DNA from: Acidimicrobiaceae bacterium
GTDB lineage: Bacteria > Actinomycetota > Acidimicrobiia > Acidimicrobiales > Aldehydirespiratoraceae
NCBI GenBank assembly: GCA_028819505.1
Contig: JAPPLH010000085.1
Coordinates: 1-58,467 of the forward strand
Direction: 5' to 3'
DNA: 58,467 nt
Shown here: one piece after another, positions 1 through 58,467 of the stretch
How the letters are laid out: the number at the start of each line of letters is the position of its first letter
Numbering within the stretch: the stretch's first letter is position 1
Notes under the pieces: model-generated
Database searches by the model: none
Told to the model about the DNA's origin: nothing
What the model saw: only the letters and a program-made list of their open reading frames with translations
Position numbers and translations under genes: made by a program

Positions 1-2811
1 CTGCTGGGTCGGCGCCGCGGCAGTGGCTGCGATGGTGGCGGCGCCGGTGCGCAGGTTGGGCCAGGCCGCGATGAGGCCGTTGTAGGCGCCGGCCTCCGAG
101 GCCCAGCCTCGGTCGTTGGCCTTCTGGTACAGCAGGTAGGCGAGTTGGCGGGCCCCGTCGCCGTAGCCGCCGAGGGCGTGCAGCAACTCGGCCGCCTCCG
201 ACTCCGAGCGCTCCAGCGCGGCGGCCAAGTGCTGGGCGGCCTCCCACACCGTGAGCCGGTCGTCGTGCAGCGGCGACCAGTCGGAGGCGAGTTCGCTGCG
301 CTCGTAGAGGCGGAACTTGCCGGCGCGGGCCTCACCGATGCCAGCCGTCTCGATGCCGGCCAGCGAGGTGTTCTTGGCCCGGGCCACACTGTCGGCGTCG
401 CCCGAGGGACCGGGGCTGTAGCCATGCTCGGCGAACCAGGTGAGCGCGAACCGGGTATCGGCGTCGAGCTCGGCCTCCTCGCCGTCGAGCACCTCGCCCA
501 ACACGTCGTTGATGATCGCCAGCGCAGCCGACACCGGCATCGACGACCCATCGGCCTCCACCACCCGCGCATACCGCGAGAACACCCTGATCCCAGGCCC
601 GATAGTCGACTGCGCCATGTCCACCGGAGCGATGTTCCCCGACTGCAACACCCGCACCGCCTCAGGCAACTCCTGGCGTAGTGCAGCGATGAACTCGCCT
701 CGGGTGGCGAGCGCCGCAGTCTTGCGCCGCGGCCGGCAAGCAAGAACAATCGACGACGCCAACGCGTTGGTGCCGGAGGCAACAAGGCGGTTGCCCAACT
801 CGGTGCGCATCGGCCATGTGGCGTTCACCTCCAAGCCGGCGCCGATGACCGCTTGCAGGAACGTGTCCCAGCCGGTTGCCCGCACCTCTCCTTCCTTCGT
901 CTCGGTCGCCTTGTAGGCGTAATAGATCGTGGCCGGAACACCATCAGGCTGATGCCTGGCCACATCAGCCATGAACTCGGCCATTCCGGACTCGAAGTGC
1001 TCCTCGGCCTGCGCCCTCGAACCCGCCCGATACCGGTTGGCGATCAACTCCTCAGCCTTGGGCGTCAACAGCGTCGAGCACTCATCAGGCCACACGTCGG
1101 CCAGATTCCGTCGCAACCACACATAGAAGAAGTCCGACAGATCCGCATATGAGATGTTGTCGTAGTACGGAGGATCCGTGGAGATCGACGCAACCCGTTC
1201 CATACGTTCGCGTACCCGCGCCCGGGCGTCCTTCTGTTCAGCGTTTCCTTCTCCCATGCCGGGCAGCCGAGACACACCTTCAACGACAGCTTTCAGGATC
1301 AGGCGGAGGGAGCCGGTGGACGACGAGAACGGGTTCGCCTCCACGTAGTTCCAAGTCATCGGAATCGCCTGTCGCCCGAAAGTGTTTCTGACGGTCTCAC
1401 CCTTGGTGTTGTCCCAGCCGGCGATCGTCGACCAGTAGTCGGCGCACTTGTCGATCACGAAGGCCAAGTACGTCACGACCGCATCCGCGTAGGCATCGGC
1501 ACCCCGGCCGCCATCGCGCAGCCTCACACCGTCTGCAGCCATCCCAGCCGCCGCAGCATGCTTCCGTACACGCCCGGCCACCTCATCGAGCAGATCAGAG
1601 AACGTCGTCAACGCCACGAGCTGCCGACTTGAGAAGTAGTCCTTGAAATCGAAGAACCCGTAATAGCGGCCTTGCGCATTGCCACCGAAAGTGCCTCTGG
1701 TGGTGCCTGACGGCAGTTTGTCGGTGCTCAGCAAGGAGCGTTCTGTATCTGCCGCTTGAACAGCGCTCCGGGTCTGGCTGTCCGGCACGGTGTACAACCG
1801 GCCCTGCGTGCCTTCAACCACGACGGCCATGAGCGCCGCGCCCATCCGACCCTGGCACGCCTCGTGATCTATGTAGTCGCCGTCGATGGCGGCGCCGGTG
1901 GCGATGCAGACGCCGTTGCCGCGGCTGACGGTGCGTTCGTGAGTGGGTTCGCCGCCTTCGCGGATGGCGTAGCTGATGGTCTGGGTGCTGCGGTCTACGA
2001 TCGGCTCGATCCAGACCTTGGGCTTGCCGGGGCGTTTGGCGAGCGTCCATGACGCCACCAGCGGCACATGGCCCGACCAGCTCGGGTCCGGTGACTCCAC
2101 CGTGCGGGCACAGATCCAGGCGATGGGGGTGAGCTTCTCGCCGGTTGGTCCGCTGGCGTCGGGGTACAGATGCCCGACGCGGCGCTGGGCCTCGTCGCGC
2201 ATCCACGCTCCGTAGGCCTCCACGTCGGCCGCAAGGCCCTGAGCCCGCTCCCAAGTTGTCAGTTCCTTGTCGACATCGGGATGCACCGGCGGCATCCCGG
2301 CGAAACGGGGCGGGATCTCGATCATGGCCTTGTTGATCAGCACCGCCACGGGGTTGAGGTCCCCGGCGAGCGCGGTGAGTCCGAGCCGCTGGGCCTCCAG
2401 CGGAATGGCCCCTCCACCGGCGAAAGGGTCCAGGATCGGTGGCGGCCCGTCGGGGAAGCACCGGTCGATCTCGGCTCTGGCCTCGGCCAGCACATCCGCG
2501 TCGTTGGAGTTCTCCCACACCACCAGCCGCTCCAGGATCCCGAACAGCCGCTGCCGCTCGGCGTCGACCCTGGCTTCACGCTCGGCCCTCTGCTCGTCGG
2601 TCTCACCCTCGGGGGCCGCGAACCGCGCATCGCCTGACGGATCGTCCACCAGCGACGCCCAGATCACCGCCCGAGCCGCCGCCAGCGGCCGCCGAGCCCA
2701 CCACAGATGCAACGTCGACGGATGCCCGTGCCGGATCGACTTCTCCCGCGCCGCCTCGCGGTTGATCCCCGCCAACGGCAGAGCCACCTCTATCAACTTC
2801 GGCCTGCTCAC
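1..2811 (-). CDS. DUF1156-family DNA methylase (3' end beyond window)
   Basis: An open frame of 937 codons runs from a GTG at 2811 off the left edge; the frame is closed upstream by a stop at 2842-2844, and another in-frame GTG lies at 2817. The N terminus (KLIEVALPLAGIN, then EKSIRHGHPSTLHLWWARR) is the DUF1156 signature. An AdoMet-binding motif I (LDPFAGGGAIPLEAQ, about residues 126-140) and an amino-methylase motif IV (DPPYYDNISYADLSDFF, residues 546 on) follow, the circular order of a DNA N6-adenine/N4-cytosine methylase. Family members are usually 900-1000 residues, so little should be missing. As I recall, DUF1156 methylases occur in multi-gene defence clusters with a DUF499 ATPase, DUF3780 and a helicase; such partners would lie left of this window. 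It follows the methyltransferase fusion gene by about 80 bp on the same strand. No convincing ribosome binding site was found, so the exact start is uncertain. Confidence 0.85.
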   Translation of the reverse strand, partial: MSRPKLIEVALPLAGINREAAREKSIRHGHPSTLHLWWARRPLAAARAVIWASLVDDPSGDARFAAPEGETDEQRAEREARVDAERQRLFGILERLVVWENSNDADVLAEARAEIDRCFPDGPPPILDPFAGGGAIPLEAQRLGLTALAGDLNPVAVLINKAMIEIPPRFAGMPPVHPDVDKELTTWERAQGLAADVEAYGAWMRDEAQRRVGHLYPDASGPTGEKLTPIAWICARTVESPDPSWSGHVPLVASWTLAKRPGKPKVWIEPIVDRSTQTISYAIREGGEPTHERTVSRGNGVCIATGAAIDGDYIDHEACQGRMGAALMAVVVEGTQGRLYTVPDSQTRSAVQAADTERSLLSTDKLPSGTTRGTFGGNAQGRYYGFFDFKDYFSSRQLVALTTFSDLLDEVAGRVRKHAAAAGMAADGVRLRDGGRGADAYADAVVTYLAFVIDKCADYWSTIAGWDNTKGETVRNTFGRQAIPMTWNYVEANPFSSSTGSLRLILKAVVEGVSRLPGMGEGNAEQKDARARVRERMERVASISTDPPYYDNISYADLSDFFYVWLRRNLADVWPDECSTLLTPKAEELIANRYRAGSRAQAEEHFESGMAEFMADVARHQPDGVPATIYYAYKATETKEGEVRATGWDTFLQAVIGAGLEVNATWPMRTELGNRLVASGTNALASSIVLACRPRRKTAALATRGEFIAALRQELPEAVRVLQSGNIAPVDMAQSTIGPGIRVFSRYARVVEADGSSMPVSAALAIINDVLGEVLDGEEAELDADTRFALTWFAEHGYSPGPSGDADSVARAKNTSLAGIETAGIGEARAGKFRLYERSELASDWSPLHDDRLTVWEAAQHLAAALERSESEAAELLHALGGYGDGARQLAYLLYQKANDRGWASEAGAYNGLIAAWPNLRTGAATIAATAAAPTQQ

Positions 2812-2892
2812 GGACACTGTCCGCCACGGTAGCCGCGGCGCCTATGGGCACCTAGCGAGACGGTCAGGAGGGAGGGGCTCCTGCTCGCCGGC

Positions 2893-4428
2893 TCATGCGT
2901 CCTGATCGTTGGCGAGGGCCGCGAGTCTTTCCCGGTCGTCGGATGAGAGCATCCCGATGACCGCACGTACCGGCTTCCCGGGACCGGTGAGGGCCTTGAG
3001 CGCACGGTGCCCGGCGCTGTTGGGCGCGGGCCGGTCCGTGGTCAGCAGCACGACGGGGGTCGCCGGCTCCGTCGAGTGCAGGGCGGCCGCCTTGCCGAGC
3101 GCCTTCCAGAGAGTGTCGGTGCGGCGCAGCCCGGGCCGCTGCGTGACGCTGAACGCCCCCGACACGTCGAAGAACCACTTGTGGCCCGCCCGGTCGATGG
3201 CCTCGAAGTTGACCTCCACGCCGCAGGGCTTCTTCACCTTCTCCCCACAGACCCTGAAGCCGCACTGGATCAGCAGCGTCTTGGCCATCACCTGGGCCTT
3301 TCGGCCCTCTCGGCCTGCCCTCGCCTGGAAGTCGTCGGCCTCGCCGGGGTCCGAGCCGGCGACGGTGTGCCGAGATGTGCCGTTCGACGCGGCCGGCGAG
3401 TCGGCGAGTTCCGCAAGGAACTGCCGGTCGCTGCTGCGCTCAGCCGGAGGGGGCACGGTCACCGGCCAGCCCAGCTCATCGGATCGTTCCTCGATGCGCT
3501 GCCGCTCTTCGGCGATCCGCTGTTCGGCCAGGCCGATGTACGAGGCGTCGGTGTCGAAGCCGACGTAGCGGCGGCCGGTGCGCACCGCGGCGACCGCCGT
3601 CGTGCCCGCCCCGGCGAACGGGTCGAGGATCAAGTCGCCCCGGTAGGTGTAGAGCTCGATCAGCCGCTTGGGCAGCTCCACCGGGAACGGCGCCGGATGC
3701 CCGACCCGGATGGCCGACTCCGGCGGTATCTCCCACACGTCGAGCGTGGCCTCCATGAACTCGTCGACGTGGGCGGAACCGGCCGAGGGACGGCCCCGCT
3801 CGGAGCGTTCCGCGGCCGAGAGCGCCCGGTCGAAACGGCCCTTCGACGCGATGACCACCCGCTCTGTGAGGTCTCGCAGCACAGGATTCCCCGGCTGCTG
3901 AAAGCTGCCCCACGCGCAGCTGCCGGCGGCGCCGCTGCCCTTCTTCCAGATCACCTCGCCGCGCAGCAGCAGCCGCAGGCGGTCCTGGAGTATCGCGATC
4001 ACGTCGGCGGACAGGGAGCGGTACGGGCGCCGTCCCAGGTTGGCGACGTTCACCGCGATGCGCCCGCCCGGCTCCAGTTTGCGGACGCACTCCCTGAAGA
4101 CGTCCTCCAGCATCTTCAGATAGTCGACATAGCTGCCGGGGACGTGGCCGTGCCCCACCGCCTGCTCGTACTTCTTGCCCGCGTAGTACGGCGGCGAGGT
4201 CGCGACGAGCGCGACGGAGTCGTCCGCTACGTCGCCGCAGGCGTCCATGTCTCGGGCGTCGCCCACCCACAGGCGGTCGGTGCTCGCATGGGGCTCGATC
4301 CTGTCGTCGTCGCAGATGTCCGGCGCCGGGAACCGCTCATAGAACGCCGAGGCGTCGTGCGCCTCGCGCCGGCCAGCGCCGAAACTGGACGTGGACGTGC
4401 TACGCCGACGCCCGTTCGGCGCGGTCAC
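2893..4428 (-). CDS. Site-specific DNA methyltransferase with fused C-terminal nuclease-like domain
   Basis: This 511-residue protein has a beta-class amino-methyltransferase module: TSPPYY at 77-82 (motif IV) precedes LDPFAGAGTT at 268-277 (motif I), with the strand VGFDTDASYIGLAEQR following. Such enzymes methylate adenine N6 or cytosine N4 in a specific sequence. After about residue 365 comes a separate domain of some 145 residues not needed for methylation. It includes VEVNFEAID, KWFFDVSGAF and RPGLRRTDTLWKALG. The acidic residues on adjacent strands (E405, E409, D421) loosely resemble a PD-(D/E)XK-type fold; that assignment is inference. It could alternatively be a target-recognition or partner-binding domain. 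The gene is first in a probable two-gene unit with the DUF1156 methylase and diverges from the large protein at 5.1 kb. A restriction-modification or phage-defence role is likely; whether it cuts DNA is unknown. Confidence 0.8.
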   Translation of the reverse strand: MTAPNGRRRSTSTSSFGAGRREAHDASAFYERFPAPDICDDDRIEPHASTDRLWVGDARDMDACGDVADDSVALVATSPPYYAGKKYEQAVGHGHVPGSYVDYLKMLEDVFRECVRKLEPGGRIAVNVANLGRRPYRSLSADVIAILQDRLRLLLRGEVIWKKGSGAAGSCAWGSFQQPGNPVLRDLTERVVIASKGRFDRALSAAERSERGRPSAGSAHVDEFMEATLDVWEIPPESAIRVGHPAPFPVELPKRLIELYTYRGDLILDPFAGAGTTAVAAVRTGRRYVGFDTDASYIGLAEQRIAEERQRIEERSDELGWPVTVPPPAERSSDRQFLAELADSPAASNGTSRHTVAGSDPGEADDFQARAGREGRKAQVMAKTLLIQCGFRVCGEKVKKPCGVEVNFEAIDRAGHKWFFDVSGAFSVTQRPGLRRTDTLWKALGKAAALHSTEPATPVVLLTTDRPAPNSAGHRALKALTGPGKPVRAVIGMLSSDDRERLAALANDQDA

Positions 4429-4773
4429 GGCCCGTCAGGCCGGCGGACGCTGCCCGCGTGGCTGCTCGGCATGATCGGGAGGCCGTCGAGAGTCACCGGC
4501 AAGAAACTACACGTCCTATGGGACACCGGCCCCGGAGTCCGAGGATCCTCGCAGCAGGGAGGCTCGCACGCCACATCGTCAATCTACTGTGCGCCGGGCT
4601 GAAATGCCAGTATTGTAATTTGCAGTGGCCTCCAGCCGGCCCTCCGCGGCCCCGCCATCCGGCGGCACCGGCAGGGCAATGCCCCAACCGCCCCCACAAT
4701 ACAACAGCAATCTATTTCCGCGACTGAAGGCCCTGCCCGCGCGTTGGCAGTCTCGGGCAGTTTCATCGCCTTG
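4429..4773. other. Intergenic region between divergent defence-like genes
   Basis: No convincing gene is seen here. The stretch separates the minus-strand methyltransferase start (4428) from a plus-strand promoter at 4774. It contains a short A/T-richer patch near 4600-4625, which could hold the methyltransferase promoter, but no clear -10/-35 pair in that direction was found. Confidence 0.4.
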
Positions 4774-4802
4774 TTGAGAGCTTTAGATCAATCGCATATC
4801 AT
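4774..4802 (+). promoter_or_regulatory. Sigma-70-type promoter
   Basis: TTGAGA (4774-4779) and TATCAT (4797-4802) are separated by exactly 17 bp in an A/T-rich island unusual for this window. Transcription would begin near 4809, about 20 bp before the GTG at 4830, and would run into the large defence-like gene. Confidence 0.6.
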
Positions 4803-4829
4803 GTAAATGATGCTGATACAAAGACATGC

Positions 4830-5195
4830 GTGCCGCGCTGCTACGACAATCTCCACCCGGAGAGCCTGCCGGATGAACTCGATACCGCCCGCCGCGCCGG
4901 GGTGGTGCCTGTCGAGGCCACCAGCGACAATCTCAGCGAGATGGCGGCGCAAGGAAGACGCATGATCTACGCGGTCTCCGGCGACCGGCTGCTCGTGGCG
5001 CGCCGCGAAGCGATGGGCGAGCACATCTCTCACACCGTGCTCGTCGGAGGCGGCCCGGTGCGGGCTGCGGGAGAATTCGAGGCAAGCGGGTCGGGCAACT
5101 TCCGCAGGAGCAGCGCCGCGGCCTCGCCTATGTGGGGGTGGTCTGCGCCCCGTGGACCAAGAAGCGAGACTTCGAGCAGGCGATGGGGGCGCTGA
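4830..5195 (+). pseudogene. Remnant of an unrecognised gene joined to the large defence-like gene
   Basis: A GTG-started frame of 121 codons. The first 85 or so residues look protein-like (NLSEMAAQGRRMIYAVSGDR, then LLVARREAMGEHISHTVLVG, then GGPVRAAGEFE). The last 35 are a Ser/Arg/Gly-rich, out-of-frame reading of the next gene. I do not recognise the family. The good sequence stops near 5085, about where the recognisable part of the downstream protein begins in another frame, so a deletion joining two genes is a reasonable reading. It is served by the promoter at 4774. It could still be expressed as a short hybrid peptide. Confidence 0.45.
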
Positions 5196-8100
5196 GAGAC
5201 TTCCGCAAGGTGCGCGCCCTCAACGTCGACGATCTTGAGGCCTGGCTCGAGTGCGCCCCCCAGACGACGGTCTGGTTGCGCGAACTGATGGGCGAGCCGG
5301 TCGCGGGCATCAGCCTGCTGTCGTCGTGGTGGGCGCAGTGGCTGGATTCGGCGTCGCCGGCGCTGGACTCAGGGATCGTGCTGGCCGGACGCCAACGCGA
5401 GGCTGGAAAGTTGCGCGACCGCTGCGGGCTGCGTCGCGGCGGCGCCATAACCGTCGGCGGCCGGATGCACCGCGACGAGATCATCGCCTTCGTCGCCGCG
5501 GTGCTTGCGCCGCCTGATGGATCGGATTCCCCCGCCGATGTGCTCTACGTCGAGGATCACGACAGTGCGCCGCGGCTCCTGGCAGCCGAAGCGACCGCGG
5601 CGGCGGATTCGCGCCGGCCGCCCCTCACCGTTCTCGTGCCCTCGGCCGAGTTCGCCCGGCACTTGCCCGCCGGAAGCCGTCATCGCATGATCGTGGCAGT
5701 CCCGGGTGCATCGCAAGCCGAGGTCGTGCTCGGGCCGGTGGACTCCGATCATGCCGCCCAGCTGTTCGAAGCCTCGGGGGTGGAGCACGCCGAAGCGCGC
5801 CGGCTGGGCTCGCTCGCCCGGATGAGCCTGATGGCGGTGCGCCGCACCCTCGCGAAGCAGCCCGAGTTGTTCCGACCCGGCTGGATGTCCGGCAGCGTCG
5901 ACCGCTCAGTGAGGCGCTGCCTGCTGCTCGGCGGCTGGGACCACAGCCGGGACGGCGACCGCCGAGTGGTCGAGAGGCTCGCAGGGCGCCCCTATGACGA
6001 GGCCATGGAGGTGCTGCGCGGCCTCGACACCGGCGATGCGCCCATGCTCCAGACCGCCGACAGGTGGCACGCGGTGTCGCCCGAAGACGCCTGGCTGCTG
6101 CTCGACGGGCATCTCACCGACGACGACATTAAGGCGTTCGGCGACATGGCGTTCGAGGTGCTGACCGAGCCTGATCCGCTCTGGGAATTGGCCGGCGACG
6201 AGCGCCTCCGAGCCAGATTGGACGGGACCAGATCGAGGTTCTCGCCCCAGATCAAGTCAGGCGTCGCGACCACGCTCGCGCTGCTCGGGAGCAGGCCCCC
6301 GACGCTGCACGGATCGGTGTCGGCTTCCTCCAGCGCCGCAGCCGACATCGTGTGGAGAGTGCTCCGGGCCGCGAGCGACGACCCGACCGCGCGGACATGG
6401 CACGCGGTGGCCGAAGTCCTGCCGCTATTGGCGGAGGCCGAACCGGAGGCGGTCCTGCAGAGTCTTCGAAGCTGCCTGTCGGGCCAACACGCCTTCGCAG
6501 AGGCGATGTTCGCGGACCGGCGATCCGACGAGGTGAGCATCCCCGGACCGTCGCCGCACCTGCGGGTACTGGAAGCGCTGGAGGCCACAGCATGGTCGCC
6601 CGATCACATGGTCCTTGCGGTTGATCTGCTCGCGCGCCTCGCGCGGATCGATCCGGGCGACGTCTCGTCGAAGCGACCGGCCCAGAGTCTCGCCTCGATC
6701 ATGTGCCCATGGCTGCCGTACACCAGCGCAGGCCTCGAGGCGCGCCTCAGCGCGATCCGCTCGACGCGCCGCAACCACCCCGATGTGGCCTGGGACCTGA
6801 TGCTGTCGATGATGCCCACAGCCGATGCCCTGCAGCTGCCGATCGGCGGACCCGCTTACCGCGACTGGGGACAGCACAGGCATGGCGTCACCAGCGCCGA
6901 GAGGAGCCGCTCGGTCGAGGCGATCAGCGAGATGCTGCTCGCCGACGTTGGTCGCGACGCCAGTCGGTGGGTCGAACTGCTCGATCATTCCTTCAACTTG
7001 TCGGCGAGCCTGCCCGCGGCCAGCCGCAAGGTGCTGGTCGAGACTCTGAGCCGCTTGGCCTCCGACCTAGGCGAGGCGTTCAAGTCGACGGTGTGGCCCA
7101 AGCTGCACGGCCTCGTGACCGACCACCGCCGGCTAGGCGACGCCTGCTGGGCGCTGCCAGAAGCCGAACTCGCTGATCTCGACCGACTTCTGGGCCTGCT
7201 CCGACCCGCCGATCACGCCGTCGAACACGGCTGGCTGTTCGCTTCCGGTCCGATGCTCCACGACGGCGTCAGCGCCGCAGACGGATGGGAGGCATTCCAC
7301 CATGCTCTCGCGCTGAAGCAGGCTGACGCTGTCGCGGCCGTCCTTGCCGACGGCGGAGTCGAGTCGGTCCTCGAGTTCGCTGGCACGGTCGAACTGCCGG
7401 GCGCGGTCGGCATCGCCTTGGCCAGCCGCGACCCATCCCTGGACGAGGCCGTGCTCGCGTCGATGGATGCGGCGCCCGGAGCGGTGACACAGGCCGCGCT
7501 GGCCTACTTCGGCCACAGATTCGCCGAACTCGGATGGGACGGCCTGGAGCAGCTGCTCACGGACTCTGCGCCGCCGCCGCGGGTCGTAGCCGATCTGCTG
7601 CGGTCTCCGCCGCCGCAGGAACGAGCCTGGAGCCGTGTCGACGGGTTCGGCGGCGAGGTCGCCGCCGAGTACTGGGCCCGGGTCGGCTACGGCGATGTGG
7701 GAGTCCCCGTGGACACGGGTGAGCTGGTCGAAATCGCGGGGCGGCTTCGCGGGGCGGGGAGATGCGAGCAGGCGACAATCCTGCTGTCGCTGGGCACCGA
7801 GCACCACAAGTCCCGTCCCGAGTTCGCCCAAGAGGCCGCGGCGTGCCTCGAGCAGCTCGTCGAGCAGTCCTTGCCCGCCTCGTGGTACACGCACGCCTCC
7901 GGCCTGCACCTGACCACCCTCCTGGACGTGCTCGACCGCCACCGCGAGGCGCTCGACACCGGGCGGGCAGCCGCCATCGAGTGGCGGCTCTACCCGCTGA
8001 TCCGCAACTCTCCGGGCTTCCGAGCGCCGAACCTATACCGGGAGATGGCGCGCGACCCAGAGTTCTTCGTGCATCTGGTCGAGATGGCCTTCAGGCCTGC

Positions 8101-8647
8101 AAGAGCCCGCGGCAACGACCCGCCTGCCTTGACCGAGACGCAGCGCTCGGTGGCGCTCAACGCCTACCGCGCGTTGCACGGCTGGCCGGAGTCCGGGTTC
8201 CTCCCAGGCGCGAGCGAGGCGGGCAGCGTCGACGCGCCGCTGCTCGCGGAGTGGGTCGAGCGCGCCCGCGAGCGCCTGACGGCGGTCGATCGGGCCGAGA
8301 CCGGCGACATCATGATCGGCACCGCCCTCGCGGCCTCCCCTCCCGACCCGGGAGACGAGTGGCCCGGCCTCGCGATCCGCGACCTGCTGGAGAGCCTGCA
8401 AAGCGACGACATCGACGGGGGCCTGTTCACCGCCGTCCGCAACCAACGCGGCTTCACCCGGCGCTCCCTGACGGCCGGCGGGGACCAGGAGCGAGAACTC
8501 GCAGCGGGCTTCAAGCAAAGAGCCCGCCACTGCTGCCAGTGGCCCCGCACCGCGGCGATCTTCTCCGACCTGGCCCGCGCCTACGAACACGAAGCGGGAA
8601 TCCACGACCGCGAAGCCGAAGCCTGCCGCCGCGGACTGCCACTGTAA
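5132..8647 (+). CDS. Very large defence-associated-type protein, 5'-truncated
   Basis: An 1171-residue protein if started at the GTG at 5132. The frame remains open upstream, and codons from about 5096 (LPQEQRRGLAYV) continue smoothly into VGVVCAPWTKK, so the real homology starts before any good start codon. Residues 1-90 (VCAPW, VRALNVDDLEAWLECAPQT, VWLRELMGEPVAGISLL, VLAGRQRE) match the C-terminal half of a restriction-endonuclease-like domain that I remember heading 1100-1300-residue proteins in defence islands. In those proteins about 100 further N-terminal residues precede this point. The remaining roughly 1000 residues are largely helical and leucine-rich; no Walker A motif was found. 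The protein is probably cytosolic. If the nuclease domain is really beheaded the gene may be inactive. It ends in EACRRGLPL, a segment partly duplicated downstream. Confidence 0.65.
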   Translation: MGVVCAPWTKKRDFEQAMGALRDFRKVRALNVDDLEAWLECAPQTTVWLRELMGEPVAGISLLSSWWAQWLDSASPALDSGIVLAGRQREAGKLRDRCGLRRGGAITVGGRMHRDEIIAFVAAVLAPPDGSDSPADVLYVEDHDSAPRLLAAEATAAADSRRPPLTVLVPSAEFARHLPAGSRHRMIVAVPGASQAEVVLGPVDSDHAAQLFEASGVEHAEARRLGSLARMSLMAVRRTLAKQPELFRPGWMSGSVDRSVRRCLLLGGWDHSRDGDRRVVERLAGRPYDEAMEVLRGLDTGDAPMLQTADRWHAVSPEDAWLLLDGHLTDDDIKAFGDMAFEVLTEPDPLWELAGDERLRARLDGTRSRFSPQIKSGVATTLALLGSRPPTLHGSVSASSSAAADIVWRVLRAASDDPTARTWHAVAEVLPLLAEAEPEAVLQSLRSCLSGQHAFAEAMFADRRSDEVSIPGPSPHLRVLEALEATAWSPDHMVLAVDLLARLARIDPGDVSSKRPAQSLASIMCPWLPYTSAGLEARLSAIRSTRRNHPDVAWDLMLSMMPTADALQLPIGGPAYRDWGQHRHGVTSAERSRSVEAISEMLLADVGRDASRWVELLDHSFNLSASLPAASRKVLVETLSRLASDLGEAFKSTVWPKLHGLVTDHRRLGDACWALPEAELADLDRLLGLLRPADHAVEHGWLFASGPMLHDGVSAADGWEAFHHALALKQADAVAAVLADGGVESVLEFAGTVELPGAVGIALASRDPSLDEAVLASMDAAPGAVTQAALAYFGHRFAELGWDGLEQLLTDSAPPPRVVADLLRSPPPQERAWSRVDGFGGEVAAEYWARVGYGDVGVPVDTGELVEIAGRLRGAGRCEQATILLSLGTEHHKSRPEFAQEAAACLEQLVEQSLPASWYTHASGLHLTTLLDVLDRHREALDTGRAAAIEWRLYPLIRNSPGFRAPNLYREMARDPEFFVHLVEMAFRPARARGNDPPALTETQRSVALNAYRALHGWPESGFLPGASEAGSVDAPLLAEWVERARERLTAVDRAETGDIMIGTALAASPPDPGDEWPGLAIRDLLESLQSDDIDGGLFTAVRNQRGFTRRSLTAGGDQERELAAGFKQRARHCCQWPRTAAIFSDLARAYEHEAGIHDREAEACRRGLPL

Positions 8648-8734
8648 GGCCCGGCTCTGTCTCCAGGCCGCGGTTCTGATCGTCACGTCCGGAGCCTGCC
8701 GCCGCGCACTGCCGCTGTAGGGCCCGGCTCTGTC
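8620..8734 (+). repeat. 42-bp direct repeat of the 3' end of the large gene, 73-bp offset
   Basis: Positions 8620-8661, which include the last codons and stop of the large gene, recur at 8693-8734 with 39 of 42 bases identical. The second copy still spells ACRR-LPL-stop. The rest of the gap to 8888 holds no gene I can support. Confidence 0.8.
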
Positions 8735-8887
8735 GCGGCCGGTCCGACCGGCGCGCCATCCTCCGTCCGCGAACAGAGTGCCGGCGGTCCCGATCAGCCG
8801 GCTGAGCCTCGGCGGCGCGGCGGCGTCGGGCCGTCCAACGCCGCTTCGATGCGACGCACGCGGCCGGCCTGTCGCCGAACCCCGGCG

Positions 8888-9784
8888 TCACGACGCAGAA
8901 CTCTGGAACCCGGCAGTGGCTCCGGCGGGGATCACCCCGTAGGTCACGCCGAGGCGGCTTAGCCAGCGCCGGTAGGCGATCGCTGAGCGGTCGGCCCGGA
9001 TCGGGGTCTCAGCCCGCGGATCGAGCGGCAGCAGCTTGGGGTGCTGGTTCTCGAGGATGGGCTTGTCCTGGCCGATTATGTTCTGCTGGAACCAGCGGAT
9101 CTCCTGATCGGTGCTCACATCGTCGAGCACGCTGAGGAACAGGTGGGCCCTGATCCGGGTGTCGGTGAGGGGATGGATGAAGATGCCGATGGCGTCGAGC
9201 CTCTCGGCGTCGGCCGGCGACGACTTGTACAGCATGGCGGCGTAGGGATGGGGCACCCGGTAGATGTAGTCGGCCAGCACCGCCTGAGAGGACGACGCGG
9301 CGGCGCGCGGCTGGTAGAAGGCGCAGTCGAAGGCCCATAGCTCCCCGTCGCGCTCCTCGACCCGGTACTCGGCCACCTCGGTGTGGGGCTCCTCTCCGAG
9401 CATTCCCGTATGCACGTAGGGGAAGTGGGCCATGTCCAGGAAGTTCTCCACCGCACGGGGGGCGGAGACGTCGATGCCGACGGTCACGGCGTTGAGAGTG
9501 CGCCGATCGTCCTCGTCGGTCTCGGGGACGGCGAACACGTCGCCGTCGGGCGCCCCCAGAGTCGTCCAAACGAAGCCGTAGTCGGTGCGAACCTCCAGTT
9601 CGCCGTTGGGCGGGGCCTCAGCCCGAGCTGTGCCGTCATCGTCGATCCGGCAAACCAGCGGCTCGCCCAGCAGCAGGGTGTGCAGCGGGCCGCGGCGGAT
9701 CTCGTCGAGATCGGCCACCGCGTGCCACTGATTCAGGATCACCGGATCGGAACAGCCCCGGATGCCGGTCTCAGCCATTGTCAT
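8888..9784 (-). CDS. Aromatic-ring-hydroxylase-like oxygenase alpha subunit lacking the Rieske motif
   Basis: A 298-residue protein starting at ATG 9784 behind GGAGG with 5-base spacing. The C-terminal three quarters resemble the VanA-type catalytic domain of Rieske oxygenases. NFLDMAHFPYVHTGMLGE carries the D-x2-H-x4-H ligands of the mononuclear iron. The N terminus begins like a Rieske domain (VILNQWHAVADLDEI, LLLGEPLVCRIDDDG) but passes straight to LEVRTDYGFVWTTLG. The CxH...CxxH ligands of the [2Fe-2S] cluster and about 40-50 residues are absent, and length is correspondingly short of the usual 340 or so. Reading frame is intact, so this is an in-frame loss. It is the last gene of the purine cluster, 57 bp after the adenine deaminase, suggesting a purine or related heterocycle as substrate. 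An external electron donor or a non-oxygenase role must be assumed. Confidence 0.75.
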   Translation of the reverse strand: MTMAETGIRGCSDPVILNQWHAVADLDEIRRGPLHTLLLGEPLVCRIDDDGTARAEAPPNGELEVRTDYGFVWTTLGAPDGDVFAVPETDEDDRRTLNAVTVGIDVSAPRAVENFLDMAHFPYVHTGMLGEEPHTEVAEYRVEERDGELWAFDCAFYQPRAAASSSQAVLADYIYRVPHPYAAMLYKSSPADAERLDAIGIFIHPLTDTRIRAHLFLSVLDDVSTDQEIRWFQQNIIGQDKPILENQHPKLLPLDPRAETPIRADRSAIAYRRWLSRLGVTYGVIPAGATAGFQSSAS

Positions 9785-9841
9785 GACAGCCTCCGCTCGC
9801 GTCTGGCGCCTCCACAGTAGGCCATGGCACCCGCTCGGCCT

Positions 9842-10858
9842 CTAGCCGACGTAGGCGTCCAGCTCGTTCACCCAGGCCTGCTTCCGGGCCTCGGGCGCGA
9901 AGCTGGCCTCGAGGCTGTTGCGGGCACAGCGGGCCAACTCCTGTCGCGAGAGGCCGAGGGCGGCCGCTGCCGCCAGGTAGTTGTCGGCGACGTAACCGCC
10001 GAAGTAGGCGGGGTCGTCGGAGTTGATGGTGACCTTGAGCCCGGCGTCGAGCAGGCGCTTGAGGTTGTGATCGGCCAGATCGCCGACCACGCACAGGGCA
10101 AGGTTCGACAGCGGGCACACCGTCAGCGGCGTCTGCGCGGCCACCAGCCGGGCCACCAGGTCGGGATCCTCGGTGCAGCGCACTCCGTGGTCGATCCGCT
10201 CCGCGCCGAGCGCGTCGAGGGCGCCGGTGATGTAGGCGGGCGGCCCCTCCTCGCCGGCGTGGGCCACCGAGCGCAGACCGGCGGCCCGGGCCATGGCGTA
10301 GGCCTCGGCGAAGTCCTCGGGCGGATGGTCCACCTCGGAGCTGTCGAGCCCCACACCGATGATGCTGTCCAGCCAGCCCTCGGCGGCCCGGAACGTCTCG
10401 CAGGCGGCTCCGCCGCCGAGGTGCCGCAGGAAGCACATGATGAGCGCGGAGGAGATCCCGCACTGGGCCTCGGCGTCGGCCATCGCCGCGGTGAAGCCCT
10501 CCATGAACACGTCGAATCCCACGTCTCTTTCGGTGTGGGTCTGCGGGTCGAAGAACATCTCGGCCCGCCGCACACCGTCTGCGTGCGCCCTGTGCAGGTA
10601 TGCGGCCATCAGGTCGTAGAAGTCCTGGGTGGTCCGCAGCACGGCCGCGCCCTGGTAGTAGATGTCCAGGAACGACTGGAGGTCGGTGAACGAGTAGGCG
10701 GCCCGGACGGCGGCCTCGTCGGCGAAGGGCAGCTCGACCCCGTTGCGTCCGGCCAGCTCGAAGAGCATCTCCGGCTCGAGGGTCCCCTCGATGTGCAGGT
10801 GCAGCTCGGCCTTGGGCAGTCCACGCACGAAGCCGTCCAGATCCGCTTCTGGTGTCAT
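9842..10858 (-). CDS. Adenine deaminase, adenosine-deaminase fold
   Basis: This 338-residue enzyme starts at ATG 10858, preceded by AAGGAG. It has the metal-dependent deaminase ligands HLHIEG (H20, H22), HAGEEG, DHGVRC and NSDDPAYFGGY. HIEGTLEPE and the DDPAYFGGY form are typical of the adenine aminohydrolase branch rather than true adenosine deaminase, which more often has HLDGSL. The expected reaction is adenine to hypoxanthine plus ammonia in the cytosol. Hypoxanthine could feed the xanthine-dehydrogenase-family genes at 23-27 kb. It sits directly behind the two nucleoside permease genes, in the same transcription unit. Databases may label it adenosine deaminase. Confidence 0.85.
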   Translation of the reverse strand: MTPEADLDGFVRGLPKAELHLHIEGTLEPEMLFELAGRNGVELPFADEAAVRAAYSFTDLQSFLDIYYQGAAVLRTTQDFYDLMAAYLHRAHADGVRRAEMFFDPQTHTERDVGFDVFMEGFTAAMADAEAQCGISSALIMCFLRHLGGGAACETFRAAEGWLDSIIGVGLDSSEVDHPPEDFAEAYAMARAAGLRSVAHAGEEGPPAYITGALDALGAERIDHGVRCTEDPDLVARLVAAQTPLTVCPLSNLALCVVGDLADHNLKRLLDAGLKVTINSDDPAYFGGYVADNYLAAAAALGLSRQELARCARNSLEASFAPEARKQAWVNELDAYVG

Positions 10859-10907
10859 GATCCTCGTCTCCTTGACTCGGCCGCGGCTGGGCTCCGGGCC
10901 GGCGGGC

Positions 10908-11894
10908 TCAGCGCTCCTCGCGCGCGTACGGGATGGCCAGCGCGGCCGGCGCGGCGGTGGACCGCACCCGTCTACCAAGCTTCACCGCCCCCGCCGGGAT
11001 GAGGATGGCCACCAGTGTGACGACGTAGGGCAGCATCGACAGGAAGAAGCTGAGGTCGCTGGCCCCCATGAACGGCAGGCCCCAGCCCCGGGCCTGGGCG
11101 GTGGTGTCGAGCGAGATCATCGATCCGTACAGCAGTGCCCCGGCCACAGCCCACCCCGGCCGCCAACCCGCGAATATCACCACCGCCAGCGCGACCCAGC
11201 CCCGGCCCCGGGCGATGTCGGGAGACCATGTGGGGGTGAACGACAGCACCATGTAGGCGCCGCCGGCCCCGGTCAGCGCCGCGCCCAGCACCGAGTAGAA
11301 GATCCGCCAGCCGGTGACGCTGACGCCCACCGCGTCGGCCGCGGCCGGGTTCTCGCCCACGGCCTTCATGTTCATGCCGTGGCGGGTGCGGAACAGCACG
11401 AACCACAGCACCACCGGCAGCCCGACGTAGGCGATGTAAACGACCGGATCGTGGAAGAAGAACGCCGACACCGCATCGTTGTCGTCGAGGACTCCGCCCG
11501 GGTTGACCTCGCGGAACAGCGTCTGGATGGGCGTGCCGTTGCGGTTGACGCCCAACTGGTTGGACAGGCCGATGCCCCCCAAGGCCAGCGCCAGCCCGAC
11601 CAGCACCTGGCTGGCCCGGAAGGCCACCACGCACAGCGCGAAGATCAGACCGGCCGCCGCGGCCGCCATCATGCCGATGAGCATGGCCAGCCAGGGGCTC
11701 TCCACTCCCCACGACAGCACCGCGATCACCGAGTACACCGCGCCGATGCCGATGAGTCCCTCCTGGCCCAGGTTCAGCACCCCGACCCGCTCGCCGAGCA
11801 TGGCCCCGGTGGCGGCCAGCATCACCACCGCGCTGGCCGGGATGGCCGAGCCGATCAGGCTCAGGAAGGCGTTCTCGATGATGGCGAGAATCAT
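10908..11894 (-). CDS. Nucleoside ABC transporter, second permease (NupQ-like)
   Basis: A 328-residue hydrophobic protein with about eight to ten membrane segments, in the branched-chain/BMP-type permease family. MLGERVGVLNLGQEGLIGIG and RHGMNMKAVGENPAAADAVG are characteristic of the YufQ/NupQ subunit. Its start overlaps the stop of the first permease by four bases (ATGA), implying translational coupling. With the other permease, the double ATPase and the lipoprotein it should form a complete purine nucleoside importer in the cytoplasmic membrane. Confidence 0.9.
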   Translation of the reverse strand: MILAIIENAFLSLIGSAIPASAVVMLAATGAMLGERVGVLNLGQEGLIGIGAVYSVIAVLSWGVESPWLAMLIGMMAAAAAGLIFALCVVAFRASQVLVGLALALGGIGLSNQLGVNRNGTPIQTLFREVNPGGVLDDNDAVSAFFFHDPVVYIAYVGLPVVLWFVLFRTRHGMNMKAVGENPAAADAVGVSVTGWRIFYSVLGAALTGAGGAYMVLSFTPTWSPDIARGRGWVALAVVIFAGWRPGWAVAGALLYGSMISLDTTAQARGWGLPFMGASDLSFFLSMLPYVVTLVAILIPAGAVKLGRRVRSTAAPAALAIPYAREER

Positions 11895-13045
11895 GGGCCC
11901 GCCCCCTTCCGAGCGGCAACGGCCTCGTCGGCCGCCGCCCCGGACTCGTCGGCGGCGTCACGGCGTGCCACCCGGTATCGGGCCGCGATCTCCCCGAGGG
12001 CGATGCCGGTGAGGATCACGCCGTAGACGGCGAAGATGATGTACACCGACAGGCCCTTGGTCTGCAGCACTATCCCCGCGTAGAACATCGACGCGATGAA
12101 CAGCCCGCCGCCGATCACGCCCCAGAACGCGGCGCCGGCCAGAGCGGCCACGATGAAGCCCGACAGCCCGAACTGGGCCGAGAACCCGGCGTTCATGGCC
12201 TGCGCCCCCGGGGCGCTCAGCTGGAGCATCCCGCCCAGGCCGGCGATGGCCCCGGTGAACAGCATGACGACGAGTATCCGGCGGCGCACAGCGATGCCGG
12301 CGAAGCCCGCGGCCCGCGGGTTGCCGCCGATGATGTCGATCTCGTAGCCGATGGTGGTGGAGCGGAACACCCACCAGAGCACCGCCGCGATGGCCAGGGG
12401 AACGAGCAGGGCGATTGTCACCGAGTCGGCGCCGGGTATGCCGGGCAGGGTGAACGGCACCTCGCGGGTGGACTGGATGACTGCGGCCTCCTTGTCGCGC
12501 CAGAACCCCAGCGCCGACCAGGTCACCAGCTGGAGGGCCACGAAGTTGAGCAGCAGCGTGGTGATGATCTCGTTCACGTCCCAGTAGGCCCGGGCCAGCG
12601 CGGGCACCAGGATCCAGGCCGCGCCGGCCAGCGTTGCGGCGGCGGCCATCAGGATCAGCACCAGCCAGCCGGGGCCGTCCATGTGGATGCCCACGCCCAC
12701 CGCGGCCAGCGCGCCCATGAGGAACTGGCCGTCGGAGCCGATGTTCCATACCTTCATCCGCAGCGACAGGGCCACGCCCAATGCGGTCATCAGGATCGGG
12801 ATGGCCCGCAGGGCCACCCCCTCGACGCCGCGCTGGCGGCCGAAGATGGCGTCCAGGGCCTGCCAGAAGATCAAGAAGGCGTTGCGCCCGGTGAGCAGCA
12901 GCAGGATCCCGACCACGACCATGGCGCCGACCGCGCCGCCGATGCGGGTGAGAGCGGCCCGCTTGGCGTCGACCTCCAGACGCCGCTCCAGCCGCCACGG
13001 CGTCGCCGACAGCACCGCGCCCGCCATCGACGCCAGCGGAGTCAT
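11891..13045 (-). CDS. Nucleoside ABC transporter, first permease (NupP-like)
   Basis: A 384-residue membrane protein with a long hydrophilic N terminus before the first membrane segment (VGAMVVVGILLLLTG). The stretch SLRMKVWNIGSDGQFLMGA and the loop IIGGNPRAAGFAGIAVRRR identify the YufP/NupP family. The C-terminal tail is charged and Ala-rich. It lies 43 bp after the ATPase gene and overlaps the next permease by four bases. It forms the channel together with that partner. Confidence 0.9.
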   Translation of the reverse strand: MTPLASMAGAVLSATPWRLERRLEVDAKRAALTRIGGAVGAMVVVGILLLLTGRNAFLIFWQALDAIFGRQRGVEGVALRAIPILMTALGVALSLRMKVWNIGSDGQFLMGALAAVGVGIHMDGPGWLVLILMAAAATLAGAAWILVPALARAYWDVNEIITTLLLNFVALQLVTWSALGFWRDKEAAVIQSTREVPFTLPGIPGADSVTIALLVPLAIAAVLWWVFRSTTIGYEIDIIGGNPRAAGFAGIAVRRRILVVMLFTGAIAGLGGMLQLSAPGAQAMNAGFSAQFGLSGFIVAALAGAAFWGVIGGGLFIASMFYAGIVLQTKGLSVYIIFAVYGVILTGIALGEIAARYRVARRDAADESGAAADEAVAARKGAGP

Positions 13046-13088
13046 GCGGCCTCGCTCGCCGCCCCGGCGGCCCGGGACAATGCCGGTC

Positions 13089-14621
13089 TCACGCCACGGC
13101 CCCGGTGATGGAGTGGCCTCCCATCAACAGGCCGATGTGCTCCCGGTCGGCCTCCGCCGCCTCGAACACGCCCATGATCCGGCCCTCGTAGATCACCGCT
13201 ATCCGGTCGCTCATCAGCAGCACTTCGTCGAGGTCGTCGGAGATCAGCAGCACCGCGCAGCCGCTGTCGCGCCTGTCGAGGATCGTCGATCTGACCTCCT
13301 GGGCCGCGTTCACGTCGAGCCCCCTGGTGGGATGGGCCGCCACCAGCAGCCGGTCGGCGGCCAGGGCCTCCCGCCGGGCCACCAGGCGCTGCTGGTTGCC
13401 GCCGGAGAGCTGCCCGGCGGTGGCGAACACCGAGCGGGTCTGCACCCGGGCCGCCTCCACCAGCTTCCTGGCGAAGTCGATGACGCTCTGCCGGTTGAGG
13501 GTCAGGCCCTGGGAGAACTGCTCGGTCCAGTAACTGTGAAGCACCGCGTTGTCCTTCACCGGCGCGGAGGTGACCATGCCCATCCCGATGCGGTCCTCGG
13601 GGATGTGCCCCACTCCGCTGTCGGTGACGGCCCGCACCGACATGGAGGCGATGTCCGCGCCGTCGACGGTGATCGAGCCGGCCTCCATGCCGCGCAGCGC
13701 GCAGATCACTTCGGCCAGCTCGGTCTGGCCGTTGCCCGACACGCCGGCGATGCCGAGGATCTCCCCGGACCGGACGGTCAGGTCGACGTCGCGCAGCGCG
13801 GCGATCCCGCGGTCGTTGAGGGTCGACACGCCGCGCAGCTCGAGGGCGGGGTCGCCAGTCACGACCCTGTGCTCCACGTCGAGGACCCGCTCCTCGCCGG
13901 TCATGAGCCGGGCGATCTCGCTGGCGGTGGCCCCCTCGGTAGGGCGGGTGATCTCCCTGATCCCGTGGCGCAGCACGGTCAGACGGTCCGACACGGCCAG
14001 GACCTCCCGCAGCTTGTGGGTGATGAAGATCACGCTCAGGCCGCCGGCGGCCAGCTCCCGGACCACCGCGAAGAGCTCCTCCGCCTCCTTGGCGGTGAGG
14101 ACCGCAGTGGGCTCGTCGAGGATCAGCACCCGGGCGCCGCGGGCCAGAACCCGCAGGATCTCCACCCTCTGCTGCTCCCCCACCGACAGCTGCCAGATCT
14201 TGGCGGTGGGATCGACGCGCAGTCCCATCTCGCCCATGAACCGCTCGGTCCGCTCGTTCAGGGTCCGCTGGCTCACGACCCCCGGCGTCTCGGGCCAGCC
14301 CAAGTGGATGTTCTCGGCCACGGTCATCGGCTCGACCAGCCGGAAGTGCTGGTGGACCATCCCGATGCCGGCGTCGATGGCGTGGGCGGGGCTGCGGAAG
14401 TCCCGCTCGGCCCCGTCCACGACCACCCGGCCGGCATCGGCGCGGTAGATGCCGGCCAGGATGTTGCACAGGGTGGTCTTGCCCGCCCCGTTCTCGCCCA
14501 CCAGGGCGTGGACTTCGGACCATCTCACCTCGAAGTCGACCGTGTCGAGGGCGGCCACGCCCCCGAAGGCCTTGGAGATGCCCCGCGTCTCCACCGCGGG
14601 CCGGGCGCGGTCGCCGGTCAA
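13089..14621 (-). CDS. Nucleoside ABC transporter ATPase with two nucleotide-binding domains (NupO-like)
   Basis: This 510-residue protein has duplicated ABC domains. The first has a proper Walker A (GENGAGKTT, residues 42-50), signature LSVGEQQR and Walker B LILDEPTAVL. The second has the degenerate Walker A GVSGNGQTEL, signature LSGGNQQR and AHPTRGLDV, the pattern known for BMP-type nucleoside and some sugar importers in which only one site hydrolyses ATP. It lies between the lipoprotein gene and the permeases in the order expected for a nupNOPQ-like operon. It is cytosolic, attached to the permeases. Confidence 0.92.
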   Translation of the reverse strand: MTGDRARPAVETRGISKAFGGVAALDTVDFEVRWSEVHALVGENGAGKTTLCNILAGIYRADAGRVVVDGAERDFRSPAHAIDAGIGMVHQHFRLVEPMTVAENIHLGWPETPGVVSQRTLNERTERFMGEMGLRVDPTAKIWQLSVGEQQRVEILRVLARGARVLILDEPTAVLTAKEAEELFAVVRELAAGGLSVIFITHKLREVLAVSDRLTVLRHGIREITRPTEGATASEIARLMTGEERVLDVEHRVVTGDPALELRGVSTLNDRGIAALRDVDLTVRSGEILGIAGVSGNGQTELAEVICALRGMEAGSITVDGADIASMSVRAVTDSGVGHIPEDRIGMGMVTSAPVKDNAVLHSYWTEQFSQGLTLNRQSVIDFARKLVEAARVQTRSVFATAGQLSGGNQQRLVARREALAADRLLVAAHPTRGLDVNAAQEVRSTILDRRDSGCAVLLISDDLDEVLLMSDRIAVIYEGRIMGVFEAAEADREHIGLLMGGHSITGAVA

Positions 14622-14666
14622 CTCGGTCCGGCCGGCTCAGTCAGAGCTGCCGCCCCGGATCAGGGA

Positions 14667-15878
14667 TCAGACCGGCGAGATGCCGGTCACGCCGTCGACC
14701 GGCCAGTCGATGGCGTAGGCCTGCAGCGAGTCGAGGGTCTCGCCGGCTGCCAGCCTCTCGTTGCCCTCGTTGTCGTTGAGCGGGCCCTCGTAGACGTGGA
14801 GCTCGCCGCTGTCGAGAGCGGCCGCGACGCCGGCCACCTCGTCCTGCACGTCCTGGGGGACGTTCGGGCCGAAGTCGCCGATGGGCGTGTCGAGCAGCCA
14901 CACCTCGTCCTGCGACACCCAGGTGCCGTCCAGCACCCGCTGGCACTGCTCGATGTAGAACGGCCCGAACTCCGACAGGTCGAAGTGGGACACGTACTTG
15001 GTGGGCGCCGCCGTGCGGAAGTCGAGGTTCCAGTACCCGGTCCACACCCCGGCCTCCTCGGCGAGCTGCAGGAAGGTGGGCTCGTCCATCACGCCGAACA
15101 GGAAGCCGACGCCGGCGTCGAGCAGGGCGTTGGCCGCCTGGGCCGCCTTCTGCGGGTCGAAGAACGTGCTGACCAGCACGGTCTCGACCGTGGCGTCGGG
15201 GTTGACCGACCGGGCGCCGAGCAGCAGGCCGTTCACGTCGTTGTAGGCGGTGGCGGTGGGGAAGGCGCCGATGTAGCCGATGCGGCCGTTCTCGGTGAGG
15301 TGCCCGGCGGCCACGCCCAGCTGGTAGGCGGTCTTCTCGTGGGCCAGGTAGAACGGGAACAGGTTGTCGCTGTAGTAGTGCCCGTTGATCTCGCAGAACA
15401 CGGTGTCGGGCGCGTTGTCGGACACCTCGGTCAGCAGGCCGGCGTACTCGGTGTTGGCGAAGATGATGTCGTTGCCGTCGTCCACCAGTTGCCGGAACGT
15501 CTCGGTCGTGCCGGCGTCGAACTCGATGTTCGGGACGAACGACGTCTCCACGCGGTCGCCGAAGTGGGCCTCCACGGCCAGGCGGCCCCGGTCGTGCTCC
15601 TGGGTCCAGCCGTTGTCGTCGGGCGGGCCGATGTACACCCAGGCGGCCTTGATCGACTCCTCGCCGGCGGGCGCGGCCGTGGTGGCCGCGGCCGCGGTCG
15701 TGGCCGGCGCCGCGGTCGTGGCCGGCGCGGCCTCCTCGTCGTCGCCGCAGGCGGCCAGCAGAGATCCTCCGACGGCCAGGCCGCCGATCCCGGCGACGCC
15801 CATCTTGAGCGCCTGGCGGCGCGACACCGTCGCGCTGGGCGGGAGGATCAGTCTGCGGTCGTGCTTCTTGTCGGTCAT
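14667..15878 (-). CDS. BMP-family nucleoside-binding lipoprotein
   Basis: A 403-residue exported binding protein. The N terminus combines a twin-arginine motif (SRRQALK, residues 19-25), a hydrophobic core and a lipobox LLAAC with the acylated cysteine at 44, so Tat export and lipid anchoring are expected. A low-complexity Ala/Thr linker (APATTAAPATTAAAATTAAP) follows, then the BMP/PnrA-like domain starting KAAWVYIGPPDDNGWTQEHD. IIFANTEYAGLLTEVS, IGYIGAFPTATAYNDVNGL and LLLGARSVNPDATVETVLVS are family-like. Ligand is inferred as a purine nucleoside from the neighbouring deaminases and transporter genes. It is upstream of the ATPase with a 45-bp gap. Confidence 0.92.
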   Translation of the reverse strand: MTDKKHDRRLILPPSATVSRRQALKMGVAGIGGLAVGGSLLAACGDDEEAAPATTAAPATTAAAATTAAPAGEESIKAAWVYIGPPDDNGWTQEHDRGRLAVEAHFGDRVETSFVPNIEFDAGTTETFRQLVDDGNDIIFANTEYAGLLTEVSDNAPDTVFCEINGHYYSDNLFPFYLAHEKTAYQLGVAAGHLTENGRIGYIGAFPTATAYNDVNGLLLGARSVNPDATVETVLVSTFFDPQKAAQAANALLDAGVGFLFGVMDEPTFLQLAEEAGVWTGYWNLDFRTAAPTKYVSHFDLSEFGPFYIEQCQRVLDGTWVSQDEVWLLDTPIGDFGPNVPQDVQDEVAGVAAALDSGELHVYEGPLNDNEGNERLAAGETLDSLQAYAIDWPVDGVTGISPV

Positions 15879-15919
15879 GTCAGGTGCCTTTCTGGTGTCG
15901 AGACTTGCTCAGGTTTCGG

Positions 15920-16948
15920 TCAGGTCTGGTCGAGGTCGGCGGCGAGCTCGTCGAACTCGACGGCCCACTCCCGGCGCATCCGGCGCTTCTCGGGCTCGTC
16001 GAGCCAGGAGCCGTCGATGCCGTTGAGCATGCACTGGCGGAAGTCCTCCACCTCGAAGCCCATGTGGTTGTGGGCCATGATGTAGTCCTTGGTGGGGTCG
16101 GTCTTGAACATGGGCGGGTCGTCGCAGTCCAGGCTGATCTTGATGCCGAACTCGCGCATCCGCCCGATCGGGTGGTTGTCGAAGTCGTCGTTGAAGTACA
16201 CCCACGCCGTCGACACCGGCGTGCAGGTGAACACCACGCCCTCGTCGCGGCAGCGGCGCATGATGGCCTCGCTCTCGACCACGTGGTAGCCGTGGTCGAC
16301 CCGCTCGCAGTTGAGCAGGTCGAGACAGGTCACGATGTTGCGGGGCGGGGCGTCCTCGGACTGGTGGGCGGTCAGGTGCAGGCCGGCCTGCCCGGCCATC
16401 CGGTAGGACTTCCAGAACCGCTCGGGCGGGAACTCGGCCTCGGCGTAGTCCATCCCGATGCCGATCACCTCGTCGCGGGGATGGTCGAGGAGGGTCTCCA
16501 CCATGGAGACGCCCAGCTCCGGGGTCTCCATGCGGTTGATGGCCGCGATCAGGCGGCACTCGATGCCGTGGTCGGTGCGGGCTGCGTCGATGCCGTCGAT
16601 CAGGCCGTCCACGCAGGTGTCGTAGTCCACGCCTGCGGCCATGTGGGTGGTCGGGTTGAAGAACATCTCCCGGTAGCGCACGTTGTGGTCGGCCGCCTCG
16701 GTGAGGGTCTCGTAGCAGATCCGCTCGAAGTCCTCCCTGTCGATCACCCCCAGCGCGGTGTTGTCGTACATGTGCAGGAACTTGTAGATGTCGGGGTAGT
16801 CGTAGAGGTCCTCCGGCTCCTCGTAGTCGGGCAGCGGCACGTTGTGCTTGTTGCACAGCTCGACCGCGGTCCGGGCCTGAACCGACCCCATGAGGTGCAG
16901 ATGAAGGCTGACCTTCGGGATCGCCTTCAGGAAGGAATCCATGTCCAT
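15920..16948 (-). CDS. Divergent adenosine-deaminase-family enzyme
   Basis: A 342-residue protein; the ATG at 16948 (or 16942, MDSF) is chosen because family similarity begins there and AGGGAG lies upstream. All catalytic positions of adenosine deaminase can be matched: HLHLMG (H16, H18), HQSEDAP for the His/Glu pair, DHGYH and LDCDDPPMF. Three signature neighbours are changed: Met replaces Asp in HLHLDG, HQSE replaces HAGE, and CDDPP replaces SDDP. This places it in a side branch whose substrate may be another purine nucleoside or a modified base. It is the second gene of the purine cluster and is separated from the first by a hairpin. Confidence 0.8.
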   Translation of the reverse strand: MDMDSFLKAIPKVSLHLHLMGSVQARTAVELCNKHNVPLPDYEEPEDLYDYPDIYKFLHMYDNTALGVIDREDFERICYETLTEAADHNVRYREMFFNPTTHMAAGVDYDTCVDGLIDGIDAARTDHGIECRLIAAINRMETPELGVSMVETLLDHPRDEVIGIGMDYAEAEFPPERFWKSYRMAGQAGLHLTAHQSEDAPPRNIVTCLDLLNCERVDHGYHVVESEAIMRRCRDEGVVFTCTPVSTAWVYFNDDFDNHPIGRMREFGIKISLDCDDPPMFKTDPTKDYIMAHNHMGFEVEDFRQCMLNGIDGSWLDEPEKRRMRREWAVEFDELAADLDQT

Positions 16949-17089
16949 GAGCGCGTCAACTCCCTTGCCTGGCTCCGCTTCGCGGACACTACCACCAGGT
17001 GCCTCGCCGCTAGCCAATCCTGGCGCGTGAGCGGGCCTGTGAGCCATCGCCAGCGGAGCTGGAGACGGCTGCGTCCGTCTGGCCACCCG

Positions 17090-17138
17090 CGAATTGGCAG
17101 CGCCATGCACGCATAGCGAGCATTTTGCTGCCAATTCG
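17090..17138 (-). repeat. 49-bp nested hairpin, single diverged copy
   Basis: CGAATTGGCAGC at the left end pairs perfectly with GCTGCCAATTCG at the right around a loop containing a smaller ATGC/GCAT pair. Its length and ends match the three tandem units at 50081-50271. It lies in the gap between two cistrons of the purine cluster, where it could stabilise or attenuate the mRNA. Confidence 0.75.
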
Positions 17139-17147
17139 ACGAGACGG

Positions 17148-18506
17148 TCACCACAGCGGGGTGGCGGGGTTGCCCTTGAGGGCCTCGCGCCGCTCGAACA
17201 GCTCCTCGGCCGCGGCCTGGGCCTCGGCAGCCACCGCGGCCACGTCGATGGAGGCCACCTCGCCGCCTTGGACCAGGCGGCGGCCCTGGACCCACACGTC
17301 GCTCACGTCGTGGGAGTGGGCGGTGAACACCAGATGGGCGGGGGCGTTGAAGTGCCGGCCGTGCATCACAGGCACGAAGTGCAGGCCGCCGATGTCGACC
17401 ATGGCGATGTCGGCGTCCTTGCCCACCTCGAGGGTGCCGGTCACGTCGTCGAGGCCGAGGGCGGCCGCCCCCGAGCGGGTGGCCATGTCGAGCACGTCCC
17501 AGGGGTCGGCCGCGGTCGGGTCGAGGGTGCTGACCTTGGCCAGCAGCGACGCGAACTTCATCTCGCCCAGCATGTCGAGGTTGTTGTTCTCCTTCTCGCC
17601 GTCGGTGCCGAGCCCGACCGTCATCCCCGACTCCCGGTAGTGGTCGATCCGGGCCGGGCCGGAGGCGATCTTCATGTTGGAGCACGGGCAGTGGGTCGCC
17701 GCGGTGCCGGTGCGGGCCATCAGCTCGACCTCGCGGTCGTCGAGCCACACGCAGTGCGCCACGACGGTGCGTTCGCCGAGGATGCCCCGGTTGTAGAACT
17801 CCTCGATGGGGCGCCGCCCGAACTGGCTCAGGCTCTCCTGCACCTCCCACACCGTCTCCGATGAGTGGGTGTGGATGCCGGTGTCGAACTCCTCGGCCAG
17901 GGCGGCCGCGTCCCGGAACATCTCGGGCGAGCAGTAGAACATGTGCTCCAGCCCGACCCAGGACCGCACCCGGCCGTCCGCGGCGGTGCGGTGGGTCTCG
18001 AGCAGGCGGCGGTTCGACTCGAGGGTCTCGAAGTAGTCGTAGCGGTCGGCGGTGTAGGGGGCCAGCGTGGCCCGGATGCCGATCTCGGCGGCCGCCTCGG
18101 CCGAGCCTTCCATGAACCGCCACATGTCGAGCACGGAGGTGGTGCCGCCCCGCAGGCACTCGGTGTAGGCCATGTAGGAGGCGGCCTTGGCGATCTCGGG
18201 GGTCAGGGCTCTGTGAGCGGGGTCGACGTAGTTCTCCAGCCAGTCGAACAGGGCCAGCCCCTCGGCCGTGCCCCGCAGCAGCCCGGAGTGCAGATGGGCG
18301 TTGTGCATGCCGGGGATCACCACATGGTTGGCCGCGTCGACGACCGGCGCGCCCGCAGCGGCCGGGTGGGCCGCGACCTCGTCGGGCGCGCCGACCGCCG
18401 CGATGGCGCCGTCCACCACGAGAACCGAGCCCGGGTCGTGGCTCACCTTGCGGCCCTCGAGCGGCAGCACGATGCCGCCGGAGATGAGGAATGTGGTGCC
18501 GGTCAT
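17148..18506 (-). CDS. Amidohydrolase, TrzA/AtzA/MtaD-type deaminase
   Basis: A 452-residue metal-dependent hydrolase. Metal ligands are visible as HNAHLHSG (H71, H73), HTHSSE, VVAHCVWLDD and GLGTDGEKENNNLDM. The final 40 residues carry the typical small beta-domain (GTLEVGKDADIAMVDI). This subfamily includes S-adenosylhomocysteine/methylthioadenosine deaminases, guanine and 8-oxoguanine deaminases and triazine hydrolases. The context points to a purine compound; I cannot tell which. Start ATG 18506 has AAGGAG about 12 bases upstream. It appears to be the first strong gene of the purine cluster. Confidence 0.87.
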   Translation of the reverse strand: MTGTTFLISGGIVLPLEGRKVSHDPGSVLVVDGAIAAVGAPDEVAAHPAAAGAPVVDAANHVVIPGMHNAHLHSGLLRGTAEGLALFDWLENYVDPAHRALTPEIAKAASYMAYTECLRGGTTSVLDMWRFMEGSAEAAAEIGIRATLAPYTADRYDYFETLESNRRLLETHRTAADGRVRSWVGLEHMFYCSPEMFRDAAALAEEFDTGIHTHSSETVWEVQESLSQFGRRPIEEFYNRGILGERTVVAHCVWLDDREVELMARTGTAATHCPCSNMKIASGPARIDHYRESGMTVGLGTDGEKENNNLDMLGEMKFASLLAKVSTLDPTAADPWDVLDMATRSGAAALGLDDVTGTLEVGKDADIAMVDIGGLHFVPVMHGRHFNAPAHLVFTAHSHDVSDVWVQGRRLVQGGEVASIDVAAVAAEAQAAAEELFERREALKGNPATPLW

Positions 18507-18901
18507 ATCGCGGGAGACTCCTTGTGGTCACTGTCCTGGGACTCGACTCGATCCCTCCGGTCAGAGCCTGCCAAGCGCGTGGCAGGCGCGTCTACTCGTC
18601 GGCGCCAGCGGCCCGCCGACGCGACAGAGCGCTCGGCGCCGATGCCCCCGACACGGCGGCGGAGGCGATCGGCCTCGCGACGGACCGACTCCCTGCCCGC
18701 CAGGCTGGCCTCGACCAGCAGATCGACTATGGCGCCGGAGATGTCAGCCTCGCTGGAGCGCGTCTCGGCCGGCTGGTTGACCGCCATCCGGCGATGACGC
18801 AGCATGCGGTCTGCGGCCGACTCCGCCGCGGACAGTCCGGCGCCTTCGGAACTCGCAGCAGGCTGAGAGGGCACTGGGCTGACCCTAATGTCGTGAGGCA
18901 C
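18503..18901 (-). CDS. Hypothetical small protein, doubtful
   Basis: A 132-codon frame whose stop overlaps the amidohydrolase start in an ATGA, which is suggestive of coupling. The product (ADISGAIVDLLVEASLAGRE followed by Arg/Ser/Asp-rich sequence) has one plausible amphipathic helix but no recognised domain, and its C terminus looks like chance translation of high-GC DNA. If it is not a gene, 18507-18971 is simply the upstream region of the purine cluster. Confidence 0.25.
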   Translation of the reverse strand: MPHDIRVSPVPSQPAASSEGAGLSAAESAADRMLRHRRMAVNQPAETRSSEADISGAIVDLLVEASLAGRESVRREADRLRRRVGGIGAERSVASAGRWRRRVDAPATRLAGSDRRDRVESQDSDHKESPAI

Positions 18902-18971
18902 CTGTCTGGGGGAGCCTCGCGGGCTTCAGTCCGCGGCCCTTCCGATCCCCGTCCACGACCGGTGGTCGTGC

Positions 18972-19397
18972 TCAGCGGGAGGCGACCACCATGTTGGCGA
19001 GCACCTCGCTGTCGCCGGTGCGGACGTACCACTCCCAGCGGGATCCGTCGGGATCGGTGAGCCAGGTCTCGGTCTTGGCGGCGTAGCAGCACATCGTGTC
19101 GTCCACACCGGTGGTATCGAGGCCGGCTCCGGTCAGGCGCCGCTCGGCTTCGACCACCTGCTCGGCGGTCTCGGCCTCCACGCCGAGGTGGTTGATGGTG
19201 CCGCCCGCCCCGCAGCATCCGGCGGGATCGGAGGCGTCAGCGGCGGTCTCGAAGAGCACCAGCTTCAGGGGCGGCTCGTCGATGGCGAAGTTGGCGTAGC
19301 CCGGCCGGCGGCGGGCCGGCGCCGTGCCGAACATCCGGGTGTAGAAGTCCACCGCGGCGTCCAAGTCGGACACGTTCAGCGCAAGTTGCAGTCTCAC
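18972..19397 (-). CDS. ArsI/CadI-family glyoxalase-fold metal-resistance protein
   Basis: This 141-residue vicinal-oxygen-chelate protein reads MRLQLALNVSDLDAAVDFYT at the start, as in mycobacterial CadI and the ArsI C-As lyases. It keeps PGYANFAIDEPPLKLVLFE, GGTINHLGVE with the likely metal ligand H70, and the vicinal cysteine pair C103-C104 in DTMCCYAAKTE that binds thiophilic metalloids in ArsI. An additional C61-C62 pair lies in a short loop insertion. A role with organoarsenical, cadmium or related stress is likely from the family. No ArsR regulator gene is adjacent, and it stands alone between the purine cluster and a broken Fic gene. Confidence 0.85.
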   Translation of the reverse strand: MRLQLALNVSDLDAAVDFYTRMFGTAPARRRPGYANFAIDEPPLKLVLFETAADASDPAGCCGAGGTINHLGVEAETAEQVVEAERRLTGAGLDTTGVDDTMCCYAAKTETWLTDPDGSRWEWYVRTGDSEVLANMVVASR

Positions 19398-19532
19398 CGT
19401 CTCTCCTACGTCTCAAATCCTCTGTCCCAGTTGCCGGTCCCAGCTCATCGTGAACCGACGCCCCCCTCTAACCCAGGGCCGGACGAGGGCATCCTAATGG
19501 TTCTAACTCCGGAGTGATGCGCAGACCAGGCA

Positions 19533-20168
19533 TTAGTCCTCGACTAGCGACTCCACACCGCTTCGGCCACTCTCCGGGCAACCTCGCTCGGCTCCAACCG
19601 AGCAACCCCGCCGTCGGGTAGGCGGGCTATCCACCTGTCCACATCCGGTAGTTCCAGCGTCAACTCGGCCAGTCCCGGAGACTGCGAGTCGTCTCGCCGC
19701 CACTTGCGGATGCCCGCAGGATCCGGAGATGCGCACGGGACCCGAGCGGAACAGGCCGGCGGTCGGCCCACCGCCGAGAATCAGGCTGTGGAGTTCCTTC
19801 ACCTGGCGACAGTCCGACGGCGACGGGTCCTTTGCGAGCTCGACCATGTACGCGAGTGCTCGCGAAAGGTTGATGGCGTCAGCCGAGTATGCGGGGTCGT
19901 GGCCCGTGATCGTGATGCCCTTCTCCACCGCCAGTTCGGTCTCACCCACGCTCAGCGTGCTGCCCTCGATGGCGTTCGACTCTGCGATCTGCTCGTAGCG
20001 CTTGTCGCCGAAGTAGGCGCGCAGCGTCGCGTCGGTCAGGCTTCCCCGTTCCCTGAGAAGGTCGGCGCGCTCCTGGAGCTTCGCCGCCTCTTCGAGCATG
20101 TGCCGACCGGTGGCGTCGATCGTGTAGGCGCTGCCGTCGAGACTGATGGCAATGGGCTGCCCCGGCAT
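19533..20168 (-). pseudogene. Truncated Fic-family gene
   Basis: From ATG 20168 the protein follows a Fic_N-type domain. The inhibitory helix motif S/T-x3-E-G/N is present in ESNAIEGSTLSVGETELA, followed by LSRALAYMVELAKD and LHSLILGGGPTAGLFRSGPVR. After RISGS, near 19705-19715, the family similarity stops. The catalytic HPFxxGNGR helix never appears, so AMP transfer is impossible. The remaining 60 residues are Arg/Gly/Ser-rich noise, while another frame there (LAELTLELPDVDRWIARLPD) looks like the tail of a different gene. The locus is thus a Fic fragment fused by deletion to a second gene's 3' end. Confidence 0.75.
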
Positions 20169-20243
20169 GCGGTAGAACCTACAAGCCGGGTACGGCTCGG
20201 CAGGTGGATTCAACGCGGGGCGAGACAAGGGCGAGACAAGACA

Positions 20244-21497
20244 GTGCGGACCCGATACTCCGAGGATCAGCAGGCCGTCGCTGAGGCCTTCGGTGACCTG
20301 TTCGCCCGCGAGGCGACTCCCGAAGCGGTGCGGGCCGCGGAGGCGGGCTGCGGTTTCGATCCGGGACTGTGGCGCAAGCTCGCCGCCGCGGGCGCTCCGG
20401 GGATGGCAGTGGGAGTCGCCGACGGGGGCGGCGGGGCCTCGCTCGTCGATCTTGCTGTGGTGGTCCACGAATGGGGTCGGCGGCTAGCGCCGGTCCCGCT
20501 GGTGGAGCACGCGGTGTGCGCCCGGCTGCTCGCCTCAGCCGGCGGGGCGCGGGAACTGGTGGTCCGGCGCGGAGTTGATGATCCGGACCGTCCACGGGTC
20601 CAGGCAGGTGAACGCATCCGTCATGCGGATCACGGCTTCTCCGACACACCACTGGTCGCCGCGGTGGCATCCGGCGATCTGATCGCCACACTCGCGCCCG
20701 GGCCGGTCGAACCGGACGGGACGTCCCGGCTCGTACCCGCCGGCGCGGTGGCCGACGTCGTGGCGGCCAGGCGCGGCGACCACGTCGTGGTCGCCCGCGG
20801 CCGACCCCCCGGCGCGGCCCGCCCCAACACCGCGGATCTGCCCCTCGCCGACCGGGATCTCTCCGGTGCGGAGACCGTGGCTTCCGGGGCGGCGGCCGCA
20901 GGCGCATGGGACCGCGCCATGGCCGAATGGAAGGCGCTCATGGCGGTGGCCTATGCCGGGCTGGCCGGCGAGGTGCTGGCCATGGGGGTGGCCTACACCA
21001 AGCAGCGCCACCAGTTCGGCGTGCCGGTCGGTTCCTTCCAGGCCGTGCAGCACGGGTTGGCCGACGCCGCCACCCGCAGCGAGGGCGCCCGGCTGCTCGC
21101 CTTCCGGGCCGTCTGCGCCGTCGACGCCGGCCGGGCCGACGGCGCCCGGCTCGCCTCGATGGCGCTGCTGTTCGGCGCCGAGTCGGCCCGGTTCGCGGCC
21201 GACCGGGTGCTGCAGTACCACGGCGGCTACGGCTACAGCGCCGAGTACGACGTCCAGCTCTACTACCGCAGGGCCGCCGGCTGGCTGCTGCAGCTCGGCG
21301 AGCCCGCAGCCGAGACAGCCCGGCTCGCCGACGCCGACCTGGGCCCCAAGAGGCCGAGCGGACAGGCAGCGAATCGTGACACCCTGCGGGAACGTCCTAG
21401 AGAGGCCCCGTGGCCTCAGCGGCCCGTGAGCGCAGCGAACAAGAGCGGGGGGCAGGCCCGAGCAGCCCGTGAGCGCAGCGAACAAGAGCGGGAGTGA
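20244..21497 (+). CDS. Acyl-CoA dehydrogenase with repeat-derived C-terminal tail
   Basis: A 417-residue protein from GTG 20244 (VRTRYSEDQQAVAEAFGDLF). The middle and C-terminal domains are FadE-like: AYAGLAGEVLAMGVAYTKQR, HQFGVPVGSFQAVQH and QYHGGYGYSAEYDVQLYYRR. Such proteins oxidise acyl-CoA with FAD and often pair with a second, different subunit, as here with the next gene. Two oddities are visible. A roughly 36-residue in-frame insertion (about 20565-20670) contains nested palindromes. The last 50 residues are not enzyme-like and are encoded by two interspersed repeat copies, PVSAANKSG then ARAARERSEQERE-stop. Substrate is unknown; steroid or long-chain acyl-CoA is possible given the thiolases at 49-51 kb. 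Confidence 0.8.
   Translation: MRTRYSEDQQAVAEAFGDLFAREATPEAVRAAEAGCGFDPGLWRKLAAAGAPGMAVGVADGGGGASLVDLAVVVHEWGRRLAPVPLVEHAVCARLLASAGGARELVVRRGVDDPDRPRVQAGERIRHADHGFSDTPLVAAVASGDLIATLAPGPVEPDGTSRLVPAGAVADVVAARRGDHVVVARGRPPGAARPNTADLPLADRDLSGAETVASGAAAAGAWDRAMAEWKALMAVAYAGLAGEVLAMGVAYTKQRHQFGVPVGSFQAVQHGLADAATRSEGARLLAFRAVCAVDAGRADGARLASMALLFGAESARFAADRVLQYHGGYGYSAEYDVQLYYRRAAGWLLQLGEPAAETARLADADLGPKRPSGQAANRDTLRERPREAPWPQRPVSAANKSGGQARAARERSEQERE
21421..21493 (+). repeat. Interspersed coding-permissive repeat, two copies
   Basis: Two copies of the core GCAGCGAACAAGAGCGGG with upstream GCCCGTGAGC lie 43 bp apart at the 3' end of the acyl-CoA dehydrogenase gene. They are translated in two different frames because the spacing is not a multiple of three. 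Confidence 0.85.
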
Positions 21498-21552
21498 CAT
21501 CGATGCAACGCCAGCGGCTCTCGCCCGTCCACACCAAGGACAGGTCTGCGTG

Positions 21553-22719
21553 ATGGACTTCTCCATGCCGGCACAGGCCGAGGCGTTCCGTGAGGAGGTC
21601 CGGCAATTCCTGGCTGACCACTTGACCGGCGAGATGATCGCCGCGACCCGCGACGGCACCATCCACTCCGGTGCCCTGCACCGGGCCATCGCTGATCGGG
21701 GCTGGCTGTCGGGCGCGGTGCCAGCCGAGCTGGGCGGGGGCGGCATGGACCCGGTCGAGCTGTGCGTGCTGGTCGAGGAACTGCAGCTCCACCAGGCGCC
21801 CGCCGACGCGCTGGGGGTGGCCGTGGTGGTGGTGTCGATGATCCTGGAGCACGGCAACGAGCACCTGCACGGCGCGGTCGCGCCGCGGCTCCTGTCGGGT
21901 GAGGCCCTGGGGTGCCTCGGCTACAGCGAGCCCGAGTCCGGCTCCGACGTGGCCGCGGCCCGCACCCGGGCTGTGCGCGACGGAGACCGGTGGGTCATCA
22001 ACGGCTCCAAGATGTGGACGACCCTGGCCCATGTGGCCGACTACGTGCTGCTGCTAACCCGGACCGACCCCGAGGCGCCGAAGCATCGGGGGCTGACATT
22101 CTTCGTGGTGCCCCTCGACACGGCCGGCATCGAGATCCGGGCCGTCTCCACGATGGGAGACGAGAGGTCGAACGCCACCTTCTACGACGACGTGGTGCTC
22201 GGCGACGAGTGGCGCCTCGGCGGGGTGAACGACGGCTGGACGGTGATGAAGACCGCCCTCAAGTACGAGCGGGGCATCGCCGGCGGCCAGTTCCCGTCGC
22301 CTCCGGTGATCGAGGCGGCGGTCGACTGGGCCCGCCGCGCCCGCCGGGCCGACGGCAGCCGTCCCATCGACGACGACGACGTGCGCCACAAGCTGGTGCG
22401 GGCCATGATCGATGTGGAGGTGTGCCGCAGCTTCGCCTACCACACCGCCGCCCTGGCGTCGGAGGGCGCCATGTTCGGGGTGGAGGGGTCGATGACCAAG
22501 CTGTTCGCGTCGGAGTCCTACAAGAAGCACTGCGGCTGGTTCCTCGACATGATGGGCGCCGAGGGGCTGCTCACCCGCGACGATCCGGGCGCCCACATGG
22601 AGGGCCGGATCGAGGAGCACTTCCGCCACGCCCCGGTGACCGCCATCTACGGCGGCACCAGCGAGATCAACCGCAACCTGGTGGCCGAGGGCTGGCTGGG
22701 CCTGCCCCGGTCACGCTGA
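21553..22719 (+). CDS. Acyl-CoA dehydrogenase
   Basis: A 388-residue FadE-type enzyme. ATG 21553 (MDFSMPAQAEAFREEVRQFL) is favoured over upstream starts because the extra residues would come from the repeat; AAGGA lies about 12 bases ahead. The FAD/substrate segment CLGYSEPESGSDVAAARTRA and the C-terminal TAIYGGTSEINRNLVAEGWL are intact and of normal length. It follows the other acyl-CoA dehydrogenase by 55 bp and may form a heteromeric enzyme with it. The unit ends at the inverted repeat 22740-22799. Confidence 0.9.
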   Translation: MDFSMPAQAEAFREEVRQFLADHLTGEMIAATRDGTIHSGALHRAIADRGWLSGAVPAELGGGGMDPVELCVLVEELQLHQAPADALGVAVVVVSMILEHGNEHLHGAVAPRLLSGEALGCLGYSEPESGSDVAAARTRAVRDGDRWVINGSKMWTTLAHVADYVLLLTRTDPEAPKHRGLTFFVVPLDTAGIEIRAVSTMGDERSNATFYDDVVLGDEWRLGGVNDGWTVMKTALKYERGIAGGQFPSPPVIEAAVDWARRARRADGSRPIDDDDVRHKLVRAMIDVEVCRSFAYHTAALASEGAMFGVEGSMTKLFASESYKKHCGWFLDMMGAEGLLTRDDPGAHMEGRIEEHFRHAPVTAIYGGTSEINRNLVAEGWLGLPRSR

Positions 22720-22739
22720 GCGAACTTGGAGCCACTTCC

Positions 22740-22799
22740 GTGCGAACTTCAATGGGTTTTCCACCTCAGGGGTGGCTAACTCATTGAAGTTCGTCGCAC
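22740..22799 (+). terminator. Large nested inverted repeat, probable terminator
   Basis: GCGAACTTCAATG (22742-22754) pairs with CATTGAAGTTCG (22782-22793, one-base bulge before CGC), enclosing CCACC-tcagg-GGTGG. No T-run follows. Further G/C-rich inverted repeats continue to about 22880. It separates the acyl-CoA dehydrogenase genes from tRNA-Pro. Confidence 0.5.
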
Positions 22800-22892
22800 G
22801 TCGAGTCTGGGCGCGCCCACCGGCGCCCAACCGATAGAGACTCGTCGAGTTTGGGGGGCTTTGCCCCTCCACGGGTAGCCTGATAAGTCGCA

Positions 22893-22966
22893 CGGGACGT
22901 GGCGCAGCCAGGTAGCGCACCTGCTTTGGGAGCAGGGGGTCGCCGGTTCAAATCCGGCCGTCCCGA
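22893..22966 (+). tRNA. tRNA-Pro (anticodon UGG)
   Basis: A complete cloverleaf can be folded. The acceptor stem is CGGGACG/CGTCCCG, the D arm GGCGCAGCCAGGTAGCGC, the anticodon arm CCTGC-TTTGGGA-GCAGG with TGG at positions 34-36, and the T arm GCCGGTTCAAATCCGGC. The discriminator is A, and CCA is not encoded. It lies 8 bp before the start of the FAD/iron-sulphur gene. Confidence 0.95.
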
Positions 22967-22974
22967 CTCTTGCC

Positions 22975-24594
22975 ATGAGCCAACTTCACGAAGCCCAACG
23001 CCGGGCCGATCCGATCAAACGATATGTGGCGCCCGAGTCGTTGGAGGACGCCTTGGCCGTGCTCGCGGCACGCGGCCCCTCGGCCCGCGCCGTCGCCGGC
23101 GGCACCGACCTGCTGCTGGAGCTCAGCCGCGGCGCGAGAACCGGCATCGACACGCTCGTCGATCTGAGCGTGCTCGATGGGCTCGACACCATCACCGAGC
23201 ACCGCGGCCGGGTGGAGTTGGGGCCCCTGGTAACCCACGGCGACGTGGTCGGATACGAGCGGATGCTGTCGGTGGGGCTCCCGCTGGCGCAGGCCTGCCT
23301 GGAAGTCGGAGGCCCGCAGCTTCGCAACCGGGCCACGATCGTCGGCAACATCGTCACAGCCAGCCCCGCCAACGACACGATCTCCGCGCTGTACGCTCTC
23401 GGCGCCGACGTGACCGTCTCGTCGGCCGGCGGCGGCCACCGGACCATGCCGATCGAGGACTTCTTCACCGGTTTCCGCACCACCGCGCTGGACCCGGGCG
23501 AACTCGTGACCAGGATCTCCTTCGACGCGCTCGGCGGGGGCCGCCGGGGCATATTCGTGAAGCTCGGGCTGCGGAGGGCTCAGGCCATCTCGGTGGTCCA
23601 CGCCGCCGCGGTCGTCACCGAGGGCAGCGACGGAACCGTGTCCGACCTGGTGGTGGCCCTGGGCAGTGTCGGCCCGACCATCGAACTGGTGGACGCGGCC
23701 ACCGGCATAGCCAGGGGACGGCTCCTCGCCGACGCGGCCGCCGACGTCGCGGCCGCGTCCCGGGCTGCGGTCACACCCATCGACGACCTGCGTTCCACCG
23801 CCGAGTACCGCAGCCACACGGTGGAGGTTGTGGTGGAGCGGGCGCTGCGGTCGCTGGCGGCCGGCACCGAGGCCGCCACCTGGCCCCAGAGCCCGCCCCG
23901 CCTGGTCGCCGTCGCAGATTCCCCGGCACCATCAGCGCCAAAGGAGCCCTCCCGGCGGGAGGTGACCGGCGCCGGCACCATCACGGCCACCATCAACGAC
24001 GTCGAGCGCACCGCAGCCAACGCCGCTGGCCGCACCCTGCTCGACTGGCTGCGATTCGACCTCGGGCTGACCGGCACCAAGGAGGGCTGCGCCGAGGGCG
24101 AGTGCGGAGCCTGCACCGTCCACCTCGACGGCCGGGCCGTGCTGTCGTGCCTGGTGCCCGCGGCCCGGGCCGACGGCACGAGCATCACCACCGTCGAGGG
24201 CGTCGCCCCGCCCGACGGGAGCCTGCACCCCGTCCAGCAGGCCCTGGCCGACTGCGGGGGCGTCCAGTGCGGCTTCTGCACCCCGGGGTTCGTGATGAGC
24301 GCGGCCATGCTGGCCGCCGAGGAGCCTCAGCCGAGCCGGGAGCAGGTGGAGCACGGCCTGGCCGGGAACCTGTGCCGCTGCACGGGGTACTACTCGATCA
24401 TCGACGCCCTCGCCAGAGGCCGAGCGGACGGATCCACAATCGGCCGGGATGCTCACGAGACGCAGAGCGAGGCCGTGGCCCGAGCGGCCCGTGAGCGCAG
24501 CGAACAAGAGCGGGAAACACCAGGCCGCACCGCGACGCGGCACAACCGATCTGCGCATGCTGCAACCACCAACGGCGAGGCCGCGCTCCGATGA
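22975..24594 (+). CDS. Xanthine dehydrogenase family, fused FAD and 2Fe-2S subunit
   Basis: This 539-residue protein joins two subunits that are usually separate. Residues 14-300 form the FAD-binding medium subunit (AVAGGTDLLLEL, QLRNRATIVGNIVTASPAND). After a Pro/Ser linker, residues 340-480 form the small subunit with two [2Fe-2S] sites: CAEGECGACTVHLDG for the plant-type cluster and CGFCTPGF plus NLCRCTGY for the second. The last 55 residues are not family-like and include AVARAARERSEQERE from the interspersed repeat. The next gene, the molybdenum subunit, overlaps it by four bases (ATGA). Purine hydroxylation is plausible given the purine cluster, but aldehyde, CO-dehydrogenase-like or N-heterocycle substrates are not excluded. 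Confidence 0.9.
   Translation: MSQLHEAQRRADPIKRYVAPESLEDALAVLAARGPSARAVAGGTDLLLELSRGARTGIDTLVDLSVLDGLDTITEHRGRVELGPLVTHGDVVGYERMLSVGLPLAQACLEVGGPQLRNRATIVGNIVTASPANDTISALYALGADVTVSSAGGGHRTMPIEDFFTGFRTTALDPGELVTRISFDALGGGRRGIFVKLGLRRAQAISVVHAAAVVTEGSDGTVSDLVVALGSVGPTIELVDAATGIARGRLLADAAADVAAASRAAVTPIDDLRSTAEYRSHTVEVVVERALRSLAAGTEAATWPQSPPRLVAVADSPAPSAPKEPSRREVTGAGTITATINDVERTAANAAGRTLLDWLRFDLGLTGTKEGCAEGECGACTVHLDGRAVLSCLVPAARADGTSITTVEGVAPPDGSLHPVQQALADCGGVQCGFCTPGFVMSAAMLAAEEPQPSREQVEHGLAGNLCRCTGYYSIIDALARGRADGSTIGRDAHETQSEAVARAARERSEQERETPGRTATRHNRSAHAATTNGEAALR
24469..24515 (+). repeat. Interspersed coding-permissive repeat inside a gene
   Basis: One long copy (GAGGCCGTGGCCCGAGCGGC followed by the core GCAGCGAACAAGAGCGGG) lies in frame within the 3' part of the fused FAD/iron-sulphur gene and is translated as EAVARAARERSEQER. 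Confidence 0.85.
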
Positions 24595-26852
24595 GCGTCG
24601 GCGCCTCCCCGGCTCGCATCGATGCGCCGGCCAAGCTCACCGGCGCGGCCGAGTACCCGAGCGACCGGATCCCGCCCGGCGCGCTGTGGGCCATGGCGGT
24701 GTTCACCGACCAGCCCCACGCCCGCCTGACCGGGCTCAGCCTCGAGGCCGCTGAAGCCGTCGAGGGAGTGGTGGCGGTGTTCGGCTCGGCCGACGTGCCC
24801 GTGAACGAGTTCGGCCTCACCATGGCCGACCATCCCGTGTTCGTCGGCCTCGAGCACACCGGCCGCAGTCACCTGCCCTGCGACGTGTCCCGCTGGGAGG
24901 CGGACCGGCTGGCGCTGGTCGTGGCCGAAACGCCCGACGCGGCCCGGGCGGGGGCGGCCGCCATCGAGGCCCAGTGGGAGCCGTTGCCGGTCCTGGCCGA
25001 CATCGACCAGTCGCTGTCCTCGGAGACGATGATCCACCCCGAGAACGGCAAGCCGTCCAACGCCTACTACTCGCTGCGCATCCGCAAGGGCGACATGGAG
25101 CAGGGCTGGGCCGACGCCGATGTGGTGGTGGAGTCGACCTACGAGTTCCCCTACCAGGAGCACGCCTACCTGCAGCCCGAGGCCGGCATGGCCTACATCG
25201 ACGAAGAGGGCCGGGTGACGGTCGAGGTCGCGGGCCAGTGGACCCACGAGGACCAGGAGCAGATCGCCCACGCCCTCGACCTGCCGGCCGGGCGGGTCCG
25301 GGTGATCTATCCGGCCATCGGCGGCGCCTTCGGCGGACGCGAGGACATATCGGTCCAGATCGTGCTGGGCCTGGCCGCAATGAAGCTCCACGAGCGGGGC
25401 ATCGACCGCCCGGTGGCCACCGTCTGGTCGCGCGAGGAGTCGATCGTCGGGCACGGCAAGCGCCACCGGGGCCGCATCACCGCCCGCTGGGGCGCCCGGC
25501 GCGACGGCCGGATCACCGCGGTTCACAGCACAGCCTGGCTCGACGCCGGCGCCTACAACTTCACGTCCAACAAGGTGCTGGGCAACTGCCACCTGCACCA
25601 GGCCGGCCCCTACGAGGTGCCCAACGCCGAGATCGACAGCCTCGCGGTGTACACCAACGCCACGCCGGCCGGTGCGTTCCGGGGCTTCGGCGCCCCCCAG
25701 GCTGCCTTCGCGGCCGAGAGCCAGATCAACAAGCTGGCCGAGGCGCTGGGCATGGACCCGGTGGAGATCCGCCGCGTCAACACCCTGCGCGAGGGCAGCG
25801 TCGGCATCACCCAGTCGGCCATGCCCGAGGGCGTGACCATGCCCGAGGTGATCGACCGCTGCACCGAGGCCGCGGCGGCGCCCGCCTCCAACGGCGGCGG
25901 CGCGGCCTTCAGCCCGTTCCCCTCGCTGCCGCCCGAGCCGTCGGCGCTGCGCCGGGGCCGGGGGTTCGCCTGCTCGTTCAAGAACGTCGGGTTCTCGTTC
26001 GGCTTCCCGGAGCGGTGCGAGGCCGAGATAGTGCTCCACGGCGGCCAGGACTCCGGCGTGCCTGAACGGGCCGAGCTGTACCACGCCGGCGCCGAGGTGG
26101 GCCAGGGCGCCCACACTGCGCTGGTGCAGATGGCCGCCGAGGCCACCGGGCTGCCCGCGGACCGCATCGAGCACCGCTTCAGCGACACCGCCACCTCCGG
26201 CGACGCGGGCTCGGCGTCGGCGTCGAGGCTCACCTGGATGTCGGGCAACGCCATCCTGGGCGCGGCCGAGGAGGCCGAGAAGGCCTGGCGGGACGGCCGG
26301 CGCCCGGCAGTGGGCCGCTTCCGCTTCGTGCCTCCGCCCACTGAGTCGCTCGACCCCGTCGACGGCCACTGCGTCCCCAATTTCAGCTACGGCTACGTGG
26401 CCCAGCACGTGGAACTCACGGTGGACACCGGCACCGGCCACATCCGGGTCGACCGGGTAGTGAGCGCCCACGATGTGGGGCGAGCCATCAACCCGGACCT
26501 GGTGGTGGGCCAGATCGAGGGCGCGGTGATCCAGGCCCACGGATACGCGCTGAGCGAGAACCTTCGCTCCGAGGCGGGCCGCCTCCAGAACATGCGGCTG
26601 AGCACCTACCTGATGCCCGGCATCGGCGACATCCCGACCACCGTCGACAGCGTCGTGCTGGAGCTGGCCGACCCGCTGGGCCCGTGGGGCGCCCGGGGCA
26701 TGGCCGAGATGGGCATGATTCCCTACGCCCCCGCGGTGGCAGCCGCCCTCCACGACGCCACCGGCGTCTGGTTCGACAGCTTCCCCCTCACCCCCGACCG
26801 GGTCCTGGCCGGCCTCGCCGACACCCAACTACCTACACCCCCGAACGGGTAG
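24591..26852 (+). CDS. Xanthine dehydrogenase family, molybdopterin-binding subunit
   Basis: A 753-residue catalytic subunit, of normal length for the family. Cofactor-binding segments are visible: IGGAFGGRED, the stretch NATPAGAFRGFGAPQAAFAA and AEVGQGAHTALVQMAAEATG. The C-terminal GPWGARGMAEMG carries the Glu that acts as general base. It is coupled to the fused redox subunit by an ATGA overlap, so one subunit of each would make the minimal enzyme. The end of this gene (HGYALSENL, then ALHDATGVWFDSFPLTPDRV) is repeated as a broken copy at 28.6 kb. Confidence 0.9.
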   Translation: MSVGASPARIDAPAKLTGAAEYPSDRIPPGALWAMAVFTDQPHARLTGLSLEAAEAVEGVVAVFGSADVPVNEFGLTMADHPVFVGLEHTGRSHLPCDVSRWEADRLALVVAETPDAARAGAAAIEAQWEPLPVLADIDQSLSSETMIHPENGKPSNAYYSLRIRKGDMEQGWADADVVVESTYEFPYQEHAYLQPEAGMAYIDEEGRVTVEVAGQWTHEDQEQIAHALDLPAGRVRVIYPAIGGAFGGREDISVQIVLGLAAMKLHERGIDRPVATVWSREESIVGHGKRHRGRITARWGARRDGRITAVHSTAWLDAGAYNFTSNKVLGNCHLHQAGPYEVPNAEIDSLAVYTNATPAGAFRGFGAPQAAFAAESQINKLAEALGMDPVEIRRVNTLREGSVGITQSAMPEGVTMPEVIDRCTEAAAAPASNGGGAAFSPFPSLPPEPSALRRGRGFACSFKNVGFSFGFPERCEAEIVLHGGQDSGVPERAELYHAGAEVGQGAHTALVQMAAEATGLPADRIEHRFSDTATSGDAGSASASRLTWMSGNAILGAAEEAEKAWRDGRRPAVGRFRFVPPPTESLDPVDGHCVPNFSYGYVAQHVELTVDTGTGHIRVDRVVSAHDVGRAINPDLVVGQIEGAVIQAHGYALSENLRSEAGRLQNMRLSTYLMPGIGDIPTTVDSVVLELADPLGPWGARGMAEMGMIPYAPAVAAALHDATGVWFDSFPLTPDRVLAGLADTQLPTPPNG

Positions 26853-27747
26853 CCCTTACCGAGTCCTGGGCCGCGACGCGCCCGCGTTGGCCGTTGACGG
26901 CGGCCCCGCTTGACGCCGGGTGAGGCGCACCTATAGCGGTGAGGCGCACCTGTAGCTTCGCGCCCATGCCAGGACCTGATCTGAGGGTTTCCTCATCTAT
27001 GGCTGCGGTATCAGTGTCCATGCTGGCCGCGTCTACGCCGACGCGCCCAGCGTCAGCGCTAGACGCTTCAGTGGAGGCTCTCGCCGCTGCCCGGCCCGCA
27101 CTGCCTCTGATTTCGCCTACCCTCCCCCCGGCAGGAATCGCGCTCCTGACATAGCGCGGCGCTCGCAGCAGCCGGGCGATCTCCAAGACGAACAGCACCT
27201 GAGGGGTTCCTTCGTCTCCAACATCGCCGCACTGCTCAGCGCGCCCATGGGCAGTTCGTGTTCGGGCAACTCCTGCGTCACGGCCGCCGCCCACCGACCC
27301 CTGTCATGGCCCTAACACCAGGCCGGCCGGCCGGTAGACCGGCACCAACAGTGCGGCTTGCCACCGTGTGGATCGTCTTCTCGCTCGCCTGCGCCTCGAT
27401 CACGCTCGCTCGCCGGTGCCGGGAACGCAGTCGACCCAAGGACGCTCCGGATATGTCACAACATGCGGAAATCACCTCACCTGGTCAGCCTGGTCGGGGC
27501 CTCAGTTCGAGTCTGTCCATGTAGTCATCGGCGGCATCCGGTCGGACGGGCTGAATCCGAGAGACCCTTGAGAGACGGTGGCGTCGTTCCCGCGTGATTC
27601 GTGGCAACGTCGTCATTCACGGCTCTCAGCGTTTCAGGTTGGAGTGAGGGCTTGTCGAAGACAGTGGCCAGAACAACCAGTAGGTCCGAACCACCGGACG
27701 TCCTTCAAGTACGCAATGTACACTCATCTTGGCCAATCAGGAGACGC
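26853..27747. other. 895-bp region without a recognised gene
   Basis: Several overlapping frames of 60-150 codons exist on both strands, but none has a good start, domain or neighbour support. Together with the xanthine-dehydrogenase remnant at 28.6 kb it brackets the toxin-antitoxin pair, so this looks like disturbed DNA from past insertion or rearrangement. Confidence 0.5.
26921..26957. repeat. Tandem 19-bp repeat
   Basis: GTGAGGCGCACCTATAGC is followed at once by GTGAGGCGCACCTGTAGC, about 70 bp after the molybdenum-subunit stop. One base differs between the two. Confidence 0.7.
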
Positions 27748-28161
27748 ATGATGCAGTACCTCTCATACACCGACACGCGCAGCCATCTCCGCGAGGTGCT
27801 CGACACCGCAGAAGCGGGACTGCCGATCGGCATCCGGCGCCACGACACGCTCGTCGCCCTGGTCGAGAGCGGGAGGCTTCGAGAGATCCTGATGGACTCC
27901 CGGCGGCTGCACCGGCCGGAAGCGTTGGCCGAGGCCGGGGGCTGGTCCGTGTTCCTGCCGGGAACGCCGGTCGCCGCCGACGGCGCCGACCTCGACGAAG
28001 CCGTCGACGAATTCGTCTCCGCCCTGCGCGAGTACGCGGAAGACTGGCAGGAGCGGCTCCGGTTCGCCCCGAACCACCAGCAACACTGGCCGCTCGTGCA
28101 GTTCGTCTCCCTCGCCTCCGACACCGACCTCGCCGAATGGGCCCGCGGCAGCGGGCCGTGA
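27748..28161 (+). CDS. Phd/YefM-like antitoxin of a type II pair
   Basis: A 137-residue protein with two adjacent ATG codons (27748, 27751) behind AGGAG. Residues 2-45 (MQYLSYTDTRSHLREVLDTA, then IGIRRHDTLVALVESGRL) resemble the DNA-binding Phd/YefM fold. The C-terminal half (LDEAVDEFVSALREYAEDWQ) would bind the toxin. It overlaps the next gene by GTGA. A short palindrome, GTACGCAATGTAC, and a possible -10 box TACACT (27719-27724) just upstream could be the operator and promoter for autorepression. Confidence 0.75.
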   Translation: MMQYLSYTDTRSHLREVLDTAEAGLPIGIRRHDTLVALVESGRLREILMDSRRLHRPEALAEAGGWSVFLPGTPVAADGADLDEAVDEFVSALREYAEDWQERLRFAPNHQQHWPLVQFVSLASDTDLAEWARGSGP

Positions 28162-28583
28162 GCTACCCGGCGCCCACGCGACGAGACCACCTGCGCTTCT
28201 GCGAGATCGAGGGATGGACCGTCGTCCGGTCCGGCACCGGGAACCGCTCCACCCACCACGAGACCTACGAGCTCGAGCTCCCCGACGGCCGCATCCTGCG
28301 AACCCGGGTATCCCGGCCGCCGGACCGCACCGGCTACGGCACGGCCCTCTGGTCGCACATCCTGCGCGACCAACTCCAGACCAGCCCCGAAGAGTTCTGG
28401 CAATGCGTGCGGACGGGCGAGCCGCCCGCCCGGGGTGCGCTGCCGGCGCCGCAGGGCGCCATCCCGGCCGACTTGGCCCATCTGCTCAAGAACCGGGTCG
28501 GCCTGAGCGACGATCAGCTCGCCGAGATGAGCAGGCAAGCGGCGGTCGAGCGGGCGCAGCAGTACTGGATGACCGGGAAGTAG
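28158..28583 (+). CDS. Probable toxin, cytotoxic translational repressor family
   Basis: From GTG 28158 the 141-residue product reads SYPAPTRRDHLRFCEIEGWT, then GNRSTHHETYELELPDGRIL and TALWSHILRDQLQTSPEEFW. I recognise this as the actinobacterial family annotated as cytotoxic translational repressor of a toxin-antitoxin system. It overlaps the antitoxin by four bases, the usual arrangement. The C-terminal half (LLKNRVGLSDDQLAEMSRQA) is helical. Target is presumably RNA or the ribosome; this is known only by family label. Confidence 0.7.
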   Translation: MSYPAPTRRDHLRFCEIEGWTVVRSGTGNRSTHHETYELELPDGRILRTRVSRPPDRTGYGTALWSHILRDQLQTSPEEFWQCVRTGEPPARGALPAPQGAIPADLAHLLKNRVGLSDDQLAEMSRQAAVERAQQYWMTGK

Positions 28584-28586
28584 CCC

Positions 28587-28745
28587 ACGGATACGCGCTG
28601 AGCGAGAACCTCCAATCAGACGGTGGCCGCCGCCCTGCACGACGCCACCGGCGTCTGGTTCGACAGCTTCCCGCTCACCCCCGACCGGGTCCTGGCCGGC
28701 CTCCACGGCACCAAGCCACGCCCCGAGGCGCTGCCGCATCCCTAG
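28587..28745 (+). pseudogene. Deleted duplicate of the molybdenum-subunit 3' end
   Basis: Bases 28587-28612 (CACGGATACGCGCTGAGCGA and following) match 26538-26563. The text then jumps to a match of 26737-26815, encoding ALHDATGVWFDSFPLTPDRV and LAGL. About 170 bp between the two segments has been lost. It follows the toxin gene by 4 bp. Confidence 0.8.
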
Positions 28746-28785
28746 CCGCCCTACGGCCAGCGAAGCGCCCGCCGCGTCGCAGCCG

Positions 28786-30078
28786 TCAGGGCGCCAGCGT
28801 GGTGAGGGGGGCCACGGCGACACCGTCCTCCCGCTCGTAGGCGTAGCCGCCGGCGGTTACGACGAGCAGCTTGGAGGGCTCGCCGGCCCGCTCAAGGTTC
28901 ACTTTCCCTCGGAGCCGCATCAGCGCCGCAGCCGCATTGTCGGGGCCGCGTCCGCCGCCGAGCTTGATCTCCACCGCGACCCATCGGCCGTCGGAGTGTT
29001 CGATGATGACGTCCACCTCCAGCCCGGTGTTGTCGCGGTAATAGTGGATCTGCGCGTCATTGGCCTCCGCGTAGACCCGCAGATCGCGTACCGCCAAGGA
29101 CTCGAACAGTGCGCCGAAGCCTCTCGGGTCGGCCATCAGCCGGGCGCGGCTCGCCCGCCGCGCCGCCACTGCGAGTGACGGATCCACGAGGTACCGCTTC
29201 GGGGTGGCCGCGATGTGGGCCCGAGTCCTCAGGTCGGCGGGCCACGGCGTGAGGTGTTCCAGCACGAACAGACGCTCCAGCGCCGAGAGGTACGCCGCCA
29301 CCGTCCTCGGATCCGCGGGGCGGATCGTGTCCATGTCGGAGGCAAGAACCCTCCGGGACGCGCTGGTGGCGATGTTGCGGCTCAGGGACTCCAGCAGCCG
29401 TGCCACTCCCACCGGGTCTCTGCGGGCCTGGTCGACCTGCTCTATGTCAGCCTTGCAGAGGTCAGCGAGGTAGTCGCGCAGCATCTGCTGGGCATCGGCG
29501 CCGGGCATGCCCTGAAGGGCGGGCCACCCGCCGCGGCACACGAGTTCGTACATGTCGGGTTCGTTCTCTAGCGCTGGCGCTGAGACGGTCTCGGAGCCGA
29601 GCAGTCCGCGCACCGACACGGCCCCTGTCGACTCGCCCGACTCGTACAGCGTCATGGGGCGCATGCGTACTCGGCGGACCCGGCCGGCGCCCGTGTGACG
29701 AGTATGGCTGTCGGGCGGCACCGCCGAGCCCGTGAGAATGAACTGGCCCGGCAGTCCGACCTCGTCGCAGACCCGCCGCATCGGGTTCCAGATTCCCGGA
29801 GACAGGTGATACTCGTCTATCAGCCGGGGACGGTCGCCCGCGAGCAGCAGCCGTCTGGCCATCGCCGAGGTGACGGCGGCGGACTCCTCCGAATCGATCA
29901 TCACGGCGCTGCGGGCAGCCTGACCGCCGGTCCAGGTCTTCCCGCAGGCGCGCGGCCCCTCGATCAGCGCTGCCGGAGCGACCCTCAGGGCGTCCTGAAC
30001 CAGTCCGTCTGCTATCCGCGGACGGTAACGGGCGCGGATCGTCGCCAGCAGCGGATGCTCTCCCCCGACGCTGTCCAT
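28786..30078 (-). CDS. ATPase with C-terminal DUF4143 domain
   Basis: A 430-residue protein of the AAA_14/DUF4143 family. Walker A is EGPRACGKTW (40-49) and Walker B LIDEYHL; the sensor region FILTGSAVPPDS is present. The C terminus has a PD-(D/E)XK-like core: FGALFESLAVRDLRVYAEAN, then NTGLEVDVIIE and WVAVEIKLG. Family members are common in accessory regions and are suspected of roles in stress or defence; biochemical function is unsettled. The gene stands alone between the gene remnant and the MazEF pair. The DNA just upstream of its ATG carries a 15-bp near-direct repeat that may be an operator. Confidence 0.85.
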   Translation of the reverse strand: MDSVGGEHPLLATIRARYRPRIADGLVQDALRVAPAALIEGPRACGKTWTGGQAARSAVMIDSEESAAVTSAMARRLLLAGDRPRLIDEYHLSPGIWNPMRRVCDEVGLPGQFILTGSAVPPDSHTRHTGAGRVRRVRMRPMTLYESGESTGAVSVRGLLGSETVSAPALENEPDMYELVCRGGWPALQGMPGADAQQMLRDYLADLCKADIEQVDQARRDPVGVARLLESLSRNIATSASRRVLASDMDTIRPADPRTVAAYLSALERLFVLEHLTPWPADLRTRAHIAATPKRYLVDPSLAVAARRASRARLMADPRGFGALFESLAVRDLRVYAEANDAQIHYYRDNTGLEVDVIIEHSDGRWVAVEIKLGGGRGPDNAAAALMRLRGKVNLERAGEPSKLLVVTAGGYAYEREDGVAVAPLTTLAP

Positions 30079-30081
30079 GCC

Positions 30082-30150
30082 CTGAATGTATCAGATCCAA
30101 GCCGTTTGATGCATGATTTTGAACCCACTTGATGCATCAGATTCAAGTCA
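30082..30150. promoter_or_regulatory. Possible operator: imperfect direct repeats upstream of the DUF4143 ATPase gene
   Basis: TGTATCAGATCCAAG (near 30086) and TGCATCAGATTCAAG (near 30133) differ at two positions and flank TTTGATGCATGATTT. This is an A/T-rich block immediately upstream of the ATG at 30078, where an autoregulatory site would be expected. No further gene is supported between here and 30242. Confidence 0.35.
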
Positions 30151-30241
30151 CGCAGTTCTACGAATCCTCGCCGACGCCTTTCGCGAGATTTGAGAATGGG
30201 CGACTCCTGTCCGATCCCGGCAACCGGCCAACCGGAGCGGG

Positions 30242-30598
30242 TCAGAGGCGGAGAGCGTTGCGCAGTATCTCGTCAATCGTGTGCCGGCCCACTGCATCGA
30301 GGCGTCCCAGTCTCTCGATGAGACGGTCGGTCGACACGGCTCGCACCTGCTCCACCTGAAACGCCGTCTCGCTGGACAGGCCGTTGTCACGATCGGGCGA
30401 GAGCACCACATGCAGCGGGATCCGCCGGATCGTGGACGTTCCTGGAACCACGATGACCATCCTCAGGTTGGGATGGTGCAACCGGTCATCGGACACGATG
30501 ACCGCCGGCCGCGCGAAGGCCTGTTCGGGATCCTGTGGATCGGCGCCGAAGTCAACGAGCCACACATCACCGCGGAGCAGCCGCCCCTCATCGGTCAT
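30242..30598 (-). CDS. MazF/PemK-type endoribonuclease toxin
   Basis: A 118-residue protein; ATG 30598 (MTDEGRLLRGDVWLVDFG) is chosen over an upstream ATG because the family starts here. RGDVWLVDFG, FARPAVIVSDDRLHHPN and MVIVVPGTSTIRRIPLHVVL match the MazF beta-barrel, including the conserved Arg-Pro-Val/Ala-lle/Val-Val-Ser segment, and the tail ends IDEILRNALRL. It overlaps the antitoxin gene by 11 bases. It would cleave mRNA at a short sequence when freed from the antitoxin. Confidence 0.88.
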   Translation of the reverse strand: MTDEGRLLRGDVWLVDFGADPQDPEQAFARPAVIVSDDRLHHPNLRMVIVVPGTSTIRRIPLHVVLSPDRDNGLSSETAFQVEQVRAVSTDRLIERLGRLDAVGRHTIDEILRNALRL

Positions 30599-30839
30599 CG
30601 AGGCCGTCCGGAGCCGCCGCATCCAGTCTCCGGCTCTCGGCCTGATACGAACCGACCTCGGCGTCGCTCAGCTCATCGAGTGCGACGCGAGCCGCCACCC
30701 ACCACTCGTCACGGCCAAGGCAATGCACTGCGTCGGACACGACTTCAACCATCGTCGTGCCCCGCTGCTTGGCCAGCCGGAAGATCTCGTCCCTCAACGC
30801 GGTGGGGACGCGCAGAGTAGTAGTCTGAGAAAGCGCCAT
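30588..30839 (-). CDS. MazE-type ribbon-helix-helix antitoxin
   Basis: An 83-residue protein. TTTLRVPTALRDEIFRLAKQ and the following RGTTMVEVVSDAVHCL form a ribbon-helix-helix DNA-binding domain. The charged C terminus (LSDAEVGSYQAESRRLDAAA) is suited to blocking MazF. The ATG is about 8 bases after TAGTCT, a possible -10 box, so the mRNA may be leaderless. It is first in the two-gene unit. Confidence 0.83.
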   Translation of the reverse strand: MALSQTTTLRVPTALRDEIFRLAKQRGTTMVEVVSDAVHCLGRDEWWVAARVALDELSDAEVGSYQAESRRLDAAAPDGLDDR

Positions 30840-30860
30840 ATTTGTAGACTAACAGAGCTA

Positions 30861-31460
30861 TCAGCCAGCCGAGCGAGCAGGAGCAGGCCCGTGCTGGCGG
30901 GGCCAGGCGGCTGTTAGGCGCTCCCAGCAGTCCTGGAGGCTCTGAGGTAGGACCCTCACGTCGGCCAGCGCGGTCATGAAGTTGGTGTCGGAGCGCCAGC
31001 GGGGCAGCACGTGGATGTGGACGTGGTCGTACACGCTGGGGCCGGCGCCCTCTCCGAGGTTGGCGCCCACGTTCACCCCGTCGGGGGAGAAGGCGGCCTT
31101 AACCGCGGCCACCGCGTCGTGGACGGTGTCCCACAGCTCGCGGCGCTCGTCGGGGTCGAGGCCATCGAGGTCGCCGACGGCCCGGTAGGGCAGGACCAGC
31201 AGGTGGCCGGTCGAGTAGGGGTAGCGGTTCAGGATCGCGAAGACCAGCTCGCCGCGGTACACGATGTGGGTCTTGTCGTCGGGCAGGCCCGAGTGGAGGA
31301 TGGCCTCGAACAGGCTCTGGCCGTCCCCGCCGTCGGGTCCGGTCCCGGTTCCGGGCACCGTGCCCGGGATGGTGCCCGACGAGTCGGCGATCCCGGCTGC
31401 GGCCGCCTCCCGGTCGTCCATCATGGCAGGTATTCGCCATCCGGCCCAGAGGCGCTCCAC
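30861..31460 (-). CDS. HIT-family nucleotide phosphorylase/hydrolase
   Basis: From GTG 31460 (VERLWAGWRIPAMM) the product is 199 residues. The histidine triad HVHIHVLPRW, together with YPYSTGHLLVLPYRAVGDLD and GVNVGANLGEGAG, matches the actinobacterial Ap4A phosphorylase-like HIT proteins often found after thrS, as here. A Gly/Thr/Pro-rich linker (about residues 25-50) replaces the short zinc-finger-like CxxC seen in many relatives. It probably acts on diadenosine polyphosphates or adenylylated by-products in the cytosol. Confidence 0.85.
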   Translation of the reverse strand: MERLWAGWRIPAMMDDREAAAAGIADSSGTIPGTVPGTGTGPDGGDGQSLFEAILHSGLPDDKTHIVYRGELVFAILNRYPYSTGHLLVLPYRAVGDLDGLDPDERRELWDTVHDAVAAVKAAFSPDGVNVGANLGEGAGPSVYDHVHIHVLPRWRSDTNFMTALADVRVLPQSLQDCWERLTAAWPRQHGPAPARSAG

Positions 31461-31600
31461 CACGTCAGCGATCCCCCCGCCCCGCCTGCCGGCGACGCGC
31501 CACGGGCGTCTGTGTGCAGGAACCCGGCGCATGCCCGTCAGAGCGCGCCCAGACCGCCGGGGGCAGGTTGCCCGCATCCGTACTCTGATCGCGGGTCACG

Positions 31601-33595
31601 TCAGGCCCGGGCCTCGACCTCGGCTGCCAAGCGGGCCGCGAAGGCCTCCAGCGGCACGTCGCGTTCGGGCTTGCCGCCCCCGCGTGCGTTGACGCCGACG
31701 GTGCCGTTGGTGGCATCGTCTCCGCCCACCACCAGAACGTACGGCACCTTGGCCACCTTGGCGTTGCGGACCCGCTTGCCCAAAGGCTCCTCCGCGGGGC
31801 TGGTCTCCACCCTGAAACCATGAGAACGCAGGGTGCCGGCCACCTGGGCGGCGTAGTCGGCGTGAGCCGCGGCGACCGGGAGCACCGCGGCCTGCACCGG
31901 GGCCAGCCAGGCCGGGAAGGCCCCGGCGTAGTGCTCGACCAGGACACCGAAGAACCGCTCCACCGAGCCGAACAGGGCCCGATGGATCATCACCGGACGC
32001 GGTCGGGAGCTATCGGAGGCCACATACTCGAGCCCGAAGCGCTCGGGCAGGTTGAAGTCCACCTGGATGGTGGAGAGCTGCCAGGACCGGCCGATGGCGT
32101 CGCGCACATCGACGTCGATCTTGGGGCCGTAGAAGGCGCCGCCGCCCTCGTCGGTCTCGTAGTCGAGCCCGGCCGAGGTCAGCGCGGCCCGCAGGCCGAT
32201 GGTGGCGTCGTCCCACAGAGCCTCCTCGCCCACGTACTTGTCGACGGGCCGGGTGGACAGCCGGGCCTGGAACTCGCTGAAGCCGAAGGCCTCAAGCACG
32301 CTCAGCGAGAACTCCAGCAGCGACGCCAGCTCTTCTGCGACGCCCTCGCGGGCGCAGAAGATATGGGCGTCGTCCTGGGTGAAGCCCCGGCTGCGGAGCA
32401 GGCCGTGCACCGCGCCCGACAGCTCGTACCGGTAGACCGCACCGAGCTCGAACAACCGCATGGGCAGGTCCCGGTAGCTGCGCTGCGACGACCGGTAGAC
32501 CATCACATGGAACGGGCAGTTCATCGGCTTGGGGTAGTAGTCGGTGCCGTCCATCTCCATGGGCGGGTACATGCTCTCGGCGTAGAAGTCGAGATGGCCG
32601 GAGGTCTCCCACAGCACCCCCTTGGCGATGTGGGGCGAGAACACGAACTCATACCCGCCGCCCGCGTGGCGCTGCCGGGAGTAGTCCTCCATGAGGGTGC
32701 GCACCAACGCGCCCTTGGGATGCCACACCGCCAGACCGGGACCCAGCTCTGCCGGCCACGACACCAGGTCGAGCTCAGCGGCGAGCCGCCGGTGGTCGCG
32801 CCGCTCGGCCTCGGCCAGGCGGTGCAGGTGGGCTCTGAGGTCCTTGCCGCTGGCCCAGGCCGTGCCGTAGATGCGCTGCAGCATCGGGTTGCGCTCGCTG
32901 CCCCGCCAGTAGGCGCCGCTGACCCGCTGCAAGGCGAAATGTCCCAGCCGCCCGGTGGACGGCACATGGGGCCCCAGGCACAGGTCCACGAACCCGTCCG
33001 CGTCGCCGTTGCCGCCATCGTTGCGGTAGCAGCTGACGGTCCCCCCGTCGGACGCCTCCGAGGCCAGATCGCCGTCAGCGCCGGAGTCCGCGCCCATGGC
33101 AACCGCCTCGATGATGGCCCGCTTGTAGGGATGCTGAGCGAACAGCTCCAAGGCGTCCTCGGCCACCATCTCGACCCGCCGGAAGGGCTGGTCGGCGTCG
33201 ATGATCTCCCGCATGCGGGCCTCGATGCGCTCCAGGTCGGCGTCGGTGAAGGTACCGCCGTCGGGCAGCTCGAAGTCGTAGTAGAAGCCGTGCTCGATGG
33301 GCGGCCCGATCGCGAAGGTTGCCCCCGGGCACAGGTCCAGCACCGCCTGCGCCAGCACGTGGGCGGTGGAGTGGCGGATGGTGTGCAGGCCCCGGTCCGA
33401 CGCCGCGGTCACGATCTCCACCGAGGCCCCGTCCGGGATGGGCGCAGCCAGATCCTTCTCGGCACCGTCAACGACCGCGACGACCGCGTCGGCGGCAAGG
33501 CGGGGGCCGATGGAGGCGGCCAGATCGGCCGCGCTGGAACCCCCAGCAAGCTCCCGCGCGGAGCCGTCCGGCAACGAGACCGAGATCACGGACAT
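31601..33595 (-). CDS. thrS: Threonyl-tRNA synthetase
   Basis: A full-length 664-residue class II enzyme that charges tRNA-Thr. The order is a TGS domain (1-65), the editing domain (HTIRHSTAHVLAQAVLDLCP and following), the catalytic core and an anticodon-binding domain (last 110 residues). The zinc ligands Cys/His/His are in PMNCPFH, DDAHIF and MIHRALFGS. Motif 2 is YRYELSGAVHGLLRSRGFTQ and motif 3 RPVMIHRALFGSVERF. A small Gly/Asp-rich insertion (GADSGADGDLASEASDGG) lies in the editing domain. The HIT gene follows. Confidence 0.97.
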   Translation of the reverse strand: MSVISVSLPDGSARELAGGSSAADLAASIGPRLAADAVVAVVDGAEKDLAAPIPDGASVEIVTAASDRGLHTIRHSTAHVLAQAVLDLCPGATFAIGPPIEHGFYYDFELPDGGTFTDADLERIEARMREIIDADQPFRRVEMVAEDALELFAQHPYKRAIIEAVAMGADSGADGDLASEASDGGTVSCYRNDGGNGDADGFVDLCLGPHVPSTGRLGHFALQRVSGAYWRGSERNPMLQRIYGTAWASGKDLRAHLHRLAEAERRDHRRLAAELDLVSWPAELGPGLAVWHPKGALVRTLMEDYSRQRHAGGGYEFVFSPHIAKGVLWETSGHLDFYAESMYPPMEMDGTDYYPKPMNCPFHVMVYRSSQRSYRDLPMRLFELGAVYRYELSGAVHGLLRSRGFTQDDAHIFCAREGVAEELASLLEFSLSVLEAFGFSEFQARLSTRPVDKYVGEEALWDDATIGLRAALTSAGLDYETDEGGGAFYGPKIDVDVRDAIGRSWQLSTIQVDFNLPERFGLEYVASDSSRPRPVMIHRALFGSVERFFGVLVEHYAGAFPAWLAPVQAAVLPVAAAHADYAAQVAGTLRSHGFRVETSPAEEPLGKRVRNAKVAKVPYVLVVGGDDATNGTVGVNARGGGKPERDVPLEAFAARLAAEVEARA

Positions 33596-33682
33596 CGCCT
33601 CCGAGGCTACCGCTGCCCCTCCGAGCCGAGTTGCAGGACGGGGTACCCCGCCGGCCCGCCATGCTGGCCGGCTATCGCATGA

Positions 33683-34063
33683 CTACTCGCGGACCGTCGC
33701 CAGTCGCTGGAAGATCCGCCTCGGCCGAGCGCTCCAGCGCAACTCGCCAGTCGCGGACTCCGTGTCGCACCCTGGGGACACCACGGCGGCGGATTCCACG
33801 CGGAGGCGAAGGCCGAGAGCACGAACCACATCCAGCACGGCGCCCAGCTCCAAGTCGCCGTCAACCGAGATGGCCCCTCGTAGATTCTCGCGCTGCGTCG
33901 GCGCCACTCGCGACATGGCCTCAGAACGGCAGATGTCTTCCAGAGTGAGAGCGATCACACACGGGTCTTCCTCCTGAACGGCCGCATCCAGATTGGCGAA
34001 CACGTCCGCCTCGGTACGGATACCGTCCGCCCCGTCCCACGGGAATGTCCTCGTCCTTCTCAT
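33683..34063 (-). CDS. HigA-type addiction-module antidote
   Basis: From ATG 34063 (MRRTRTFPWDGADG) the 126-residue protein has a helix-turn-helix of the addiction-module antidote type: ADVFANLDAAVQEEDPCVIA, then ICRSEAMSRVAPTQRENLRG and VLDVVRALGLRLRV. About 30 C-terminal residues have no family match and may be a late extension. It follows the toxin gene by one base, toxin first, as usual for HigBA. Confidence 0.78.
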   Translation of the reverse strand: MRRTRTFPWDGADGIRTEADVFANLDAAVQEEDPCVIALTLEDICRSEAMSRVAPTQRENLRGAISVDGDLELGAVLDVVRALGLRLRVESAAVVSPGCDTESATGELRWSARPRRIFQRLATVRE

Positions 34064-34064
34064 G

Positions 34065-34369
34065 TCAGTCCTCCACCTCCTCAACGTCGCGAGCCAGCTG
34101 GCGCGCCGACGCGATGTCACGTCTCTGACTGTCCTTGTCGCCGCCCGCAAGCAGAATGACCGCCGAGTGGCCACGTCTCACAAAGTACACGCGATAGCCG
34201 GGGCCGTAGTCGACGCGCATCTCGGAGATGCCGCCGCCAACCGACTTCACGTCGCCTGGGTTCCCGGCCTTGAGCCTGCGGATCCGCATCTCGATTCGAA
34301 TCCGAGCCTGCTCGTCCGAATCGCCGCAAGCCAGTGGCGGAAGGCGCTCGTCTGCTGAACTTGTAGCAT
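34065..34369 (-). pseudogene. HigB/RelE-type toxin with a one-base frameshift
   Basis: The natural start is ATG 34369, giving MLQVQQTSAFRHWLAAIR. The frame is then lost near 34316. In the next frame the family continues as DEQARIRIEMRIRRLKAGNP, then VKSVGGGISEMRVDYGPGYR and VYFVRRGHSAVILLAGGDK. Adding one G in the CGG/GAC junction restores a normal protein of about 101 residues of the RelE killer family. From the internal ATG at 34289 only 74 residues, lacking the first helices, could be made. Either a real mutation or a sequencing error in a G run is possible. Confidence 0.75.
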
Positions 34370-34456
34370 GAATATTGATATATCATGATATTGAAGTCAC
34401 TAGAGCCAGAACAGACGTGATTCCGTCGATCTGGCAATGCCTCCAGCACTCGTTGG

Positions 34457-35578
34457 TCACAAGGCGATGCCGAGGAGGCCGGCGGCGGCGGTGACGGCGT
34501 GGCCCGCCTGGGCGGCATTGTCCACGGCGGTGAGAGCGGCGGGGACGTTGAGGTCGTCGTCCAGGCGTTGGCGTACTTCGTGCAGGAGTTCGGAGGCATC
34601 CCCGCCCCGGGGAGCGCGGCGCCACAGGGTCAGGCGTTGCTCGGCTTCTTCCAGCAGCGTGTCGTGCCAGGGCCAAGGGGTGCGGTAGTGCTGGGACATG
34701 AGGGCCAGGCGGATAACCATGGGCTCATGGTCCCGGCGCAGGTCGTGGACGAACACCAGGTTGCCGAGCGACTTCGACATCTTGGAGCCCCGGTGGTGCA
34801 CCAGCGCCTGGTGCATCCAGTGCCGGGCGAACGGCTTGCCGGTCACCGCCTCGGACTGGGCCCGCTCGCACTCGTGGTGGGGGTAGAGCAGGTCCGCTCC
34901 CCCGCCGTGCAGGTCGATGGTCTCGCCCAGCTCCCGCAGCGCCAGCGTCGAGCACTCGACGTGCCAGCCGGGCCGCCCCGGCCCCCAGCGGGACTCCCAC
35001 GCCGGCTCGCCGGCTCGGGCCTGCTGCCACAGCACGAAGTCGAGCCGATCCCGCTTGGCCGGGTCGTCGGGATCGTCGCGCCACTGGCGGGCCAGCTCGA
35101 CCATGTGGTCGCGCCCGAATCCCGACAGCGATCCGAAGCCGCCGAAGGCCTGCGTGTCGAAGTACACGCTTCCGCCGGAGCGGTACGCCAAGCCCCGCTC
35201 CAGGGCGGCGTGGATGAAGCCCCGGATGTCGGGGATGGCCGACGTCGCCCTGGGCTCGGAGGCCGGCGGCAGGGTGTTCAGCGCGGCCATGTCGTCGTCG
35301 AAGCGGGCCGTCTGATGGAAGGCCAGGTCGAGGTAGTGGACCCCCCGGCGGTCGGCTGCGGCCAGGATGTCGTCGTCGACGTCGGTGATGTTGCGCACGC
35401 AGCGGGTCTGGTGGCCCATGTCCCGGAGGCGCCGCTGCAGCACGTCGTAGGTGATGTAGGTGGCGGCGTGCCCCAAGTGGGTGGCGTCGTAGGGGGTGAT
35501 GCCGCACACGTACATGCGCACCACCGGCGGGGCGTCGAAGTCCACCACCGCGCCCCGGGCAGTGTCATAGAGCCGCAC
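34457..35578 (-). CDS. mshC: L-cysteine:1D-myo-inositol 2-amino-2-deoxy-alpha-D-glucopyranoside ligase
   Basis: A 373-residue class I synthetase relative. GTG 35578 (VRLYDTARGAVVDFDAPPVV) is chosen since family similarity begins there. It has CGITPYDATHLGHAATYITY (HIGH-like site), YVCGI and CERAQS segments around the zinc site, the stretch GRPGWHVECSTLALRELGET and KMSKSLGN. YDATHLGH is characteristic of MshC, the ATP-dependent ligase that joins cysteine to GlcN-Ins in mycothiol synthesis. A CysS paralogue is the alternative, but CysS usually has YNYIHIGN. It is divergent from the inhA-like gene with only 24 bp between start codons. Confidence 0.83.
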   Translation of the reverse strand: MRLYDTARGAVVDFDAPPVVRMYVCGITPYDATHLGHAATYITYDVLQRRLRDMGHQTRCVRNITDVDDDILAAADRRGVHYLDLAFHQTARFDDDMAALNTLPPASEPRATSAIPDIRGFIHAALERGLAYRSGGSVYFDTQAFGGFGSLSGFGRDHMVELARQWRDDPDDPAKRDRLDFVLWQQARAGEPAWESRWGPGRPGWHVECSTLALRELGETIDLHGGGADLLYPHHECERAQSEAVTGKPFARHWMHQALVHHRGSKMSKSLGNLVFVHDLRRDHEPMVIRLALMSQHYRTPWPWHDTLLEEAEQRLTLWRRAPRGGDASELLHEVRQRLDDDLNVPAALTAVDNAAQAGHAVTAAAGLLGIAL

Positions 35579-35602
35579 GTTCTCAAGGTAGCGTTGGCGG
35601 CC

Positions 35603-36370
35603 GTGGGCATCCTCGACGGCAGGCGCATCGTCATCACCGGCGTGCTGACCGACGCCTCGCTGGCCTACGGCGCGGCCGAACTGGCGCTGGCCGAGGGCGC
35701 CGAGATCCTGGTGACCGGGGCCGGACGGGCGATGCGCCTCACGCAGCGCACGGCCCGCAAGCTCGGCGACGGCATCGAGGTGGTGGAGTTCGACGTCACC
35801 GAGCCGTCCCATGCCGACGCCCTGCGCGACCATCTGGCAACCAGCTGGGGGCAGGTGGACGGCGCGCTCCACGCCATCGGGTTCGCGCCCGAGATCTGCC
35901 TGGGCGGCACGTTCATGGACGCTGCCTGGGAAGACGTCAGGGTGGCCCTGGAGATATCCACCTACTCGCTCAAGATGCTGGCCGACGCGGTGGCCCCGCT
36001 GATGCCGGCGGGCGGCTCGATCGTGGGGCTGGACTTCGACGCCGCCCGGGCCTGGCCCGCGTACGACTGGATGGGCGTGGCCAAGGCCGGCCTCGAATCC
36101 ACCTGCCGGTACCTGGCCCGCTATCTGGGGCCGCAGGGCATCAGGGTGAACCTGGTATCGGCCGGGCCGATGAGGACGATGGCCGCCCGTTCGATCCCAG
36201 GGTTCTCAGCATTCGAGGACGCCTGGGCGCAGCGGGCGCCGCTCGGATGGAGCGTCACCGACCCGTCCGCAGTGTCCCGCACGGTCGTGGCCATGCTGAG
36301 CGACTGGCTGCCGGCCACCACCGGTTCGATCATCCAGGCCGACGGCGGCTACCACGCCATCGGCGCCTGA
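35603..36370 (+). CDS. Enoyl-ACP reductase, InhA/FabI type
   Basis: A 255-residue short-chain reductase of the enoyl-ACP reductase family, from GTG 35603 (VGILDGRRIVITGVLTDASL). The NADH-binding start GVLTDASLAYGAA, AIGFAPE, and the catalytic Y-x6-K (YDWMGVAKAGLE) agree closely with mycobacterial InhA, as do GIRVNLVSAGPMRTMAARSI and GSIIQADGGYHA. It completes each fatty-acid elongation cycle in the cytosol. With a 24-bp gap to the divergent mshC start, the promoters must overlap or lie inside the other gene. Confidence 0.9.
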   Translation: MGILDGRRIVITGVLTDASLAYGAAELALAEGAEILVTGAGRAMRLTQRTARKLGDGIEVVEFDVTEPSHADALRDHLATSWGQVDGALHAIGFAPEICLGGTFMDAAWEDVRVALEISTYSLKMLADAVAPLMPAGGSIVGLDFDAARAWPAYDWMGVAKAGLESTCRYLARYLGPQGIRVNLVSAGPMRTMAARSIPGFSAFEDAWAQRAPLGWSVTDPSAVSRTVVAMLSDWLPATTGSIIQADGGYHAIGA

Positions 36371-36446
36371 GAGGTCATCCCGCTTTCTTGATGCAGATTT
36401 ACGCATTATTTCGGCACAACTGCACTAAGAACGGATGGGACGCGGA

Positions 36447-37505
36447 TCAGGCGCCGTTGTCGTCGGTCTCGTCGAAGATGTCGCCCACCAGCGCCTCCAG
36501 GACATCCTCGAGGGTGACGACGCCGAGCATCCGCCCGGCCTCGTTGCGCACCAGCGCCATGTGAACCCGCGACGTGCGCATGTGAAGCAGCAGGTCGCGG
36601 CCGGCCATGTCGGGGCCCACCACCCGCATGCGGCGCACCAGTTCCAGCGGCACGGGATCCTCGCGGGCCCCGGCCAGCATCCGGAGCAGGTCCTTGGCGT
36701 GCACGAACCCCAGCACGTCGCCCGGATCGGACCCCCACACCGGGATCCGGGTGTGGCCCGTGGCGGCCACGACATCCTCGAGCTGGGCGACCGACGCTCC
36801 GCTGGGCACGGCCACCAGCCGGTCGGCGGGCACCATCACCGACCCGACCGACTGGGCGCGGAACTCCAGCGCGCCCGACAGCAGTTCGTGCTCGGTGGGC
36901 TCGATCACCCCCTCCTCGCGGGCGCCGGCCAGCAGCGTGTGGAACTCGTTGATGGTGAGCGCGGTGTTGATCTCGTCCACCGGCTTGATGCCCATCAGGC
37001 GCACGATCCCCGCCGACACCGCGTTGAGCGACCAGATGGCCGGCTTGAACACGACACCGTAGATCCGCATGGCCGGCGCCAGCAGCCTCGCCGACGACTC
37101 GGGTTCGGTGATGGCCATGTTCTTGGGGACCATCTCGCCCACCACCACATGCAGCGTGGTGACCACGAACAGCGCCACCGCGAACGAGATGGTGTGCAGG
37201 ACGCCCGACGGGACCTCGACGACCCGCTCGATGACCGGCTCGATGAGATGGGCGATCGCCGGCTCGGCCACATAGCCCAGCACCAGCGAGGCCATGGTTA
37301 TCCCGAGTTGGGCGCCCGCGAGCTGGATCTGCAGGTCGCGCACCGCCGCCAGCGCCACCCGGCTGCGGCGGTCCCCGGCTGCGGCGGCTGTCTCGAGGCG
37401 GGCGGCGCGGGCCGCGACCAGCGCGAACTCGGCGGCCACGAAGAAGGCGTTGGCCCCGAGCATCACCACCGCCACCACCAGGGCCACGACCGTGCCCGTG
37501 CTCAC
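36447..37505 (-). CDS. CNNM/HlyC-CorC family membrane protein
   Basis: From GTG 37505 (VSTGTVVALVVAVVMLGANA) the protein has 352 residues. The DUF21 membrane domain has about four hydrophobic segments (ALVVAVVMLGANAFFVAAEF, LGITMASLVLGYVAEPAI). Two CBS domains follow (GSVMVPADRLVAV...HTRIPVWGSDPGDVLGFVHA). It stops shortly after the second CBS (VVTLEDVLEALVGDIFDE), so the usual C-terminal CorC_HlyC domain is absent. Family members are linked to magnesium or cobalt extrusion. Its start overlaps the stop of the paralogue upstream (GTGA). Confidence 0.87.
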   Translation of the reverse strand: MSTGTVVALVVAVVMLGANAFFVAAEFALVAARAARLETAAAAGDRRSRVALAAVRDLQIQLAGAQLGITMASLVLGYVAEPAIAHLIEPVIERVVEVPSGVLHTISFAVALFVVTTLHVVVGEMVPKNMAITEPESSARLLAPAMRIYGVVFKPAIWSLNAVSAGIVRLMGIKPVDEINTALTINEFHTLLAGAREEGVIEPTEHELLSGALEFRAQSVGSVMVPADRLVAVPSGASVAQLEDVVAATGHTRIPVWGSDPGDVLGFVHAKDLLRMLAGAREDPVPLELVRRMRVVGPDMAGRDLLLHMRTSRVHMALVRNEAGRMLGVVTLEDVLEALVGDIFDETDDNGA

Positions 37506-38809
37506 GGCGACGCCTCCGGAAAGGCCGGGCCCGGCGCCGGGCCCGGCGCCGGCCCGCGGTTCACGCCGGGCTCGGTTCCGGCCGCCGCCGGGGTCACCAC
37601 CCTCACGGCGGCGATCCTCAGCCCGTCGACGGCCACAACCTCGAGGCGCCACCCGTCCACGGTGACCATCTCGCCGGGCACCGGGATGTGGCCCAACCGG
37701 TCCAGCACCAACCCGGCCAGCGTCTCGTAGCCACCGTCGGGCATGGTGAAGCCGGTGGCGTCGAGCACCTCGTCGGTGTGGAGCGACGCGGGCAGCACCG
37801 TCGAGCCCCGAGACTCGGACCGGGTGCGCTCAGGGGTGGACGAGTCGTGCTCGTCGTCGATCTCGCCGACGATCTCCTCCAGCACGTCCTCGAGGGTGAT
37901 GATCCCAGCGGTGCCGCCGTGCTCGTCGACCACCACCGCGAGCAGGCCCGCGCCGGTGCGCAGGTCGTCCAGCATGTCGTCGAGGTCGCGCGACTCCGGC
38001 ACGGCCAGCACCGGCTGCATCAGCTGCGACACCGGCGTGGACGGCCGTTCCGGCCCGGGCACTGCGAACAACGACTTCACGTGGACGACGCCGGCCACGT
38101 TGTCGAGATGGCCCGCCATGACCGGGAACCGGGAATGGCCGGTGCGGGCGGCCAGATCGGCCAGGTCGGCCACCGAGGCGTCGGCCTCGACGGCGACCAC
38201 CTCCACCCTCGGCACCATGGCGTCGTCGGCCTGCTTGTCGGCCAGCCGGATCGACCGGGTGAGCAGCCGCACCTCGCCCTCGTCGAGCATCCCCTCCTCC
38301 CCCGAGGAGACGAAGAGGTGCTCGAGCTCGTCGCGGTCGGGCACCGTGTCGATCTCCTCGCGCGGCTCCATGCCGAGGCGGCGCACCATCCAGTTGGCCG
38401 AGCCGTTGAGGAACGCCACCACGGGCCGGGCCAGCACGCCGTACACGGTGGTCGGCACGGCCACGGCCACCGCCATCCCGAACGGCTTGGTGGTGGCCAC
38501 GGCCTTGGGGACGAGCTCGCCCATCATCATCTGCACGACGGTGGCCAGGACCAGCGCGACCGCGACGGAGACGCCCCAGGGCGTGCTCGTCCCGAACAGG
38601 GCCTCGACTCCGGGCGCGATCATCGGCGCCAGGGCCGGTTCGATCATGAAGCCGAGCAGCAACGACGAGACGGTGATGCCGATCTGGGCGCCGGACAGGT
38701 GGAACGACAGCCGGGCCACCAGGCGCTGGACCATGCGGGCCCGCCGGTCGCCCGCCCCGGCCCGCTCGTCCACCCGGGTCCGGTCCACCGCCACCAGGGC
38801 GAACTCCAT
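37502..38809 (-). CDS. CNNM/HlyC-CorC family membrane protein with transporter-associated domain
   Basis: At least 435 residues. The first ATG (38809, MEFALVAVDRTRVDERAG) lies inside the family's first membrane helix. The missing helix ETALWLLAALALIAANAFFV is encoded in frame just upstream, but no ATG, GTG or TTG precedes it. The best candidate is ATC at 38875, four bases after GGAGG. The order is DUF21, two CBS repeats (DDAMVPRVEVVAVEADASVA; DVLEEIVGEIDDE) and CorC_HlyC (LPGRLEVVAVDG-type core, GWRLEVVAVDGLRIAAV). The Gly/Pro-rich tail (PGPAPGPAFPEASP) is unusual. It forms a pair with the shorter paralogue. Confidence 0.85.
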   Translation of the reverse strand: MEFALVAVDRTRVDERAGAGDRRARMVQRLVARLSFHLSGAQIGITVSSLLLGFMIEPALAPMIAPGVEALFGTSTPWGVSVAVALVLATVVQMMMGELVPKAVATTKPFGMAVAVAVPTTVYGVLARPVVAFLNGSANWMVRRLGMEPREEIDTVPDRDELEHLFVSSGEEGMLDEGEVRLLTRSIRLADKQADDAMVPRVEVVAVEADASVADLADLAARTGHSRFPVMAGHLDNVAGVVHVKSLFAVPGPERPSTPVSQLMQPVLAVPESRDLDDMLDDLRTGAGLLAVVVDEHGGTAGIITLEDVLEEIVGEIDDEHDSSTPERTRSESRGSTVLPASLHTDEVLDATGFTMPDGGYETLAGLVLDRLGHIPVPGEMVTVDGWRLEVVAVDGLRIAAVRVVTPAAAGTEPGVNRGPAPGPAPGPAFPEASP

Positions 38810-38937
38810 GGCGACGAAGAAGGCGTTGGCGGCTATGAGCGCCAGCGCGGCCAGAAGCCACAGCGCGGTCTCGATCGCTCCTCCCAGGATCGTCCGGGCC
38901 TGTCAGCCGCGAATCTAGCCCGCTGCGCCGTTGCTTC

Positions 38938-38985
38938 CCGCTCTTGTTCGCTGGGCTCACGGGCCGCCCGGGCCACGGCCCCGCC
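38938..38985 (-). repeat. Interspersed coding-permissive repeat, intergenic copy
   Basis: CCCGCTCTTGTTCGCTGGGC and GGGCCGCCCGGGCCACGGCC follow each other here, one base off the core in the left part. It lies between the CNNM gene and the ABC exporter, outside any supported gene. Confidence 0.8.
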
Positions 38986-39046
38986 AACTTGCCTTGCAGG
39001 AGTCCTGGTTGGACGCGCAGGTCCGCTCGGCCCGTAACTTGGCCTG

Positions 39047-40819
<1,773 letters not shown>

Positions 40820-40831
40820 GGCGTTGCGATT

Positions 40832-40885
40832 CCCGCTCTTGTTCGCTGCGCTCACGGGCCGCTCGGGCCACGGCCTCGCTCGGAG
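40832..40885 (-). repeat. Interspersed coding-permissive repeat between two ABC genes
   Basis: The longest intergenic copy: CCCGCTCTTGTTCGCTGCGC then ACGGGCCGCTCGGGCCACGG and CCTCGCT. It sits between the two exporter genes, reverse to their direction of transcription. The surrounding 155-bp gap holds nothing else I can name. Confidence 0.85.
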
Positions 40886-40973
40886 GGCGCTCACCCCGCG
40901 ATCTCGTGACGGACTCGCTCGGCCTCAGGGGCGCCGCCGACGATGCGGCCCGCGCCGGCCGGCAGGCGGGCTG

Positions 40974-42923
40974 ATGTTCCAGTCGCCGGTCGGGATGCGC
41001 AGCGGACCGTCCTCGGTCCAGGCCGCGGCCCAGGCCGGTCTGCCCCACGCGGAGGTGCCCGGCGATCTGAGGGCCCGGGTCGAGCGGGCGCTGGCCGACG
41101 AGCCGGCCCATCCCGATCCCGGGGTGAAGTGGTCCCGCACTGCCGACGGGTCCGGCAGCCGGTTCGGGCTGGGGCGGTTCATGTGGCCGCACCGCTACCG
41201 GCTGGCGGTGGCCCTCCTGCTGGTGGCCGCCGAGACCGTCGCGCTGCAGCTCGGCCCCGTGCTCACCCAGATCGGGGTGGACGACGGCATCGTGGCCCGC
41301 GACCGCAGCGTGCTGGTCGCTGCGGCCCTGGCCTATGTGGTCCTGCTGGCTGTGGCCGCCGGCGCCGGCGCGATCAGGACGGCGTTCACCGGCAGGCTCG
41401 GCGAGCGGCTGATGGAGCGCCTGCGGGTCCGGACGTTCGAGCACATGCAGCGCCAGCAGATGGACTTCTACACCACCGAGAGGGCCGGGGTGCTGCTGAC
41501 CCGCATGACGTCCGACATCGAGGCGCTGTCGGTTCTGTTCAACGAGGGCATCGTCAACTTCGCAGTCCAGGGTCTCACTCTGGTGGTGATCACCGTCCTG
41601 CTGTTCAACTACGACCCGCTGCTGGCCCTCATCACCCTGGCCGCGGCAGTGCCGCCGACGCTGGCGTCCTCGCTGTGGTTCCGGCGGCGGGCCGCGGCCG
41701 ACTACCGCAGCGTGCGCGACCGCATCGGCGACCTGCTCGGCAACCTCCAGGAGTCCCTGGCCGGCATCCGGGTCATCGCCGCCCACGACCGGCGCGACGC
41801 CAACGTCGCCGAGCACCGCCGGGTGGTGAACCGCCACCGCGACGCCAACCTGCGAGCGTCGCGGGCCAACTCCCTCTACGGGCCGGGCAGCGAGGCCATC
41901 GGCATCGCCACCCAGGCGGTGCTCCTGGCCGTCGGCGGCGCCATGACGGCCAGCGGCCGGATCACAGTGGGAGAGCTGGCCGCCTACCTGCTGTTCCTGA
42001 CCGCCTTCTTCGCCCCGGTGCAGGCGCTGGTGCAGCTGTACAACTCCTACCAGCAGGGCGGCGCGGCCATCGCCAAGCTGCGCGAGCTGTTCGGCACCGA
42101 ACCGACGGTGACAGATCGTCCCGGCGCTGAGGCCCTCGGGGAGGTGCGCGGCGAGATCACCCTGGACGGCGTGTGCTTCTCGTACCGCGGCGGCCACCGC
42201 GTGCTCCACGACGTCAGCCTGCAGGTCTCGCCGGGGGAGACGATCGCGCTGGTGGGCGAGACCGGGGCGGGCAAGACGACCGTCGCCCGCCTCATCGCCC
42301 GGTTGTACGACCCGACGGAGGGCGCGGTTCGCATCGACGGCCGCGACCTGCGCGATGTCACCGTCACGAGCCTGCGGTCCCAGATCGGGGTCGTGTCCCA
42401 GGAGCCCTTCCTGTTCGCGGGAACGGTGCGCGACAACGTGGGCTTCGCCCGCCCCGGCGCGACCGACGCCGAGTTGCTCGCGGCTCTCGACGCCGTCGGT
42501 ATGAGCGAGGTGGTGGAGCGTCTCGGCGGCCTCGACGGCATCGTCCACGAGCGGGGCGCCACGCTGTCGGCGGGAGAGCGCCAGCTGCTGGCCCTGGCCC
42601 GGACGTTCGTCTCCGGGCCCCGCATGCTGGTGCTCGACGAGGCCACCAGCAACCTCGACCTGCGCTCGGAAGCCCAGATCGAGCAGGCGCTCGACGTGCT
42701 GCTTCGAGGGCGGACCGCGGTGATCATCGCCCACCGCCTGGCCACGGCCCGCCGGGCCGACCGCATCGCGGTGGTCGACTCAGGCCGGATCGTCGAGATC
42801 GGGAGCCACCGCGAACTGGTGGAGTTGGGCGGACGTTATGCGACGATGTTCGACATGTGGGAGAGCCACGCCGAAGGGTCCCGGGCCGCTCACGCTCGGG
42901 ATCGGGACGGCCAGACCCCATGA
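40974..42923 (+). CDS. ABC exporter half-transporter, permease plus ATPase, partner of the preceding gene
   Basis: A 649-residue protein from ATG 40974 (MFQSPVGMRSGPSSVQAAAQ); reading farther upstream would only translate the repeat. A 70-residue hydrophilic N terminus precedes six membrane segments, with FEHMQRQQMDFYTTERAGVL as the first coupling region. The ATPase has GETGAGKTT, VVSQEPFLFAGTVRDNV, a variant signature LSAGERQLLALARTF and Walker B MLVLDEATSNLD with the catalytic Glu. With a complete Glu here and Asp in the partner, a heterodimeric exporter with one full-strength site is likely. Its stop overlaps the next start (ATGA). Confidence 0.9.
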   Translation: MFQSPVGMRSGPSSVQAAAQAGLPHAEVPGDLRARVERALADEPAHPDPGVKWSRTADGSGSRFGLGRFMWPHRYRLAVALLLVAAETVALQLGPVLTQIGVDDGIVARDRSVLVAAALAYVVLLAVAAGAGAIRTAFTGRLGERLMERLRVRTFEHMQRQQMDFYTTERAGVLLTRMTSDIEALSVLFNEGIVNFAVQGLTLVVITVLLFNYDPLLALITLAAAVPPTLASSLWFRRRAAADYRSVRDRIGDLLGNLQESLAGIRVIAAHDRRDANVAEHRRVVNRHRDANLRASRANSLYGPGSEAIGIATQAVLLAVGGAMTASGRITVGELAAYLLFLTAFFAPVQALVQLYNSYQQGGAAIAKLRELFGTEPTVTDRPGAEALGEVRGEITLDGVCFSYRGGHRVLHDVSLQVSPGETIALVGETGAGKTTVARLIARLYDPTEGAVRIDGRDLRDVTVTSLRSQIGVVSQEPFLFAGTVRDNVGFARPGATDAELLAALDAVGMSEVVERLGGLDGIVHERGATLSAGERQLLALARTFVSGPRMLVLDEATSNLDLRSEAQIEQALDVLLRGRTAVIIAHRLATARRADRIAVVDSGRIVEIGSHRELVELGGRYATMFDMWESHAEGSRAAHARDRDGQTP

Positions 42924-43750
42924 CAATGCAGGCGGCACCGGCACCCAGGGCCGGCCGCGGCGGCGCGGTGCTGTCGTTGCGGGGCGTTCAGCGCACGATC
43001 GACGGCGCCTGCCTGCTGCGGGACGTCGACTGGGAGGTGCGACCGGCCCAGAGGTGGGTTGTGCTCGGCCTGAACGGTTCGGGCAAGACCACCCTCGTGA
43101 GAATCGCCACGATGTGGGATCACCCCTCCGCTGGCGTGGTGGAGCTGCTCGGCGAGCGTCTGGGGCGAACCGACGTGCGGCGGCTGCGAGCCAGGGTCGG
43201 GTTCACCAGCGCGGCGATGGCGGCCATGCTGCGGCCGTCGCTGACCGCGGCCGAGGTGGTGATGACGGCCAAGCACGCCGCGCTGGCCCCGTGGTGGCAC
43301 GCCTACGACGCCGACGACGCCGGCCGGGCTCGGGCCGCGCTGGAGCGCGTCGGCTGCGGAGACCGCCTCGACCAGCGCTTCGGGACGCTGTCCTCGGGCG
43401 AGCAGCAGCGGGTGCTGCTGGCTCGAGCCCTGTCGATGGCGCCGGGGGTGATAGTCCTCGACGAGCCCAACGCCGGGCTCGACCTGGCCGGCCGCGAGCA
43501 GCTGGTAGTCACCCTGAGCGGCCTGGCCACCGACCCGGCGACCCCGCCGCTCGTGCTGGTGACCCACCACACCGACGAGATACCGGACGGGTTCACCCAC
43601 GCGCTGCTGCTGCGAGACGGCGCGGTGCTGGCGTCAGGCCCGTTGGACGAGACGCTGACGAGCAAGAACCTCTCGGAGTGCTTCGGGCTCGACCTCACCC
43701 TGGAGCGCCGCCACGGACGCTGGACCGCCCGGGCCGCCCGGAGCAGTTGA
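42920..43750 (+). CDS. Stand-alone ABC transporter ATPase
   Basis: A 276-residue protein with a single nucleotide-binding domain: LGLNGSGKTTLVRI (Walker A), signature LSSGEQQRVLLARAL, Walker B VIVLDEPNAGLDL and the switch VTHHTDEIPDGFTHALLLRD. It resembles the ModF/YlmA-type ATPases, for which no dedicated permease is known. It overlaps the exporter gene by four bases and probably shares its mRNA. No permease gene is next to it, so a regulatory or soluble function is possible. Confidence 0.87.
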   Translation: MTMQAAPAPRAGRGGAVLSLRGVQRTIDGACLLRDVDWEVRPAQRWVVLGLNGSGKTTLVRIATMWDHPSAGVVELLGERLGRTDVRRLRARVGFTSAAMAAMLRPSLTAAEVVMTAKHAALAPWWHAYDADDAGRARAALERVGCGDRLDQRFGTLSSGEQQRVLLARALSMAPGVIVLDEPNAGLDLAGREQLVVTLSGLATDPATPPLVLVTHHTDEIPDGFTHALLLRDGAVLASGPLDETLTSKNLSECFGLDLTLERRHGRWTARAARSS

Positions 43751-43751
43751 T

Positions 43752-45232
43752 CTAACCCGGGGGCGTCAAGAAGCCCGAGTCGCGCGGGAACTCGATCACC
43801 GGGCCGTACGTGTACCGGGCTGCCGCGTTGATCAGCGTCCTGCGCAGAGCATTGCACTTGTCGAGCTGGTCCATGTGGCGCTGGTTGGCGATCATGGCGA
43901 AGGTGACCGTCTCGCCGTTGGGTGCCTGAGCCAATCCAGCCAGCGAGTACGACAGGTGGGCAGTGCCCGTCTTGGCGTAGACGGCGTTGGGGCTGCCCGC
44001 GATCGGTGGCCATGTCGCGGGCCCGCAGGTCTTGAGCGTGCCGCTCCGGCCGGCTACCGCCAGCCCGGCCACCAGTGGGGAGTGCGGGCCGGCCTGCCGC
44101 AGGAGTTCGGCTACGGCCGCGCAGGTGAGGCGGTTATACCGAGAAAGACCGGAACCGTCGGCGATCTCGATGCCGGCTGCGAGAGGCCCGAGCGTCTGCT
44201 TCATGACCCCCTCGACCACCTCGACTGCTATTGCCCGTGCCGACCCCAGAGTTCGGTAGCCGATCTCCTTCAGCAGCATCTCGGCGATGGTGTTGTCGGA
44301 GCGGGTCAGCATGCGGGCCACGATCTCGGTTACGTCGGGGGACTCGATACTGGCCAGCGAGGTCAGCTGAGAACGCGGCGGGGACGTGCCGGCCTGCGGA
44401 CGGCGGGTGATCACGAGACCTCGCGTCTCCAGCAGGTCGTCGAACAGCGAGGCGGCGTGGCGGGTGGGGGCGACCGTTCTCACGTACTCGAGGCGATCCA
44501 GGATCCCCGTCTTCCAAGTATAGGAAACGTAGCCGTCGTTGATCAGCAGGCCCGACAGCGGGCCCACGAAGTTGACGGTGTCGTCGGAATATCGCCACAC
44601 GGGATCGTCACCGTGGGGCAGGAACTCCTGGTAGTAGTCGCGCACCCGGTCGAGGTACCGGGAGTCGTCGCCCACTATCCGGCCCTGTATCCGCCTGATC
44701 CCCTTGCTGGCCAGGCTCTGGCGGACACGGTCGGCCAGCTCGGTCACGTCGGTGTAGGCGACCGGATCGGGGATGCGGTTGCCAAAGCGAGGCGTGTTCA
44801 GCACGGGGTCTCCCCCGCCGACCAGGTACACGTCGCCAACCAGGGTGCCGTCGGCAGCCAAGTAGAGGGCGTCGGAGCGGACGAACACCTCTGTGCTGTA
44901 GGTCGCGTCGGGTCCGAGCACGTCCAGAGCGGCCGCCGCGGTGACGATCTTCATGAGCGACGCCGGCACCAGGGCGGAGTCGCTCTGGTCGTCGACGATC
45001 ACCTGGTCGTCGAGCAGCACGGTCAGGCACATCGAGTTGGGGGCGATCCGCACCGCGTCACCTTGGAGAACTCCCGGACCAGCCGCTGGGTCGATTCACT
45101 CACAGTTGCGGATCCCAGAGTGCTCGCGGCGCCGGCGCCGGAGGTAGCACCGAAGACAGTCCCTGCGATCATGGCGGCAGCAAGCACGGCTGGGAGGAGC
45201 CTTCGCCGATGTTCGCCACGCCACCCGATCAT
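43752..45232 (-). CDS. PBP4-type D-alanyl-D-alanine carboxypeptidase, frameshifted near the 5' end
   Basis: The S13-family catalytic part has all three serine-penicillin-site motifs: SLMK (in ALVPASLMKIVTAAAALD), SDN (LTRSDNTIAEML) and KTGT (AVYAKTGTAHLSYS). GGGDPVLNTPRFGNR is family-typical. From the internal start at 45053 there is no export signal. A good signal peptide, MIGWRGEHRRRLLPAVLAAA then MIAGTVFGATSGAGA, is encoded by ATG 45232 in another frame that would join at REFS. Inserting one base near 45066 (a TTCTCC run on the coding strand) restores one protein of about 490 residues. The product would be periplasmic and trim or open peptidoglycan peptides. Confidence 0.82.
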
Positions 45233-45249
45233 CTGCCCGCTCCGACCTG

Positions 45250-46431
45250 TCAGCTCAAGCTGGCTCTCACTACTTCTGCCAGAGCGGCGATACCTGCCGC
45301 AATGTCGTCGGGGGGAAGATGACCGAAGCAGAGACGCATCCGGCTCGCTCCGTAGTCAGGATCGGTGCACCATCCCGATCCCGGATTGAACTCGACGCCA
45401 CGCGCCGCCGCCGGTGCCACCAAGCGGTCGGTGTCGGTGCCGTCGGGCAGCGCCACCCACACGAAGATCCCGCCCCGGGGCTCCTCGAAGCGGGCGAGCT
45501 CCCCGAAGCTGTCCCGCAGAGCGCCGCAGATCGCGTCGCACTTCTTGCTCAGCACCGCGGTGAGGGCGTCGACGTGGTCGTCGAAGTGGGCCGCGGCGTA
45601 CTCGGCCACTGTGATCTGTTCCAGCGCTCCCGACCCCGCGTCGGTCTTGAGCGCCAGCAGCCGGCTCATCACCGGCCAGTCGGCCACGATGTAGCCCAGC
45701 CGTAGTGCGGGGGCGAGCGTCTTGGAGAATGATCCGCAGTACACGACCTGGCCGCCGCCCGAGTCCAGTGAGCGGATCGTCGGCGGCCGTTCCCCGTTGA
45801 AGACCAGGTCGGCGTAGCAGTCGTCCTCGAAGATGGCGACCTCGTAGCGGCGAGCTGTCTCCAGCAGTTCGCGCCGGCGCGCCACCGGCATCACCGTGCC
45901 TGTCGGGTTCTGCACTGTCGGGATCGTGTAGATGAACTTCGGCCGCCGGCCCTGGCGCCTCAGCGACTCCAGCACGTCGTTGAGATGATCGACGCGCATG
46001 CCGTCGGAGTCGAGTTCGACGCCGTGTACATCGGCTCGCAGGGCGGCGAGACGGCTCAAAGTGCCGGCGTAGGTGGCCTTCTCGACGATTACCGGGTCGC
46101 CGGGCGCGAGCAGCCCGGCGTTCACCAGGTCGAGGGCTTGCAGCGAGCCTGAGGTGACCAGGACTTCCGATGCGCCGGTGGGCATGTGTGCCCTGCGGGC
46201 CAGGGCCTCGCCGATGAACTCGCGCAGCGGCAGGTGCCCCTGAGGGCTCCCTCCCAGGTTGTACTTGGCCAAGTCCTGGCCGTGGCGGGCCAGGGCGGTG
46301 GCGGCGGCCTCCGCGAAGCCGCCGAAGGGCACGCTGGCGGGGTCGTTGTGGCCGCCGACGAAGTTGAAAGGCGGATCCCCCGCCCATTCGGCTTGCCCGT
46401 CGGCTAGCCCCGCCCTGAGCAGCGCCGTCAT
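45250..46431 (-). CDS. PLP-dependent aminotransferase, class I/II
   Basis: A protein of about 393 residues from ATG 46431 (MTALLRAGLADGQAEWAGDP); in-frame GTGs at 46449 and 46461 are alternatives. It has the fold-type I features YNLGGSPQGHLPLREFIGEA, VLVTSGSLQALDLV, IYTIPTVQNPTGTVMPV, the FEDDCYADLVF Asp/Tyr pair, and the pyridoxal lysine in CGSFSKTLAPALRLGYIV. The set is close to 2-aminoadipate/valine-pyruvate transaminases and to the MocR enzyme domain, but no DNA-binding region is attached. Amino-acid substrate is not predictable. Confidence 0.87.
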   Translation of the reverse strand: MTALLRAGLADGQAEWAGDPPFNFVGGHNDPASVPFGGFAEAAATALARHGQDLAKYNLGGSPQGHLPLREFIGEALARRAHMPTGASEVLVTSGSLQALDLVNAGLLAPGDPVIVEKATYAGTLSRLAALRADVHGVELDSDGMRVDHLNDVLESLRRQGRRPKFIYTIPTVQNPTGTVMPVARRRELLETARRYEVAIFEDDCYADLVFNGERPPTIRSLDSGGGQVVYCGSFSKTLAPALRLGYIVADWPVMSRLLALKTDAGSGALEQITVAEYAAAHFDDHVDALTAVLSKKCDAICGALRDSFGELARFEEPRGGIFVWVALPDGTDTDRLVAPAAARGVEFNPGSGWCTDPDYGASRMRLCFGHLPPDDIAAGIAALAEVVRASLS

Positions 46432-46600
46432 GTCGAAGCCCACCACGGGGAGACTACTCACAGGCTGGGATCCGCTCCTATCCGGGCGGCCGGGGCGGAA
46501 CCATGCGACGCCCCGGACCCGAGCGGCTGTGAATGCAGACGACAAGCGCGGGAGACCCGTCCGAGCGGCCCTCAGGCCGCGGCGAACAGGCACGGGACGG

Positions 46601-46711
46601 GTCGCGGCTAGAGCACGGCCAGGCCGGATCCGGCGACCTCGGCCCGCACGACGGGGAAGTAGTCGTCCGATCCGTCGCGGCTAGAGCACGGCCAGGCCGG
46701 ATCCGGCGACC
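46601..46711 (-). repeat. 38-bp perfect direct repeat of the thiN 3' end, 73-bp offset
   Basis: Bases 46674-46711, covering the last residues (VAGSGLAVL) and stop of thiN, are identical to 46601-46638 downstream. The offset equals that at the 3' end of the large gene near 8.7 kb. Bases 46557-46596 also resemble a worn copy of the interspersed repeat. Confidence 0.85.
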
Positions 46712-47343
46712 GCGCCGGCCGGCCTGATGGCGAGCAGGACGCCCTCCACCACGTCCACCGTCGGCGGCTCGGCCACGATCACGTTGGACGTGCCTCGTCC
46801 GGAGGTCGGGCTCAGCGCCTCCTCAGCCAGCGGGTACAGCAGACCGGACGTGGACGCCACCAGCGCCGGGCCGCCCACGGCCAGCAGCGACACGACCTCT
46901 CCCACCTCGCCGCGCAGGCGGCGCAGGCCCCGCACCACGGTCACATGGGCCTCTCCCACTGTGGCCGACACCTCAAGCGCGGCCCAGCGCGGCGAGGCCA
47001 GCACCACCAGGCTGGCAATCGCCTGGTCGAGCCGCCCCCCGGCGGGCAGCAGCACATGCACCGCCTCGACTTGCCGCAGCGCCGCGGCCATGGCCAGTTC
47101 GAGATCGGTCGCGTCCTTGTCGGCGGGATGCGACTCCACGACTGCGCCGCCGCGCTTGGCCCAATCCAGCGCGGCCTCGCTGGCCGAGTCCAAGTCGCCC
47201 ACCACCGCATCGACGCGCAGTCGCCAGCGCCGGGCCGCGTCCAGCCCTCCGTCGGCCGCGATGACGTGGTCGGGAGATCCCAACGCGGGGGCCTCGCCGT
47301 GTTGGTCGCCCGCCACCAGCAGCGCCCATGATCGACGCTTCAC
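46681..47343 (-). CDS. Thiamine pyrophosphokinase-like protein
   Basis: A 220-residue protein. VIAADGGLDAARRW, VDAVVGDLDSAS, the stretch HPADKDATDLELAMAAALRQ and LLPAGGRLDQAIASL are the ATP and thiamine-binding motifs of ThiN-type kinases (thiamine to thiamine diphosphate). The C-terminal beta-domain ends in RGTSNVIVAEPPTVDVVEGV. It is of usual length. It is read in the same direction as, and 82 bp downstream of, the M23 peptidase gene. Confidence 0.85.
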   Translation of the reverse strand: MKRRSWALLVAGDQHGEAPALGSPDHVIAADGGLDAARRWRLRVDAVVGDLDSASEAALDWAKRGGAVVESHPADKDATDLELAMAAALRQVEAVHVLLPAGGRLDQAIASLVVLASPRWAALEVSATVGEAHVTVVRGLRRLRGEVGEVVSLLAVGGPALVASTSGLLYPLAEEALSPTSGRGTSNVIVAEPPTVDVVEGVLLAIRPAGAVAGSGLAVL

Positions 47344-47425
47344 GACGCCGCCCTCCGGATCCGCAGGGCCACAGCCCGCCGGGCGCGCCCACCCGGGCGC
47401 GGCGCGCCGGCCATGCCCGACCCGT

Positions 47426-48643
47426 TCATGGCAAGTACGGCGTGGGGTCCACGGCCTTGCCGTCGATGCGCAGTTCGAAGTGCAGGTGGGGGCCGGTGGA
47501 CCATCCGGTGGAGCCGATCGCGCCGATGCGGTCGCCGCTCTGCACGTTCTGGCCCTCGGACACCTCGATGCGGCTGAGGTGGGCGTATAGCGTGCTGTAC
47601 CCGAGCCCGTGGTAGATGACGATGGTGTTGCCGAAGCCGCCGCGCTGTCCGGCCAGGATCACCTCGCCGGAGCGGGCCGCCCTGACCCGGTCCCCGGTGT
47701 CGCCGCCGAGGTCGATCCCGTTGTGCTGGCGCACCGTCCCGAAGATGGGGTGGACCCGCGGCCCGAATCCCGACGTCTTCTCCCCGTCCGCGGGCCAGGC
47801 CACCAGCTCGAAGGGGCCGTGCTCGGCCTCGTGGCGGCGCCGCTCCTCCTCGATGGCGCGGCGGCGGGCCTCCTCCTCCTGGCGGCGCCGCTCCTCCTCT
47901 CTGCGCCGGATCTCCTCCTCGATGCGGAAGATCTCCTGCTCCATCTCCGTGTCGGACCGCTCGATGTCGGCCGACACGAGATTCCATTCCTCGATGCGGG
48001 ACTGGATCTCCAGACGCAGCTCCGTCGCCGCGGCACGGGCGTCCTGGAGGTCGGCGAGCCGCTGCTGCTGGGCCTGCCGCTCCTCGTCGGCGGCCTCGGC
48101 CCGGTCGAGGGCCCGCCGGCGCACCACCTCGAGCTGGGCCTCTGCGGTCCGCAGCTCGTCGGTGATCTCCAGTTCGCTGCCTATGGCCAGGTCGAGCAGG
48201 AACAGCTTCACCGCGCTCTCGTTGAGGCTGGTCGAGAACTGCTCGACGACGTCGACGGGCGGCTGCACGTAGGCCTGGATGGCCCGCTGCCGCAGGCGCT
48301 CCCGGATGGTCTCGATCTCGTCGACATACCATTCGGCCTCGGCCCGGGCCGCGGCCGCCTCGGCTTCCGCGGCCACGATGGCCGACTCGGCCGCCTCGAT
48401 CCGGGTGTACTGGAGGTCGACGAAGTCGTCCAGTTCCCGGAGCGCGTCGATCAGGGCCTCGTCGTCCGCTACGAGCGCATCAATCTGGCTGGCCGCGTCG
48501 GCGGCGTCGCGGGCCAGCTGCTCCCGCTGCTGGCGGAGATCCTCGATCCGCTCGTCGTCCTGTGCCAGCGCGGCGGCCGCCATCAGCGCTGCCGCCGACC
48601 CGATCAGCAGCAGCGCGCCGGAGAGGCGCCGCAGCCTACGCAC
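47426..48643 (-). CDS. Exported coiled-coil M23 metallopeptidase
   Basis: A 405-residue protein from GTG 48643 (VRRLRRLSGALLLIGSAAAL), whose N terminus is a clear signal peptide ending near AAALAQ. Residues 30-255 form a long coiled coil (IEDLRQQREQLARDAADAAS ... RRREEERRRQEEEARRRAIE). The C-terminal LytM/M23 domain carries the zinc ligands HNGIDLGG and HLHFEL and starts at VAWPADGEKTSGFGPRVHPI. The layout is that of EnvC/NlpD-like cell-division hydrolases or activators. With all zinc ligands present it is probably an active endopeptidase. The start is supported by a promoter that would yield a leaderless mRNA. Confidence 0.88.
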   Translation of the reverse strand: MRRLRRLSGALLLIGSAAALMAAAALAQDDERIEDLRQQREQLARDAADAASQIDALVADDEALIDALRELDDFVDLQYTRIEAAESAIVAAEAEAAAARAEAEWYVDEIETIRERLRQRAIQAYVQPPVDVVEQFSTSLNESAVKLFLLDLAIGSELEITDELRTAEAQLEVVRRRALDRAEAADEERQAQQQRLADLQDARAAATELRLEIQSRIEEWNLVSADIERSDTEMEQEIFRIEEEIRRREEERRRQEEEARRRAIEEERRRHEAEHGPFELVAWPADGEKTSGFGPRVHPIFGTVRQHNGIDLGGDTGDRVRAARSGEVILAGQRGGFGNTIVIYHGLGYSTLYAHLSRIEVSEGQNVQSGDRIGAIGSTGWSTGPHLHFELRIDGKAVDPTPYLP

Positions 48644-48650
48644 CCCGAAT

Positions 48651-48679
48651 ATCGTAACGAAAAGGCAATATTTCCGCAA
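48651..48679 (-). promoter_or_regulatory. Promoter for a leaderless M23 peptidase mRNA
   Basis: On the minus strand TTGCGG (48674-48679) and TACGAT (48651-48656) are 17 bp apart. The GTG start at 48643 lies 7 bp past the -10 box, where transcription should begin, so the message would begin at or next to the start codon. Confidence 0.65.
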
Positions 48680-48787
48680 TCTGTGCGCAACAATTCTGCG
48701 GGCGCTGCCAAGAGTGTCCGGCGCGCCCATCGGGAACTACGAAGCCGGGGGCTCAGGCGAGGCCGCCCGCGGTGCGGCGCTGCCTTC

Positions 48788-48838
48788 CCCGCTCCTGTTC
48801 GCTGCGCTCACGGGCCGCTCGGACCACGGCCTCGCTGA
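48788..48838 (-). repeat. Interspersed coding-permissive repeat downstream of a thiolase-like gene
   Basis: CCCGCTCCTGTTCGCTGCGC then ACGGGCCGCTCGGACCACGG and CCTCGCT; two bases differ from the copy at 40.8 kb. It lies about 46 bp past the stop of the thiolase-like gene and in the same sense as that gene. Confidence 0.83.
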
Positions 48839-48884
48839 GCGTCCCGCCACGACCATCACGATTCGTCGCCCTCCCGCTCGGCCT

Positions 48885-50048
48885 CTACAACTTGCCGGCG
48901 CCGACGATCCACATGGCGAAGTACTGGGCCCCGCCGCCGTAGGCATGGCCCACCGCCCGGCGGGCGCCGTCCACCTGGTGCTCACCGGCCGCGCCCATCA
49001 CCTGAAGTGCCGCCTCGGCGAACCGGATCATGCCGGACGCCCCGATCGGGTTGCTCGACAGCACCCCGCCGGAGCAGTTGACCGGCAGGTCGCCGCCGTC
49101 GAGCCCGGTCGCCCCGGACTCCACCATGCGCCAGCCCTCGCCGGTGGACGCGAACCCAAGGCTCTCCAGCCACATCGGCTCGTACCACGAGAACGGCACG
49201 TACATCTCGACGGCGTCGATCCCGGACCGCCGGTCGACGATGCCGGCCTGCGCGAACACGTCGTCGGCGCACTGCTCCGACGCGGCCGGCGACACCATGT
49301 TGCGGCCGCCGTAGCTGTTGCTCTCGCTGCGCATGGCCGTGCCGTGCACCCAGGCGACCGGCCCGGCATGGCGGTCGCCGCCCGCCTCGTCGACGAGGAC
49401 CATGGCGCAGGCGCCGTCGGAGGAGGGGCAGGTCTCGGAGTAGCGGATCGGGTCCCACAGCATCGGCGAGTCCACGACCTGCTCGAAGGTGAGGTCGTGC
49501 TGGTGGAGGTGGGCGTACGGGTTGAGCAGGGCCTGGCGGCGGTCCTTGTGGGCCACCATGCAGCCGATCAACTCGGGGGCGCCGGTCATCATCATGTAGC
49601 GGCGGATTATCGGCGAGAAGTAGCCGCCCGCCCCGGCGTTGACCGACGTGGCGAAGGGCTGCGGGAGCGACAGGGCCCACATGGCGTTGGACTCCGACTG
49701 CTTCTCCCAGCCGATGGTGAGCACGCAGCGGTGGACGCGGCTCTGCACCATCGACGCTGCCACGCAGGCGGTCGAGCCCCCGACCGAGCCCGCGGTGTGG
49801 ACCCGCATGATCGGCTTGCCCACCGCCCCCAGCGCCTCGGCGAGATAGATCTCGGGCATCATCACGCCCTCGAAGAAGTCGGGCGCCTTGCCGATGATCA
49901 CGGCGTCGATGTCGCTCCAGGTCTTGCCGGCCATCTCCAGCGCCCGGTAGGCGGCCTCGCGCAGCAGCCCGGCCATGGACACGTCGCGGCGGGCCGCGGC
50001 GTACTTGGTCTGGCCGACCCCGATGACCGCGGTGCGTTCAGCGGCCAC
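48885..50048 (-). CDS. Thiolase-fold lipid-transfer protein
   Basis: A 387-residue thiolase-superfamily protein. It starts GTG 50048 (AAERTAVIGVGQTKYAAARR). The active-site Cys equivalent is in VGGSTACVAASMVQ, and the C-terminal signature is VNCSGGVLSSNPIGASGMIR with HAYGGGAQY in place of the usual GGGQG end. Such Ltp/SCP2-thiolase-like proteins work with DUF35 partners as aldolases or thiolases in steroid or branched acyl-CoA breakdown. It is the last gene of the DUF35-thiolase operon and is separated from the previous gene by three hairpins. Confidence 0.85.
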   Translation of the reverse strand: MAAERTAVIGVGQTKYAAARRDVSMAGLLREAAYRALEMAGKTWSDIDAVIIGKAPDFFEGVMMPEIYLAEALGAVGKPIMRVHTAGSVGGSTACVAASMVQSRVHRCVLTIGWEKQSESNAMWALSLPQPFATSVNAGAGGYFSPIIRRYMMMTGAPELIGCMVAHKDRRQALLNPYAHLHQHDLTFEQVVDSPMLWDPIRYSETCPSSDGACAMVLVDEAGGDRHAGPVAWVHGTAMRSESNSYGGRNMVSPAASEQCADDVFAQAGIVDRRSGIDAVEMYVPFSWYEPMWLESLGFASTGEGWRMVESGATGLDGGDLPVNCSGGVLSSNPIGASGMIRFAEAALQVMGAAGEHQVDGARRAVGHAYGGGAQYFAMWIVGAGKL

Positions 50049-50080
50049 GATCAGTCACCCTCCCGCACGCGGCCGTCCCG

Positions 50081-50271
50081 CGAACTGGCAGCAGAATGCA
50101 CGCATACCGTGCAAAACGCTGCCAATTCGGCCGTGACCGAGGCTGCGCCCGCGAACTGGCAGCAGAATGCACGCATACCGTGCAAAACGCTGCCAATTCG
50201 GCCGTGACCGAGGCTGCGCCCGCGAACTGGCAGCAGAATGCACGCATACCGTGCAAAACGCTGCCAATTCG
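50081..50271 (-). repeat. Three tandem 49-bp nested hairpins, 71-bp period
   Basis: Copies at 50081-50129, 50152-50200 and 50223-50271 are identical to each other, and the 22-bp spacers are identical too. Each pairs CGAACTGGCAGC with GCTGCCAATTCG (one C:A mismatch) and inside TGCACG with CGTGCA around CATAC. The array fills the gap between two thiolase-like genes. Confidence 0.9.
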
Positions 50272-50281
50272 CCTGGCCATG

Positions 50282-51337
50282 TCAGTCGCCCTCCAGAACG
50301 CACACCATGTTCTGCTGCAGGCACGGGCCCGATGCGGCGTGGGCCACGGCCCGGTCGCCGTCGCCCCGCCAGATCCGCGACGCGGCCTCGCCGATGCGGA
50401 TGAGGCCCGACGCCATCATGGTGTTCGCCGCCAGCGCGCCCCCCGACGGGTTGACGGCGGTGCTGTCCTCGTTGAGGCCGAGAGCGTCGATCAGCAGGTG
50501 CTCGGAGGTGGTGAAGGGGCCGTGCAGCTCGGCCAGGTCGATCTTGTCGCCGGCCGCGCCCGCGTGGTGAGCGGCCAGCCGAGCCGAGGCCGACGACGTG
50601 AGGTCCCGCACGCCGAGGGTGTGGGCGTCGCTGCGATGGTCGATGCCCCGGATCCATGCCGGGCGCTCGCACAGCTCCCGGGCCCGGTCCCCGGCCGCGA
50701 GCACCACCGCGCAGCCGCCGTCGGCCTCTGCCGGGAGGTCGGAGGGCCGCAGCGGGTCGATCGCATAGTCCTCGGCCAGGATCTCGGCCACCGACTTGGG
50801 CTCGGATCTGACCGCGTGGGGATTGGAGGCCGCGCCGGCCCGGCTGCGGGCTGCGATCTCGGCCAGGCGGTTCTCGCTGACATGGCCGCCCTCCAGCATG
50901 AGCCGTGCCGCCAGGGCCTCGATCGCGTACGAGTCGGGCCACAGCGGGCACACGTAGTAGGGGTCCATCTGGGTGGCCAGCACGTCGCGCACCGATCCCG
51001 GCGAGGACTTGCCGTAGCCGTACACGAAGGCGGTGTCGATGCCGCCGCACTGGATCTTCACCCAGGCCTCGTAGAGCGCCCAGGCACCGTCCTGCTCGAC
51101 GTGGCTCTCGCTGATGGGCGGCACCGGACCGGTCCCGTCGATGGTCATCACGAACGAGAACGCCTGCCCGGCCAGGAAGTCCGAGGAGCCCGAGCAGGTG
51201 AACCCCATGTCGGACTGGGTCAAGCCGACGGACGCCTTGGCCTGCTCCATCAGCGGGACCATGAACTCCACCTCGGATTCGCCGGAGATGGCCGCCTCCT
51301 GGCGCTGCGCGAAAGCCACGACGGCGACGTCGATCAT
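50282..51337 (-). CDS. Thiolase-fold lipid-transfer protein, short type
   Basis: A 351-residue thiolase-like protein from ATG 51337 (MIDVAVVAFAQRQEAAISGE). TCSGSSDFLAGQAFSFV occupies the active-site loop, with Ser-Ser where thiolases have Cys, so C-C bond cleavage by the normal thiolase mechanism is doubtful. The C-terminal part has ELHGPFTTSEHLLIDALGLN and VNPSGGALAANTMMASGLIR. It is likely one half of a heteromer with the other thiolase-like protein and DUF35 proteins. The 5' end is preceded by duplicated copies of the region around the ATG. Confidence 0.82.
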   Translation of the reverse strand: MIDVAVVAFAQRQEAAISGESEVEFMVPLMEQAKASVGLTQSDMGFTCSGSSDFLAGQAFSFVMTIDGTGPVPPISESHVEQDGAWALYEAWVKIQCGGIDTAFVYGYGKSSPGSVRDVLATQMDPYYVCPLWPDSYAIEALAARLMLEGGHVSENRLAEIAARSRAGAASNPHAVRSEPKSVAEILAEDYAIDPLRPSDLPAEADGGCAVVLAAGDRARELCERPAWIRGIDHRSDAHTLGVRDLTSSASARLAAHHAGAAGDKIDLAELHGPFTTSEHLLIDALGLNEDSTAVNPSGGALAANTMMASGLIRIGEAASRIWRGDGDRAVAHAASGPCLQQNMVCVLEGD

Positions 51338-51369
51338 GCCGGCGCGGCCTCGACCGCGAATCTCGAAGT

Positions 51370-51451
51370 GTCGATCATGGTGGCGTTCACCCCGGCCATG
51401 ATTCCCGAACGTCGATCATGGTGGCGTTCACCCCGGCCATGATTCCCGAAC
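51370..51451 (-). repeat. Perfect 41-bp tandem duplication upstream of a thiolase-like gene
   Basis: 51370-51410 and 51411-51451 are identical. On the coding strand each begins with or abuts ATGATCGAC, the same text as the start of the thiolase-like gene (51337) and of the sequence at 51471, giving four spaced ATGATCGAC motifs. Confidence 0.85.
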
Positions 51452-51468
51452 GTCGACCCGGACGTCGA

Positions 51469-52068
51469 TCATCGGTCGCTCGCCTCGACGCGGCCGATCC
51501 GCTCGTAGTCGGTGATGACCTCGTCGGGCTCGCCGGTGGGCGCCCAGCCGAGGATGTTGGCCGCGGAGGTCTCGAGCTCCTCGTCGGGCTTCCACACGGC
51601 CCGCACTCGCATGCCGATGCGGACCTCCTCCGGCGCGATGTCGATGACGAGGCCCAGGAACCCCACCGACGCACCGTCGAGGACGATCCAGGCGCTGCAG
51701 TAGGGTGGCTCGAGGTCGGGGCGCCGCTCTATGGGGACCCGGGTGATGTTGAAGGACTCGACGTAGCCGGTGTCGGCCAGCTCGACGGCTTCGCTGGTGG
51801 CCGCGCCGGCCAGGGGGCTCACTCCCCGGGGCGGAACGAACACCTGGCCGGTGGCGCCGCAGCGCTCCCCGAGGATCCGCTTGCCGGCCATGGCCCGCAG
51901 GTATCTCGACAGCGCCCGTCCCGGCGTGTACGTGTAGGTCATCCGGATGGGCGTGCACACGCTCTCCACCGGTTCGGCACCGGCCAGCGCACCGGGCAAC
52001 GTCACCGGCGCGGACAGGGCGGCCGGCGCTGCCAGCGGATCGCGGGCCGCGGCTGAGTCCGGGCTCAC
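51469..52068 (-). CDS. DUF35 OB-fold acyl-CoA-associated protein
   Basis: A 199-residue protein from GTG 52068. The N-terminal 35 residues are Ala/Pro-rich. Next comes a helical part (ALSRYLRAMAGKRILGERCG) and a zinc-ribbon-like start in which only one of the expected CxxC pairs is seen (ERCGATGQVFVPP), then the OB-fold: GYVESFNITRVPIERRPDLE, PPYCSAWIVLDGASVGFLGL and RIGMRVRAVWKPDE. DUF35 proteins pair with thiolase-fold partners. Its start overlaps the stop of the preceding DUF35 gene (GTGA). Confidence 0.83.
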   Translation of the reverse strand: MSPDSAAARDPLAAPAALSAPVTLPGALAGAEPVESVCTPIRMTYTYTPGRALSRYLRAMAGKRILGERCGATGQVFVPPRGVSPLAGAATSEAVELADTGYVESFNITRVPIERRPDLEPPYCSAWIVLDGASVGFLGLVIDIAPEEVRIGMRVRAVWKPDEELETSAANILGWAPTGEPDEVITDYERIGRVEASDR

Positions 52069-52733
52069 TGGACCTCGCCGGGTGGGATCGGCTCGAAGCC
52101 GGCCATGTCGGCGATGTGCCCGTGAACTGGGCGGACCGCCTGAGCGAGGCCGGGTGGGATCGGCTCGAAGCCGGCTATGTCGACGACGTGGCCGTGAGCT
52201 GGGCGGACCGCCTGAGCGAGGCCGGGTGGGATCGGCTCGAAGCCGGCTATGTCGGCGATGTGGCCCTCACGTTCGGCGCGCCACACGGCTCGAACCCTCA
52301 TGCCGGTCGACATCTCGGCCGCGCCGACGGCGAACACGGCGTGCAGCATCGAGGTGTCGGCGCCGTCGAGACGTATCAGGGCCCACGCGAACGGCCGGTC
52401 GAACGGCTGCATGGGGCGGGGGTCGCCGTTCCAGGCCCAGGTGAGGACCTCCCCGGCCTGTCCCACCTCCACCAGTTCGGTGAGCGGTTCGGCGGTGAGC
52501 GGGTCGTACTCCTGCGGGGGGCACAGCACGGTCCCGTCGGAGCGGCGGATGCCGCAGATCACGCCGTCTCGCAGCCCGGTGAGGAACGCGCCGATCACCG
52601 GTCCTGTCGAGCGGGTGAACGGATACTCGAGAACGAGCGGAGCCTGCAGGACGTCGGGTGCCACTGCCCCCGATGCTACGCGCCCCTCACTCACCCCCGA
52701 CGCATCCCCGCCCCGCGACAGCCGGTTGCTCAT
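52065..52733 (-). CDS. DUF35-like OB-fold protein with a 24-residue tandem repeat at the C terminus
   Basis: A 222-residue protein if started at ATG 52733; GTG 52664 (VAPDVLQAPLVLEYPFTRST) may be the true start since similarity begins there. It has GLRDGVICGIRRSDGTVLCP with a two-Cys zinc-ribbon remnant, the segment WAWNGDPRPMQPFDRPFAWA and MSTGMRVRAVWRAER as in DUF35/OB-fold acyl-CoA proteins. A normal end would be GHIADIAGFEP. Here that segment is repeated nearly three times with IPPGLAQAVRP spacers. It is first in the DUF35-thiolase operon, upstream of the second DUF35 gene. Confidence 0.8.
   Translation of the reverse strand: MSNRLSRGGDASGVSEGRVASGAVAPDVLQAPLVLEYPFTRSTGPVIGAFLTGLRDGVICGIRRSDGTVLCPPQEYDPLTAEPLTELVEVGQAGEVLTWAWNGDPRPMQPFDRPFAWALIRLDGADTSMLHAVFAVGAAEMSTGMRVRAVWRAEREGHIADIAGFEPIPPGLAQAVRPAHGHVVDIAGFEPIPPGLAQAVRPVHGHIADMAGFEPIPPGEVQ
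52079..52272 (-). repeat. 72-bp in-frame tandem repeat within a coding region
   Basis: The text beginning GGGATCGGCTCGAAGCCGG starts at 52084, 52156 and 52228, a period of exactly 72 bp with few substitutions. It encodes 24-residue units GHIADIAGFEPIPP plus GLAQAVRPAH. Confidence 0.88.
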
Positions 52734-52869
52734 TTGCGAGCATCGGTGGCACGTTGGTGCGTGGAGGTGGGGGGACTCGAAACCTGCGAGTCAGTTCAGA
52801 GCCGGTCGCAGCACCATGCCACCCCCATCCGAAGTTCGTGAGCAGCCTGCTTGCCCCCAAGCTTCGACG

Positions 52870-52897
52870 GAGAGCCGGAGGTCAGTCTCCGGCTCTC
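52870..52897 (-). terminator. 11-bp stem hairpin
   Basis: GAGAGCCGGAG and CTCCGGCTCTC pair perfectly around GTCAGT, about 40 bp past the stop of the minus-strand membrane protein gene. No T-run follows on either strand, so it may be a terminator or an mRNA-stabilising hairpin. The rest of 52734-52935 has no gene. Confidence 0.45.
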
Positions 52898-52935
52898 TCA
52901 TGTCTGCATTATGACCGTGGTGGCAAGCGGCGCGA

Positions 52936-54471
52936 TCACGCTCCCAGCAGCAGGAGCAGGCCGATGACGGTGTAGCAGATCATCACCGCAAGCATCGGGT
53001 ACTGCGAGCGCATCGCCAGCCGGCGGGGCCAGCGCTCCACGGCCCGGTCGTGGGCCACCGCCACGGCCAGGACGTGGCCCGCAGCGATGGCCGCGGTCTG
53101 CGTCCAGGCGATGGTGTCGGTGGAGATGGCGGTGTAGTCCACCAGGTAGGTGGCCGTGCCGAAGAGGTCCCATCCCCGGCCGAAGGGATCGGAGATGTGG
53201 GCGATGATCTGCCGGCCCTCCCACAGCAGGTAGCTGAAGTAGTGGGCGACGGTGTAGGCCGCGGCGATCGGCATCAGCGAGGGTGCGAAGGCGTCGGCCA
53301 GTTCCCTCTCTGTGTCGCCGGTGATGGCGGCCATGCCCGCGATGGCGGCCCGGTAGAGCACGAACACCGCGAAGATCACGAACACCAGCCCGACGGTGTT
53401 GACCGCGGTCAGTTCCCAGCCGGTGCGCTGGGCGGCCACGTCGAGCCATACCGAGCTGCGGGTGAAGCCGTCGAAGGTGGTGGAGCCGAGCACCACCAGG
53501 ATGAACGCCACCGAGCCCCGCTTGACGGGGAGGGCGGCCAGGCCGGCCAGCGGCGCCCGCAGTCTCAGGGCGCCGCCTTCGCGGTGGAGCGGCGCCATGG
53601 CCGACAGTTTGGTGAACAGCACGCCGAACCCCTCGGCGTCGCGCAGCCAGCCGCGGCCGAATGCCGCCGCGCCAGCCAGCAACGCGACCGTGTAGGCGGC
53701 CAGGCACGCGCCGAGCACCCGGATGCCGGTGCTGTCGTGGAAGGCGAGCTCGAGCCAGACGAAGCCGAAAACTGAGGCGGTGGCCCACCAGTGGTTCCCC
53801 GCGCCCCGCTCGCAGTCGCTGTGATCCCGGCTCTTGTTCGCTGCGCTCACGGGCCGCTGGGGCCGTGCCTCCCGCTCTTGTTCGCTCCGCTCACGGGCCG
53901 CTGGGCCCGGGGGCCTCGCTGAATTCCCGCTGATCCCACCGGCAGGACTGCCGTCCGCCCGCTCGGCCTCTTGGGGCCGGCTGCGGAGGCGGGCCCATGC
54001 CCGGGCCGATCCGTCGGCGATGGTGGTGAACGGGCTCAGGTGCAGCCACACGTCGCCCACCAGCACCGACACCACCTGGAGCCCCACCCAGAAGATGATG
54101 TAGACCGCGACCGGCGCGATGTTCACCGACGGGTTGGTGTTGCCGGCCAGCCCCGCGTAGAGCAGCACGGCAAGAGCGAGCAGGCCGAGCGTCCGGACCA
54201 CCGTCGCTTGCACCCGGCAGGCGGCCTGGAACGGCCCGGGGAGGACCCGCCCGGCCGCGGCGGCCCGGAACTTCGGCGTGTCCCAGAACATGCCGAGGGC
54301 CACGAAGGAGGCGGCCACCGCGAACGACGCGGCCCATGCGAGTTGCCACAGCGGCACCGGCAGGTCCAGGCGGCCGCCCACGCCGTGCGCGGCTGCGACG
54401 TCCGCCGACACCCACAGCGCGGCGGCTGCCATCGCTCCCGTTGCCGGGATCCGGCGGAGGGTCCGCCTCAT
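52936..54471 (-). CDS. Multi-pass membrane protein, fenitrothion-hydrolase-like, with repeat insertion
   Basis: A 511-residue protein from ATG 54471; a TTG at 54492 is possible. The N terminus is a signal-like helix followed by AHGVGGRLDLPVPLWQLAWA, as in actinobacterial proteins labelled fenitrothion hydrolase. About 11 hydrophobic segments follow, including IAPVAVYIIFWVGLQVVSVL and VAHYFSYLLWEGRQIIAHIS. A hydrophilic loop of some 55 residues between WLHLSPFTTIADGSARAWAR and NHWWATASVFGFVWLELAFH is not expected. It contains two in-frame copies of the interspersed repeat (ARERSEQERE, then PVSAANKS). The hydrolase label rests on remote similarity; a transport or metal-related role is as likely. 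Confidence 0.75.
   Translation of the reverse strand: MRRTLRRIPATGAMAAAALWVSADVAAAHGVGGRLDLPVPLWQLAWAASFAVAASFVALGMFWDTPKFRAAAAGRVLPGPFQAACRVQATVVRTLGLLALAVLLYAGLAGNTNPSVNIAPVAVYIIFWVGLQVVSVLVGDVWLHLSPFTTIADGSARAWARLRSRPQEAERADGSPAGGISGNSARPPGPAARERSEQEREARPQRPVSAANKSRDHSDCERGAGNHWWATASVFGFVWLELAFHDSTGIRVLGACLAAYTVALLAGAAAFGRGWLRDAEGFGVLFTKLSAMAPLHREGGALRLRAPLAGLAALPVKRGSVAFILVVLGSTTFDGFTRSSVWLDVAAQRTGWELTAVNTVGLVFVIFAVFVLYRAAIAGMAAITGDTERELADAFAPSLMPIAAAYTVAHYFSYLLWEGRQIIAHISDPFGRGWDLFGTATYLVDYTAISTDTIAWTQTAAIAAGHVLAVAVAHDRAVERWPRRLAMRSQYPMLAVMICYTVIGLLLLLGA
53827..53908 (-). repeat. Interspersed coding-permissive repeat, two copies inside a membrane protein gene
   Basis: Two copies, 44 bp apart, are read in the sense of the gene. 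The first met by the ribosome gives AARERSEQERE and the second PVSAANKSR, again in two different frames, without a stop or frameshift to the host protein. Confidence 0.87.
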
Positions 54472-54492
54472 GGCAGGAAGGGTTCGATGCAA

Positions 54493-54749
54493 CAGCCTCT
54501 GCTATTGTCCCGAGTCGCAAGTTGCATGCGGCTTGTTCAGGCCTCCGCGGGAATCTCGGGCTGGTCTTGCGCGCTCAATCCGCAAGACCGCACCGACAAA
54601 TCCGGCGGCGACATATGCATGCGATACGTGCAGCGAATTCACAACTCAGGACACTAGTGGCATGTCGTGAGTACGATTGCGGAACCCTGTAGTCCGTAGC
54701 GCGAGGTCGGAGACTTGGCAGTTCGCTCAACCAAAGCCGCGACACGCCG
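54493..54749. other. Intergenic region, nothing recognised
   Basis: This 257-bp gap, A/T-richer than the genes, lies between the stop of the Calx-beta gene and the start of the membrane protein, both on the minus strand. It should hold the membrane protein promoter. No convincing -10/-35 pair, hairpin or small gene was identified. Confidence 0.4.
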
Positions 54750-57700
54750 CTAGTCGCTGTACACGACGTCGCCTTGGGCTTGGCTGTTGGCGAGGCCGCG
54801 TTGCCAGGCGAGGGCCAGACCGAGCTGGTCCTCGCTGCCGATGGTCACGGTGACGGTGGCTGAGGGCTCCCGGCTGGTCAGCGCCACGAATACGTGGCCG
54901 TCGATCCAGCCGTCTCGCACGGGCGTGAGCATGATCGTCGGGTTGCTGCTGGGGATGCAGCTGAGGCTGACCTCGAAGTCGACCGATGCGTCTGAGCGGC
55001 TGGCGGCGGGATCGCTGATCAACAGCGCGGGACGTCCGCTGCAGGCAGCCAGCGGAGTGTCGTCGGGCTGATCCCGCTCGACCACGACCGGCGGATCGTC
55101 GTTGTCCGACACTGTCGCCGTGGCCGTCCTCGACGTGCCGAGATCGTAGTCGCTGCCGTCGACCAGCGTGACCGTGACGGCGCCGTCGGGCTCGTCGGTC
55201 CCATCATCTGTGGTATCGACCGTGAACGTCGCAGTGCTGGAACCCGACGCGATCCGCACCGTGCGCCGCCCGGCCGCGGCGCCGAAATCGCCTCTTTGTG
55301 AGACCGTGACGACCACGTCGAGGTCCGCCGACGGCGGAGGGTCGGCCGACACCGTGAAACTCGCTGAGCCGCCCTCGGCGACACTGGCGCCGCCGCTGAT
55401 GCTCACGACCGGATCCGGGACTGGCGGTTCGTCGTCGTCGGCGACGGCGGCGGTCCGCGTGTTGATCGAGCCGATCGTGTAGCCGCTGCCGGAGGCGAGC
55501 GTCGCCGTGATCGAACCGTCGGACTCGTCGGCCTCGTCATCGGTAGTCGCGATCGTCAGCGTGGCGCTGCCGGAGGCGGGGACTGTGACGGTGCGCGAAC
55601 CGGCGCTGACGCCGAAGTCGCCGACGACGCTGACCGTCACGCTGACCGGCAGGTCCGCGGCGGGCGACGGAACGGCCGTGAACACGAAACGGACGCTGTC
55701 TCCCTCAGTGCCGCCCGAAACGCCGGAGATGCTCACCTCAGGCGTAGGAGGCGGAGGAGGAGGCGGCGGCGGAGGCGGAGGCGGAGGCGGAGGAGGCGGA
55801 GGCGGAGGAGGCGGAGGCGGAGGCGGAGGAGGCGGAGGCGGCGCCGACGCCTCGAGCGCGGTCAACTCGGTCACCACCTCGTCCCAGACGGGGCTGCTGT
55901 GGGTGTCCGCCATCTGCTGGGCTTGCGCGGCGGTCATCGCGCCGCCCGACACCGTCGCCGCGTCGAGCGCGCCCAGCCCAGCCAGCGCGCGCTGCCAGCG
56001 GTTGACGTGCGCCGACCCGTGCTGCGTCTGCGCTGCCAGCGCCTCGACCCTCGCAATCACATCCGGATCGACGGTGTGGCCCGACTGCTCCTCGACGACC
56101 GTCTGGCCCACCGACTCCTCGACCGGCTCGTCGTCGTCGGCGACAGTCACCGTCTCCGACGACGGCGCCCCGACCGTGTAGCCGCCGCCGGCGTCGACAG
56201 TGAGCGTGACCGAACCGTCGGCCTCGTCGATCTCGTCGTCGGTGGTGGTGATCGTCACTGTCGCGCTGCCACCGGTCGGGATCGTGACGCTGCTGGGCAG
56301 CGCGCCGTAGCCGAAGTCGCCAGCCGTCGTCGCCGTGACGCTCACGGCGAGGTCCGCCGCCGGCGCGGGGCTGGCGGTGAGCGTGAACGTGACGCTGTCT
56401 CCCTCGGTGCCGCCGTCTGCGCTGGTTATGGCGACCACCGGCTTGGTCGCGTCGTCGTTGTCGGCTATCTTCACCGTCGCCGCGCTCTGGGTCGCCGAGA
56501 CCGTGTACCTCAAGTCGCTGTTGTCGGATGTGAGCAGCGTCAACGTGACCGACCCGTCGGGTTCGTCGGTCTGGTCGTCGATGGTGGGGTAGCGTCGGAC
56601 CAGGACGCCCGAGGCCGGGATTCTGACAAACGTATCTCCTACCTTGTACTTCAGGTAGTTGCCCTGCTCTCTCTCGTCGAGATCCACCCAAATGGGGCCG
56701 TCCGGGGCCGGGTTCGCCCTGATGGTGAATTCAGCGAAGCCGCCCTCGGTCACTCCGCTGCCGGCGGTGACACTGATCTCGGGGACAGTGTTGTCGGCGA
56801 CCGACACCGTGGCTTCGCCTCGTGTCGCAGAGACGGTGTAGCTGCTGCTCGGCGCCATTGTGACGGTGATCGATCCGTCGGGCTTGTGGGTCTGGTCGTC
56901 GGCAGTCGGGATGTGGACAGCGACGACGCCCGAGGTCGGGACGGTCGCCGTGAACGAGGTGCCCGCAGTGGAGCGGTAGTCGCCTGTTTGCGACACCGTG
57001 TAGCTGACGGTCAGGTCCGACGACGGGGCCGGGTCGACGCTGATGGCGAAGCTGGCATCGTCGCCTTCGGAGACTCCTTTGCCGGCTGTGACGCTGACCT
57101 CGGGGATGGCCGGCGGCGGCTGGTTGCGCCGCGCGATGTGCGCCGCCTGGATTGCCTTGAACTCTTCGGCGACCATCGTCCACATGGGATCGGCAGACAC
57201 CTCCTCCAGCCACTCGCCGAGGGTCATGGGGGGACCTGTCAAGCTGGTTTCTCGGAGGGAGGTCAAGGCGACCAGCACCCGCAGCTGAATGGAAGTCGGC
57301 CAGAGTTTCAATTTGATCTGCTCAATCACCTCCGGATCCACGGTGTGGCCTGCTGGGATGCCGTCCTCATCCCACACGGTCACCGTGGCTTCGCCCTGCG
57401 ATGCTGCGATCGTGTAGGCGCTGTCAGCGTCGATGCTGGCGGTGACCGACCCGTCGGATTCGACGGCACTGTCGTCGGTGGTAGGCACCGTGAGCGCGGC
57501 GCTAGTGGCACCGCCGCTGATCGTGACGGTCTGCTGGCCGGTTGCCGCGCCGAAGTCGCCGCTCTGGGCGACGGTCACGCCGACGTCGAGGTCTGCTGTC
57601 GGTGCTGGGGTGGCGGAGACGGTGAAGGTGGCGTCTTCGCCTTCGCCGATGCCGTTCTTGTCGGCGGTGATGCTCACCTCGGGCGGGCTTTCGTCGTTGT

Positions 57701-58467
57701 CTTTGACGATCACGGTGGTCTCGACGGACGCGCCGAGGAGGTAGGTATGGCCGAGAGGTATGATGCGCAGTGTGATGGCGCCGGCGGGTTCGCCTGTGCT
57801 GTCGTCGACGGTGGACACGGTGCGGCTCGATTGGGTCTGGCCGGGCTGGAAATAGAATGGGAGGAGATCCCCGAAGTCGTCGCTGATTGTGTACGCACCG
57901 CTGGTGGCGGTGGTGCCGATCGCCCTAGAGGCTGCCAATACTTCATGTCGCAAGGTGAGCGCGCGGTCCAGGGTGACGGTGAACGTCGCGCTCTCGCCTT
58001 CGGTGATGTCGCCGGTGGAGGCGATCTGGGCTACGGGCCGGGGCCACGGGGTCTGGTCGCGCACGGTCCTTGTGGCGATGTGGGTGCCCCATGTGGCCGT
58101 GTCGGGTTGGAGGGCGTTGCGGGTGTAGTGCTCCCTGGTGTAGTCGCCGCGGGCGAGGCGCACGGTGACGGTGCGGTCCTGGCCGCTGTTGGTGCTCAGG
58201 GTGGGCACCGTGATGTAGTGGCCCCTGGCCCCCGCGGGCAGCACGGTCTGCTGTGCGCCGAGGTCGGCGGCGGCCACAACGCCTCCGCCGCCGGTCAGTT
58301 CGTAGGTGACGACAGTGTCGGCCTTGGCGGCGTGGTCGGCGGAGAGGTAGAATATGAACGGCTCCCCCGCGTATATGTGCCTCTGGCGGCTGCCCGGTGA
58401 CACCGTGACGTGCGGCGATTCGTGGTCGGGGCCGTCGAGCACCGTCACCCGGTCGTAGTCGGGGGTG
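54750..58467 (-). CDS. Giant Calx-beta repeat surface protein (N terminus beyond window)
   Basis: The frame is open to the right edge (TPDYDRVTVLDG...), so at least 1238 residues remain of a longer protein. About seven Calx-beta domains are visible, each with a start like PEVSITADKNGIGEGEDATF or PVVAITSADGGTEGDSVTFT and an acidic calcium-site strand such as TTDDEIDEADGSVTLTV. Two helical modules of 75-85 residues begin with GHTVDPEVIEQ and GHTVDPDVIAR. A run of about 33 prolines (near 55745-55840) separates the second from the last two Calx-beta domains. The final 100 residues form another beta-domain. There is no LPXTG or membrane anchor at the C terminus. It is probably secreted and adhesive, with the signal peptide in the missing part. 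Confidence 0.85.
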   Translation of the reverse strand, partial: TPDYDRVTVLDGPDHESPHVTVSPGSRQRHIYAGEPFIFYLSADHAAKADTVVTYELTGGGGVVAAADLGAQQTVLPAGARGHYITVPTLSTNSGQDRTVTVRLARGDYTREHYTRNALQPDTATWGTHIATRTVRDQTPWPRPVAQIASTGDITEGESATFTVTLDRALTLRHEVLAASRAIGTTATSGAYTISDDFGDLLPFYFQPGQTQSSRTVSTVDDSTGEPAGAITLRIIPLGHTYLLGASVETTVIVKDNDESPPEVSITADKNGIGEGEDATFTVSATPAPTADLDVGVTVAQSGDFGAATGQQTVTISGGATSAALTVPTTDDSAVESDGSVTASIDADSAYTIAASQGEATVTVWDEDGIPAGHTVDPEVIEQIKLKLWPTSIQLRVLVALTSLRETSLTGPPMTLGEWLEEVSADPMWTMVAEEFKAIQAAHIARRNQPPPAIPEVSVTAGKGVSEGDDASFAISVDPAPSSDLTVSYTVSQTGDYRSTAGTSFTATVPTSGVVAVHIPTADDQTHKPDGSITVTMAPSSSYTVSATRGEATVSVADNTVPEISVTAGSGVTEGGFAEFTIRANPAPDGPIWVDLDEREQGNYLKYKVGDTFVRIPASGVLVRRYPTIDDQTDEPDGSVTLTLLTSDNSDLRYTVSATQSAATVKIADNDDATKPVVAITSADGGTEGDSVTFTLTASPAPAADLAVSVTATTAGDFGYGALPSSVTIPTGGSATVTITTTDDEIDEADGSVTLTVDAGGGYTVGAPSSETVTVADDDEPVEESVGQTVVEEQSGHTVDPDVIARVEALAAQTQHGSAHVNRWQRALAGLGALDAATVSGGAMTAAQAQQMADTHSSPVWDEVVTELTALEASAPPPPPPPPPPPPPPPPPPPPPPPPPPPPPPPPTPEVSISGVSGGTEGDSVRFVFTAVPSPAADLPVSVTVSVVGDFGVSAGSRTVTVPASGSATLTIATTDDEADESDGSITATLASGSGYTIGSINTRTAAVADDDEPPVPDPVVSISGGASVAEGGSASFTVSADPPPSADLDVVVTVSQRGDFGAAAGRRTVRIASGSSTATFTVDTTDDGTDEPDGAVTVTLVDGSDYDLGTSRTATATVSDNDDPPVVVERDQPDDTPLAACSGRPALLISDPAASRSDASVDFEVSLSCIPSSNPTIMLTPVRDGWIDGHVFVALTSREPSATVTVTIGSEDQLGLALAWQRGLANSQAQGDVVYSD

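What the first reader, a model, noticed from the sequence alone, without database searches (positions are those of the whole stretch)
21421..53908. Interspersed repeat, about 40 bp, that is open in five of six frames and tolerated inside genes
Eight clear copies carry the core GCAGCGAACAAGAGCGGG (both orientations): 21421, 21464, 24469, 38938, 40832, 48788, 53827 and 53871, with a worn one near 46560. Five copies are inside coding regions and are translated in two sense frames, as ARERSEQER and PVSAANKSG. Only one sense frame has a stop. This is similar in concept to the palindromic coding elements of Rickettsia but different in sequence, and may be an undescribed protein-invading repeat.
Basis: seen in the sequence. 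Interest (0 to 1): 0.76.

Follow-up and report, generated by a model that had tools for sequence, protein, structure and literature searches.

The report
IS5-type miniature transposon hitting stop codons
The short repeat is the conserved middle of a small non-autonomous transposon that has spread through a group of uncultured Acidimicrobiia; it lands mostly between genes, often exactly on a gene's stop codon, and now and then adds an in-frame peptide to a protein.

Summary
The repeat is real: eight good cores in the window (0.11 matches expected by chance), 188 places in the 3.7-Mb genome, reversed control 0. The ~40 bp are not the whole unit: they are the central part of a ~135-147 bp miniature inverted-repeat element (MITE) with ends GAGGCCGAGCGGATAGG...CCTATCCGCGCACGCTC and a 3-bp target duplication of form YNA. 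All six window loci are empty in at least one close relative. An IS5-family insertion sequence with the same ends and duplication type was found in the two repeat-bearing genera of the family (7 of 51 genomes, one of them a 41-aa scrap elsewhere); it is the likely source of transposase. No Y1/RAYT transposase (0 of 16). Most copies are intergenic; 37 of 153 non-interior insertions sit exactly on a stop codon against 7.3% of available YNA sites. In-frame insertions in proteins are proven against orthologues at several genes. 'Open in five of six frames' is what shuffled GC-rich DNA gives. Why the core is better conserved than the 3' end is unexplained.

The parts
21350..21545 (+). MITE copy with two tandem cores (21432, 21475; 43 bp apart); gives a 49-residue C-terminal tail to the acyl-CoA dehydrogenase ORF 20244-21497
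   Evidence: empty in G004, G006, G008, G002, G010; tail absent in orthologues; 3' boundary approximate
24416..24562 (+). MITE copy, long 5' module (type B), core 24497; in-frame, adds about 50 residues before the native C-terminus of ORF 23026-24594
   Evidence: empty in G004, G013, G006, G002, G011; frame and native end; boundaries
38933..39034 (-). MITE copy without 3' module, core 38937, intergenic between divergent genes
   Evidence: empty in G013 and G002; neighbouring copies at the same place in G004, G006, G007, G008
40784..40926 (-). MITE copy, core 40832, between two ABC-transporter genes
   Evidence: all 16 genus orthologues read: copy also in G007 and (5' module missing) G008; an oppositely oriented copy in G010; no copy in the other 12
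46505..46600 (+). worn tandem pair of cores (46535, 46579), intergenic
   Evidence: 4 mismatches each; not confirmed by an empty site
48740..48885 (-). MITE copy, core 48788, 5' end on the stop codon of gene 48885-50048 (TA plus the element's G gives TAG)
   Evidence: empty relatives end the gene at the same codon
53819..53970 (-). MITE copy with two tandem cores (53827, 53871; 44 bp apart), in-frame inside ORF 52936-54432; 3' boundary approximate
   Evidence: shared with G007 and G013 (one core each), absent in G004, G006, G008, G010 and at this site in G011
20244..21497 (+). host ORF, acyl-CoA dehydrogenase with element-encoded tail
   Evidence: Pfam, alignment
23026..24594 (+). host ORF, FAD/[2Fe-2S] xanthine-dehydrogenase-type subunit with in-frame insertion
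   Evidence: Pfam
52936..54432 (-). host ORF, conserved protein with no Pfam match (looks like a membrane protein) with in-frame insertion

Best explanation
The repeat is the conserved core of a non-autonomous IS5-family transposon (MITE) of about 135 bp (type A) or 146-147 bp (type B) with imperfect terminal inverted repeats of about 17 bp. Shown: both ends, an excess of 3-bp duplications, empty sites in relatives, an IS with the same ends and the same type of duplication, and precise in-frame insertions. Inferred: the IS5-type transposase moves the MITE in trans. The target reads C-YNA-G. Stop codons TGA and TAA fit YNA, and CTA-G covers TAG; in a 70% GC genome these are sites where insertion does little harm, and the gene keeps a stop because TGA/TAA is duplicated whole or TA plus the element's first G re-makes TAG. 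So copies accumulate between genes and at stops; a few survive inside genes when insert plus duplication is a multiple of three (138 bp for a standard type A copy) and the frame is open. Also inferred: the 5' end (GAGGCCGAGCGG) and an internal near-copy (GTGGCCCGAGCGG) act as direct repeats, so slippage gives 5'-deleted forms and 43-45 bp tandem arrays.
For: 35 core-bearing sites that are empty in at least one relative (some sites are one insertion seen in several species). 5' end within 4 mismatches in 162 of 230 single copies, 19 more with a shortened 5' module. 3-bp flank identity in 16 of 78 copies with both ends; shuffled pairing mean 4.6, 0 of 5000 reach 16; +66 is the best of 61 offsets scanned (11 of 59 against 4.0). 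IS5-family transposase (NF033580 142 bits, cut-off 110) inside ISs with these ends: L265 (0 and 0 mismatches), L266 (0 and 1), L267 and L276 (5 and 3, a related end); flanks TAA/TAT, TTA/TTA, TAA/TAA, CAA/CAA. Of 51 family genomes it is in 3 of the own genus, 3 of the other repeat-bearing genus and a 41-aa scrap in one other. Stop codons: 37 of 153 against 1226 of 16744 YNA sites outside gene interiors (p=8e-11).
Against: No IS copy was found in the window's own genome nor in the most copy-rich relatives (G007, G008, G011), so movement in trans is inferred. 62 of 78 two-ended copies have no exact duplication. The IS does not contain the core (inspection), so the core's conservation is not explained by descent from it. 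52 of 131 copies lack the 3' module and show no consistent duplication. Some stops at the element edge may be made by the element itself (TA|G) rather than pre-exist; native stops were read in two sites and within 30 bp in 14 of 35.
Confidence: 0.9

Rival explanations
1. A protein-invading element of the Rickettsia type: genes are its main habitat and selection for coding compatibility shaped its length and open frames.
For: In-frame insertions shown in four proteins against orthologues; type A plus duplication is 138 bp, and 28 of 47 type A copies give a multiple of three; frames +0 and -0 are open in 35 and 41 of 47 against 20.5 and 23.8 for shuffles.
Against: 15 of 117 and 9 of 162 copies are inside genes, while most available YNA sites are (122918 of 139662); openness of cores and of complete elements as a set is ordinary; type A copies share one ancestor, so their frames are not independent evidence.
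Confidence: 0.05
2. The core is a host-functional regulatory or RNA element, and the transposon origin is history only.
For: Core conserved at 0.937 against 0.745 for the 3' end; at three plainly shared sites the core differs at 3 of 147 positions against 25 of 122 and 22 of 150 for the adjoining parts; orientation with transcription 67:23; core kept in 3'-shortened copies next to start codons (25 of 46 against 5 of 52).
Against: No structural signal: cognate arms pair no better than swapped ones (47 of 89, p=0.25), core folds are average; no Rfam match; copies are gained and absent at orthologous sites; conversion between copies is not excluded; only three clear sites.
Confidence: 0.25
3. REP elements moved by a Y1 (RAYT) transposase.
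For: Short, abundant, mostly intergenic, partly clustered repeat.
Against: Y1_Tnp (PF01797) in 0 of 16 genus genomes while 5 of 14 control genomes ring; the element has terminal inverted repeats and a target duplication.
Confidence: 0.01
4. A MITE of an IS630/mariner-type transposon (2-bp TA duplication).
For: TA flanks at several copies, my first reading; IS630-type genes in 6 of 16 genomes.
Against: 12 IS630-type loci examined, none bracketed by these ends; the IS that has the ends is IS5 family with 3-bp flanks; CA, AA and GA flanks occur.
Confidence: 0.02

Closest known systems
IS5-family insertion sequences (IS1031/IS427-like groups) and their MITEs
   Same: Transposase of the IS5 family; single ORF, ~955 bp, short inverted ends, 3-bp site (three-nucleotide site of IS1031-group elements: PMC2516522, passages only; the TNA consensus is recalled).
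   Different: The MITE keeps a non-IS core of about 49 bp that is better conserved than its own 3' end; subgroup was not determined.
Rickettsia palindromic elements (RPE)
   Same: Elements of ~150 bp or less carried in-frame inside unrelated proteins (RPE facts from passages of the review PMC10969869).
   Different: Here mostly intergenic and at stop codons, with a DDE-type IS partner; sequence comparison with RPEs was not done.
QMITEs of Coxiella and ERIC-type elements
   Same: MITEs that can extend or enter ORFs; QMITE2 extends enhC at its 3' end (PMC5896051, passages only).
   Different: Longer duplications for QMITE2 (7-9 bp, PMC10969869 figure legend); no stop-codon preference described in the passages seen.
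Pneumococcal BOX elements
   Same: Modular build with a ~45-bp middle unit that can be tandemly repeated (BOX details recalled).
   Different: No sequence relation was tested; complete copies here have IS5-type ends.

Membership tests
MITE | short (well under 600 bp), no transposase gene | tested here: met
   135-147 bp
MITE | terminal inverted repeats | tested here: met
   imperfect ~17-bp ends; 3' end found in about half of copies with a 5' end (79 of 162)
MITE | target-site duplication | tested here: met
   16 of 78 exact 3-bp, 0 of 5000 shuffles reach it; most old copies lack it
MITE | insertion polymorphism at orthologous sites | tested here: met
   35 sites
MITE | autonomous partner with the same ends | tested here: met
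   activity not tested
IS5-derived MITE | mobilised by the IS5-type transposase | not testable with these tools
   needs a transposition assay
Rickettsia palindromic element | copies mainly inside protein-coding genes, in-frame | tested here: not met
   15 of 117 and 9 of 162 inside genes
REP/RAYT | Y1 transposase in the genome | tested here: not met
   0 of 16
IS630-derived MITE | IS630-type transposase with the same ends | tested here: not met
   12 loci, none bracketed
BOX element | sequence homology to pneumococcal BOX | not tested
   analogy of build only

The most novel reading that the evidence does not exclude
The ~49-bp core is a functional module under purifying selection after insertion: a transposon that uses stop codons as safe landing sites has planted over a hundred copies of a transcription-oriented UTR element in a genome, and the host has kept the cores while losing the 3' transposon ends.
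Probability: 0.25. Interest if true: 0.8.

Novelty: new variant of a known kind. Interest (0 to 1): 0.55.

Why it matters
It gives a concrete, testable case of a transposon whose target preference coincides with stop codons, so that it can spread through a compact, GC-rich genome with little harm, and of the same element giving in-frame inserts of about 46 residues in proteins such as a complex-I-type subunit. With orthologues at hand one can ask how small transposons turn into coding sequence and perhaps into intergenic control elements. Annotators of these Acidimicrobiia genomes should also know that ...ARERSEQER... and ...PVSAANKSG... in proteins are transposon-derived.

Tried and rejected
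REP/RAYT: no Y1 transposase. IS630: 6 of 16 genomes have such genes, none of 12 loci bracketed by these ends. Long hairpin with covarying arms: the arms looked complementary by eye, but cognate arms pair no better than swapped ones (better in 47 of 89, p=0.25); the consensus fold is weak; core folds are average against shuffles. I first read the duplication as 2-bp NA; the ISs and the offset scan favour 3 bp, though 2-bp readings are also in excess. A d(GCGNAGC) mini-hairpin in the core was considered; the CTCAGGTC-type core variant seen would break it, so it was dropped without a formal test. Special openness of the core: not borne out. 3'-short copies as a separately mobile form with its own duplication: no consistent duplication (best offset 4 of 52); left open. 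Rfam: one tRNA only. Literature (open-licence papers only): no paper with the peptides or the core, none on point for MITE plus Acidimicrobi- plus transposase (1 unrelated paper), nothing on stop-codon landing in the listings (12 of 42 listed); one search found none. Plasmid records: only weak matches to the IS, 9 records, best covering 26% at 70%.

Rows dropped before counts: copies too near a stretch end or with N; tandem copies (35 of 265) from end, duplication, arm and stop-codon counts, 31 of 162 copies of intermediate 3'-end quality; G012 (gene split over two contigs) from the alignment. Gene calls are by my own script, not a published caller. The own-genome sample was chosen around listed hits, so it is enriched for copies. 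The YNA null was counted on the own-genome and named-record stretches, not on the eight relatives' stretches.
Full report
Observation. The core GCAGCGAACAAGAGCGGG occurs eight times in the window with 0-1 mismatch (0.11 matches expected at up to 3 mismatches) and 188 times in the 3.73-Mb genome at up to 2 mismatches, 104 and 84 on the two strands, reversed control 0. It is in 15 of 16 genomes of the genus at up to 1 mismatch. With a 30-base pattern at up to 3 mismatches it is in 21 of 51 genomes of the family, confined to two of ten genera: 15 of 16 of the own genus (G001 has none), 6 of 6 of another, 0 of 29 elsewhere. A class-wide draw gives 13 of 395 genomes, four of them outside the family with 1-5 places each. 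G004 is SB0677_bin_3, since its stretch is identical to a named record.

True unit. I took 60 stretches of the genome around listed hits; with the window that is 1.06 Mb. A strong block of about 49 nt (-30 to +18 of the core start) is flanked by weaker conservation. Syntenic stretches of eight relatives gave 35 core-bearing insertion sites that are empty in at least one other species; some are one insertion seen in several species. All six good window loci are among them. The 40832 site was read in all 16 genomes: 12 have no copy there. The empty sites show an insertion with ends GAGGCCGAGCGGATAGG ... CCTATCCGCGCACGCTC. The 5' end sits mostly at -67 to -72 (type A) or -77 to -82 (type B); 19 more copies have a shortened 5' module. 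In complete copies the 3' end is at +66, one base either way, so the element is 135 or 146-147 bp.

Target duplication. Of 265 distinct copies (own genome, relatives, named records) 230 are single; 78 have both ends under my cut-offs. Of these, 16 have identical 3-bp flanks; shuffled pairing gives a mean of 4.6 and 0 of 5000 shuffles reach 16. Scanning 61 offsets without assuming the end, +66 is best for 59 complete copies (11 against 4.0). Flanks read C-YNA-G. The other 62 of 78 lack an exact duplication, as old insertions would, though age was not measured.

The mover. Sixteen DDE_Tnp_1 loci of the genus were scanned for the ends. One, in G012, lies inside a 954-bp IS with the same terminal repeats. 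Its 277-residue transposase is IS5 family (NF033580 142 bits, cut-off 110; DUF4096 and DDE_Tnp_1 above cut-off). A search of 51 family genomes finds relatives of it in G003, G012, G013 (own genus), G045, G048, G049 (the other repeat-bearing genus) and a 41-residue scrap in G025. Four loci have both ends: two within 0-1 mismatch of the MITE-type ends, two with a related end; flanks TAA/TAT, TTA/TTA, TAA/TAA, CAA/CAA. Against this: the window's genome and the most copy-rich relatives (G007, G008, G011) show no copy. Y1_Tnp is absent from 16 of 16 genomes. IS630-type genes occur in 6 of 16 but are not bracketed by these ends in the 12 loci examined.

Where it lands. With my own codon-based gene caller, 117 places at up to 2 mismatches fall: 51 between two genes of the element's strand, 14 between two of the other strand, 19 divergent, 11 convergent, 15 inside a gene, 7 partial or at contig edges. 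In the wider set tandem pairs are 67:23 in favour of the transcribed strand (p=4e-6). Of 162 single copies with a good 5' end, 9 are inside one gene; 29 have the 5' end exactly at a same-strand stop (TA|G, TGA| or TAA|), 8 the 3' end at an opposite stop, 39 are run into by a gene that stops inside, 77 are elsewhere. YNA sites outside gene interiors overlap stops in 1226 of 16744 cases (7.3%); 37 of 153 is 24% (p=8e-11). Some edge stops may be made by the element itself, since TA plus its first G is TAG. In empty relatives 14 of 35 sites lie within 30 bp of a native stop, 10 within 30 bp of a start, 6 inside genes, 5 elsewhere; native stops at the very site are seen at 48788 and at G010's 20633. 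A TNA-type target explains this: TGA and TAA are TNA. The TNA consensus of IS1031-type elements is recalled; their three-nucleotide site is in PMC2516522 (passages).

In proteins. The protein at 52936-54432 carries an in-frame insertion shared with G007 and G013; G000 has one extra core unit, read in another frame. G011 has an independent 30-residue insertion elsewhere in it; G004, G006, G008 and G010 have none. A complex-I/Mrp-antiporter-type subunit (PF00361; NuoN-like by recall) carries a 46-residue insertion in G000 and G007, absent in 13 of the 15 orthologues aligned. G013's acyl-CoA dehydrogenase has a 46-residue insertion that the other six sequences lack; G000's has a C-terminal tail from the two tandem cores. 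The 24497 copy adds about 50 residues before the native C-terminus. Four more in-ORF copies (L066 twice, L032, L223) were not settled against orthologues. Openness is ordinary for the core (mean 5.03, shuffled 5.25) and for complete elements as a set (2.93, shuffled 2.76). Type A is open in frames +0 and -0 more often than shuffles (35 and 41 of 47), but all copies descend from one ancestor.

What is not explained. The core (mean majority-base fraction 0.937) is as conserved as the first 12 bases of the 5' end (0.95) and better than the 3' end (0.745), yet the IS lacks it. At three plainly shared sites (my judgement) the core differs at 3 of 147 positions against 25 of 122 and 22 of 150 for the adjoining parts and 9-17% for other intergenic DNA. 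Over all 20 aligned pairs it is 58 of 972 against 257 of 949 and 160 of 784, but some of those pairs are probably separate insertions at one hot spot. Fifty-two of 131 copies lack the 3' module; 25 of 46 of these have a start codon within 60 bp of the core, against 5 of 52 complete copies, and they show no consistent duplication. Selection on the core, conversion between copies, or a role in transposition could each explain this.

Verdict. A new IS5-type MITE family of Acidimicrobiia, with a preference for stop codons that follows from its target, and with occasional in-frame protein insertions.

Noticed in passing
17086-17156 and 50077-50289: A different palindromic repeat (TTGGCAGC...GCTGCCAA type): three tandem 71-bp copies at 50077-50289 and one at 17086.
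   Followed up: no
52077-52292: Three tandem copies of a 72-bp (24-codon) repeat, 74-93% alike.
   Followed up: no
54750-58466: Large ORF at the window edge with ~97-bp internal repeats and a GGAGGC simple-repeat stretch at about 55728-55860.
   Followed up: no
26734-26832 and 28621-28719: 99-bp direct repeat, 91% alike, suggesting a partial gene duplication.
   Followed up: no
L098-type class genomes G164/G231: Core variant GTGAACGAAGTGAAC in another family of the class, perhaps an older or transferred branch of the element (1 and 5 places).
   Followed up: no
L048 and L055, tandem arrays: Tandem arrays of the core (period about 45 bp) run into assembly gaps (N), so array length is unknown and may vary between cells.
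   Followed up: no
window 40784-40926 site: Two separate insertions of opposite orientation at nearly the same place in G000/G007/G008 and in G010: a possible hot spot.
   Followed up: partly
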